NCBI GenBank assembly: GCA_025093555.1
Contig: JAIWNF010000044.1
Location: forward strand, 248,001-312,000
DNA length: 64,000 nt
Direction: 5' to 3'
From: Circinella umbellata
Lineage: Eukaryota > Mucoromycota > Mucoromycetes > Mucorales > Lichtheimiaceae
This document shows positions 1 through 64,000 of the stretch, piece after piece. The position numbers and the translations under genes are program-made. The notes under the pieces are model-generated. The model was given only the letters and a program-made list of their open reading frames with translations. It was not told the origin of the DNA and made no database searches. How positions within the stretch are numbered: position 1 is the stretch's first letter; every line of letters starts with the position of its first letter.

Positions 1-2
1 TC

Positions 3-776
3 AGTAACACAGTTACAAAGGGTGCCATGGAAGTACGGTACTGGCAACTGATTAGTTGCCTTGGCTATAACATTTCAATGCTCCGAAGTGATTGTGGTGT
101 TGAAAGTGCGTGCTTCATTGCTGCCAGCAGCCATGAACACCATAAAAGCGTTCAACCTAGTAACAACGGTTACGGCTCTGGTAATTTACTTGATTGAATT
201 ACGGCAGTGAAAATAGTATTAACTAACGAAAATAATTCTTTGATGATTTGTAGTCGGTGGCATCAAATTCATGAATGATATAGATACTGATGCCATCAAA
301 TTTTCTCCGTCAACAATGCTCGACAGTTTTCGAGTTGAAATGATCAATTTCAACAGACAATTGGAGGGTAAGTGACATACATGAAAGGATGGAAAGAGAC
401 TGAAAGGTGTAGAGTAAAGGAGAGATGGCTAGATGTGTGTTTGTAGTATATTTTTGTAACTGATATACTCGTTTTTTCTGACAAACATGTTTTTATAAAT
501 CATGGAAACCACTTATCAACTATAGGAAACACTGGTATTTCTCCCGAAAATACTGGCTCCAATGTCGTCCATGTTGATGTTTCCGCTTCAAGAAATGGAG
601 CAATCCATGTCCGTCGTCCTGCTGCCAATGCTGCAGATGCAAACAGGTCGACTCACCAGAGCTCACAGCATGCTGATAACAATGAAATAAGTTGTCACAT
701 GCTTAAATCATACTGTATGTATATCCATTTTAATACACCATATTTTGTATCTGTAATAAAAAATGTTTTCATATAA
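3..776 (+). CDS. 3' part of an unrecognised spliced gene (3 visible exons)
   Basis: Three exons keep one reading frame: 3-180, 254-367 and 526-776. Donors are GTAATT and GTAAGT, acceptors TTGTAG and CTATAG; both junctions are phase 1. The gene is cut by the left window edge, so its start is not visible. The visible product is about 180 residues. It contains a short Cys-containing stretch (SDCGVESACF) followed by a polar, Ser/Asn/His-rich tail with no membrane segment. I do not recognise the family. It could be a host gene or transposon cargo. The junction phases make a real gene more likely than chance, but the last exon (ending in TAA at 774-776) could be read-through into 3' UTR. Confidence 0.45.
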
Positions 777-1534
777 AGATTAAGCTCATAAAAGTCATAG
801 TTCCTTACCTGAGCATAATAAAGTAGATTATAGATGACCAATAAACATAAAAGAGTATAAGATGTAATAGAAAGAAAAAGGTGATCCTGGCTTGGCACTA
901 AGAAATAATATAAAGAAAAAAGAAGATATACATTTAGTTCGAAAAAAAAAACACTAGATTGAGCAAGTGTCCAAATTCAAAAATAATAATAATAGTACTT
1001 TTTTACCACTCCACAAATAAGCCAACGGTGTCATATAGTATAGAACGAAGAGCAATAGTTCTTGTATTATGCCGTATCGCTTTACTTCTTTCTCCTAGAA
1101 AAGGGACGTATAAATGAGTAAGAAAAACAAAAAGTAAACGAAGTATTGAATAAAAAATGAAAGAAAAGAAAAAAAGGGGAATTTTTTTCAAAAGAAAAAA
1201 AAAAGAAAAAAAGGCAATGTTTTTGATCAATTACCATTTTCAGATTTAAAGCAACAACCGTCCACATTTGTATTATTGACCTCTCAAGTCTCAAAATAAT
1301 AATACTTTTTAGGTAAAACCAGTATAATGCAAAAGTATAAATATTGGCGGGAAGGCAACAATATATTTCGATAATAACTTCACTCTTCTTTTACATCAAT
1401 CCTTTTCGATATACTTTTTTCTTACCTTGAATCTAACGTATGTAGTAATTTGATATATTACTTTTAGTAAAACACTTTTTTTTGACTGTTATAATTATTA
1501 ATATTATATATTAACAACTTATTTTTCTTTGAAG
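777..1534. other. Intergenic, AT-rich
   Basis: No supported gene. Homopurine/homopyrimidine runs around 1,140-1,215 produce spurious minus-strand reading frames rich in Phe and Lys. Confidence 0.6.
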
Positions 1535-2866
1535 ATGGATAATAATAACACTGATAACACCGATTTTGTCGAGGGCGATCCTATGCCATATTCCCTTTTG
1601 AACGTACTTAGTGTAAGTAATTTAAATTTACTATATCTAATCAGATGTTTCTTTGTTACTTTTTTCACTACTAATCCTGTTCAATATTTATAGCATTATA
1701 TCCGTGATATATATTTTGAAATCACTAATGAAGGGGAGCTCCAGTATGATTTCACGTTGCCAGCACAGCAAGGCATGAACAAGGTGATTCTGCATAAGAT
1801 GCTCGTTGCCTTGTTAGGTTATAGAGAAGAGTTTCCAGAGGTCCCTAACTTTGCACAGAGATTGAGGAGAATGTGCACGGATCACGTCTGAAATAAGCAG
1901 GCGATTTTTCGTCGTGATCCAACAGAACAAGTGATTATTAACTGCCGCCATCGGCGCCGAAGTCGCAAGAAAAAAGTTAGTATCACAATAACTAGATAAT
2001 ATATTTTGACTGGTAAAGGTTGTATAAGTATCGTTAACCCATTAAATAGAAACTTGCCCGTCGACGGAGAATGCTGGCTCAGCACAGAACGTCGTTAGAA
2101 GAAGCATTTCCGGCAGTTGGTATGAATGTATTGCTCAGCAATAAGTACATGTCTGATGAGGAATCAGATGAAGAAGATCCATTAACAATGAGATAAATAC
2201 GAGTAGTAAAAAATAGAAAGATGGGACTAAAGTAAAATATAGTTGAGAATCTGTTTATTCCTGAAATAAAATAACTACTCTTTTATATCTTTTCTAAATT
2301 ATGTAACTATCTTATTTTATCCGATCATGGCTAAACTATGTTTTATATGAATGGATGAGAGGACCTATTATATTTGTTCTATTATAAATATTAATTCTAG
2401 ATCATTCTCTGAAACCGTTTGTGACAGTTGTTATTAATCTCATTCTTTCTTTGATGTTCCTTTTTTATCCAGATTAATAATAAGAACGAATCAAAGTAAA
2501 TAATAGTGTATAATTGGTTATATCTTTTATCCTTGACGGAATGATGTTTGACCGATTATTCATGAATGGATGGAATATATGTGTTATTATGGTGGTTCAC
2601 CACAAACAAGTCCGATTTCCGTGCTGCGTCTAAGTTATCGATCTGACAATGTAAGTTACTACGTAGAGATTCTACTGTTGATTATATATTCGGAAAACAG
2701 CATGTTGAAAGTATATTGATAGGCAAATCAGTTCTTGGAAAAATTGGATCAGCTGCACGTTGCAAGTGTTCGTGTTAGACGGCACCAAGGTAACAAGATG
2801 CCTCGGTCTGTCATCTCAGTAGAACGACTGGTTCGAGAGGAATTGCCGCGTTGGATGAAGCAATAA
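1535..2866 (+). pseudogene. Broken multi-exon gene of unknown function (internal TGA, interrupted middle)
   Basis: Exons 1535-1612, 1694-1975 and 2050-2196 join in phase 0 with good splice sites. Exon 2 has an in-frame TGA at 1889-1891, yet coding character continues past it in the same frame: a very basic stretch, RRRSRKKK, then KLARRRRM after the intron. The third exon ends in an acidic patch (SDEESDEED) and a stop. A second piece, 2552-2650 plus 2723-2866, also splices in phase 0 and ends in PRWMKQ before TAA. It may be the C-terminal part of the same protein, separated by about 350 bp of non-coding sequence. The basic region followed by an acidic patch suggests a nucleic-acid-binding protein, possibly transposon-derived. 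I do not recognise the family. Confidence 0.45.
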
Positions 2867-3828
2867 ATTAAAAAAGAGGGTGGCTGGGCTTGGGCTTGGG
2901 CTTTTTTTAATAAAGAAACTAATTGTAATGCCTGTAATATTAAAAGTATAAAGTTGAATATATGATTTTTTATATTGATGGATGAAAACAAAAAAGAAGT
3001 AGAAGTAAAGTAAAATAAATGGTATTGGTGTCATAGAATTAGAAAAAAAAATAGTTAGAATATAAAAAGAGATAGTGCATATAAAAATAAGCATATAAAA
3101 AAGGAGCATACAGTGCATTCTGTTTTAAACCGTCAAAATAATTTGAATCCCAACATAAAAACGTGAACCCTATGAAATATTTTTTACATGTAGTAATCAA
3201 CTTTTTAGCACCTAAAATAGGTGTATTTTTGTATTCTGAATATACTGTCCCTTTTGTTTTTGAAAAAACTTATTTTTCATCGAGTTCATAGCCTTCAAAG
3301 TTTTGTCAGAATATGAAAGTTTACTAAGTAAAGCAAAGAAATTGACATAGGGATTCTGAGGGAGATGAGATTTCAAAAGCTGTGTGTAACAGTAGACAGC
3401 TTATGGGTAATAAATTATCCGTTACTACCTATTTGTCAGCAGATAAAATATATAGCCTATCCACTTAAAATTGATCGGCCAAATATTATTTCCATCAAGG
3501 AAAATAAGAAAGCCAATCAAACACTATTATTTATCATTATTAATAATTCGGACAAAAAGGAACATTAAAGAAAAATGAAGGTTACATATGTAGTAATAAC
3601 TGTTTTAAATAGTTTTAAAGAATGATCTAGAAATAATGATGTAATATTCAAATATAATAGCCCATCTTATCTATTTTTATGAAATATAATGTAACCATAA
3701 TGGGATAAAATAAAATAAGAAAATATATAAAAGAGCAGTTTTTTTGATTTAAGAATAAAGATTTTGAACTATTTTATTTATAACAGTTTTACATCTTTTA
3801 TTTTATTTCATACTTATTTATTATTACA
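2867..3828. other. Intergenic, AT-rich
   Basis: No supported gene. A short GGGCTT repeat lies at about 2,886-2,910. The open frame at 3365-3568 has no coding features I trust. Confidence 0.55.
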
Positions 3829-4848
3829 ATGGGTCCTCTGACTAAGAAACAAAAGCGTGCTCATGAACAATTAAAGAATTCAAATGATGGCCGTTTTAAA
3901 AAACTTGCCCGTAGAGAGGAAAACAATGTAACTGAAATTTCCAACAATTCTGAAATTCCATCAGAGGATGATTTTCAAATTCTTGCAACATTGGAAGTAG
4001 ATGAAGAACCAGAACTAGAAGACATAATAGTGGAAGATCCAAAGCCTATCTTTCCTATTAAATGGGATAAAAGTGACAATATCTCTTCGCGTGGAAAATA
4101 TTGGGGCAACAGTAGAACTATCAAGTATTACTGCGAGGAACAGGCGTTAAAGAAAAAGAAGGGTAGTCATGAGATCACTGATTTCTTCAAAAAAAAGGTT
4201 GACAATAATAGTAGTAATAATGATGGTGTATCAGAAACTCCTCCTTTCCCATTAATGTCTATTCAAGAAGCATATGATCAACTGACGCCTATAGTTGCAC
4301 AGATCATGAATACTAAAGATGATAATGAAAGATCTATGGGTGATTATCAGCTAAGGAAGCATATTGCTGTTCATATTTACTTTGGTGAACTACTTAAAAA
4401 AACTTCAATAATGAAAGCTTCACAAATAGCAGCAAAGACTGCTTGGATTATTCCATCAAATCACTATCGTGCTCGAGCCATCAGATCGTATGCCCATGAA
4501 TACTTACATGATGGTAAAATATCCCTTCATCAGTAAGGAAAACATGTCAAACGAGCTTCACTTATGAGCAATGAAGATATTAAAGAAGCCACACAAAAAT
4601 GGATAATCACCACCAAACCAGAAAAAAGAGGCATTCCAGAACTACTGAAGTACTTAAATAACACTATTATTCCAAGTACGTTCAATCTCCCTGGAAATAT
4701 TTTAGCTTCAGTACTTTGGAATTATATGGTTGAATGGGGATACAGCCACCGCGCGAATAAAAAAGCTGTATATTATAATGGACATGAGCGTGCTGATGTT
4801 GTGCAATATCAAAAAGAGTGCCTAGGAGAAGTATGGGTCATTTTGTAA
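3829..4848 (+). pseudogene. N-terminal part of a DDE-type transposase, one nonsense codon, catalytic half missing
   Basis: The two open stretches 3829-4536 and 4564-4848 are in the same frame and are separated only by a TAA at 4534-4536, so this is one coding region with a single stop. The product starts with a basic segment (MGPLTKKQKRAHEQLK), followed by a Ser/Asn-rich linker and a helical region. It ends in a stretch with YYNGHERADVVQYQ, which resembles a motif I recall from fungal transposase-like proteins just before the DDE domain. That domain is absent: the frame closes at 4848 and no catalytic DDE block follows. Probably a truncated relic. The family assignment is from memory of the motif and is tentative. 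Confidence 0.5.
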
Positions 4849-5332
4849 TTATTTGAGATTCGTGCTGTGGTTTAGAATGTTGAAGAGTATTATTAATCTA
4901 TTTAAATTTTCTGTGTTACTTTTTAATATTATTTTACTACATCCTTTGTAACACATATTCGCTCCGTCTTCAAATTGATAATGGATAGTATGGTTTATTT
5001 TCATGCTTTACTATATTTTATTAGACATTTACAAGTGGTACTTATCTCATAAAAATTGATATAGTAAAAAAAAATATCAATTTATAGTTATTATCAAAGT
5101 ATTATAGATAGACCACATATCCTATCTGATTATTATTTGTAATAATTCTTTTTTGTTCTTATTTCAGCAAACAGTAAATAGCTTGTAACACAAACTCTCT
5201 TTTTTTGGCCAAGTCAAAACAAATGGATAAGGCATCTTGAAAAGTGATATTAAAATACTGGCATAACTGATGCTTTTTATCTTTTCTATCCTTTTTTTTA
5301 TTCTTATTTTTATTTTGCTATCATTATAAATT
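4849..5332. other. Intergenic, AT-rich
   Basis: Nothing supported here. Confidence 0.6.
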
Positions 5333-6003
5333 ATGTCGCGTCACTTTAATTCTATCAACACTTTACTACTGACCTCGAGCGTCCAGCTAAATGCCGTCGC
5401 GACTAAAACTCTCCCATCAATCGAAGAGGCGCTAAGCTATTTGTAAGTATAATACATTTTATAACTTGAATTTATTTGTAAGTTTCTAAATATACTAACG
5501 AATACTGAGAGGCATAATCCACCTTCACCTTCTGATGTGGATGACTATTTTGATTGGGTGCACGAAGTCCTTAAAGCACGTCGCCGTGAGCTGTAAGTAA
5601 TCTTGTTCTGATATTAGATATAAATCGATGAATGTGTACTAGCACACCAGAATTAATACTGTAACTAAAGTATTAGCATCAGCCCTGTGTTGCGTGAAGA
5701 CTTGTATTGCTCTCATATCTGGTGCGCTTTTGCTGAAGGCGAATATGATGACGATCCACTATTGGTCTGCTACTTGGCCAGAAGACGGTAACTATTATAA
5801 AGATATACTTGTATTAAATCGCTTCTCGCATCCCCATTAAAAACATTACTACTATAATATTATGGCATACTGGGCTCAAGGTAGGACTTAATGATGATGA
5901 TGACGTGTGGAGCGTTACTGATGTTTTACTGGAACAGATTAAAAAAGAGGTTGCAAAGCGCGATTCCTTTACTTTTCTCACTATTCGTGATTTTTACTAT
6001 TAA
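5333..6003 (+). CDS. Small spliced hypothetical gene; last junction does not fit
   Basis: Exons 5333-5442, 5512-5592 and 5677-5787 join in one frame (phase 2 at each junction) with GTAAGT donors. The start is MSRHFNSINTLLLTSS. A fourth block, 5881-6003, has coding character (LNDDDDVWSVTDVLLEQIKK, ending FYY and TAA). However, the donor at 5788 leaves phase 2 while this block is open only in phase 0, and no other acceptor repairs it. The gene is therefore either frameshifted or uses a splice site I did not find. The product would be about 140 residues, with no motif I recognise. Confidence 0.4.
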
Positions 6004-6676
6004 AATATTAAATAAAAATATTATCTTTCAATCTTTGTATGTAAAATAAGTTTTTGTTGTTCTCTTGAATGAATTGATTAAACATTATTCGTACTTAGAT
6101 TTAATTTACTTGCTTGTTCATTCGTTTCTTGAATTGGGAAAATATTGTAATGGTAGTAGTTGAAAAAAAAATTTTGTAGGAGACTAAAGAGTCTTTTTTT
6201 ATTTAATCACACATCGGAATTTGAGGGGTGTAACTAAGTTGTGATTAGGAATTAGAGGAAGAGTAAATGGGGAAAGAATAAAGTAATGCGAAGCTGCACC
6301 GATGGTAGTAGTTGAAAAATAGATCGGGTGTGTAAAAAAGAAACTCCTCTCATTTTTTTTTCACTCTCAAACTAGTGGGATCCTATTGATATCCTTGTAG
6401 CATATTAAATATCAAAAAATTGCTGAAATCCAGTTGATAACCTAATAATATCTAAGACATAAATAGTAGTATCAAACTGTTGAGATCCTATTATACCCCC
6501 TTTTTTTTGCAGTGTAATAATATAAATTTGTATTATAGAATGTTTTTTCATTTAACAAATAGACATAATGGTAAGTTTTAAGAGCTCAAAAATATTACTT
6601 GTAGTATCTTTATAGGGTATGCAAGTTTTGAAGAGAGATAAAATGGTAGTACATATGTAATGATAGCTAATAAATA
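6004..6676. other. Intergenic, AT-rich, up to the pogo terminus
   Basis: No supported gene. It ends at a TA dinucleotide (6675-6676) that is the left target-site copy of the pogo-type element. Confidence 0.6.
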
Positions 6677-7227
6677 CAGTCGAACGCTGCTTTTTGCACA
6701 GGTGGGATTTGGGCCAAGATGCATGCAAAAAGCGGGGGTGTGCAAAAATCGGGGGTGACACAAAGAAGGAAAATAGAATACCCACTAAGCTGTCAACTAT
6801 GACTAATACAGTAAACATAATTAAAAAAAACACTGAATAAAAGCTATTGATATATTGCTCTACTGAGATAATAATGTTCTCTTTAGTCTTCTTTTTTTAA
6901 TAATATCTTCAAAACACAAATCTGAATATCAAAAAGTTCCTGTTAGTTTACAGGAGGATATTGCTAACCATTATTTGGAACTCGAACGTGATGAACAAAA
7001 AAAGACTCCTAGTATTCCTCAATTAATGGCCTGGGCAAAAATTAATTATCAGTTAAAAGAGCCATTTCCTAATAGAACAACTGTTAATCGGTGGATTAGT
7101 ACTAGAAGAAAAGAGTTAGAGACTGGCGTAGATAGGAATAAAAGACAAAAAGCTCAAGCAAAGTTCCCAGTATGTTAATTAAATATTTAAGAATATTACT
7201 TTTGTTATATCAATCAAATATAATAAA

Positions 7228-7550
7228 ATAAAAGAGACGTAAATAAGTCAACGAGACCCAAAAGAACAATAATTGAACTGAAGTTTATTAAAATAAAATA
7301 TTATCTCTATTTATATGAATCTTATTATCAGTGGGATATATTGATATGTGTATACATAAGATTTATATTTGTCATGGCCGTGTGAATTATGAATATAAGA
7401 TTAATGATATTAAGATTAGACTTTGAGTGGTTGACGATATGACATATCTACGCAGCTGTAACCTTATATCATTATAGAAGACGGACTTCTGTGTTCTTAT
7501 AAATCATGGTCCAAATAGGGAAATACACGAAATGTCAGCAAAGCATAATT
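7228..7550. repeat. Dispersed repeat, copy A (in an intron of the pogo transposase)
   Basis: Aligns along its length with 38205-38510. Shared blocks in the same order include CAAAAGAACAA(T/A)TATTGAA, a central ATATTGATATGTGT-like block and AGAAGAC(G/A)GAC(T/C)TCT near the end. The copies are diverged and their exact termini are unclear. Could be a solo LTR or a small non-autonomous element. Confidence 0.5.
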
Positions 7551-8379
7551 AAAGATACGCTATACTTTAATAATTAGAATGACAAATAATTATCTTTATG
7601 AATAATATGTGTTGGATACAACAACTTTATACTTTTTTAAACTTGGAAAATATAATTATTTTCAGATGTATAGCTTTTGGAAGATGCTGTCTATATGTGG
7701 ATTGAGCAACAATGTCATGAAAACATACCAGTTAATTGGGGTTTCATTGAGCAATGTGCAAAAGACTTTGCTCCTTTACTTGGTGTTTTAGAAGGTGAAT
7801 TGGGATTTTCTAATGGATGGGTTGACCGCTTTCGCAAAAGATTCCATTTAGGAGTAAAAAGGCTTCATGGTGAAGGTAGTTCTGCTGATGTTGTATTGGC
7901 AGCAGCAAAGCTACCAGAGATCCAAGAAAAAGTGTCTCAGTATGCCCCTAAAGATGTTTTTAATATGGATGAAACAGCATTATTTGATTGTAGTGCCCCC
8001 AATACTACAATCGCTCCTACATCTTTCAAGGGCATTAAAAATGATAAGTCACGACTTACAGTAGTGGCGACTGTAAATGCATTAGGTCAAAATGTGTGGC
8101 CATTGTAGTTTATTGGAAGAGCTGCTAGGCCTACATGTTTTAAAACAGTAAGAAGCTACATTATTGTTTATTCTTAATTAAAAATGTGTATATTGTAGTA
8201 ACTTTATTTCTAATATACCTTTTTTCAATTTATTAGAATAAAACAGTTGATGTTTCCCATTACAAAGCAAATGCCAATGCTTGGATGACAAAGGCTATTT
8301 TTTTCAAAAGATCTTTGGATATTAGACAAAGCTATGAAGAACCAAAATCGAAACATTTTGCTACCACCGTAAAAAAAAT

Positions 8380-8867
8380 CCTATAAATACTGTTAAATCC
8401 TGTTAAAAGCCCTAATTCACAGGATTTACAGGATTATGAAACTACAATTAAAAGTCCACCACTCAGATAGCCATTGGTCCGAAAAATGAAGTCTAACCCA
8501 TAATAGTATGCTGATATTGACCAATTATAAACCATTTTTAATAATAGTAACATTCATCTCCGTTTTCATTTTGTTGATCAAAAAAAAAAATTATATAGCC
8601 AGTAGTAGTAATAATATTTTTGTTTATATTTTTTTTATTTTATTTCTCTGCTATTATAGTCAAAAAATCATATTATTTAATGTTTATTAATAAAGTAGAT
8701 CTCGATAATAGCAATTGATGATAAAGAGTACTAAAATAGAATGAAAAACAAATAGGCATATTACGAGATACCTACTACAGTATTATTGCAATTTGCCATG
8801 CACCAGTATCACCACTCACAATATATAACATAATAATGATAAAAACGTTACTGTACCTGGATTGTGG
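8380..8867. repeat. CACTA left subterminal region
   Basis: No gene. The first 80 bp hold short AATACTGT/ATCCTGTTA units and CACAGGATTTACAGGATT, which recur in inverted orientation near the right end. Confidence 0.6.
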
Positions 8868-9699
8868 TTACCCACTTTTATCCGTTCTTTGATGGATAAA
8901 CGGGCGATTGTTGTTGTTGGTGGTGGTGGTGGTGGTGATGCTCAAAGAGCTCGAGAGCCATTTGCGAGCAATACTCATAGTTGATGAAGTACTATAAAAA
9001 AAACTCAATTAGTATTTCTTGAAAGCTTATACTGCTATAGTAGAATATAACTATCAAATATATCAAAATACAAATATATACATACCAATGAGTACTCGCA
9101 CTCCCATCACTGTGCACGGAATGCCTAAGATATAAAAAAAAGTTGGAGAAATATCTTGAGTTATTACATGATTATAAACAGGTTGAAGATATAACAAACA
9201 ACATACATTGAAGCATCCTGTGTCAGTACAGGATGTTGGGCCGCAGGGCCATATCTAGAAAGATTATCAGATATTCGAAATTAGCCATCTTTTAAATGTT
9301 ACATTTACAGCTCGTTGTATACTACACTTATACTGTTATATACCTTGTTCCAGGAACTGAGAACTGAGGGATAATCTCCTTCGATTCCTCCGAAGCCACA
9401 GTCCCAACACTTTTCAATAATTAAGTTATAGTTAGTGTTAGAATTATATTTACTTATATTGAAAAAAGAAGGATATGGATATGGATATAGATTACCTTTG
9501 AGCATCATCGGTTCCAACACCTCCGCTATAGTGAAACAAATATGAAAATAAGTATTCAAAAACTTTAACTATAGCTTATAAAGTTACACATTAAACCATG
9601 TTATCTTAGTATCACTAACCTTTTCTTCTTTGATGCATTGCTCCATTTCTGGAGCAACAAGAACCTGGCCATCCAGTTGTTCTCACACTGTTCGATCGG

Positions 9700-10219
9700 G
9701 CATCCACTTATTTCACCCCGGTTGAGTTTGAAATAATTTCAAAGTAGGTGGCTTTTTGAAAAAATGGGGGGTAAAATTTTATATGAGTGGAGTTCTTATA
9801 TAAAAAAAAGAAAAATACCCCTTTTTTCATTTTTTTTTATAATCACCACACATGAATCTAATGAATCAACAGACGACATCAACAAAGCCATTAATAATAT
9901 TACCGAAAAATAAAAAGAGAACTTAGTTCTATACAGCAGATGTTAATGAAAAAAGAAAAAAGACATGGTTAATTAGTAGATTGGCAAAAATAATAGAAAA
10001 AGTATTTTTTTTTATTATAAAAGCAATAATATATAACAAAGACGAACTCATCTCAAGACATCTGCTCAACCATCTTGCTCATTTACTATTCCAAACACGT
10101 ATAAAAAAGTATAGAAAGGTTGGTATAAAAGTTTCGGTGGACTTTAGAAGAAGATGGGGCCTTTTATATAGTTCTCAACTTATAAAAAATAAACACGCGT
10201 TTTTTACTATTACTTTTTT
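9700..10219 (+). repeat. Left long terminal inverted repeat
   Basis: Inverted copy at 25930-26468. The inner end is where ACTATTACTTTTTT stops matching (10219). The Lys/Ile-rich open frame over the inner part is not a gene. Confidence 0.85.
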
Positions 10220-10389
10220 GCTTTGTTATATACTAGTTGGTAGGAGACATGGGAAGTTTCATGGTACACATACTTTATTAATTTGATAAATGGATCTTCA
10301 GTATTATAAAATATAACGGGTGATAAATAATAAAAAAGAAATCTAGTGTATGTGTGATATTTATTATGGGCAATTATTATTAATATCAA

Positions 10390-10485
10390 CCTCTTCCTGC
10401 CTCGCTTCGCTCAGCTAAATGAGCCCCTTCGCTTCGCTTCGGGTCATTTAACGGTATACGGTTTCGCTTCGCCGTGAAGCACAAC
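10390..10485 (-). repeat. Helitron 1 3' hairpin block
   Basis: A GC-rich CGCTTCGCTTCG island in AT-rich DNA. TAAATGA and TCATTTA can pair around it. The equivalents in Helitrons 2 and 3 read TGAATGA/TCATTCA, a compensated base-pair change. Confidence 0.65.
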
Positions 10486-13400
10486 AAATGCTGAAATAGA
10501 ATTTTTGTGACAAAAAGTTGTAAAATAATTTGTGATATGTATATATTTATTATATAGAGAAAAAAAAGAGATCTATGTTAAGAAGATATATCTGCAAAAA
10601 GAGAAGGATATATGAAAAGAAAAATATTGATTATATTGATATGTTTGTAAAAGAAAATTAATTTGGTAGATAGGTGTGATAAGGTGATAATTATGGTGAT
10701 GGAAGTAAGACTTCATGGTAAACAATGTTTACTGTAGTAGGGACATTGGTAGAAGATAATTTGGTTAGGTCAATAGCAATTCGAATGTTGGCAGGGTCAG
10801 TTGCTCGAGAAAGAGCTACATATAATTGACCGTGAACGAATACAGGTTCTTGTAAGCAGATACCAATGTGAGTTAGCGATTGGCCTTGTGACTTGTGAAT
10901 TGTCATAGCAAATGCAGGTCGGACAGGGAATTGACGACGACAAAGGATGAATGGGTGTTCTCCTTCTGTGGTACACATATTGATCCTAGGAATGTAATGC
11001 TCCTCACCATTATGACCAATGTCAATCCTTTTTATAACAATGCTGTGATCTAAAAGTGCTGTTACAAAAACCTTGGTTCCATTACACAGACCTGCATCTG
11101 GGTTAAGATTTCTTAAAAGAATCAATGGCATTCCAACTTTGAGGTTCAGTGCATGTGATGGGATACCACCTGAAGTCAAAGATTGGAGATATTCTGTTGG
11201 ATAACTTGCTGCTGCAACATCTGGATTATCTGCATCAATGATGCGATCAGTAGACAGGTATTGTCTGGTATCACCAGGAAAAAGTTCGAATGCACACTTA
11301 TTAATTTCATCTACATCAGCATTTGTGGAAGCCAAGATAGCACGATTGGAGAAATGTTCTGGCTGAGGGTTAAGGTCACGAATAGTTGGATAGATGGCAT
11401 CGATGAGGGTATTTGTGTCAGTAATGTCAATAAGCCATTCTCGCAGAATTTCGCAGCTTGTTTTGTATGGTGGTCGTCCATCTCCAATAGCAAGAAGTGT
11501 GTTAGCAAAAGCAGTAGCAGCTGGTCCTGCACTACGCACATGCATATTGACTGTTAAGTTTAGTATTTGAACATGGCGCCAGAAAGTAGTAGCACTGATA
11601 CAATTTGCAACAATTTCGGATCGAGTCCCTTTTTTAATAACAGGGAGTAGTTGTCAGAAATCGCCACCAAAAACAACAACTTTTCCACCAAATGGTACAT
11701 TAGCAAGAGCAGAATCAGTAGCACCCATTATATCACATAAGGCTCTGTCAACAACCTGAAAGTTCCATTTACCACACATAACAGCTTCGTCCCAAATAAT
11801 TAAAGATGCCTGTCTTATCAGGTATGCATGAGGACCACCAAGAGGAAGATTGCAAGTAGCAGTTTCATCAGCATCAATTGGTATTTTAAAGCGGCTATGA
11901 GCTGTACGGCCCCCAGGAAGTAATATAGCAGCAATGCCAGAAGAAGCAACAGGTAGTGCAATATGATCTTGGGAGCGAACACGACTCAGCAATGTTTTGA
12001 AAAGCAATGATTTTCCAGTACCTCCAGGACCATTGACAAAAAAGATGTGGGATTGGGCCTAGTCGTCTGGTTCATTGACTGCTTGCATAATTGTATCGAA
12101 TGCATCTCTTTGACCATCATTGAGAGTTGGAAAAAGACTTTCATATATTTGAGTTTGTTCATCACTAACATACTCACTGCGCTCTATTGCTTCTAAAGCA
12201 GTCAGTTGAGGAAGTGCGTCCATTGCTGTTATGATATCTTGTGGCAAAGAAGGAAACTCGGACAAACGGTGGCCCGTATTTTGTAACCTAGTATCAATGT
12301 CACCAAGGGTACGCTGATATATTTGGTTCCATTGATCAGGTACTAATTCAGTCTCATTGTTAGGGAGCTGATAATGCATCTCAAAAAAGTAGTCATCACT
12401 CATTCTTTCATGATGATTATTCCAAAGTCGGTGAGGTTCCAATAGGGAACAATTAGTGAGAATGTAAACAAAAAGCTCACGAAGAGATGCAGCTGAAGGT
12501 ACATGAATAGATGCTTCCACCAGACAGTGATCCCATTCATCATCGGATTCCAACAGCCTATGGGGAAGAGCAGCAGTTTCGAAAGTTTGATAGACAACAT
12601 TATTAAATGTTCTTAATGCCTCAAAACTAACAGGACCACGAACATTGAGAAGCAATAGCCTAAGTGAAAACAACCACATATTTGAATGTGAAGCAAAGTA
12701 AATACGGGAAACAACATTTTGAAAGACTGGATTGGTTCGGGGGTTCCATTGTTGTAGATGCTTGTCATAAGTATAATGGCAAGAAATTTCAGTGTAAAGA
12801 TATTACCGAGCATGCTCATCTCGAGAACACAGATTAAAAAAAGCAGTAAGAGATGTTGTTTCTGCATTATTGCATGCGGCTTGGAGACCGTTAGCTGAAT
12901 CAGTGCTACGAAAAACAACTCTCTGTTCGTCAGGAAGATGCAGTGCTAGTCGAGATACGTATGGATAATGGACATGGACCTGATATTCAAACGTTCGCCA
13001 AATTGCTTCACAGGGACCAATGTAACGTGCGTTTTGAAATTGGGTTACTTCATCAATTAGCTCAGGATCTGTATTATTTGAAACATGTGTTGTATTGAGA
13101 GTAGCATTAGTTGATCTTACTGCTTCAGATTCTCTACTTTGCACCATTTCAATTTGGGCTCTATCAGATCCTTTAGTAAGATATTTGCAGAGATATTTGA
13201 TTGCACGTGAAGAGGTACATATTTCAACATTAATATGTGCATTGTACTTTTGACACAGATATGGGTTATAAGGAATGACGTGGGAGTTATCAGCAATGAA
13301 GTTGGAGCGTTGAAAATGATGACGATTGTGAATATTTTCACGTCTACGGTAAATTGGATAGCCATCTCGACTTACACGCGTTTCTGCCACAAATGGTTTT

Positions 13401-15655
13401 GGATAACCTTGAGAACATTGACCATCTTTCATACAAATAGCATTCGGGTTGAGATTACCACATGGGCCATGTATCATAGAGCTTGTAACTGTGCGATATA
13501 ACTGAGGGTGTGTAGCAGAGTTTGGTAATTCGGCACATACAAATCGGTCATAATCAGCAGGATTGTGAGGTCGATCTTCATGATGTAAAATGAGCAATAT
13601 GTGAACATGGGGTAAGCCACGTTTTTGAAATTCAACAGTTGCAACATATCCAACAACACGACCAAAGCAATTAGATTCTTTGATGTGAGCCATCATCTCA
13701 GTGAGTTTCATATGAAAAACTCGAGAACATATATCAGGCCGATCAAATGCTTGTTGGCCAGGAAGAAGCTCAGATTGTATTTCCGGCCACTGTGGATTGC
13801 ATGTAAAAGTGATGAATAAGGTTGGGTTTCCTCTTTGACGAATAATCGCCAACCCATCCTGAAGCATTTGTTTCATGTATCGTGGACCTCCAGTGAAAGA
13901 TGATGGTAGAATAATAGAGCGACCAATTTGATGTGGATCCACATTATCACCAATGCCATTGTAAAGATCAGCACATAGATCATTCTGATTGTTAGTGATA
14001 TACTGAAGACGTGAAAACTCAATACGTGCATAGTTGTCAACAACGAATTGTTGGAAAAGACGATGAAAGTGATGATGATAGGTTGTATGACTACCATTAC
14101 GAATCATAAGCATATAGGAACAGTACTTGAGCAGCGTAATACTATTAGTTTGATTATCAGCACTTTGACATTGCATTCCAGGAGACCATGCATCATCACC
14201 AAAAGGAAACATAAGAACATAGTGAAGAGGTATATATGATGGATGAAGAGAACTTATAGTACGTAAACCTGACTGACGATCACGGATTACGATTTCATAA
14301 GGCAATGATTCACTATCCACTGTGTTTTCAACAATCATTGCAGCAACCTCAGGATAACTTTGTTGATCATAACGCCTACCCAAATTAGCCGCAGAACGGA
14401 TGACTACTTGAAGTGTTCCAATGGTCTGTCACCATAAGTTTCATGAGCATTCATTAAACCTCGTGCATATGGATTAGATTCCTGCATGACAGTCTGCAAA
14501 ATGGAGATTGTTTCATTACGAAGACCAGAAAATAATGTTTCTCGTCTCGCCAGTTGCTCTGCCTTGTCAGCAAAATATATTTGTGCAAATTTAGGTCTTT
14601 GCTGTTGAGATTGTTGTTGTTGCACTGATGGATCCTCCTGCTCGGCTGGTTGCTCGTCAGCTGCTTGTGATACAGGTGCCTGATTTTCTAATCTCAATGA
14701 TCCAATGTCATGGTACATAGTACCATTGATGCGAAACGTTGACACTCCACCTGATCTATTTGCCAAATCACGATCAAAATTTGCTTGGATAGATGCAAAT
14801 GCAAACATGTTGTTGTGAGCACGAATGTTGGTAAAAAAAGTCGTTGCTTGCCTCATCTTCAGCTGTTAAAAGATTGATGATTTGTTGTGGGTGACAGCGA
14901 GGTATAGGAAGAACAATTTTTCTGTGTGTGCAGCAAATGCTAAAAAGGGGACGGGTTCTTGAAGAAGTTGTAATCCGTTCTTCCATCCACATTTGAGCAT
15001 TACAAAACGTACAAATAGCATCCATACGGGAGAGCTTATGTTGGTGAAAATTCTCTCCTGGTGTATAACAGATGTTTGGACCAATGACATTTGCTGGATC
15101 AAATGGAAGAGTACATGCAAGTTGATATTCTGCTCCGTGATCAGATTCAATATTTGCATCGTTAAAAGGGCACAGTCGAGAAGTTCGTCAAGAATGACTG
15201 GGAGACCCGCAGCTAGTACATGTTTTTATAATTTCAACCTCTAATAATAGCTAGTTAATTGATATGACTTGAAGAAAGCATAAGATGTTTACTTTAGAAG
15301 CATACGTACCAATCGTTTCAGTGGTTTCATTTTGAACAGGTGGTTCTTGATTCTCTGTCGTTTGATTTTCACTTTGATTGCGTGAGTTGTAAGGACAATC
15401 ACGATGGGAAGCCCGCTGATGAGTGTTTGATCCACAGCAAGGGCAAGAACGTCTCTGGCTCGTAGATTCCAAAGGTTGCTCGGGTCCTTCGACAAAGACT
15501 GTTTCCTATATACAGACATACAGTAAAATAAGAACTTAAAATACCATATTCCCACCAACACATCCATACTAACACAAACTGTTACTAAAAATTTTAAGCA
15601 TACATTATTATAGAGTCTACGTCGTACATTACGTTCATTCTAGCGTTCTTCACGG

Positions 15656-15765
15656 ATCGGATCGGATCGGATGATAGGGCTATCCGCATCCGCATCCGCA
15701 AATACGGATGCGGATGCGGATACGGATGGTCGGATGCGGATGCGGATGCGGATGCGGATCGGATG
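15656..15765. repeat. GGATGC subterminal array, left
   Basis: Runs of GGATCG, GCATCC and GGATGC hexamers in both orientations, which could fold back on themselves. A matching array lies at 17,460-17,570. Confidence 0.8.
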
Positions 15766-17459
15766 GGTAGATGAAGTGTGTATGTATATTTTTTTTTGGC
15801 AGAAATACAATCGAAGTAGGAAGAACCGTCGTATTGTAGTGAATCAAAAAAAAGAGTGAAATAATCTATAATAAGTTTTGATTTGGAATGTAAAAAAAGG
15901 TATTGGATATTGTAAAAATTGTTATCGTGATTGATTTGTCTTTTCGTATATAAGTATAATATAGCGCGATTGGTTTAGATTGGTTCAGAATAAATAATGT
16001 ACTTCAAACTGGTTCAAAGAAACAAAATAGAAGCATATTTTAATAAACGATGGCAATTGTAGAAAAGTACATGGTAATTTTTATTATAAATATAAAAATA
16101 AAATAAATTAATCCGTAATGTAAAAGATAATATAGTAGATGAAAGCTTTTTATGAAGAGAAATATAAAAAATAGGGAAAAGAATACTTTTTGTTAAAAAA
16201 AGCTGAAATTTTAAATATAAAGTGCGCGTGCGCGTGAGTATATAGTATGGCTGTGTGTTGAAAAAAAAATTATGTGTGACAGCAAAAAAAAAAAAAGAAA
16301 ACCAAGCTTCTTCAATCAAATCTTCGTTACTCCATTTAACATAGTCATCTTTTTTAATAATGGAAAATAATGATCCCAAATGAAACAACTAAGTGTGGTA
16401 GTCTTTTTTTTTTATTATATTATTTTAATCACTCATCATCGTATCTATTTTACACGCGAACGGACATGTTCAATAACGCCAATAAGCATCTATTAGCTTA
16501 ACGATTACAATATTACATCTTTGCTCCACTAACTATTGTGGATTGAGTTTATAGACAAATATATTCTTTACAACAATCTACTTATTTACCAATGGATTTT
16601 AACAAATATTTTATTTAATCTTGGTCAATAAAACTATCTAATATACACATTGATAACCCTACAAAACAACTAGCATTACTCAATTTTATTATCAAAGCTC
16701 CTTCTTTTTTATATATCCCTATCTTTGACATAATTGCTTTTATATAACTGGACATTGTGCTTGACGATTGGTAAGTGGTACTACTCTTTCTTTTACACAC
16801 ATACTCTTTCTCCGAATTATATTACTATAATGTATTTGTTTACTAATGGTGGTAGTATTTTATTTTATTTTTGTTTGAGTAGATTTTATAACTTATGCAA
16901 ATAATCATTGAAAAAAAAGTGCTGCGGATATGGGTTGATATTACGGTTTATATACTTGGATTTGGATGATGAATATTTGGATGATGAATATTTGGACTGT
17001 ACAAAATAGAGAGAGTATTGGAGTTTATAATTATATTATATATATCACTATGGTAATACAAATATCAAATAAACTATTCTAGATGTCTTCTTCAACAATG
17101 GTTATTTTTTTTATTTGCTATTCTTCGTTTTGGAAAGGGACAAATATTAGTATTATTATGAAATAATATAGGAAATGTTGTGACATAAATAATTTGAGGA
17201 ATAATATGTTATAAGAAATATAATGAATAGGGATCAAGTAATAACATTTCAACATCTTTGGGATTAGATCATTTCCAAAAGTTTAGATCTAAAAAGTTTG
17301 ATGAATCTTCGAGTTGATAAAATAATATTTGTCACATTTATTGACTTGCTACACTTACATTAAAAATGCGGCACACTTTTTCAATCTAATATTTTTATGT
17401 TTTTTTTATAAACACCTATAAAAAAACCCATTACCACTTTCAATCTTTCGGATGACTGC

Positions 17460-17570
17460 ATCATCGGATCGGATGATACACCCATCCGCATCCGCATCCG
17501 CATCCGTAAAGACCCATCCGCATCCGCAAGTTCGGATGCGGATGCGGATCGGATGAGCGGATGTCGGATG
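17460..17570. repeat. GGATGC subterminal array, right
   Basis: Inverted counterpart of the array at 15,656-15,765, inside the right end of the hAT-like element. Confidence 0.8.
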
Positions 17571-18018
17571 AGATGAAGAACGCTAGTTCATTCAAAGGAC
17601 AATCAGAATGAGTTCTACGCAAATGAGAATTTGATCCACAAATACAGATGCGATTATCTTCGTGTTGATTTTGCTATTTAACATGGTTTTTGAGAAAAAA
17701 AATTATCGAGAATAACAGGAAACAATATTTTATCAGTATATTGGTTCCTCTAAGGAGAAATGAAATCTAATCATTGAGATTTACGTACGTTCTGAGCGCT
17801 CATTATTAAATAGTATGACCGTTAAAAAAAAAATTAAAAGTAATGCGAGAGTTGAAGAGATTTAAAATTATTTTGACAGGTGAAGAGACTTGATAATAAT
17901 CAGTAAAGAGCAAATTATTTTCGAGGTACAGTGGCGAAAAAAAAGGAAGGAGATGGTCGGGGTTTTATGAATTACCAAAAGCGTTAATTATAACGACCAT
18001 TTGTCTTTTAATAGTAGA

Positions 18019-18165
18019 CTAGCAGTTTCTGTCTCGCTTCGCTCGACTGAATGAGCCACTTCGCTTCGCTTCGTGTCATTCAACGGGTCCACGTCGCAAG
18101 GGGGGTAAACCCCCCCTTGACCCCCCCATTGGGGGCAAGCCCCCAAACCCCCACTCCATTACACG
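18019..18165 (-). repeat. Helitron 2 3' terminus: CTAG, hairpin block and C-rich palindromes
   Basis: CTAG at the tip, then TGAATGA ... TCATTCA around a CGCTTCGCTTCG core. Next come runs such as AAGGGGGGTAAACCCCCC and GGGGGCAAGCCCCC that can form strong hairpins. CACGTCGCAAGGGG and the C-runs are shared with the block at 23,524-23,650. Confidence 0.75.
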
Positions 18166-18395
18166 CTCAAAGCTGCATTCGAGGAAGTCATACAAATATA
18201 TATTTCTTCTTTTCACCTATCTAGTTAAAAGTATTTCTCTTTTGCTTTACAAAAATACAATTCTACTTATAAAAACTTACCTTATGTAACATACTAAGAA
18301 TGAGATTTATTTAGGAGAGTAATGTTTATGGTTAAGGAAATATATAAAGAGTAAAGAGAGAACAAATAAAAATAGAAAAAGTGATGTAAGAGTGA

Positions 18396-21300
18396 TTAAT
18401 TTGTAGAGATGTAATCGTAAAGCGAAAGTACTTCTGTGTATACAACATTCCTCGTGTATTTACCTTCCTGACCATTAATGGTTGATTCATCACGGTCTAA
18501 TGTAATAAAGATCGAATTTGGTGTTCTTACTCGTGAAAAAGCGACATATAATAACCCATGAGTGAAGACAGGGCTTGGCAAATAAAGACCAATGGTGTCG
18601 AAAGTTTGTCCTTGAGCTTTGTTGATTGTCATTGAAAATGCAAGACGTATTGGGAATTGGGTGCATTGGAATTCAATAGGACACTCACTTTTTTTTGATG
18701 TGATGGTAATGCGAGGCAATAAAACTATTTCACCTATATGTGTGCCAGTGGCAATTTGAGCTTCAATAACATTTCGACGAAAAGATATACAAATTAGACG
18801 TGTTCCATTACAGAGGCCTTGTGAAGTATTAAGATTACGTAAAAGCATGACAGGACATCCTGGTTTGAGTTTTAGTGTATGTGGGGGAAGACCAGATGGA
18901 GAAAGAGAATTTAAAATTTCGGTTGGATATGACAGAGATTCTTCTGGATCAACCATGCTATCAGCACTTAAATATTCCTCAGTTGTTCTGGGAAATTTTG
19001 ATTCTAAAATGGTTTCGTTAATTGTTGCTACGTCAACATTTTTTGGTGTGAGGATAGCTCGTGACATTAGAAATTTGCGAGAAGGAATAGTAGAGAGCAT
19101 ATCACCATATATTGTGTCAATCAGAGTTAAAAGGTTGTATCCAGGCATTAACATGGAATTACGAAGCTTAATACGATCCTCAGTTTCTGGAGCAATTTGC
19201 TCTCTGTTTTCACCTATTCGTAATAAATACTCTGCAAATTCTCGTAGCTGTTCAGAGTTGTGAGTGTTGTTTGCTTGCTGGACACGCATATTAGTTTGAA
19301 GACGACATACTTGCGTATGACGCCATATACTTGATCTTTTCAAACTTTGAGCAACAATTTGTGCGCGTGATGCATTGGGAATAACAGGTAAAACCTAAGA
19401 GAAATATTGAAAATAAAATTAGGTATAACAATATAATAGATATTATCAACCTAACTTTAAATGCTAATTAACTTATTATACCTGACGAAAGTCACCGCCG
19501 AAAACAATTAGTTTTCCACCAAAAGGTACGTGTTCTAAGGCAGGGTCTACAGATTTCATCAAATCCTGCATACTGCGATTACCACATTCAATAAGATCCT
19601 TACTGATCATTGAAGCTTCATCCCATATAATTAAAGTCATTAATTTTAAAAGCTGTGCTGTGGCAGATCGCGGAGTAAATGAACAAAATGATGTGTGATC
19701 AAGGTCAAGAGGAATCTTAAATAAAGAGTGAGCAGTTCTACCACCTTCCATTAAAAGTGCAGCAGTACCACTGGTTGCGACAGCAAGAGCAATGTCACCT
19801 TGACGTCTGACACGATCAAGAAGAGCATTAAATATATAAGTTTTTCCTGTGCCACCAGGACCATCAACAAAGTAAACTTTAGGCTCAGTATTTGGACGTT
19901 CTAAAGCATTGCATACATTGTCGAATACATTTTGTTGATCATTGTTAAAATTGAGCACTGGTGCGGGATGAAGATTTAATCTTTCAGCAATGTCGCGTTG
20001 TTGACGAATAAGAAAAGGTTCAGCTGGTTGTTGATTGTTATCATTTTGTTGGGTTCTATCAGGAAGAGTGAAACCATCGAATTCCGTGAGTGATCGTGAT
20101 GTAGTTGCCATGATAGATTCAATTGCAAGTAGTGCTTGGCCATATACATGATCGGATTCTGGTAGAGATTGATCATTTGCTTCATTTCTTGCAGTATGTA
20201 AAAAATCTTCAGAAAGATTTGAACGATAAGCCATCCATAAAGCATATGGATCTTCTGGAGTGCAATAAGTTAGGATGACAGAGAAGAGCTGTCTTAGAGC
20301 AGCAGGAAGCTGGTACGATGATGCTTGTTCTAAGCAATCTTCCCATTCTTGCTGTCCAGTAAGTAGTCCGCGCCTTCTTGCAGCAGCTTGAAATGATGGC
20401 ATGAGCTCATTTTCAACCGTTTTAAGTTCATCAAAGGACGTTGCTCCAGGAACATGATACAATAGTAATCTGAGATGATATTTTTCTACTTGACTTGGAG
20501 AAACAGCATACATACGTCCAATAGTAGCACCATGACCTCGTTCATGAATTTTCCAATGACGATCAGATTTTACAAAAACATAATTCTCTGGAAAGTCAGG
20601 ATACAGTACGTGCCGACCATCCTCATTTTCGATGTTGTAATTAAACCAAGCTGTTAAAGTTGTTTCATGTACACGATCAGCAACAGTTCCTGGATCATCT
20701 TGTTCATTGAAATATGCCAGCTGTTCATCTTCAAGGTGTATAGCTAAGCGTTGGTGGTTTGGAAATTCCTTATGTAAAGAGAATGAGAAGAGACGCCAGC
20801 AGCCTTCGCATGCAGAAACATATCTTGCATCAAGATATGTTTTAATTTCATTAATAGATGGATCGGCTTGTTCGTTTGCTGTACTTTGAGCATTTGATTG
20901 TCGCTGATTCTGAGATACCACCACTGCTGCACGATCATGACCCTTATACACATACTTATAAACATACTCGATGGAAGCAATCGAAGTACATATTTCTACA
21001 TTAATGTGAGCATCATATTTGGTACACAAATATATATTGTGAGGTACTACCCATCGATTATCCATCCGAACACTATTTTTATGGACATGATCGTTGTTGT
21101 TTCTACGTCGCCTATAAATGGGATACCCGTTTTCGCTCATACTTGTTTCATCTGAAAACTGCTTTGAAAAACGTTTTGAACATGCACCACCTTGCATACA
21201 TGGTGATCGAGAATTAAGGTCTCCGCAAGGCCCATGCATCATTAACCTTTCTACTGTTGCACGTGCAGCTGGATATTGATCAGCATTGGGAAGTTCGGCT

Positions 21301-23361
21301 GATACAATGTCGTCAACATGTTCAGGTGTTCGTGGTTTATCACTTTGTGCAAGGATGAGTAAAATATGCGCATGTGGAAGACCACGCTTTTGAAATTCCA
21401 CAGTATGTACGTGTCCAATCACTTTACCAAGAACCATGCTTTTTGTAAGATCATGCATTAATGCTTTGAGTTTCATTTTAAACACACGCACACATATATC
21501 AGGTCGCTCTGCTGCTGTCTGTCCTGGGAGAAGGGAATCTTGGATCTCATGCCATCTGGGATTTGTGGTCATGGTAACAAATATATCTGGTTTTCCAAAG
21601 CGTCGTACAATACTCATGGCGTCCTGATAAAGTTGTTTCATATGACGTGGACCTCCAATAAAAGATGATGGCAGTATAACTCGCTTACCAACATTAGCCA
21701 TATCATTATCACCAAGATCGACAGCATCTGCAACACTTTTATACAAATCTGAACGTAGTTTGTCCTGATTGCTCCTGATATAATTAAGACGCTCAGACTC
21801 CACCTTGGCATACATGTCTGTAATATACTGCTGAAACAGCTTACCAAAGCGATGCAAATCATTCGGTTCTTCATTGTTATCATTATTGCTATGTATCATC
21901 AAACGGTATTTATACCAATCCATGCTTGTTACGCGACTGCCATCAATACACTGTGCTCCAATGTTCTAACCCTCGTCACCTAAATATTATATTTGTTAAT
22001 AAGCAGATATCCTTAACTTTATACTAAGCATAATAATAATATGGTAAATGACCATTTAAGCTACCTTGTGGAAACATCAACACATAGTGCATGGCATCAT
22101 AGAAGCGATGATTAACTGATATCCGTTGCATTTGATTTGATCGAGTTTGCACTATAATATCACGATCTCCACTCTGACCTTCGTGACCACCATCCACAAT
22201 TAATAGCCCAACCTCGTCTCCTGTTGGTCTATTGTAGCGTTGTTGATCCGGTGTACCTTCTGCGTGAATTACCAATGTAACATCACTTACATCTTCATCT
22301 CTCAACCGGGTAGCCATATTATTGAAAGCTTGAGCAAATGGGCAGATACGATGCATTAATGTTTGTAATGTGTTTAAGACCTCCATGTCGATTGAGGCAT
22401 TAGTATGATTGTGACGTATTTCCAATTGTCTCTCCATGGATGGATCATGAACATAGATTTGTGCAAAAGCTGGTGTATCTTGATCCGTGTTTGGGAGCAA
22501 AGAACCAATCAGATGATACACCTCACCATGGATACGGAAATTATAAGCACCACCACGCGAATTTGCAACGGTGTGATCGATACTGGCACCAAGTGACGCG
22601 AAGCTCAATGCATTGTTATACGCACGAATATTAGAACGGAAATTCTTTGACGCAGTATCATTACCACGTAGTAGCTGAGCTATTTCTGCTGGAGTAGGAC
22701 TCAATGGTGAAAGACTGATAGAGCCTTTGTTACAGCATAAGTGGAACTCAGGTATCCTATTAGATGAACTTCCCACACGTTCCAAAACCCACATATGTGC
22801 CTGGCAATGGCTGCACTGACGATCCATTAATCCAAGTGAATGACGTTCAGGGATATGATTTAAGGAAACAGGTCCAAGAACGATGGGGGCCTATTAAAAT
22901 AAAGATTTTTTAAGTAAAAACAAAAAACGAAAACATAATATAAGATGAAAAGGTTTCTTTTAAAAAAAAAGTCTGTTATTACTACTTGAGGTTCCATTAC
23001 AACGGTAGCTTCCAAATTTGCAGGGTTATTTGCAGGGTTAGCTGCACATTGACGCGACGTTCTTCATGAATGGCCAATTTGGCCACAACTTGGACATTGA
23101 GGTTCTGACTATTACCATTATGGATCAAGAATTAGAAATTGCATTCTTTCTCCTCTCTCTATCCCAACTAATAGTACTTACGATTTGCTGTTGCAAAGAA
23201 CTACCGTTATTACTTGAATGGTTTCTTTGTTCCTGATCATTCACAAAAATGATTTCATTCTCGGTACGAATGCTTAATCGAGCTGGATTCATCAAGCAAT
23301 CTCGGTGAGTTCTACGGGAATGTCCGGGCTGATGGCATGAAGGGCAAATTGGAGTGCTCAT
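18396..23361 (-). pseudogene. Helitron 2 Rep/PIF1-like helicase gene (1,542 codons, two nonsense codons)
   Basis: Exons 23361-23182, 23108-22986, 22890-22065, 21979-19482 and 19394-18396 sum to 4,626 nt with every phase matching. Order in the protein: CCHC knuckle (CPSCHQPGHSRRTHRDC), second knuckle (CPSCGQIGHS then TGA), Helitron N domain (YVLMFPQG), HUH Rep nuclease (KRGLPHAHILLIL; Tyr pair in IEYVYKYVYKG), and SF1 helicase with Walker A GPGGTGKT, Walker B LIIWDEASM, FGGDFRQ, INKAQGQTFD and LYVAFSRV. Length is normal for a Helitron transposase. Only TGA at 23064-23066 and TAG at 21966-21968 interrupt it, and both can be explained by one C-to-T change (CGA, TGG). The start is the first ATG, 162 bp from the 5' terminus. 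Confidence 0.88.
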
Positions 23362-23523
23362 TTTATAAATATATTGCAGGTTGTAAAATAAAATTGTAAA
23401 AAAACGTTAAGGAAAAAGCTTTATTATTATGAATATTAATTATACAGGTCGGTGTTGTTAAGCTGAGTCTAAGAATTTCCTTTTTTAGGTTTTATAAAAA
23501 TCTAAACTTTTTAGTAGTATAGA

Positions 23524-25000
23524 CTAGCGTTTGCCTGCCTCGCTTTGCTTCAGCTGAATGAGCCCCTACGCTTCGCTTCGGGTCATTCAACGGAAAACAC
23601 GTCGCAAGGGGGTAAGCCCCCCTTGAACCCCCAAAAAGGCGCTTCGCGCCTGGTAGTGACGATGCCCAAGGCTGTATAGTTGTTTTGTGGATCCAGTCAA
23701 ATAAAGAAATAGAGTGTGATAGTATAGCAATAAGATGTCTTTACAGTTGAATAATGACATTTTATTAAACGAAAAGCAAAAAAATTAAATAATATTAATG
23801 CTATGACTGTATAATTTACTACTATGGTAATAATATGGTGAGAATTACGTACTTTAGTTTTGTAATAATTACTGTCTTTGATAGATAAAAAAAAATTAAA
23901 AGGGAGTGGGTTATTATTTATCGATCAGAGAGTATAATATTATTTACTGACACATTAACAGGTTGTTCAAGAAATTTCTGGAATTTAATAAAAAAGGAAC
24001 AAAATATATAAAAGTTAATAAAAGTAGGGTTGGTCTTATCGAATTTTTACAAAAGTACGTAAGGGTCATTGTTGAAAGAAACATTAATAACTTAAGATAA
24101 TGGATTCAATGTGTAAAAAATCATTATGAAAATGAAGGAGAAGGTGGAAGAGAAGAGGGAGGGAATATTTCATGATAGTCAATACGTATGTTTGTAATAA
24201 GGCGATAAGCTTGCCTATCCTAATTAGCGATTATAAACAAATCTCTGTAATCTGTAACGCGTCAAAAGGCAATATATAGCTGATCATGCGAAAACATCTG
24301 ATCAGGAAGATATGCATAAACATGTGTTAATGGTTAACCTTGCGATTAGTTTATACTAACAAAAAGCAAGTTTAGGTGGAAATTATTCTCGAGATACTTC
24401 ACGCAGTAACCCAGAAGATTGTGAAGAGCTGATAAGCTTAATTCGTGGTAGATGGACACGATTTCCAACATAAATTTTACCTGTCTCGGCTAGTATGAAG
24501 TGTGAATCCAGTTTCCTGAAAATTACTTTTGTTTTGTTACAAAGACCTTGTGCTGGATTCAAGAATAACAGGTCGGTAGAATTTTGGATGAAGTTAATGG
24601 GGTGGAAATACTATCAAATTTAAACAAAATATAAAAGAAAAGCGGCTATGCTGAATAAATAACTTGTAATAATTATTTAATATAACAGAAACGTAGCAGA
24701 TTAACTTGTAAATATTTGCATTAATTGCGGAAGCTGTCTTTTCTTTTTAGCAGATATGTGTGTTAGCTATGTAAAATAGACATTATAGTGGTTAAAAACT
24801 CGGCAGAAATTTGATTACGTAGTATGTCCTTCAGTAGGATTTGTATCTGCACCCAAATATTCATGACATTTAACCTGGAAATAAGTCATTGGCGGCACCA
24901 TTAATAAATTCGACCATAGCAGTTTTTGCTTAAATATTGTTCTTCAGCAAAATATTTCAGATTAACTGTTATATTGCTATTCCTTTAAATTTTGAGTTTA
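23524..25000 (-). mobile_element. Helitron 3, decayed (minus strand)
   Basis: The 3' end is CTAG at 23527-23524, followed inward by the same hairpin and C-rich block as Helitron 2. A decayed helicase gene lies at 24,170-24,930. The 5' end was not found, so the right boundary is a minimum estimate. Confidence 0.6.
24170..24930 (-). pseudogene. Decayed Helitron helicase C-terminus
   Basis: In scattered frames the minus strand still reads recognisable helicase pieces: EFINGAANDLFPG, NPAQGLCNKTKVIFRKLDS, NRVHLPRIKLISSS, MFSHDQLYIAF followed by TGA in place of Ser, then RVTDYRDLFIIAN followed by TAG. These match the order in Helitrons 1 and 2 (pG, GLCNGT, LPRI, LYVAFSR). There are many stops and frameshifts, and the Rep half is not visible. 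Confidence 0.7.
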
Positions 25001-25929
25001 TGTTTTATCCTCTCATATAGCAACGTTGCCGATCAAGAACAAAATATAGTCCGAAGCTACGGAGTGAAACTTATTATGGATCCGATGTCCAATGATGATA
25101 TAGAATATGATAGTTGGGGAAAAGACTTTTTACTATGATAAAAAAACTACAAATATGAATGTGGAGTGACACATGTAATAGAGTTTTGCAAAAAAATAAA
25201 AATATAACCAAAGACAAACATTGCCTTTCGATTGATGGTAAAATCATTACAATTTCCATAGTAGCAATAGGTCGAAACAAAAACCCTTTCCGCAGACAAC
25301 TTTTTTATATTAATTTCCAGCAACCAATGTTTTTATATCGGAATAGCTGACAATTATCTTTAAAATACAGTGAGCAAATGAAAAGCAAAAAAATAGGAAT
25401 TCAAAGGCAGACTATCTTACAAAAAAGGAAATTTTAACGTTCAACTATCTTAATATACTAGTTTTTGGATAATAACTGGTGTTATTTTTTTTATTCTTAT
25501 GTATATGCATTATTACCCTGTATATCATTATCACGAACATGGATACTATTTCATTATATTGACCATCAACACCATCAATTATATTTTACTATTATGATCC
25601 AACATAACGATTAACACAACCAGTTATTTTTTTTGTCATCCAACAAAACGAATAATACAACCAGTTGTTTTTTTATTATCATCCAACGTAATAATGAACA
25701 CAACCACTTATTTTTTTTATTATCATCCAACATAACGATTAACACGGTCAATTTTTTTTTTATTATTCAACATAATGATCAGCACGATCAGTTTTTTTTA
25801 TTATCATTCAACATAACGATTAATACATACCATCAGTTATTTTTTATTATTATTGTAGTATTCAATAGACGATTGAAGTGATGTAGTAGTGGATCAAATA
25901 TTTTGTTAAGAGTACTTATATAGAAAAGT
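25000..25929. other. Non-coding stretch inside the long-TIR element
   Basis: No supported gene. Contains the tandem repeat at about 25,592-25,850. Confidence 0.55.
25592..25850. repeat. Imperfect tandem repeat, ~50-bp unit, 5-6 copies
   Basis: Units start with CATCCAACATAACGATTAAC and end in a T-run with TTATTATCATC. They are diverged in the middle (CACAACCAGTTA, CACGATCAGTT). Repeated Asn/His/Phe-rich peptides in the open frame come from this repeat, not from a gene. Confidence 0.7.
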
Positions 25930-26468
25930 AAAAAAGTAATAGTAAAAAACGCGTGTTTATTTTTTATAAGTTGAAAACTATAATAATAAAAAAAAACTAT
26001 ATAAAAGGCCCCATCTTCTTCTAAAGTCCACCGAAACTTTTATACCAACCTTTCTATACTTTTTTATACGTGTTTGGAATAGTAAATGAGCAAGATGGTT
26101 GAACAGATGTCTTGAGATGAGTTCGTCTTTGTTATATATTATTGCTTTTATAATAAAAAAAATACTTTTTCTATTATTTTTGCCAATCTACTAATTAACC
26201 ATGTCTTTTTTCTTTTTTCATTAACATCTGCTGTATAGAACTAAGTTCTCTTTTTATTTTTCGGTAATATTATTAATGGCTTTGTTGATGTCGTCTGTTG
26301 ATTCATTAGATTCGTGTCTGATGATTATAAAAAAAAATGAAAAAAGGGGTATTTTTCTTTTTTTTATATAAGAACTCCATTCATATAAAATTTTACTCCC
26401 CATTTTTTTCAAAAAGCCACCTACTCTGAAATTATTTCAAACTCAACCAGGGTGAAATAAGTGGATGC
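25930..26468 (-). repeat. Right long terminal inverted repeat
   Basis: Inverted copy of 9700-10219, with small indels and substitutions, ending in GTGGATGC at 26468. Confidence 0.85.
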
Positions 26469-28795
26469 GTTCGATCGGTATCCAGGGATCACCCTTTGAT
26501 ACCAATTCGGTGAAGAGCTTCATGATGGAGCTCGTCACCCTGTGATCTTGGCTGGACCATGGCAGGCCAGCAGTCCCCTTACGAACTGTGATTGAGTTCA
26601 GTTGCTTGATGGCACCTTTGACATGGTTGTCCAAGTGAGCCATCTTCAGCATCTTTATTGAATTGTCCATATTGGACAATGCCAATACAGCTGCATCAAC
26701 ATCAGCAATCTTGGCATTGCGGACCTTGCCTTGCTCATTGCACGGCTAACGAATGAACTCAACAGGAGGTTCATCGTCACCGGCCTCCTCCACAGGTTCT
26801 TCTAAGGCTTCGCCCGCTTGGTCCTTCGACGCCAGAATGAGATCCACCTTAGACTCCAAACGGTCGAGCTTCGCCAAAATCATGGCTTCCACTGGGGTGA
26901 CTGGTATACCCTGATAAAGATGGTGACTCATCATCAGAATATATGAATGTTGTTGTTGTTGGCTCATTATATAAAAAAAATTGAGAAAATAAAAGGGGGG
27001 GTACATACTTTCAAGAGCCAGCACTCATATACAATATTGGCTGACCTCAAATTATCACTTAAAAAATTTTAAATCATGTATCTTGATCATTACTGCTTAA
27101 CCCGCTTGAAAGTTATTCATTACTCCTTTTTTAAAAACTCTATTAATAACACAAAACGTTTGAATCGAAATGCGTGGAAAGACAAAACAATGTATTTGGT
27201 GCAACAGACCTGTTTTTAAAGTACATCTTAGACAACATGAGGACAATGAATGTGAAAAGAACCCTTATGTCGATCCTAACAATCGAGCAACAATTAATAC
27301 CTCAATACTTGTAAGTTATTAAAACTTACAAAGTGCTTTTTTTATTTAATTTTTAAGAAGAAAAAAAATTATTGAATCTGACAACCTGATTTTTAATGAA
27401 GGGTTTTGCAGAAGATTCAACAAATAAATTTATTAAAGTTATTATATAAAACTATAATTATATAAAAATAATCATTAATAGATTATATATTATTAATTAC
27501 AAAAAAAAATTTAATTTCTTTTTTAAAACTGATATTGTTACATTATATTTTTATTTATTTTTATTTACTAATATTTATTAATATCAACATTGCTCATCCC
27601 ATTGAACCTCCAACTAAGAGACAACGAAGAAGCGTCAGTATAACTAGCTTGCCAAGTCGCGCTGTACCTGAAAGTAATATTACTTCTGTTTTTTCTCATT
27701 CTAATGATGTTTTTTGCTGAGCTCAATACTAATATTTCTATTACTAACAATAATTTAGCAGCAGATGTGAATAATGATGACTATTCCTTCGATCAAGGCT
27801 ACGATGACGATGTATATGATTATGGCGATAATAATATGATGGCTTCATCCTCTGAACCATCTAATATTCACGATGCACAGGCACTTGTGCGTTCTTTTAC
27901 GTCGATCCAGCTAGAGACGTCAATGGATCATGATGAAGAAGATTTTACTTCATTTCACGAGGACATTGATATTGATATGATAGACGACGACACTATTGAT
28001 GTTATCGACAATGATGATAACAGTAAAGTTTTTGCGGTAATTGATGAAACGCAACCCTCCGTTAGCATCACAACTAATGAAAGGGATCCAATTATATGCA
28101 ACGTCCCTCCCATGAAAGAATTAGACGAACAGCTGAAAAGAAGCATCGAATTGTACCAAATTGTACAAGAGAAAAATATTACAGATGATGCATACTCCCA
28201 TATTTTGAAATTTATCAACGAATGCCTTACCAGTAAAGAGCTAGGTAAAAATAAAATTGGAGAATGACTAATATATCGAATTTACGGTACTTATATTAAA
28301 GAGTTATGTAGCTGGAAAACTGATCCTGTCAAAGTATAAGGCCGAAACTAAAATCACTGAGCAGTATCCTGTTAAACCAGTCTATTATGATTATTGTCAA
28401 AACGGCTGTCAGATATATACAGACTATGTCTCGATTGGATGCCCATGTGGTCAGAAACGATACAAGGAAAATGATAATAACAACCTTCAGGCTGTATCAA
28501 CAATGTTGTACATGCTATTAGCTGAACAAATAGCAGCATTAATTGCGAATGACACGAGACGAAAAAAGTTGATGACTTTAATGGATCGTGAAAGTGAAGA
28601 GGAAGGAGTGCGTGAGGATATATTCGATGGAAATATGTATAAGAAGCAGAAAAGTTTGTTTAAAAAAGATTTGGATATTGCGATCTCATTATATATTGAT
28701 GGATTTGCACCTTTTAATAAGGGGAAAACTAGTATGACGATCTTCAATATTATTATTTTAAACCTCTCGCCAAAAGAACAGTACGATCAGTCTAC

Positions 28796-28821
28796 TATAT
28801 ATATATATATATATATATATT
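28796..28821. repeat. (TA)n microsatellite in a tnp2 intron
   Basis: About 13 TA units between donor 28781 and acceptor 28859. Confidence 0.9.
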
Positions 28822-29826
28822 TAAAATAACACGTACTAAAAACACATTTTCAATTAAAGGTATAAAAATGAAAATATGATTCAAGTCTGTGTATTGCCAG
28901 TCAAGCCAAAATCGATGGATAATTTCCTAGAACCTCTATTTATTGAACTACGCAAACTCCAAACAGCCGGTCTAGAAGTTAGATGTGGTGCCTGTGTGTT
29001 TCGGTTAAATGTTCACTTAATGCTCACGAGCGGTGATATAGTTGCCGTTCAAGAGCTCATTCATCATTCATACCGAGCCCTATATGGATGCCGGATATGC
29101 CCTATCAAGACTGTGAAGGCATTAAGTCCCAAAGGTGTTGGTAATGGGAATTACTTCTCAGGCTTGCGTAATAATGTTCAACAATTTCGTGACATTATGC
29201 ATTACACAGGTGGCGCTCCAGTAAGTGATTGTTAACCATGAAGTGAATCAAATGCACTTACTGTACATATTATAATATAGGAATTTTCGATAAAAAAGAA
29301 AACAAAATTCGCAGAATTGGAGAGTTTCCACGGGGCGTCGTTTTTCGGTTTAGATGAAATGCACTTGATTGGGACCAATGTGTCAAAGCATATCTGGGAA
29401 ATGGTTAGTGGATCATTCAAAAATACCACCACAATGTTTGAATTAAGCAATGCAGCAAGGCAAGTGATTGGAAGTTCTGTTGAAACATCGACCAGTACCA
29501 TCCCTTCGTCTATCTTTGAAGGTGACTTTAGAAGTAAGTTGGAAGATTAACATATGTAATGTACATAACTACGACTTACTCAATATATAATAGATTACCA
29601 TACAAAGCCTGGTAACATGAGAGCGGTCGATTGGATGTGTTTCTTAATGTTTGTGGTCCCTACTATGGTATGTGACATGTTGGAATTACAACTTGGGACG
29701 GAAGCAGAAGATGTCATTGATGAATTAGCTTCCCTGGTAACAGGGTGTGCTATTGCATTATCTTAGCGGATAACTGAAGAAGACATCATAAAGATGGAAA
29801 GGTATGAGATCTTATTAGAATAACTA

Positions 29827-29843
29827 CATATATATATATACTG

Positions 29844-29875
<32 letters not shown>

Positions 29876-29876
29876 T
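29827..29876. repeat. (TA)n microsatellite in a tnp2 intron
   Basis: TA units with one CTG interruption, just upstream of the 29904 exon. Confidence 0.9.
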
Positions 29877-31012
29877 ATGAGTTTAATATGATATCAATTG
29901 ATAGATGAATGTAGCTCCTTTATTAAATGGCATCAACATATGCATGACGTGGTCCCAACAAATATGTATTCGTCAAATATGCATTACCTACAGCATATAC
30001 TGGAGATGGTTAGGTTGCTTGGACCACTTCATAGTTTCAGTGCACGATCCATAGAACGTGCTATTGGTAAGTCAAATGTCTCGATATTTTAAATTGTATA
30101 TTCACAAAATTCTACTAAAACATTGGAGGACTATTTTTAGGATTCTTAAAGAAGCGCATTAAGTCACAAAAGAATCCAGGTGTCAATGCTGGTAATATAC
30201 TTCGTCGCCAGCAAGCTTGTAGATACTACAGCTCACTTTTAGAAGATAGACAGGTGCCACATGAAAACATGGATAATACTCGACCAACAGCAGCTTATTC
30301 ATTAGAAATCATAGATGAAGAATCCAGTGGCCCTCTTTCTGACGATGTAGAACTGTGGGATCATTTTGAACGCAAAGTTGATGATTATAGTGACGTTAAT
30401 CTGAGACACTACTTGGTTAAGTTCTGGCGACGAAAATTCCCAGATGATAGAGTTGGATGGAATTCTATTAATGACAGCATTATTGTAGGCAGACGGCTTT
30501 ATATGAATGAAGTGGTGTATGATGCGATGAAAACGAAGAGGAAGACAGATAAATTGTGCCATTTTGTGAAAATGGATATAAAGGTGGATCGAAAAAAAGC
30601 TCGTCGCAATGCTCCGTAGGATATGCAAATACAATCATATTTTGGAGAAGCAATCATATACTTCGCACATGAATATAATGGTAATACGAAAAGATTCACT
30701 GGTAGGTTAAACATTGCAAAATTTAACAATTTAAACTCATTGGTAGGTGAAAAGCATATTGTATGCTTAATAGATATTTTGAATGGCGTGGAGCTCAATG
30801 GTGTGGGTTGCCCGTATGGTCCGTATGGTATAGGTCATACTGGTGGTAAACGTTATGTTGTTGAAGCAGAAGCAATCACATGTCATGCTGGTATTTTAAA
30901 GATGCCGATGACTACCTCAATAATAACCAAAAATACAACATATCGCAACTACTACATTTATCCAAAAATGATTCCTAAATCTACAATAGCTGGTGACATT
31001 GGATTATTGTAG

Positions 31013-31779
31013 AGAAAAAAACCAGAAAGCTGCCAAACATCCTGTCAAACTATTATTACTAATATTCAATTTATTTTATGCAGTTTCTTTTTATTATATT
31101 CATTTTCATATCTCTTCTTTTCACATCTATATTTTATCTCTCCAAATCATGTTTCTCTTTTTCTTCCTCATTATTTTTTATATCTCTTACTTTCTTCATA
31201 GCTCAAAGCATGAACCTAACGATAGTTACTATATGCATCTCTCATAAGTTCAAACGCAAGTTCAATAACTCAATTAACATTATATTAGAAGTTTCAAACA
31301 GTATTTTTTATTTTATATTTTTTAGAGCTCAATATATTTTTATAGCTATATTCATCCTTCTAATTCGCCATTCCTTTCGGTTGGTATTTTTTTTACGTTT
31401 ACATATTATAACAGTTTTCCTGATACAAATGCCAATTGAGCTTTTTTCAAAAAATAAAGACGTGTTACAATAGTAAATCAGATATTATGATTTTACATGA
31501 TGACTTTACAAAATTTTACAGTATTTATATTTTTTTGCTCAAATTTTACAGTACAGTATTTTGTTGCCCTGCTTTTCATATGGTACAGTTTACAGGCTTT
31601 TTACAGGATTTAACAGTATTTACAGTATTTTGCTGACCCGCTTCTCAAATAGATACAGTTTACAGGATTTTTACAGGATTTAACAGTATTTACAGTATCT
31701 ACAGTATTTTGCTGTCCCGCTTCTCAAATAGGTATAGTCTACAGTATTTTACAAAATTTTCGGTATTTTTTTTACGGTG
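31013..31779. repeat. CACTA right subterminal repeat region
   Basis: The first 450 bp are AT-rich without a gene. From about 31,500 there are several copies of TTTACAGTATTT, TTTACAGGATTT and CCCGCTTCTCAAATAG. Such clustered short repeats next to the termini are usual in CACTA elements and are presumed transposase-binding sites. Confidence 0.7.
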
Positions 31780-33007
31780 TACCTCTTGATAATTTCTCGA
31801 GCCATTTTCTAGAAAAGTATGAGCCAACTAATGTTGAGCTTCTTTATTTGCCTCCAAATACTACATCTATCATGCAACCATTAGATGCCGGTATTATTAG
31901 AAGCTTTGAGGTTCATTTTAAGTGCGTTTTTATTCCATTTATTTTTAAAAAAAACATGTAATAGTATATAATTTTCTTACATAATCTTTATTATTTTAGG
32001 AATCGACAGTATGAGCATGCTTATGACTCTGTGAAGAAGCAACTGGCTGCTAAAAAGCGTCCATCGAATGCGAATATGTATCGCATTACAGTTGTTACAA
32101 CTATTGACTGGGCCCATGGTGCTTGGAATAAGGTTTTAAGGGGCAACACCATTATTAATTGTTTTGAAAAAACAAAAATAATAAATAATGGTAATAATAA
32201 CAGTACGCGTAGTGGATTAGATCCAAATGAACAAGTGGCATTAGATCAAATTAATGATCATTTACATCTTATGTATAAGAATGAACTTGATCCTAATTAT
32301 ACCTTTGATCCTAATCCAGCTGAGGAAATTGCTATGGTTTATCCAAAGCTTTCCGATGATAATATTATAGCTGCCGTACTTGAAGATAAGCTTGACTTGC
32401 CTTTAGTTGCTACAGAAAGCGATGAATCTATTGCTATTCCAGAAATTGAACCTGAACCTATTATCTCTTCGAGAGAAATTAGAAAGAATAGAAAAGGTCA
32501 TAAGTATTTTAGATGAGGTTGAACATTTAACTGTCAAGGATGAGCTTCGAAAAATACGAGATGAATTATGTAGAAAAAATCAAGTGAACCAGTCTTTAGT
32601 GACTTCTTACTTTAAAAACTCAACCTAAATTATTTATTAATAACCATGCAAAATCTGACTATAAAAATACTTTAATATTACTGGTTTTACTCTATCTCAG
32701 GCCGGGACATATAAAAGTGGGATTTTGCACAGGTCCCTTTTAGGCGTGCAAAGTGCAAAAAGTGGGGCTTGTGCAATTTTATTAAGTAAAAAGTGGAATT
32801 TAGGCTGAGAGGTGTGCAAAAAGCAGGAGTGCAAAAAGCAGGAGTGCAAAAAGCAGGGTTCGACTGTACATGTGTCTCTTTTTTCTGCTATTCATCAATT
32901 TGTGTTAATACGTTAGAGAGGCTACAATTATAAACACGACATTAGCCATCACTTCTCGACGCCACACTTATTTGGCTAAATAGCCAAAGACGACAACTTC
33001 CGTCACT

Positions 33008-34135
33008 ATGACAAAACGAGCAACCAAACGACCTCACCGACATTATCCAACACCACTTCAAAAATATTCTCGATACCGCACAAGACTACAATGTCCCAAC
33101 TGTCAAATAACTGGAACAATAACTACCAGCTTATGGACACGAACATGGACATCACCTGCTCCCTACCAGTGCAAACAATGCGAGCACTATGTAGATGAAC
33201 AAACTTTGCTTGAACTAGCATCAATATTTGAACATGCTCCAACTTCTCCTCAGACCTCAAGTACAGATGAACAATCAACCACCACTGAAAGTGATCCACC
33301 TAGTATTTCCTCTCACAACCAAAACTTACAATACCAGTTACAACTACAACAAAAACAAATTGATGAACTACAAAAACAACTTCAAGACGCCTTATATAAA
33401 CTTGACGAACTTACACAACAGAACCAACAACTTCATCAGTAAGTTCAAACAAAAACTGATGCACAATCCTCAAAACAACCTACTTCAACAACATGCCAAG
33501 AAAATACCATTTCCCACGAAAACAATCGAGCAAATAATAAAGCACCTTGGTCACATGCTCAACGCCATCGAATTTCACCTGACCAAAAAATACGACGACA
33601 ACAAGCTGCTGCAAGAGCATTTTCAGCACCACCGCCACACCCATCTGGTTTTAGTTACATTTATTTACCAACACGCGCACGTTACAAACCATCACAGCTT
33701 CGAGCCCGTTTCCGCCAGTTAAAGATTGAAAATAATCACATACTTGATATCCACTACCCAACAAGAAACATTGCTACTGTTCTTATTCACGATGACTTTA
33801 TAACACTTTTTAAAGAGCATCTAGCCAAAATTGGTATTTATCCTATCAATGACTTTAATCCTACTGATCCAAAACACCTTCAAGACACAAAATATACATC
33901 CTTGCTTCCACATGAACAAGATTTACATGCAAAACTTCTTTACACCTACTGTATGGCCCGAGTACTGGAACGTAACCGTTCTTACATTGCACGAGCAATA
34001 GCTCGTAACTTCCAATGAAAGAATTGGCCTCCATATGAATACGTCGACAAGTTTCTCAAAGGAAGACTCCCCCCTGATGCAGCTGCCACATTATTACATA
34101 ATGATAGTGATATGGACACAAACAACAACACCTAG
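33008..34135 (+). pseudogene. LINE ORF1-like retrotransposon protein, two nonsense codons
   Basis: One frame from MTKRATKRPHRHYPTP to TAG at 34133-34135, broken by TAA at 33440-33442 and TGA at 34016-34018. The N-terminus has a CxxC...CxxC zinc-ribbon-like pair (LQCPNCQITG; YQCKQCEHY), followed by a Gln-rich coiled coil (LQLQQKQIDELQKQLQDAL). After the first stop comes a conserved-looking block (GFSYIYLPTRARYKP; LLYTYCMARVLERNRSYIA). Zinc finger plus coiled coil plus nucleic-acid-binding block is the layout of ORF1 proteins of non-LTR retrotransposons. No reverse transcriptase ORF2 follows. The assignment is from layout, not a clear family motif, so a different mobile-element protein is possible. 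Confidence 0.45.
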
Positions 34136-34595
34136 CACTTTACAACTGATGACAACCAAAAGGACCTATGATTCTCTTATCTCTCTTGACACTCTATTGC
34201 ACCTAGTCATTCTGGACCCATATCACCTTTCCCTTTTCACTCAAACTACCTTTTATATGTTTTTTGTTTCCCTATACTTACCCCTATTCCTTTTTCCTGG
34301 CTTTGTAAGTCAGGTTTTTTACTTTCCATTATTCTTTTATGATCTGGCTGGAGCGAAAAAAGCTCAAAAGAGCACAGCGTTTAATTAAGTCAATAAAATA
34401 TTCAAATTTTGATCGTACATATGTCTCTATCTTGGCGAACTTTTATGTTTATCATTTTATTTGTAGATTCAATGTTAATATAGAATTTTTATAAATTATG
34501 ATAATAGCTCTAGTGAAACAGACATGTTTATAAATTATTATTTTCAATAAAAAATTATTTTTGAGCATTGCTCTATCCATCCAAAACTTTTTTTT
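34136..34595. other. Non-coding, AT-rich, between two retroelement remnants
   Basis: No supported gene. AATAAAATATTC at about 34,393 could be a retroelement 3' end. Confidence 0.45.
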
Positions 34596-34728
34596 TTGTT
34601 TCATGTTGTTTTATTCACCCCCAAAAAGAATCGGTTCTCATCACAAAAAGAATGCAAACTGCATGAAAATGCTATGCTTAATAAGGCAATTGTTTATGGT
34701 GCCTGTGTTTATATAAACAAATCCCAAT

Positions 34729-36290
34729 TTGAACATTCAGAACATTGTATGTATAGTGGGACGCTTTACAGAACAACACCAACAATCTTTTACCAGCATC
34801 AAGACCGCCTTTATAGAGTATTTCGGCGGCGGTGAACATACAACTGTAATGGCGTTATTTGATCTTCTTAATATGAAGCAACGTTCTGAAAGCATGATTT
34901 CTTTTGGCGCTCGTTTGAAACTAGCTTTAAATAGCATTGATGCAACCATGCGAAAAGAACTTAAATTGTACTTCTTTCAGAATCATGTTCGTGATGATGT
35001 CGCTAAGAAAGTATCCAGACATATGCCTTCAAGTTTAGATCAAGCAATTCAATATGCTATCTATTTGGAGCGTACTGATAAAACAGCTATGGCACAGAAT
35101 CGTTCAAAAACACGCTTTTTTAATGCACCAACATTAACAACACCACCGGTATTCAATCAACTCACTGATTCCACACCCAAAGATTCAGCAGATACAGCAA
35201 CACCTATGGAAGATATCCAAACAAATATACAATCTAAAAGAAAAAAACATTTCAACAGCCAGCAAGCAACAACTCAAAAATTTAAAGGCAAATGTCACCA
35301 TTGTAAGAAAACCAGATATAAGATCAAAGACTGTTGGAAACGCAAAAATAAAGAAAGTAATCAACAAACAATAACAACAACAACAATGTCACCATCTTCA
35401 GCACAACAAAGTAGTCAACAGACAATAAGCAGCATCGACACCAACGACAATGATCTTACCTCATCCGTTTTTGACTACTTAGATAAAAACAATCAAACTA
35501 TATTGCAGTATGATACAGATATCCCAAGTCGACAATCTGTACAAGCCGATGATGCACATCGTTCTTCACTTCGATTCAATGTTAAAATAGAACTTGGAAG
35601 AATTTCAGTCTGGGCATTAATTGATACTGGCTCTGAAATTACCTCAATGGATGAAGAAACCCTTCTTGAAGCTCAATTGCAAGCAGCACCTGCTCAACCC
35701 TTATTTATTCAGTATGGAGACAAAACGAAATCACTTTCCAACAAAGAGGTAACAACAACTTTAACCATGAATAATCAACAATATAAAGTTATGATTCGAT
35801 CGGTTCCAAAGCAAAACACAAAGGTGATATTAGGCATGGATTGGCTTGTGGGGCTAGATGTTTATTTGGATCCTGATATTCATACAATAATTCCAAAAAG
35901 ACAATTTTTTACAATGGATGAAATTCAATACTACAAGCATTATTTCACCTACAATTCCAGATCGAGTTCAAGAAAATCTGTGACAAAATCCATCTTTATA
36001 TGATGATACACCAGCACAAACAACAACAACAATACCTATACAACATAAAATCAACACTAGCAATGCAACACCTATTTATATACCAAGTCCACATCGATCT
36101 CCAGCCGAGAAAGCAGCACTAACAGCCGAAGTAGAAAAAATGAAGGAGCGCAGCGTTATCCTCGAATGTATGAGCCCGTGGTGTTCAATTCCCATTTTGG
36201 TTCCAAAACCTGATGGCACTTTACATTTTTGTGTGAACTATAAGAGACTTAATGCCGTTACGATCAAAGACAAATTTCCATTGGATTGTA
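34729..36290 (+). pseudogene. Gypsy-type retrotransposon: gag, zinc knuckle, protease, start of reverse transcriptase (truncated)
   Basis: 34729-36003 encodes a gag-like helical region, a zinc-knuckle-like motif with Tyr in the His position (CHHCKKTRYKIKDC), a Thr/Gln/Ser-rich linker, and an aspartic protease with the catalytic ALIDTGSEIT and the ILGMDWL block. In the frame containing 36140, after a TGA/frameshift near 35,975, the coding resumes with the RT N-terminus (SPWCSIPILVPKPDG, FCVNYKRLNAVTI) and stops at FPLD near 36,290, where the KDZ-type fragment begins. No RT catalytic motif, RNase H, integrase or LTRs are seen. The gag start is uncertain; coding may begin further upstream. This is a dead relic. 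Confidence 0.8.
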
Positions 36291-36339
36291 TGTATGTAAA
36301 TCTAATATTATCGGTCAATATATAATCTTATCAATAAAT

Positions 36340-38096
36340 AGTTATGATCTCTAATAAAACTTACGTTTCACTAGGAGTAGTCATATTCATAGCAACCAAG
36401 GGATAGCCATGACCACAGGTACAAGCAAACACACAGGTCTGGTCTAAATGGCGTTTGGAACCACCTTTCTTATTTAGTGCCTGAAAGTTGCGACAGCCTT
36501 CATCTGCCTTAAAAATATCAAAAATTATTCTTTGTAAGTCCACATCATCATCAACACAATAATATTAAAAAGAATATATACTGTCTTATTATATAGAACA
36601 GGATTTTCAGGCTTTACCCAATGGCGATCTACTTCCTTTTGTCCTTGATAATTAATATCTCAGGTTCATTCATTTTCCCTGGAATACTGAGTGAGCTGGA
36701 GGTTTTCATCAGCAGCAACCGTCTTGAGCCTATCCTATTATATAATATATTATATTAGTATTTTATGATTCCTTTAGTGATCTATTAAACATGGTTTGCA
36801 TATCAATAATAGATAATAAGAAGTTATCATGCCATATATTTACATGCTGGACATCCACTTTCCAAGTTGGAAAGCTCCTTGTGTTCCTTCTCAAGATTGA
36901 GCATCATACATGCATACATGGGAAGAGCTTTACTGAGTCTTCGCTTAAATGAAGCAGGAATGGGAAGCTATATAATTTCAATATAAAATAAAGGAGGTAA
37001 ATCAAATGCTATTTTTTTGTTGTAAGCTTATAATAAATTACCTGGTAATGATACTCAGCTTTTGCCCATTCGGATATAGCATAAATTGATGTACAGTAAA
37101 TATTTTGCATCAGATGCATGCTTCGAATTTGCTCTACGTGGATGGCGACATTCGGATTTTTTGGAGTAAGAGGAAACAGCTGTCTATGGATCAGAACAAC
37201 TGGCAAACTGTGATTCTTGCATTTCTTGCAATGCTGGATCTGGGAGTGTCGGATGCTTAGTTTTATATATAAGAAATATATTTATTAATTTGTCCATTGT
37301 AAGATATTATATAACTTTTGAACATACCACATTTGAAGTTGCATCTAACTAATCTGAATTCCTTTTCAGGGTACAAGCAAAGCAAAGTGTAATGGTGTAA
37401 GACCATTATGACGATATATTCAACCATGAGGTTGTTGATCTACATGCTTATCTGCGGAATACTAAAGATAGACAAGAGCATAGTTGAACGTATGGTTGGA
37501 TATGAAAATATTAGAATAGTTATTCTATATAGAAATGTTGATCATTGATATTAGATATATATGAGTTAGATGTAAATTAGCCCCTGATATTTTGACGTAT
37601 ATAAATGAAGGGTTTCCTGACAACTAAGAAACAGTAATTTGTTTTTATTCTATATATTCTTGAGCCCCTTTTCTTTCTACCAGTATTTAACTATTACACT
37701 TCCTCGTAAACTGGCTGATAGAGCCCAATTGTAAGTATACAATAATCAGTTATGCGCTATTACACAAAGGATCCTTAATTGGCGCCAGTGCTGATGGTAA
37801 TGGTGTTTCGACACCACACCCTTGCTTAAAAGCCTCAAGTAGCAAAGGTAGAATACTAGCCCAATTTCTAGCCTGGTCCTCGACTTCATTCTGCTTTTTA
37901 GCTTTGCTTGCTTTAACCACGTCTTCTCATTCTGATGGCTCAATGCAAATAATGGGGGGTTCGATTGCATGGTTACCATCTTGGTCAATGGTTGGAATGA
38001 CAGCCCGGACATAAGTGCTTCGCCGTATTCTAGCTGCAGACATACTTTGAAAGTGTCCTTTCGTCTATCACTGAAACCATGGTATTTAGGAGGCAT
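36340..38096 (-). pseudogene. KDZ (Kyakuja-Dileera-Zisupton)-type transposase fragment
   Basis: Minus-strand exon-like blocks: 38096-37746 (begins MPPKYHGFSDRRKDTFK), about 37,240-37,042 (CKKCKNHSLPVVLIHRQLFP), about 36,968-36,840 (SFKRRLSKALPMYACMM; SGCPACKYM), and about 36,508-36,361 (GCRNFQALNKKGGSKRHLDQ; TCVFACTCGHGYPL). The CxxC..LPVVL..LFP, CPAC and C.NF.A / C.CGH order is that of KDZ transposases with the CxC cluster, and it stops before the catalytic part. Stops and gaps occur between blocks. It seems to have been inserted into the Gypsy RT gene at about 36,290. Confidence 0.6.
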
Positions 38097-38204
38097 GTTT
38101 ATAAAAAATAGTAATAAGAATAATTAAAATTAATGTCTTGCTCGTAGTAATGGAGAGGACAATGAGATATGGCGTTATAGCAATAGAGGTTAAATTAAAT
38201 GAGA

Positions 38205-38510
38205 AAGAGATAGTGATAAGTCAATAATCAGACTCAAAAGAACAATTATTGAAATAAAATAATCTCGCTACGTATCATATTTATATTAAATCATTATCAA
38301 TGACTGCATATATTAATATGTGTGTATGAAACATATGTAGTCTTCTGGTTTGTGAATGATGATGAATAATGACAATGAAACTAAAGATTTTCATTCTATA
38401 TCTTTTGCCGTTCTTGATAAGACGATATATCAACACCGTCATCAATTATTACCAATAAAGAAGACAGACCTCTTTATTATTAAGAGCCATTGAAACATAT
38501 TGAGAAACAC
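38205..38510. repeat. Dispersed repeat, copy B, just upstream of the HIR3-like start codon
   Basis: Homologous along its length to 7228-7550. It ends almost at the ATG at 38515, so it forms the immediate 5' flank (promoter/5' UTR) of the host gene. Confidence 0.5.
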
Positions 38511-38514
38511 CAAA

Positions 38515-41500
38515 ATGTCCAGGATCAATGTGAGTGAAACATATTTGATTGATGGTATGCTGTATTTAAATATGTATAACAGTGGACGTTTGTCTTAATA
38601 AAGCCAATGTAAGTGGGTATTACTATTTATAATTCGTTGCCAGTATTATAACCGATTATGTGTTTATATAGAAAGCAAGCGAATATAGACTTGGTTTAAA
38701 GTTTATCTGTCAGCTTTTATCTAAATTATAAACCACAGACAAATACTTTCAAGAGTCAGATACTTCATATGGATATTCTGAAAAAATAATTAACAAAAAT
38801 AACCCTGAAGGTGTAAAGTAGTGCAACTGTTGTGCAGTCGTGTGGTGCACTTAATAGCAGGGACTGGAGTTCTTATGAAAACCACAGGAGTCATGGGTAC
38901 TGTAGTTAATTTCCCCTGCAAATTGGTACTATGAGCACTATATTAATAGATAGCCAATAGTTTTGCTTATTTAAAGTCAACGTACATCAGTTATTATAAC
39001 CTGCAGATTTAGGATTTATAACTTATTTTAGCTATGTGCCACTGGTGAATTTCTTATAATGTGCACATAAAAAGAATTATTTCGCCACCTGCGGCAAGAC
39101 GAACCCAGAAATTAGTCACAAATAGTAAAAATGCATTATACGAGAATCTATTGAATCTCCTTTTTTTCCCAGATATAATTTCTTCATGGTAGTTATACAT
39201 TTAATATAACATTGTGTTTTCTAATGCGGTCATTAACATCGGTTCCTTTCATTGCAGATCCACTGGGCAACTCTTAATAAGGGCGTAGTTATACCAGAAA
39301 CAGATCCCTCCGAAATACAAGCAAGTAGTAGTTCTATTTTGTAACTGAAAAAATAGTTTTCTACTTTTGGCATAATATTAATCTTTTTTTTTTCGATTGG
39401 TTAGATCGAGCAGTTCTTAAAACTATATCAACAAGCACTTCAACTTCATCAAAAAGGTAGCTTGAATGAAGCTAAGCAAATTTATGAAAGAATTATTAAT
39501 GATGACCTGGTTGAAAATGGACCTGAAACAACAGTATATATTTATATCTCGTGTTCTTTTCTCAAAAAAAAAAGCTGCTGCAACAAACAAGTTTTGTAGT
39601 TAACATTTTATTTTTCTGTTTTTTACTCTAAAAAAAAGGATACTAATCAAAACTTAACAATGACAAATTCCTCGTTGGTGATGTTACGGTTCCTTGTTTA
39701 TAAAAACTACGCAGTGCTTTTAAAAGATGAATTTGACAGAGGTTGTTCTCAAGATATAGATAAAGGAAAAGAAGCAATTAAATACTATTTGATGGTAAGA
39801 ATTTTTTTTTACACATTGAATTACTTTTTTGTTTTTGTTTTATATTTTTGCACGGCTCTAAAGTTTATTTAGGCATTGGATATTGATGAAAGTGAACAAA
39901 CATTATGGTACCGCGTTGGAGAACTCGCTTATGCTACGAAAAATAATCGACTTGCACGTCTGGCGTATGAACATGGACTATATGTCATTGCTATACGTGA
40001 AAAATACCCAGATCAATTTGATGAAGATGTTTTCAATGAAAATACCGGTTCTATTTTGAACTTTTGGGATGAGCTGGAACAAATAATTTTGTCAGGGCGT
40101 ATATCACCAATACAGTGGCGATGTCTTGAGGGGCTATGTCAAGTAAGGAAAGATCGCTTACGCTACTGTTGTCAATGAAAAAAATGCTTACCATGATATA
40201 CCTTGAAATACATATAATAGGTACTTGTAGATATTGGAGACTATAAACTTTGTGAATCTTACATGGCCTTGGCTTCACAACATTATCATGGATGGCCATT
40301 GTTTGCTAAATTGGAGAAAAAAATGAATTCTTCGAGAGTGATAAGTGATATAAAAACCATTGATCGTCTTCGTATCAGACTTTCCAAAGTCCGTTGGTCA
40401 ACATTGTTGAAAACTCTTATGGAAAAATATGATGAACTTACAAGCACAGACAACGAGTATGTATATGAGATGAGCAGCACCTACTGAAAAGAGAAATTTA
40501 TGACGGATGTATTAAAAATACTATTTTAGTGAAAATCCTCTGTATCATGACGTACCAACGATTAACCATGCAATACATATCGATGTTACTGCTCGAGATA
40601 ACATTTGCCATACGGAGGATATTCGACAGATAAATCAAAGCTCGAACATAGACGATGACGATGATATAATGTTAGAATCACTGCAAAATCAACGACAGAC
40701 AATGGATATCACTGAGAACCAGCAAGGAAAAAACACGGAGAGACAATTATTAGTGGATAAAATAAGTCATTTTCCGGAACCTACAAAAAAGGAGGTTGCC
40801 GATCAAGATAAACAGACGATAGATGTGGATCAGATGATAAATAATTCTTATCTGCCATCATCAGCAGCAACCAGTGATACGACAGAAAACGCACAAAATA
40901 TCATAGAAGAGACTGCCTCGGGCTCTAAAATTGTAATTGACCTTAGTATGGATGACGATGGTGATGTCGAAGATCGAAAAGGACCCGACTCTCTAAATGA
41001 TCGTGATAATTCACAAGCTTCTAGTACTCAAAATACCGAAGAAGAAGACAAGGAAAATTTCAGCATTCAACAATATGAACGAATGGGTTTGTCTGTGAAA
41101 CGGAAACGTTCCACTGAAAGCATTGAAGAAAACGATAAAGAGGATGAATCAGAATCTGAAGATAAACGGGCCACATTAAGGTACATTTTTATTTATTTAT
41201 TTAAGTTATCTTACTAGTGAGACGTTATTTTTTCATTGAAAAAAAAACCACATATTAGAACATCCAAACGACAAAAGGAGAAGATCGAGAATGAAGAAAC
41301 TTCACGACGTAAGATGCTTAATGAGGAAGATCAGCTTTCACAATCGATACAAGATGTTTTCAATACATTAGCAGAAGTTTCGGATATCAAACGTCAACAG
41401 CCATGGCATGCACCTATTGCACTTTCTTTTGATGATTCAGCAATGGTTGCGTTTTGGAAATGGTTTGATAAAAAAGTAGAAGAGTTGAGTAAGCGATATG

Positions 41501-44500
41501 CTTGGGATTATGATAATACACGGTCAGGGTAAGTTAAACTGTCTTTTTTTTTTTTGGCTGGTGAAGATACAAAGAGAGATGGTGCTAAACAAGGATTCTT
41601 GTCTACATACATATAGCAATGGTATTGACATGTCATTAACAGCATCATCATCTACGCCGGTAGAAAGCAACAATATTTCTCAATATCCTATTTTCGAACG
41701 GACAGTTATTAATAAACAGATCAATCGGACCTTGGAAGAAGCGACCGTATTAAATTTAATTGATACACTGAACAATGAGAATTTGGGCGTCATGGACAGC
41801 GTGCTTCAGACTGTATTGAACATGTTGGAACAAGATATTCAATACGACCTTGACTCCAACACAGCAGATCTTTTTGTTGATGCGATTCATTTACTTGGAT
41901 GCGATTTTGTGGAGCAATATCTTTTCAATGAGAATGACCCAATTAGCAATTCACAAGAAAAAGTTACAGCGAAGGTACCATACATACATGTAATTAAATA
42001 GAAAAGAACCAAATGAATCACTGATTATCTATAAATCTTATCAATGAATTTAGTTGGTACTTCGGATCACGGAACGTATGGTAGACAAGCTTATCAATAT
42101 GATTCACATTTCCTTGGAAAACTACTCATCTAGTTCATCGACTAGAAAAAAATCAAATGCTGTCAAACATGCCGAGAAAGCAGCAGTTCAGAAATTTATT
42201 GGAGTATCCGATGCTTGGGTTGGGATTTTGGAACGATCTATGTTACGTCAAATCTCCGGATTATTCTTGTCAAACACTCAATTTGAAAAACTGGATAATG
42301 AGCGAGCGAGTGCTGGAGAGATAATGCTCCGATACTGGTTCATTCGTGGCAAGATAGCACAATGCAAAAATGAAGTTGATAAAGCATTTGAATGGTATAC
42401 TCGATGTGAAAAAATACTAGACCAGCAATTAGCGAAGAATACTACAATAGATCTCAAATGGTATGTGATAGTATATATGATGGATAGTTTTTTTAGAGTA
42501 TGGATATTTGTAAGTTAATATACTTTCTTATATATCATAGTCGGTATGATGGTATATTAAGCTTGGATACTATCCGAAAGAAATTAAAGTCATTGGAAAT
42601 GGGTAAATACATGCTTTCGGCGAAGACCAAGTTTGTGAATAAGGAGTACAGCGCAATCATTGAGGAACTATCAGATGCAGTAGAAAACAAGCTTCAAGAC
42701 GCTCAGAATCGATCGAGTGAGTTATGTGAAATGCTTCCTCTACTTGCTAAATCGTACACTGAAATGGGAGAACATGTCAGAGCATGGAAGTGCCATATTC
42801 GAATCTTATATTACCAAATATATGATTTAGTGCTGTATGGAGTATCCCAAACCAACGATGAAGAATTTGCTCCAAAAGATACCGATGTTGTGTTTTTTAA
42901 GCATTTGAAGAAGGTTAATCATCTAACGATTCAATAATCCATGGTCTACAGCTATCATCGATTTGAGCCAAAAAGTAATGAAAATTTGTACTCTAACTAA
43001 TTCTTTTGACCCGTTTTCCTGTTTTCGTTAGATTGACTTATCCTTACAAGAGATTGTAAACTTATTACTGGAAAAAAGTTTAGGTAATAAATAACACATT
43101 ATATCTATGTACGCGGTACATTTTCCAGTTATTAATGGAATTCGTTTTAATAGATTGTTTTGTAGCTGTTGATAAAGAGACTACGGACACTTTGTTAATT
43201 GTTCTACAAATGGCCGTTCGATACGTTTACCGACATCCGGATTTTATACCAATAGCCAACAATTTTACCAGTTCAAGTGCAGAACCACATGAGCCCTCGC
43301 ATGTGACTCGTACATCTCGATTCAATTCTATTGTTATAAATTCATGGGTACTTACTTCGACTCTTATTGAGAAGTCCATTCCTAATGATAATAGTCCAGC
43401 CAGTATCAAAAGTAAACATACATTGGTAGATACATTGATATCACTCCATGATGAACTAGGTGAACGACAAATTTGTGGTGTAGCAAAAGGTAATTGATGG
43501 CACAACGAAAATTACTTAATAACAGTACAAACACAACAATTTGCATATTAAGTGAGTGTTTATGATAAATAGGAGCATTTCTAAAGTACTTATTAAAATT
43601 ACCACCACAAGAGAATAATATAAAATATAAGATTGGGGTTTTCCAGTGTTATCATTGTCTCTATGGAGTTGCTATTGAGGATGTAGGTATCATAAGAAAA
43701 TAAATATCCAAAGACAAATTTATGTTTCATTAATTTTTTTAACTTGTAATTCATAGGATGATTCTGAGGAGCCGATTGAAGAACACTATGTACAGCATGA
43801 AGAGTTAACACAAAAAGCAGCCGAACCACTTTTTGCACTCATGGTCGATTCTGTTGTTCAACGGCTAGATCGAGGTGCGCCGCTAAAAACAGCGAAGGAA
43901 GTTATTGATATTATTTCAAATCTATTTGATTCTTTACCGACTCAAGATAGTAAGTAATTTGTGGAACAGAAAGAGAATCTTATTTGAGCTAGGTACGTAG
44001 TTCGCTAATCAAAATCAAATAAATCTAAACGTATCAACGATATAGATAACGTAAGGTTGAATAAAACATTGATTGAAATATATCTTTCCCAAGATGTTAA
44101 GATTACCCCGTCAATTAATTCGACGTTAAGAGATTCTCTTTTATCAGCAGTTCCTATCGATATAAAACGTACAAAAATCTCTCGTAAGTGTTTTAGACTA
44201 ATTTTTTTAACGAGAAAGAAAATATTTCCTAACATTTGTGTAGCTGTGTATTTTCAAATATTCTGGCTCCAGGGTCGCATGACCCGAGTACAGATAAAAA
44301 ATCGTCCAAAATTTAACGCAGAAAAGAATGCTGAAGATCTGGAAAATGCAATCGAACTCTTTACAGTAAGTAAAAAAGGAAAGATATAATGGTGATATTG
44401 GGCGATGGAATTTTATCTTCAACTTATTATATGAAAATGTAAAAACAAAACTGATATTTAGAATCATGTTATTTTGAATCCATACGATATGAGTGGTTGG

Positions 44501-46282
44501 GCCGAATTAGGCCATTGTTATGCAAGCCTTGCTGATGAAGAACTGATTTGGAGTGCAATGAATATCAAAACACACCGTGTTTTAATTGCAACATATCAAA
44601 AGGTCAGATCTAACTCTCTCTATTGCTACTGTTATTGCTAGTATTATATTGACGAGGGATGATATCGCAGGACTCATATACTTTGTAACTTTTTTTTTTG
44701 CTCCAATAGAAAGCTTATCATGCATTTTGTCGAGCGCTTTACTTACACACTTCGGGTGAGTCCAGCGACAAACCCGATCAATATTTTATGTTTGAAATGT
44801 ATATGAAATTTGGTAATTTGTTATATAGCATGGTGTGTCCTCCCATGAAAGCTGCTGTACTGGAAACAAAATATTTGCGTCGTATTATGACAGCTGATAA
44901 ACAACTGGGTTATTCTTCGGCGAATCCATGTGATACCAAAAATGTATATAAAATGGCACTTGTCATGTTCAATTATGCTCTTCGATTCAAATCAGCAGAG
45001 AAATGGAGGTTAGTAATATTCACCGTATTCCTTGGACTTTTTCTTTTCTAATATAACAATTCTTGGTTTTTCTTTGCTATTATTTAGATGTTATATGATG
45101 ATTGGCAGTTGTTGCAAAAAAATAGGCCGCCCTGCAAAAGAAGTCCTCCAGTGGTATCAAAGAGCCGTAAGAAAATTACCTCGAAAACAAGCAAAAAGTG
45201 AAAGAATATACGAACCCGTTTATAAACTCTATTCTGCGTTAGCAAAGTACTTATATAAACGAGAAATAGAGGTAATGAATAAAACATGGTGAATAGCAAA
45301 AAAAAAAGCGAAGAATTGTGCTTTTATATTGAAAGCGATATTTATTTAAACAAATATGTAAACGCTTCGCTTCATGTAGCCAAGCGATATAACTGAGTAT
45401 CTTGATACTGGAACATCAACTGAAGACGTATCTGATCAACAAGAAGATACTAGCACTGATCACTATGAAACCCCACCATCAACAAGTGAAGGTGAAGGGT
45501 TAGCTGTTCCAACATCTTCATCATCCAAAGATGATAATTCAACAAAAAGGGGCCCCTTTATGGAACGAACTCATAATGATCCGTATGACATCTTATTGGA
45601 CAGACTTATGGACATACGACGAGCTGATAAACAAAAGAAACATCATCGACCTAGATACAGGGTAAAGATACATACAATAAATGTTAGCCAGTGTCACAGA
45701 CCTGATTTCTAATTTCTATTTTTTTAAATTTTAATTTATGATAGATTGCTTGGATACTATATCATGTTTACAATCAACCAGAGGCTGCAAAAAAAGAACT
45801 GCTTGAACTATTTTCTCTTCGATCAAACTCTAAATCTTATCAACTTATGTGGAAAACCCCTTATGAAAGGTGAATATAGACGAAAACCAATTTATTTTTT
45901 AAAAGTAAACATATATTAACTTGGGAATGCTGAAACTCTTAGGCCAGGGAGATTTTTTGAATATGTTCATCAATCTACTTTGTTGCTTATTGAACTTGCT
46001 AAAGAAACAAATGACATCGAACGTCTCAAGTTATTGAAAGAAAAATTACACAAGGCAGCATCTACAGTACTATTGTATACAGAAGAACTTATTAGCGCAA
46101 TGGATGAAGCAATTACAAAAGTAACAGCTAATTCTTTACAATCACTTGATACTCGAGAGCAACAACACCATCATGATGCTTCAAACACTGAAAGAGAAGG
46201 GGATGGGGAAGGTGATAACAATAATACTACTACTAACAATTCAACGAGCTTAAATATCACTCCTGATGTAATCATTTTGTAA
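38515..46282 (+). CDS. HIR3: Histone transcription regulator 3 / CABIN1 homolog (HIR complex TPR subunit)
   Basis: Twenty-three exons: 38515-38529, 39258-39320, 39405-39533, 39639-39794, 39873-40142, 40221-40456, 40530-41180, 41259-41528, 41575-41974, 42054-42460, 42541-42913, 43032-43083, 43154-43489, 43573-43682, 43757-43949, 44046-44183, 44244-44365, 44462-44602, 44710-45008, 45088-45271, 45380-45661, 45745-45869, 45943-46282. They total 5,292 nt in one frame (1,763 residues). The N-terminus (MSRIN...LYQQALQLHQKG...YERI) and the TPR pair after it (LWYRVGELAYATKN) resemble CABIN1/Hir3. The C-terminal signature is ERPGRFFEYVHQST. An acidic Ser/Asp-rich insert lies at about residues 290-490. 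The family is the scaffold of the HIR/HIRA histone H3-H4 chaperone, acting in the nucleus in replication-independent nucleosome assembly and histone gene control. Intron 2 starts GC (39321). Confidence 0.85.
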
Positions 46283-46599
46283 TTATAATTTTTATAAATG
46301 GTAATAAAGCAATTTGGATGCCATAAGTGGGGCCGACGGATTCAATTATTTTAAAAATTGGCCTCAGCTTCGCTTCGGCCAACTTTTAAAGACTTATTAT
46401 ATTAAAACTCTCCAATTATGTAACTATATGGCATTTTTTTATTGAAAGAGGAGTGATATACGTATATAATATATAATATAAAAAAGTAATATAATCGTAT
46501 GTTATATCAATGGTCGTATGATATAAGCTTATATGTATCTGTTTGTTCATTTCGGAAAATTAGATTCACTGGTTGTTATTATTTAAGAGGACATTTTTC
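46283..46599. other. Short intergenic region between converging genes
   Basis: AT-rich; no gene seen. Confidence 0.6.
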
Positions 46600-47951
46600 T
46601 CACTCTGTTCTGCCGATACAAGTATTATTATGACATATTTTACAATATCTCACACGTGGTGGTGCACGTAAACCACCAAAGGTACTGGTACTTGAAAAGG
46701 AACAGCATGTGTAAAAGAAAATAGTGAATAAAGCAATTGTTGTGGTACATATGAGTTATAAGATATTGCTGGTTTGATTGTATTTATTGTATTATTATTA
46801 CGTACTATTTCGTATAAAGATGGCGTGACAGTGGAATTAAAATGCTTAGTGTTGCGTGTCTCTTCTTCTGTTGATGGTAGTGATGACGATGAAGAAGCAG
46901 TTGCTTCATCAAAATAGCTTAAAGTCGAGGTATTTTAAGAGCAGCTAGGTTTTGTGCTTGTGGGATATTTTGGCTTTCTCAATGAAGAGCATCATCCTAT
47001 TGTAAAGTTTCGATTTGTACTTTATAGCTATTTTTCGTGAAATGTATATTTTAGTACTCATAACATCTGGCATGATAACTATGTAAATGTGAAGGTACTT
47101 TATAAAAAAATAGACTTCGTCTCATCAAGAAAAGCTGACCATAAATTTGAAAATCAGGTTGTTAGTTATGTTATAGTCTTTGAGAAAAATATTGTCGAAT
47201 GAGCAAGTTGTATTAGTTGCGTCCAGCCTGGGTTTGTACAGGGATAATAGCATGAACAGCGCCTTGACGTTGAGCTATGGATCTACATTGTGATCCAGCT
47301 ATATGTGCTGTAGACCTATGTAAAATAACCAATGAAGCTAAATCAGATAAAGATGTCCTATTTCTTGTGGATAACAATGAATTGTTTGCTGCACGGATGT
47401 TTTAAAGCTCCATAAGTGACCAAAGTAGAGTAGAAATTCCAAAGCCTTCATCAGAGTCATCAAGATGAAGGGTGCATTTATGTATCCCCGGTTCATAATA
47501 AACGGCTGGTAATCCAAGTTATGACGTAAATCATTTATATGTTGTATGAGCCATGGCTCATAATGTCCTTCGTGAATCTTACCATGTCTGTTCATTGTTC
47601 CCACCTAAAGCATATAATAATGAATTAGTTTACGCAGTATCATTTTTTTTAACCATTGAATATACATACACCAATGTTATGGCGAAATTAATAATCAGCA
47701 ACAACGACATCAGCTAATTCTGGACTAGCGCTTGATTCATTTCTATTTTCTTCTGTAGTGTTATTATCGTCAACAGTGTTACTAGCATTATGATGGTGAG
47801 CTACTTGGGACGTAGTGTCAATGATATTTTCAATTCTATCTTGTCTATTACTATCCTCTTCTTTATCTTTATCATTACAATCAATTTTATAAAGAATATC
47901 ATCTTCATCAACAGATACATCATATTGATCTTCCTCGGCTGAAGGAACCAT
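46600..47951 (-). pseudogene. Decayed gene of unknown function
   Basis: The first exon (47951-47688) encodes an acidic, disordered N-terminus (MVPSAEEDQYDVSVDEDD). After a TAA and an intron (donor GTATGT near 47,667, acceptor near 47,608) comes GTMNRHGKIHEGHYEPWL. A frameshift near 47,520 follows, then GLPAVYYEPGIHKCTLHLDD, GISTLLWSLMEL, a TAA, and NIRAANNSLLSTRNRTSL through HRSTAHIAGSQCRSIAQRQ. Further pieces run down to a Cys-rich end (RYCKICHNNTCIGRTE, stop at 46600-46602). At least three stops or shifts are needed to read it, so it is not functional as it stands. The Cys-rich tail and loss of frame would fit a transposon or a dead host gene; I do not recognise it. Confidence 0.45.
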
Positions 47952-48481
47952 GGTGCCAAAAACATTTCACTAAGAGGTCGCGTTAACAGAGATAAATGAT
48001 TTTTTTTTGTTTGCTATACACTTTTTTGGGACGTCCGGCATTGTGCCTTGAGCGTTCTACCCCTTTTTTTTGTAGTTGAAAATTTACTCCATTGTGAAAA
48101 CAAAATTGTTCAATGCACTTGAACAAGATTGAATATAGTTGAATGTAGGTAAATGGAGTTAAATGGCGTTCAATAAAGCAGAGGTGGGAACTGGGAAAGA
48201 TATATCACTTGAAACAATAATGCACCCACAACCTTTTCGCTCTCTAAAAAAAATTAATTCTGTATAGGCAACAGACTTTTATTAAATAGAGTTCCTATTG
48301 GCCTAGATTATCAATTTTTTTATCGTCTTCTCTGATTGGCTTTAGTGGCCCCACCTACGGTATTCGCACCAATAATTCATCATAGCGGACCTGATAAGCT
48401 TTTTGAGTGCTTTAGAAAAATAAATAACAATGAAAAGCTATCAACTTTTCATTATTTTTCCCACGGAGTGTAACGTTTTAT
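47952..48481. other. Divergent intergenic region
   Basis: Separates the minus-strand decayed gene from the plus-strand F-box gene. Contains CACTTGAA and TTGAATGTAG-type short repeats but no gene. Confidence 0.5.
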
Positions 48482-50601
48482 ATGCCAACAAAAAATATGA
48501 ATAAACGAAAACAGTTACAACTACCCGAAGAAACACCGGAATCAAAACGTCCAGCTTATTCCATGATCAATAATCAACAGCACAAGAGAATTTCACCCGA
48601 AGTAAGGCAATGCTTGATTATTGAAAATGGAACTGGCAACAATGTCGCGATCGACGCGCCGGAATCGACCATGCCAATATCAGATACAGCAACATTAACT
48701 ATGGACGTACAGGAAACAAGAACAACCACTTACGGTAACACTGGCAATATACTTGCGTGTCAAAAAAAGTATGACTTTATCGATCGCTTACCGACTGATG
48801 TCATTGGGGATATTTTATCACGATTATCATTTAAAGAACGTCATGCCTGTATGGCTGTTTGTAAAGCTTGGAATATTTATCTCTCATCATGGCCAGGAAT
48901 GTGGAGAGAGATTGATATTTGTCTCGTAGAAAATGCTTCGGACGAATGGCTCCAATGGATTCCAAAACCTGAAACAGGTCACAAGATCAGACGGCTACGT
49001 TTTTTTGGTAATTCGGTGCAAATGAAAAAGGCATTTGATGTATTGGCACAAAGGGAACAAAAGCGTATTCAATCACTAGGTAAAAAAAATGATAGTGACA
49101 GATTTTTTCTTTTATTCACTGCATTTATACATATATCGCTGTTTTTTTAATTTATTATTTATCGCGGGTGCTCTATCTAACGTGGTTGGTATTCTTAGTT
49201 ATTGGATCGTTCTATGCTTGGGATACTGTAGATATTCCACCAGCAGAGCAACTTGACTCGTTTTCTGGGCTATTGGATTTAATCGGCCCCAATCTAATTA
49301 ATCTTGAATTCCGCAATGCAGACTTTCCCGCTGATATGGTTATGGATAAGATCTTTCCAGTATGCAGACAACTTCAAAGGCTTATCTGTGTAATGGATTA
49401 TGATAACGGATCCTTGCCACCCGATAATTGGTCACCACCCAAAAATACTACTTTGCCTTGTCTTACTGAACTTCTTTGGTCAACCGAAATGATATTGCCC
49501 CTGGATAAGTTTTTACCACGTTGCCCAAACTTGCGTGCATTAATAATTGAGTCTTCGGAATTTGGTGATGCGCATGTTTTACAAAGATTGGATAAACTAT
49601 GTCCAACATTACAGCATTTCTCTACCACAGATACCGAAACGATCAATACCAATCTTGACCAGACTATCAATATGATATCTTTACATACCATCAACGCAGA
49701 CGTCGGATTACGTGCAATATCCATCGATCACGTAAATACATTAAAAGATGACGATTTAATACCTCTCATCCAAAGACACCACAATACACTCGCGTATTTA
49801 TCCATTCATTCCGATGTAGTTTTAAGTCGATACTGGTCGACTATTGCATCCCTTGGATCACCCCAGTTAACTACGCTAGATTTAAGACATCAGGGACCAG
49901 TAGAACACTTATGTCAGATGATTTTACGTAGTCCTCTTCTTCAAGATGTAACACTCTATTATCCTGTATCTAGTCAGATTATGGATACACTTGCTCAGCT
50001 TAAACATCTTCAAAAGTTAAATATACATGAAGGGTCATCTGATGCAACAGAGGGTGCTATCCGTTTTGCTCAATCTTGTTCTTTATCGTCAATATCAACT
50101 TTAACAACATCGGCAGCAGTATCAACTCCATCAACTTTTACTACTAACACTACTGACTCTTCATCAAAACTAACATCTGTCAACTTTGCACACTCGAGAT
50201 TTGTGACAGATCATTTATTAGCACTGTTGGCTAAAATTCAAACATTACAAACAATAATTGTAGGCGATTGTCCTTTATTGACAACAGCAGGAATTCTAAA
50301 GTTTGTTACTCAAGCAAAGCAAGTTCAAATATTGGGAATTAACGGATTAGATGCCGTAACAGATGAAGTAGTGAAGACAATAGGTAATAATATGGATCAT
50401 CTTCAACAACTTGATATAAGCAGATGTCAATTTGTAACGGATAATGGAGTAAAGCAGTTGTTTTTCCATAACAAAAATAACAACAGGATATTAAAAAAGC
50501 TGGTTGTTCAAGGATGTCCTAGTATTGGTGAACATAGTATTGCTTTAATTGAAAGGGAATTAGGCTTTACCACTCCTTTGTTTGCTACATCACTTTATTA
50601 A
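48482..50601 (+). CDS. F-box / leucine-rich-repeat protein
   Basis: Two exons (48482-49079, 49199-50601; phase 1) give 666 residues. The N-terminus is polar and basic (MPTKNMNKRKQLQLPEE). An F-box follows at about residues 97-142 (DRLPTDVIGDILSRLSFKER, then a Cys/Trp-containing helix ending WPGMWREIDI). The remainder contains irregular leucine-rich repeats, clearest near the C-terminus (QLDISRCQFVTDNGVKQLF; LVVQGCPSIGEHSIALIE). F-box proteins link substrates to the SKP1-cullin ubiquitin ligase; the LRR part would choose the substrate, which cannot be inferred. A Ser/Thr-rich loop (about residues 510-540) interrupts the repeats. The exon 2 start is set by the TTCTTAG acceptor and phase. An in-frame ATG-less stretch before it is intron. 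Confidence 0.82.
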
Positions 50602-51611
50602 AATAAAATGCATACCCTCTCCCAAAAAAACTTGTTATGTTTTCTTCTTTCTTTTCTTTTTGATATATGTTTATTAATGGTGTTGTGCGACTTGCTGTGC
50701 TTTTTTATGGCGTTAACAGAAACTAAAGCAGTTTTGTTATTACTGTTACTGTTGGATAGATACAAACTAAGGTGTTGAATGGTGCAAGCATATATATCTT
50801 ACTATTATAGTCTACCAAGCTAAACATAACAATGGGTTATTTAGATATACATATATAAGAATATCTTATTTTATGCTACTACTGTTGTATATGCTACAAC
50901 CTATCCTATCAGCCATTACACCTCACTCCCTCTCAATAATGTGCAAATTGAAATTCTTTATTTACGAGGATTTCAGCGATAACTATCTACTTTCAGAAAC
51001 ATCAATTGAAATATATTTCTAGCTAAAGCATACAGAAAAAACGTATATTTTCCTGTATGTTTTTTTTTCTTTTCTCAGCGCTCTCTCAAAATAAGTCAAT
51101 GCCTATGTGCGACAGCAACAAAAGAAAATTATTTATATTACAGGTTGCCTCGTGGGGAACAACGGCGATCCAGTTGGACCACTGGTTTCTAAAAAAAGCC
51201 TCCTTTTGATCTTACTCGAAATGAACCGTATCACTGTACGTATGCACTTTCTAGTAAAAAAAAAAAAGTCCATCACAATAACCATTATTTTAGGTTAAAA
51301 AAGATACAAGGAACGCATATATAATTAAGAAGGTTGAAAGATAGATAATAATATCATAATACTTTCTTTTTTCTTACTTATGATAAAGGAATGGTATTTT
51401 TATGATAAGCTATTTAAGGATAAACCTTTGAAAAAAAAAAACATGTTTTGTTTTTGTTGTACAAAATAAAACCTTTTTTCTTTTTTCTTTTCCATAACAA
51501 CAAAAGAAATTTTTGTATTATCGGAATGTACACTTTTGTAAAAACATCTATAATGAAACGCGAACCTACACAATCAAGAACAAAAAACTATAATATAGTT
51601 TTCGTTGTTTC

Positions 51612-51653
<42 letters not shown>

Positions 51654-53199
51654 CCTTTCTTCCACGTGTACGCAATTAGTGATTGATAAAACAAAAGAAA
51701 AAAATTATTAATTTGAAAGACCTCCCCCTTTTTTTTAACTATCTTGAAAGACACAGGTTGTTTTGTGACATCCCAATATAAAACTTTTCATTCCCTCCCC
51801 CCCTCCGAGAATATACGTCATTCAATATGAATTACTTATTACTGTGAATACTTTTCTTTTATGATGCTATGCATATACAAACAAGCGGGATCTAATAAAG
51901 AATTGTAAATCATGCTTTTTTAACTTTCGCCCTTAGGCGGAGATGAAGAGAGAGAAAGTGAATAAGCAAGTAAAACCAAAATACTTAATAGTTTCTTCTA
52001 TTATCTGATATCTCAACAAATTGCCCGGAGAAAGAGAAATAGGGGGTACCGAATGTTGCTAAGGAAACAAAATAGAAATGTTGACTGTAACTAGTGTATA
52101 TAACCTGTAAATAATAGATACCTTATCCCATTAAATGGAAAAAAGATTTACTTTTGATAAATGCTGAAAAGTAAAGAAATAAACGGATGTCAGCTTCCGC
52201 GAACCATTTTAATTTTCTCCGCTTGTCACTCATTGTTACATAAATTATTGTCGTTCAGCCACATTGCAGCAAAAAAAAAATTAACTTGGAAGTTATCAGA
52301 TAGCCAATTCCCCTTTCTTTTCATTTTGATTTCTCTTTCATAACAAACCACTTGCAGTAATGTTTGCAACGAAAACTAAAAGAATCATGTTAAAATTTGT
52401 TTATCAATTTTTTAAAAAATTGGAAGAAATTTAACAAGAGAGCAAATTGTTTTTTGGACGATCGATAAAATATAATTTCACGAATTTCTCCCCCGCCCCG
52501 ACGAATACCTAAAGACCCCCCAAAAAATAAAAGCATAATTAGCTTTCAAAATTTCGTTTTATTAAGTGATAGCAATAATGTTTAATCAAAACTTTCAAAA
52601 GAATAAAAATTCTTGATAAGAAGTGTAATTTACAAAAAAAAAAAAAAGGAAAAGACAATTTCATACAGGCAATAATTAATAATAACAAGAAAATTGGGGG
52701 GGGGGATAATAATGAAACAGATAATGGATTTATGCATGAATGATGATTAAAAAAAAGTAAAGCAGCAATAGAAATAATTATAATGAAGAAATCTTCGACC
52801 ATAAATAAATGAAGAAAAGAAAAGAAATAAAGAGAGAAGATAGTGAGGTTTGCTTTTTTTTTTTGGGTTCTATATAAAATCAAGGTGGGGATAGACATAT
52901 GCATCTTATGAAAAAAGAAATATGTAATTTAGCAAAATAATAAGAATGTATTAAAGGGAGTGGCACAGCAAAAGTCTAATAATGAAGAAACGTTTGAAAG
53001 ATGATTTAATGTAGTAAATGAATATAAGTTGAGAAGGGGTATATGAGATCGTCGTATTTTTAAAAACGTCATTGGCTTGGTCATCGTCGTATTTTTTTTT
53101 TGTTACTTTTTCTTGCTTTTTGTTTTTTGTTTTCATATGTCAGACATATTATTGGTATAGGCGATCTTCTTTTCGAAAAAAAGAATAGATATTCGAAAA
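50602..53199. other. Gene-poor, AT-rich intergenic region
   Basis: No gene I can support in 2.6 kb. Contains a (GA)n run at 51616-51648, and several A/T homopolymers that generate false reading frames. Confidence 0.55.
51616..51648. repeat. (GA)n microsatellite
   Basis: About 16 uninterrupted AG units. Confidence 0.95.
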
Positions 53200-53385
53200 T
53201 TATGGATGTACAGGGCAATGTTCTAATAAAGAAATTGTTAGTAACCAAGAAACAAACCATATTTGATTAAGCAACTTACTCGTCATATGGTTATGTGAAC
53301 CACATACAGCACAAACACGCGATGATTTTTGATGCTTGTATGAAGACGTACATAGGGATGTCTTGGATTTGTCAAGCTGATACAT
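53200..53385 (-). CDS. Tiny CCHC zinc-knuckle protein (42 aa, two exons)
   Basis: Exons 53385-53280 and 53222-53200 join at GTAAGT/TTTATTAG in phase 1 and give 42 residues. The spliced product completes a zinc knuckle, C-x2-C-x4-H-x4-C (VCAVCGSHNHMTKHC), four residues before the stop. The 57-nt intron is a multiple of three and has no stop, so retention would give a 61-residue form with 19 extra hydrophobic residues inside the knuckle, removing the fourth ligand spacing. The motif resembles the first knuckle of the Helitron proteins in this window, but no Helitron sequence surrounds it. It may be a small nucleic-acid-binding protein or a relic exon. Confidence 0.4.
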   Translation of the reverse strand: MYQLDKSKTSLCTSSYKHQKSSRVCAVCGSHNHMTSKLLNQIWFVSWLLTISLLEHCPVHP

Positions 53386-55534
53386 TGTCTTTATGAGGTG
53401 TTTTTAGTATATGAACAAAAAAGTAAGAATAATAATTGCGTATGATTGACTGCTTATGTACAACAGGAGAGGGAAAAATGCGATAGGAGTTATGTGTATA
53501 CTTGTTGTTATACAATTTTATAATATATGTAACAGAGGGATTATATACAACAAAAAATAAAAAGAAAAGAAAAACGTGGACCTTTTTATATGATAATTTT
53601 TTTTGGTCCTGACAAAAGTTCAACTACTGTAGTACCAAAAAAAAGTTCTTATCGTTTTGGATGATCATGACCCATGTTTATTTTTGTTTTTGTTAGGCAT
53701 TCGAGCTCCTCTCTCACACACACACACTCTCTCTCTCTTTATTTCTTTATCCTATCATATTACAATCCAATAACATACACAACAACCATTAATTTCTGTC
53801 CTACTATATACAATAATGTATATGTCAGATAACCATTGACAAGACGAAAATCGGAACACAAGCAGAAAACTTTAATTTTTTTTATGTGGACTATTTTGAA
53901 TGCCTTTATATGGCTAACAGAAAAAAAAATATTTTTATTAACTTTGACACGCGTTCTTTTATGTATATTCGTATACGTAGCTATCATAATAATTTTTACA
54001 CTAATGCTATAGAGAATATATTATTATTATTTCAACGTGGTGCATATATCGTCATTTCATGGTGCCGCAATATTTTTTCATCAATCCGGATTCTGCCCAT
54101 GTTTGATTTTACGATAAGCTTTTCCTCCTCTTTGGCTTAAAAAGAACGAAAATGTAGGCCAACAATGATGAATTATATTTAAAAAAAGATAAATTACAAA
54201 TCAGACGAGTCATTTAAATAAACAAACAGACAATCCTTTTAGTTCGCTCTTCCATGTTTATTTAAATCTTCCTTCCTCCCCCCCCCCCTTTTTTTTACAA
54301 ATCAGATAAAACATAATAAAAAACTGAGTTATATAACTTTATTAAAACACGTTCCTTATTAAAACGAGCAAATTTATATGTGATGAAAAAGGACGAAACA
54401 GAATGCAATAAAAAAATGAAAAAACACAAATTGCATTTTATTAAGTGTTTATCACTTTTCGGAAGATTCCGATTGTAGATAAGAGCCGGTGACATATTAC
54501 TGTTATAGTAGTTCCGAAGAGATCGCCTTCCATTTCCTTCCTCCAAAATTCATTCAAACCAAAAAAAGGCGCACCAACCTCATTTCTTTATTTAATTACA
54601 CAATTATAAATTATATGCCCGCAGATATATACATCGCAAGGAAGAGCTTATATACAATGTTATCTGATATATAAACTACGTATCAGAGGGAAAAGGAAAA
54701 ATTATGTTGAACGGGGATAAGGTCACTAAAACATTTGACAGGAAGCCTGACAACTTTATACGTATATGTTATCAACGCGCTTATTATACTTATTATTATT
54801 ATTACTACAGACATACACATATACGCGCGAACTTACACATAAATATATTAGCTAAAAGAAGACGTCAAAAATACATGTTAATATAATATCTGATGCTGTT
54901 GATAATGGATGATGTTAAACGAAAAGGTGATTAAATGTGTCACAATATCCGATTTCGCGGATTCAATGATTTTATGCCAAGAAAGGGAAAGATATTATTA
55001 TACACCGTTTTTTTAATAATCATATCGGTATGTAATTATAATCAGATTAAGTTGCATTCTTTTTTTTTCCCAGCTACGTATCGAATAATAAACTAAATCG
55101 AGCAGATAATTTTTGCATTGATAAAGAAAAAAAAATTATAATAGTCTTCAAAAATAAAAAATTGGTCAATGTGTACAAAACAAATCGGAAAAGAAGCTAA
55201 AAATGTGTAGTCAGAAGAGGGTGTTGGCTGGGGAGGGGATGAAATATTATGTTTGGTTTTCGGTTTCTACTTTTGGGGTATCATTTATTCAAGCCACGCG
55301 ACACAACAACAACATTTCGCCATTAAATTGCGAACCGATGAAATATAATAATAACAACAAACAACCTTACAACAGCTTGTCAAAAATCATTATCTAAGAA
55401 CGTGTGATAATTACGCGAGCAAAACTAAAAAAAAAACCCCCATTTTCACCCCCTAATTTTTTTTTTTTGTTGTTGCTCTTGCTTATCAGGAATAAATCGT
55501 ATTTCTTTTTCTTTTTTTTTTGTTGTTGTTGTTG
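53386..55534. other. Gene-poor, AT-rich intergenic region
   Basis: No supported gene in 2.1 kb. CA/CT microsatellite-like stretch at about 53,710-53,740. Confidence 0.55.
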
Positions 55535-57705
55535 CTATTTGCTATCAGAAAGTTCTGTTTCCAATTGTTTTTTGAAACGTTCTAGTGCTGACGCCAAATC
55601 ACTTTCTCCTTCAAGATATTCGATCAATCCTAACTGTGCAAGCGCATGTGTTCGTAGTATTTTATCGTGCTGTTGCCGACCACCCACTAACTTATTTTTT
55701 TCTTTTGTCATTGACGATAGCATTGTATCTGTTGCAGCTATCGTTGTCGATGCACTAGATTGGTTCGCTAGCAATTCTTCCATACTTTTGATTCGTTCAT
55801 TAAGGGACGTGTTTGTATTTGAAATATCATTTAATTTTCTTGTTAATGTCATTTCCATTATTGTCTTTTCAACTTGTATTTCAACAATGGTAGCAGCATC
55901 ATGTTCTAGTATGATTGTTGGTAAAAAAACAAACGATGATAGACCCCCCCCAAGAAAATATTTGATAGAATGTGAGTCATTTTACTGTTTATCGAGTTAG
56001 GAAACTGTTGTTGTGTCTTGTTTACACCTTGTTTACTATAAATAAAGAAAATTATATTATATATCTTACTTGTACCCTGTTTTCCCTGACTTTCCGATGC
56101 GACGTCGATCGTTCTATTACTTTTTCTGTCATTGGTCGCATAACTACCAGTACTATTCGTATTATCATTCAGTATGGTACAGTCTTTTGTCACTATTGTT
56201 TGTGCAGGAACAATACATTGTTGTGATAATAAATTCCTGGTAGTGGCGTTACCAATAGATAGATCGGTTACTGTGCTGTTATATTGTTCAGCAGTATTGT
56301 ACACTTTTGAGCTTTGACTGGTAATAGAGTCGCTGTAGTCCTGCAATTTGTCATTCATGCTACTATTACTACTGCTACTATGAATATTAATATTTGCACC
56401 GAACCGTTCTTGTTGTTGTTGTTTATGATAATCCCATTCGCTCAGTTGTGATTGCTTTTTTGTTGCTAATTTATGTGAAAAACGATTATTGACGTGTACA
56501 TTGGCGTTATTTAGATTTTTTGCCATTGTCATATCATCATGTATAAACGTTTCTGGAATATTATTGGTATTATTACTATCATGGCAGTGCTGAAAATTAT
56601 TTGGTTCATTTTGTCGTCCGCTGCCGTTAACTTGCTCCAGCTTGTTCAACTCCAACACGTGTTCCTCCTCTTGGCTATTTTTGTCCTTTTTTGTGGCGCT
56701 GTCGTCTTTGATGCTTTGATCTTCCGTTTGAAAAGCTGCAGATTTCCATGCATGTAGGTGTAACACAGGATTCTTATAGACTGGTTTATTCGTTTCATCC
56801 AAGTTTTTATTATTTTTGTCTTTTCTTCTTGTTGATGTTAATTGCGAACGGTCGTTTAAATCGTATTGAAAAGTGTTGCTACAAATACGTGTAGAAATAT
56901 AATGGTTGCTATTATGTTGATTTTCATTATAATCACTTTTTAGTGCGACATTATTACTGATGTTGTGATCATTGCGGATAAAATTATCAGATCTTGGTGT
57001 TGGTGAATCTGAATCAGAAAAAGGAGAAATACTTGCTGTAGCATCTTTTTCATACCGAAAACTTACAAACGAATCGTCATCATCGTTGTTACTGTTCTTA
57101 TTAGTCACATCAAAACTGTTGCCCAATCGTATTTCTTTAGCAATATCTGATACAGTCATTTCATCAATGCTAATACCCTTTTCGTGCCTTTTCCCTTTTT
57201 CATCAATACTACGTCCCATAGTGGCAGTACATGAAAATGGACGAGCTGGCCCTAAATCATTATAATTGTAAAAGTCACCATCGCCATCGATATAATAATT
57301 ATTCTCCTGTCGCGTTTCTAATTTATTATTATTAGTATCTCGTTGCTGCTGCTGCTGCTGGTGCTGTTGTAATGCTGTTGTAGGCAATACGTTATTGCTA
57401 CTATTGGAAATAATAGTTGTCAATTCCCCTCCCTCTTTTTTTTGATCAGAATAGCGTGCTGTAGGCAATTGAAAAACTCGCTTGCCATTGTTGTTACTAT
57501 TTCTCTCGTCAAGACGCTTTCTTAATGAAGCTGCCGAAATAGAAAGCCGTTTACGCCACTTTTGATTTTTGTGCTCTTGACTTTTTGATGATGTGGTTTG
57601 AGCTTCTAGCGTGATTTTATCGTTTGACGGCTGTCGTGATAACGTATCAAAAGAAGATGATGATGAAGAAAATCGATCATGAACCTGAACAAAGAATTTC
57701 TTCAT
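55535..57705 (-). CDS. Low-complexity (Asn/Ser/Gln-rich) protein with C-terminal coiled coil, unknown function
   Basis: Exons 57705-56070 and 55905-55535 join in phase 1 (donor GTAAGA, acceptor ACTAG) for 668 residues. The N-terminus is basic (MKKFFVQVHDRF, then WRKRLSISAASLRKRLDER). The long centre is disordered and rich in Asn, Ser, Asp and Gln (poly-Q at about residues 115-122), with many possible phosphosites. The last exon forms a coiled-coil-like region: EKTIMEMTLTRKLND, NERIKSMEELLANQ, then LAQLGLIEYLEGESD and ALERFKKQLETEL. No membrane segment. The profile would suit a signalling or polarity scaffold, but no family is recognised. The ATG at 57705 is preceded by a (CAA)n-like run in the 5' UTR. 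Confidence 0.7.
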
Positions 57706-59637
57706 CTTTTGTTGTTGTTGTTGTTGTTGTTGTTTGTTGCCGTTATATATGAATATTGGATTGTTTATATGATGTATGAAGAAAAAGAAAGGGAACGCAA
57801 AAAAAGGGGGGCGAAATGATTATGAAAAATGTTTCTCTTTTTCTTTCGCATGTAATGAATAAAAATAAGGAGTAAGAAAATATTTTTTTCAATGTGACTC
57901 TATTATTATTACCACTTATGATACACTTCCTTTGTTTTTTCTTGACTTAATTGATAAATTATTTTGTGTATAAGATCGGTTTAACATATAAATAGAACAG
58001 AAATATGCGCTTTTATTTACTAGACGACTTTCAATGACTTTTTTTCAATATAAAATCAGAATTTTCTATATATATACGTATCATGCTAAACCACTACATT
58101 AATTTTCTTAATTCTGCCCATATCCTTTTGAGCCTTTTTTATCTTTATGTTTTATTTGGTTTGTGTAGCTCTAAAAAACATATCGGAGAGGAAAAAGGTT
58201 ATTTAGAAACTCAAAGTTGTTAAAAAAACCAAACCTTATGTGGTTGGTAACAAAAACTAATGATATCGTTGTTGAGAACTTAAAAAAAAAAAGGTCATTA
58301 TTTTGACTATTTAGCAAATGCAAAACACGTTTTGGTTCGCTAATGAAATTAAAACCTGCGAGAAAAGATAAAATAATAATTCAATTGGTGATAAACTTTT
58401 TATGCACCGTATTGTCATGGTGTTTTTACATCATTGAACACTATGTTGTGAATCAAACGACGATTTTTTTTATCATAACTGTTGTGGGAATTTAAGCCTT
58501 TTCATATGGACCCTTTCTCTCTAACACACTCCCCCCCCAAAAAAAAGAGCAGGTTTGCGTAACAATAAACGCTTTTGAGTAACACGAAGAAAACCAAAAC
58601 AAAGTTCTTATTTTTTAAATTCTGGAAGATTTTATCATACAACTATAAGTATTAGTATTTGAATATAATTTTGTTGCTTAGTTACAGTTAACTCACGTCA
58701 ATATATCCATGTTACCATACCTCTTGTTTTGAATCAAGTGTATTATACAAGTAGAAAAAAAGAGAGAAACATTTGAAAATAAAATTATGCTACAAATCGA
58801 CTTTAATTTTTAAATATTGTTTATCAACAGGTATTTTTTTGGAGATCTAGTAATGTATAAAAAAAATATACAATCATTTCACTCTTGTTATTTTCTTTCA
58901 ACAATGTTACATTTGTGAAAATTCGAAACCATTAGGAATTTTTGTGTTAATAAGTGAAAAAGATAGTAATAAAAAAAGTTTCCGCAGTCAAAAACTCGTG
59001 TAAAAACAGAAGTTTGGTTCAAGCTAATAATAGGGCTAAAGTTGAATAAGAGAATAGTGGGGAGAAGGGCTGAGCTGATGAAATAATACTACTTAAATCA
59101 TATTAAGAGTGTGGTTGCGTAGTATGTGCGAGAAGTTGAGAGAAGAAGAAAAAACCAGACAGAGAAAGAGACAGAAAGAGAGAGAGAAACTTGTGTGTCC
59201 TCATCGCTTCGTTGCACAAAAGCTATTTCTTGGACTCCTTTTTTTTTTATTTTTTATTCTTTTTACTTTGCGAAATTCTATTTTTCTTCTCTTTTTCTCA
59301 TTCTTTTCTCGAACTTATTACCGTCAAGTTATATAGTCAGTCCTTCCTTTCCTTTCCATAAACAAGAATTAACTTGTTCTCTTTCTATTCTTTCGTTGTT
59401 AAAGAACCCCATTATACACTCGTTGAAATCAAATCCAAATAACAACAACAAAAAACATCTAACACATTCGTTTTATTTTAATAATTGTTCCTCTTTTCAC
59501 TCTAACGATCAAAACGATACTCGTTCTCTTTCCTTCTTTTTTATTCGATCATAACTAATTTATTCTCTTCTATTGATTCATCCTTTTTCTAACAAACTCT
59601 CTAACCCACCCTTTTTTTATTTTTCGAACTTATTATC
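57706..59637. other. Divergent promoter region between two genes
   Basis: 1.9 kb without a supported gene. The part before 59638 is strongly pyrimidine-rich (about 59,220-59,637), probably the promoter/5' UTR of the bHLH gene. Open frames at 59,109-59,554 are low-complexity. Confidence 0.5.
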
Positions 59638-61705
59638 ATGAGCGAAATTGTCCTTTCCAACTCCTCGAACCATCAATATCTTCCAGATTACTCCGCAAAC
59701 TCCATGATGTCGAATTTCAATCCTGCAATGGGTGTCCAACAAAAAGATAATTCACAAACTACTTCACCATCTCAAGTAGCATATGAAGATAGTCAACAAC
59801 ACTATTATAACGGTAAGTACTAATAATAATATCAATAATCTTCTTATCTTGAATCTTTTTTCGTTATACTCTTTTTTTTTGGAACCCCAAAAGATCCATC
59901 TTCAATGCTCCATATAATATCCCCCAAGCCATCTATCATGACCATCATCTAATTAACACTACCTTCGAGAAACCCCCCTTCGATACTTCTTCTTTCCCCT
60001 CCCCCCTTCCTCCCGACGCTAACAATAATAATAATACAAAAAAAATACGCTAAGAGAGTGTAAAAAATACACCTTATGCAGCCGGAGTTACTATATTTTA
60101 TATGATGAAGCTAGTATGATTGGATAGCAGTTCTCTTCATCTTTATTACATTCCCCTTCTTCCCCTCTCTCCTCGTCCACACCCCCAAATCCTATAATTC
60201 CCTCACACACACAAACGCTCATCTCGATAGGGAGCAATAAAAAAAAGAATCAATCTTTTCGCAGTAATTTACCTAAAAAACTGATTAGATCGTCTCCCCC
60301 CAATTAATAATAATTATTCGTCCCCCTTATTCTCTATAGATTATACTACTTTTCAACAGATGCCATTGGATTATCAAAGCGTCCCAATAAGTTACCCAAC
60401 TAATGTCGACACCACTACATCTAATACTAATACTACTACAGCAGCAGCAGTAGCAGCTTGTACTACTGCGAGCCATAATACGCCTATAACCGCATCAAGA
60501 TTCGGTTTTTACGATCAACAACCACAGCCACGACATCATCATCCTGGTAGTCCTGATTCGATATCATCAAGTTCAACTCCACAAACACCACCACCTGCTA
60601 ATAATTCTGTTGCCACTGTTAATAATAGTGCAGTAACAAATAGTTTCTCTCAAGTTTTGACAACACAAACCTTGGATCAAAATTCTACCACAACTCCATC
60701 AACACAAGCGGTCACCACCAGTGCCGCAGCTGCTGCCGCAGCTGTTGCTGTAGCTACATCATCAGTAAATAATCCATTAATTACACCACTTGTACCTTCA
60801 TCAACATTTACAAATTCGACTACTGAACGTGTCAAGGAAACAATTGCTCGTGCTAATTCTGTCCCAATGGAATTTTATCATACTGAATTTCTAGAGTATT
60901 CAAAGGAAACATATGAAAAAAGAATGGATGCAAAACGCAATAAACGTAAACGACCTTCGACTACCACTGGTTCAATTTCATTGAATAATAATAGTAGCGG
61001 TAGTATTAGTAGTAGTGGTAGTAGCACCTACAATAGTTCGACTGAAGATTTAACTATCAAAAAGAAGAAAGCTTCTGATACGGATAAAGATGATTCTGAT
61101 GATGAACCTGATGATGAAGAGATAGATAAGGAGAGCGAAGAGTAAGTTATATTTATTATTTTACTTATTACTCATGTAATATTCTTGATTTACACTATTA
61201 TAATGACGATTCTCAATTATATAATATATACACATATAGACATGGTTTCTCGAACGCAGAGCTACGTCGTCAAATTCATATCCAATCTGAACAAAAACGT
61301 CGTGCTCAAATTAAAGATGGATTTGATGAATTACGAAAACATTTACCTGGTTGTAATAATAAAAAGATGAGCAAGGCAGCGCTACTTACACGAAGTATGT
61401 AATTATTCAATATTGAAAGAAAAAAAGGACAATAGTTAGATAGTTAAAAGTTAATATATTTTCTATTCTATTTTATGATTAGCTGTTCAACAAATTCAAC
61501 ATTTGAAGAATATGCAAAATGAGTTACTTTCAGAAGTAGAACGTCTTGTACAAGAAAATGAAACTTTGAAAAAGTAAGTATATATAAAGTAATTTTGAGA
61601 TACGTAGTAACTATATTTAATATATGTATATATAATGTATAAATATTTAGATTTCAACATGGTGTTTTACAAAGGCAAGCCATGGAAAAGATGTATACTT
61701 TTTAA
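59638..61705 (+). CDS. bHLH leucine-zipper transcription factor
   Basis: Exons 59638-59812, 60340-61141, 61240-61394, 61483-61573 and 61651-61705 sum to 1,278 nt (425 residues). Residues about 1-320 are Ser/Thr/Asn/Ala-rich with poly-Ala and His-Pro runs, then an acidic tract (DDSDDEPDDEEIDKESEE). The bHLH begins with the basic region LRRQIHIQSEQKRRAQIKDG, where His, Glu and Arg sit at positions that contact an E-box (H-x3-E-x3-R). Helix 1 is FDELRKHL, the loop PGCNNKKMSK, and helix 2 AALLTRTVQQIQHLK, continuing into a short zipper (NELLSEVERLVQENETLKK). This organisation is that of class B (Max/Mlx/SREBP-like) factors that bind CACGTG-type sites as dimers. Targets cannot be told. The splice of the last exon may vary (see findings). 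Confidence 0.85.
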
Positions 61706-62559
61706 AAAAAATAATCACAAGACATTGTTTTTGCTTAACTGAACATAAAAATATGCGACAACTTTTTTCATTTTGTTTGATACCGTGTTTCTTTTTCTAC
61801 TTTCAATTCTCCTCCACCCCCCTTTTTCTTATTACATACGCTTTTACTTTATTTTTACTTCGCCCTTTTATTTTTCTCTCTTGATCTTTTCGTAATTAAT
61901 TGTTCTTCAACCCCCCCCTACCCCTCTCTCTTTCTTTCCCCTTCCATCCTTCTCCTCTTTATTTTATTTTTTGATCTGTAACTAGAGTTTCCATCTTTTT
62001 CACATTAACAAACACTTTTTTTTCGTACGTAGTAGCTCTCTTCTTCTTTATTATTCCTTCGCACATAGTCCATTTTAACCTTTTTCTTTTTACAAACCTT
62101 TGATTAAATTATTTCATCTTTTTCTTTCATGATCAACCCAATTTGTTGTCTGTGTACACAGTTTCTTTTCTTTTTTTAACTCCTTTTAAACATTGCCCCT
62201 ACCTCCTTTTATTTTTACACTTTCTTTGTTCTTTTGAAATAGTAAATCATTTTCTTGAATCTATTTTGATATATTTTTTTACACATAATCTATTTAACTA
62301 TCATTCATACGGATTATCTGCTATTTTATTCTGTTGTTATTATTGTTGTTGCTAGGAAACACGCTCAAAAATTGAATGGATATAAATGATATAAGTAATA
62401 ATAATAACAAATAAAAAAGTCAAATGAATGTTATAATAAGAAAAAAAAAAGGTTGAATTAGTTGCAAAAAAGTTATAGTAGATCTAAAATGGAGTGTGTG
62501 ATGTGTGTAAGGGGGAGGGCAAGTTTTTTAAAAACAAGTATGCTTTACATTGATTTTGA
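61706..62559. repeat. Pyrimidine-rich tract after the bHLH gene, ending in a splice-like acceptor
   Basis: From about 61,740 to 62,340 the plus strand is dominated by T and C runs. It ends in GTTGTTGCTAG at 62355 followed by an 11-codon open stretch (KHAQKLNGYK, TGA), which could be an alternative last exon of the bHLH gene. Otherwise 3' UTR and intergenic DNA between converging genes. Confidence 0.5.
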
Positions 62560-63908
62560 TTATTTTTCAATAAAAATTCTATCAAGCTGAAATGCTTTGA
62601 CAACAGTAGCCTTGAAAAAAAAAGAAAGATTATTATTAAATGTATAAAGGGATCAATACTAATACTAATAATAATAATAATAATTACTTACTGCTTTTTT
62701 ACTCCAACCGATACGAGTAATAGTATCTTTTGCAGTCATTGCTGCAGTATTTTTATTTTTATTAGAATCTTGTGTAGTAGGTGTTAATTCAGGTAATCGA
62801 CGGATTTGGGAACCATCACGAAATAATAAAAGTGTTGGTAAATCAAAAGAAGCCGGATCACGACTAATTCCATATTCATCAGCAAGATCCGTATAGATAT
62901 CAATGTCAATTTTACCTAACCATTAATATTAATATTAATATTATTATCAATCAGCTTTCTCTATTTTTTCTTACTTATAATTCTTATATTTACCAAATTT
63001 AATATGATCCGCAGAGTATTCTAATGATAGCTTGGCTAAAACAGCTTCAAAGTTAAGACATGCTAATGACCAATTAGCATAAAGCATAACAATCCAATAT
63101 CGAGTATGTTCTCCTTCTTTTGTTGTTGCTTTTCCTTTTCCTTTCCCTTTATTTTTCTTTCTATTTGTTGCTTTACTATTACTACTACTCAATTCTTCTT
63201 CTTGACCATCATCCGTTATTTCAGCAATACGTGGCCCTTCTCCAACTTCATTTATATTAGACTGTTTACGACGTTGTACATCTTCACGGAATTTACTTTC
63301 ACTAAGATCAATAATTTTTGTTGGGCCTTGATACCACGGTTGTGGAAATAATGTTGATAGTACTATATTGTATATATACGCATTAATCAAACGAACGAGA
63401 GTTTCTATGCAAAGTCGAAATATAGAGAGACTTTATATTTTACCTATCCAACCACCAAGATAAAGAATTGTTTTAAGCATGCCATATTTCCAATATATCA
63501 TGCAAAATGTAAAAAATTTGGTATATAAAATAAGTACACTAGCAAGTTCCTCGGCAGTACTTGCCATAAATGCTTTCCATACGGAAAATAGAACAAGTGC
63601 AATATGAGCATTCACTTCCGCATCCTATACACATATATATTTCTTTCAATTTAAATTTTCAACTCGAAATCGTCTTATATAATATAATAAATTAATCCCA
63701 CCATTGAAAACATCTTTCTTCTGCGATCCCCGAAAACCCGAAAAAAGTAATAATAAAAAAGAGAAAAAAAAAAGCTTACACTAATGTCACCGTCATTAGA
63801 AAATAAAAGATGTTTTACTGAAAATAAAATAAAAGTACAACCGTAAATTAAATGAATTATATAATAACGATGAAAAAGTCTCTGGCGTAATTCTGCCAGA
63901 CTTGTCAT
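62560..63908 (-). CDS. TMX2: TMX2-like thioredoxin-related transmembrane protein
   Basis: Exons 63908-63780, 63624-63444, 63362-62994, 62915-62692 and 62610-62560 total 954 nt (317 residues), close to the family's usual ~300. The N-terminal half has hydrophobic membrane segments (HLIYGCTFILFSVKHLLF; IALVLFSVWKAFMAS; VLILYTKFFTFCMIYW). A linker with a Lys/Gly-rich low-complexity stretch (about residues 155-180) follows. The thioredoxin-like fold has WIVMLYANWSLACLNFEAV, the IKFGKIDID strand and the LPTLLLF strand with the cis-Pro. The active site reads SLAC: the first Cys of CxxC is replaced, as in animal TMX2 (SNDC), so redox exchange is probably weak. Expected in the ER membrane. No KKxx signal is obvious at the end (FIEK). 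Confidence 0.85.
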
Positions 63909-64000
63909 TTTTTTTTTTTTTATTTGCGCTTGTTTTTTTTGGGTGCAAGAAAGAAAAAGAAAAGAACTAAATAAAAAAACGCGTGAGGTGTAAGAGTTTA
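63909..64000. other. 5' flank of the TMX2-like gene
   Basis: A/T homopolymers next to the start codon; no further feature seen before the window edge. Confidence 0.5.

Follow-up and report, generated by a model that had tools for sequence, protein, structure and literature searches.

The window analysed here, a stretch of 64,000 nucleotides from Circinella umbellata, contains transposons inserted one into another, and it raises two questions: in what order the elements entered, and how three rolling-circle elements came to lie end to end, an arrangement that hints at a choice of landing site. In maize and other repeat-rich genomes, nested transposons are stacked insertions that can be ordered by who interrupts whom. 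The same interruption-based ordering applies here, although LTR elements dominate maize-type nests and DNA transposons and Helitrons make up this one. The locus belongs to a Mucorales fungus, with Circinella minor as its nearest relative by protein. It offers an insertion order that can be checked internally and that spans several transposon families of an early-diverging fungus, most of them with known termini and empty sites. Searches of the open-access literature, directed at Circinella and at Mucorales Helitrons, listed no account of it.

The nest is real, and its levels are borne out by uninterrupted copies in the fungus's own genome. A sequence-only reading had described five nested levels, and the matching termini and exact duplications were recovered for the pogo (TA), CACTA-like (TAC), long-TIR (10 bp) and hAT-like (8 bp) elements. 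It had also proposed a search for unoccupied sites; in the same genome, an uninterrupted copy is present for each interrupted element. The exact duplications, together with an empty copy at each junction, support the insertion order pogo, CACTA-like, long-TIR, Helitron, hAT. The nested order stood but was incomplete: an outer repeat adds one level, and two insertions, one a solo LTR and the other probably a non-LTR element, had not been listed. Because pogo sits within the outer repeat, beside the probable non-LTR insert, the nest is six levels deep and comprises nine stacked inserted elements (Table 1). The region is rich in repeats, which could favor a misassembly of one of the levels. However, exact 3-, 5-, 8- and 10-bp duplications at termini common to other copies are not expected from misjoins, and because each interrupted element also has an uninterrupted copy elsewhere, we regard a misassembly as exceedingly improbable. 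The concern that other copies might end at different positions was likewise not borne out: the ends agree for pogo and for the CACTA-like, long-TIR, hAT, LTR and Helitron ends, although some copies lack an exact duplication.

Table 1. Features of the nest, in window coordinates (a hyphen within a motif marks the insertion point)
Feature	Position	Strand	Details
Outer repeat, left remnant	6515..6674	+	Holds pogo; 5 of 5 fetched copies (L090-L094) continue directly into window 34416
Pogo-like element	6677-32866 (6675..32868 with TA)	+	TA duplication at 6675-6676/32867-32868
Solo LTR, 421 bp, within pogo	7203-7623 (7198..7628 with duplication)	+	5-bp duplication ACTTT; missed by the sequence-only reading
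CACTA-like element, within pogo	8365-31779 (8362..31782 with TAC)	+	TAC at 8362-8364/31780-31782
Long-TIR, MULE-like element, apparently non-autonomous, within CACTA-like element	9700-26468 (9690..26478 with duplication)		10-bp duplication at 9690-9699/26469-26478; TIRs 9700-10232/25917-26468
A-T target within long-TIR element	10385..25470		A10385 and T25470 border the three-Helitron block
HelA	10386..18018	-	5' A-TC at 18018, 3' TTGA-T at 10386; Rep and PIF1-type helicase frames
hAT-like element, within HelA	15641-17585 (15633..17593 with duplication)		8-bp duplication at 15633-15640/17586-17593
HelB	18019..23523	-	5' TC at 23523, 3' CTAG at 18019; adjoins HelA 5' end
HelC, about 1.95 kb	23524..25469	-	5' TC at 25469, 3' CTAG at 23524; adjoins HelB 5' end
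Probable non-LTR retrotransposon insert with duplication	32867..34428 (insert 32880-34415)	+	Adjoins pogo
Outer repeat, right remnant	34416..34747	+	L090-L094 match in pieces

The probable non-LTR insert carries a near-perfect 13-bp duplication, TACAT(G/A)TGTCTCT, and is absent from all five fetched copies of the outer repeat; a Pfam search with four of its reading frames returned no match. The pogo element, with termini CAGTCGAAC...GTTCGACTG and inverted ends of 25 bp, has the TA duplication and short inverted ends of the pogo/Tc1-mariner group. Both ends recur in another copy (L015), and the right end in a further one (L017). Pogo contains an HTH_Tnp_Tc5 domain (Pfam, E 2.6e-13); no DDE Pfam match was found in the two pogo pieces tested, and the joint itself bears a stretch, LLLLDNF, that may belong to a DDE transposase. 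L015 lacks both the CACTA-like element and the solo LTR, and it provides the empty site of each; a second CACTA-like empty site is seen in L018. The solo LTR, with termini TGTTATATC...GATACAACA, matches 35 places at 97-99% identity among 40 scored of 326 candidates. Among 20 fetched copies, nine have an exact 5-bp duplication and 11 do not, one of the latter matching at four of the five bases. Judging by a shared TTACCCCCC flank, several of the copies without a duplication seem to be single LTRs still attached to complete elements, and for these no duplication would be expected.

The next level has inverted ends CACCGTAAA...TTTACGGTG and the 3-bp duplication characteristic of EnSpm/CACTA elements. 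Because its termini read CACCG and not CACTA or CACTG, we call it only CACTA-like; its match to Transposase_21 (tnp2-type) scored 22.5 bits, under the cut-off of 28.6. Other copies end at the same base, C152 on the right and L016 on the left. The latter is a CACTA-like copy without the long-TIR element, with pieces 74-86% identical to the window and a target that differs at two bases. The earlier claim that removal of an insertion restores a continuous reading frame holds for pogo/CACTA and for HelA/hAT. At the CACTA/long-TIR joint a frame also crosses, but in the window a plus-strand stop follows nine codons past the joint, and the alternative open minus frame carries a stop in L016.

The long-TIR element (termini GCATCCACTT...AAGTGGATGC, duplication GTTCGATCGG) has TIRs of about 530 bp with 94% identity, and long TIRs with duplications of 8-11 bp are the features of Mutator-like elements. 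No ORF of 120 aa is present in its own sequence (9700-10385 and 25471-26468). Sixteen copies of 1.7-2.0 kb share its ends (L018-L033), and by BLAST all 16 are without Helitrons; the six uninterrupted copies displayed read TTATTAATATAATAACTGG at the Helitron target. Besides the window, 13 of the 16 have duplications with 9 or 10 matching bases, one matches at 7 of 10, and two have none. A fixed 10-bp duplication for the family was dropped, as most copies have 9 bp whereas the window has 10. The innermost element, with termini TAGCGTTCTTCA...TGAAGAACGCTA and duplication GTTCATTC, shows the 8-bp duplication and short inverted ends of hAT elements and holds just two ORFs (124-126 aa). Many near-full copies were found among 40 scored of 117 candidates; 20 were fetched, and of the 19 with both ends found, 12 have an exact 8-bp duplication and seven do not. 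A HelA copy, L114, provides its empty site.

Helitrons do lie inside the long-TIR element, as had been read, but their number had not been stated: there are three, arranged head to tail with zero spacer, and the block occupies a single A-T site. Each begins with TC, and the insertion lies between A and T without a duplication. Rep and PIF1-type helicase domains are present in HelA and HelB (Helitron_like_N and PIF1 in the latter). Helitrons have a 3' CTRR; HelB and HelC end in CTAG, and HelA ends in TTGA, as do all 15 copies read (L075-L089). The ends of HelA are seen in copies L095-L097 and those of HelB in L100-L107; HelC has copies in C1, C152, C2, C165 and C136. For all three, structure prediction gives a similar hairpin roughly 30 nt before the 3' end, but the sequences fold no better than shuffled ones (z -0.03, -0.86 and 0.30). 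The idea of a single large element was dropped, since copies end at 18018/18019 and 23523/23524.

Such joints recur in the genome. Helitron 3' ends are followed by T in 29 of 29 cases and then by C in 17 (15 of 27 distinct flanks), and exact 3'-to-5' joints occur at seven of the 29 (five of 27 distinct flanks), or at ten when near variants of the 5' end, read by eye, are included. Random A-T sites would give about 0.0001 such joints, and chance adjacency was set aside; among the seven exact joints, those in C2, C79 and C156 have one flank in common and are perhaps not independent. Base composition may account for part of the excess, since Helraiser favors insertion sites whose 3' side is rich in AT (PMC4778049), and Helitron 5' ends are AT-rich here. 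The partners differ among joints, namely HelC-HelB, HelC with a HelA type, HelB-HelA, and HelC with a fourth 5' type. With patterns admitting A or G in front, G precedes 14 of 60 Helitron 5' ends. Thirteen of these 14 come after a Helitron 3' end, two of them in the window; the exception, in C68, does not lie behind a Helitron.

The accounts of abutting Helitrons cited here differ: they invoke rolling-circle repeats, bypassed termination, or insertion of unclear order, maybe at GT. We infer that newcomers entered the A-T bordering the 5' end of a Helitron already in place, because only this keeps the A-T rule and yields CTAG joined to TC without a spacer; on that rule, the order would be HelA, then HelB, then HelC. 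Entry at the resident 5' A-TC border would thus explain the joint with the rule intact. Helitron transposase nicks A-TC to start transposition, and a nick left at the resident 5' border, used by an incoming circle, is the likely cause. That this border is a preferred landing site, where the nick takes the circle of a related family so that arrays grow 5'-ward one element at a time, is a plausible though still tentative reading.

The block also exactly fills its A-T site, as it would had the three Helitrons come as one composite that started at the HelC 5' end, passed two 3' ends and stopped at the HelA 3' end. A bypassed termination signal has been put forward to explain the Helitron arrays of Myotis and Bombyx (PMC4067079), and HelC-HelB joints do occur at more than one locus. 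This origin is nevertheless doubtful, because pairings vary among loci and the HelC-HelB pairs of the window and C210 diverge by 5.9% in HelC vs 11.3% in HelB, so that these pairs did not spread as one unit. Even if the block had moved here whole, its joints had to form earlier. Entry at the resident 3' border (CTAG-T), with HelC the oldest, would leave an identical final joint and is among the possibilities raised for a maize pair (PMC2267711). It is very unlikely, as it requires G-T targets just at Helitron 3' ends, whereas A precedes 13 of 13 HelC-type and 33 of 47 HelA-/HelB-type 5' ends (found with patterns restricted to A or G at this position); in addition, HelC has few private changes.

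Abutting Helitrons are already known from maize and bats. At maize r1, CTAG is directly joined to TC between two adjacent, different Helitrons, as here, and the pair was ascribed to consecutive insertions. However, that is one pair, with the order left open and GT insertion considered, whereas here three stand in a row, the pattern recurs and the order keeps the A-T rule (PMC2267711). In Myotis bats, Helitrons that lie in tandem or next to each other have the same perfect head-to-tail joints, explained as tandem repeats or bypassed termination, whereas the partners here belong to different families (as cited in PMC2267711 and PMC4067079). Among fungi, Metarhizium acridum has three copies in tandem, for which two insertions into the 5' end are one of two explanations offered, and a FoHeli4 sits upstream of the 5' end of another, 2 bp away; the Fusarium Helitrons have non-canonical, Helitron2-like ends, in contrast to the TC...CTAG of HelB and HelC in A-T (PMC5148889).

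Entry of HelB and HelC at the 5' border, combined with the observed boundaries, empty sites and head-to-tail joints, suggests a history of nine insertions that is very probably correct. The outer repeat would have received the probable non-LTR element and pogo; pogo would then have received the solo LTR and the CACTA-like element, the latter the MULE-like element, and this in turn HelA. HelA would have received the hAT-like element, with HelB, then HelC, joining on its 5' side.

Private substitutions agree with the nesting only roughly. They were counted in gap-free columns against four to five chosen copies each for the long-TIR, hAT and LTR elements, four for HelC and three each for pogo and HelB, and some copies included flanks. 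The MULE-like element has 34 in 1679 columns, above the 24 in 1452 of its host pogo; we treat its count as a ceiling, given that the relatives sampled stem from a recent burst. HelB differs by 6.6-6.8% from its three sampled relatives, which are too distant to date it. For HelA, a count of 5 in 1302 is unreliable, as its relatives L148 and L149 aligned poorly, and we therefore worked by three-point arithmetic from the distances that separate the window, L147 and L025; the difference between about 1.0% for HelA and about 0.5% for HelC is not firm. Overall, the counts are low in the innermost elements, with 10 private substitutions in 1881 columns for HelC and 2 in 1886 for the hAT-like element.

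The nest that the sequence-only reading had described, with a pogo element enclosing in turn a CACTA element, a long-TIR element, Helitrons and a hAT-like element, stands and is somewhat richer than described. The order of the levels was as claimed, but a solo LTR had not been listed, and a repeat around pogo lies beyond the coordinates claimed. The window is part of contig C150 of a genome of 50.8 Mb in 210 contigs (C-numbers), from which copies of the elements were fetched (L-numbers). Although a transposon nest is an ordinary kind of locus, this one is of value for the thoroughness with which its individual steps can be verified and for the joints between its Helitrons.

Mobile elements of the nest, with window coordinates
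Element	Position	Target or flanks	Other features
Pogo-like element	6675 and 32868 (TA pair)	TA	25-bp inverted ends
421-bp insert	inside pogo	5-bp duplication ACTTT	starts TG, ends CA
CACTA-like element	8365-31779	TAC duplications	
Long-TIR (MULE-like) element	9700-26468		16 other copies, 1.7-2.0 kb, same ends
Helitron block	10386-25469		three elements, all on the minus strand; other copies of every element terminate at the joints
hAT-like element	15641-17585	8-base duplication	
Insert right of pogo	32880-34415	TACATGTGTCTCT and TACATATGTCTCT	between pogo and right half of outer repeat

The claimed insertion of pogo into TA was borne out by its inverted ends and by a copy in C173 (L015), which matches 6673-7202, 7624-8364 and 31780-32868 of the window, the successive matches overlapping by 5 and 3 bases. 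The CACTA-like element and the 421-bp insert are both absent from this copy, which has one copy of each target. The 421-bp insert was matched at 97-99% at 35 places among 40 of 326 candidates scored, the exact 5-bp duplication was present in 9/20 fetched copies, and some copies are spaced 5.5-7.4 kb apart on the same strand, like the LTR pair of a full element. The insert is a solo LTR. Outside pogo, 6515-6674 is joined directly to 34416 in 5/5 fetched copies, and pogo therefore sits within a further, unclassified repeat, whose fetched copies match piecewise up to 34747. The insert to the right of pogo is surrounded by a 13-base duplication, and copies without it have a single TACATATGTCTCT. 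The duplication, together with the absence of any Pfam match in the reading frames tested, suggests a non-LTR element.

The CACTA-like element has the TAC duplication that had been claimed, and another copy in C152 ends at the same base. However, its termini are CACCG, not CACTA, and its transposase match is under the curated cut-off, so we use only the name "CACTA-like". A relative that lacks the long-TIR insertion (L016; pieces 74-86% identical) has a single ten-base target, two bases of which are unlike the window's. For the long-TIR element, the ends recurred in all 16 copies, while the claimed 10-bp duplication was less uniform: 9 or 10 flanking bases match in 13 copies and 7/10 in L018, but the flanks of L020 and L031 do not match. 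In 16/16 copies the BLAST match skips the window sequence between about 10386 and 25469, and the six shown in detail set the Helitron block at exactly these limits, between A and T.

The innermost step was confirmed by an empty site. A copy of HelA, the leftmost Helitron, in C41 (L114) has a single GTTCATTC where the window has the hAT-like element and its 8-base duplication, and in both copies a zinc-finger-like stretch has a reading frame that continues across the joint. Both ends were found in 19 of 20 fetched hAT-like copies, with an exact 8-base duplication in 12/19. At C73:9900-15000 (L025), a HelA copy itself holds a member of the long-TIR family with a 9-10-base duplication. Because HelA lies within the long-TIR element in the window, each family has moved into the other, and their nesting is, on these two loci, reciprocal.

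Relative ages were estimated from private substitutions in gap-free columns. The counts were 24/1452 for pogo, 2/407 for the LTR, 34/1679 for the MULE-like element, 10/1881 for HelC and 2/1886 for the hAT-like element, and three-point arithmetic on pairwise distances gave about 1.0% for HelA; the figures cover these six elements. Private changes are fewest in the innermost ones. The MULE-like figure, which exceeds that of the enclosing pogo, is taken as an upper bound because the relatives sampled for that element stem from a recent burst. The ages agree only roughly with the nesting order, and the case for nesting is carried by the duplications and empty sites.

The Helitrons of the block abut directly. 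Copies end at the HelA 5' end at 18018 (L095, L097), at the HelB 3' and 5' ends at 18019 and 23523 (L100-L107), and at the HelC 3' and 5' ends at 23524 and 25469 (L108-L113). The open frame of HelB shares 93% identity with a Circinella minor protein; the next named fungi, among the best 120 of 3896 matches, are represented by Mucor proteins. These matches place the source in the Mucorales, probably in Circinella or a close relative of it. The HelA-type 3' end (10386-10389) is TTGA before T rather than CTRR in 15/15 copies read, and these Helitrons nevertheless keep the target between A and T.

Such joints recur. The HelB/HelC-type 3'-end pattern was matched at 29 places in the genome, its reversed control at none; the window's own two ends are not among them owing to mismatches. 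In all 29 flanks read (27 distinct) the first base is T, and the second is C in 17/29 rows (15/27 distinct). An exact Helitron 5' pattern abuts 7/29 of these ends (C2, C79, C152, C156, C165, C179 and C210), or 5/27 distinct cases, as C2, C79 and C156 have a common flank; about 0.0001 abutting pairs would be expected under random landing between A and T. Near variants of a 5' end, read by eye, follow the 3' end in C155, C87 and C127. Conversely, 5' patterns admitting A or G in front had 33, 14 and 13 matches (reversed controls 3, 0 and 0), with G in front of 11, 3 and 0. Among the 14 G-preceded ends, 13, including the window's two, come after a Helitron 3' end, the exception being in C68; the 3' end lacks its last bases in C189 and is TTAG in C124.

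Helitron adjacency as such is not new, since a Drosophila report mentions distantly related Helitrons directly adjoining in bat and maize (PMC4067079). We propose that the newcomer would enter at the 5' border of the resident, between the A and T of ATC. This would leave A, the newcomer and the resident's TC, with CTAG joined to TC without a spacer and the A-T rule intact. Entry at the resident's 3' border would also place two Helitrons end to end, but requires a target between G and T; a maize report left the insertion order open and considered GT (PMC2267711). The same report cites an argument from bat work that A should remain between independent insertions (PMC2267711), which does not hold for 5'-border entry. 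Insertion into a 5' end is also one of two explanations offered for a Metarhizium triplet in a Fusarium report (PMC5148889). In the Helraiser work, circles have CTAG joined to TC and targets lie between A and T (PMC4778049); we infer that such a circle is received at the border of the resident, where the transposase has made a nick. The same source describes a preference for AT-rich DNA 3' of the insertion and AT-rich sequence close to where the 5' end is cleaved (PMC4778049), and base composition may therefore account for part of the excess of abutting pairs.

Further features were observed in the window and elsewhere in the genome. A second pogo nest at C166:4500-14000 (L018) contains a pogo relative with a long-TIR element and sequence like window 3109-4820. 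In pogo copies (L016, L018) the edge of that repeat near 3109 is found again at two points, once beside 7010 and once beside 32154, so 3109-4820 is probably another mobile element. Window 6000-6501 has two more copies (94% identity) at C171 and C41, so the sequence flanking the outer repeat on its left is repetitive as well. A gag/protease-like frame of an LTR retrotransposon (34717-36003; gag-asp_proteas, 27.3 bits, below the cut-off of 28.2) begins inside the outer repeat's right-hand remnant, and an open frame at 49099-50601 has a leucine-rich-repeat match (LRR_6, E 8.9e-6).
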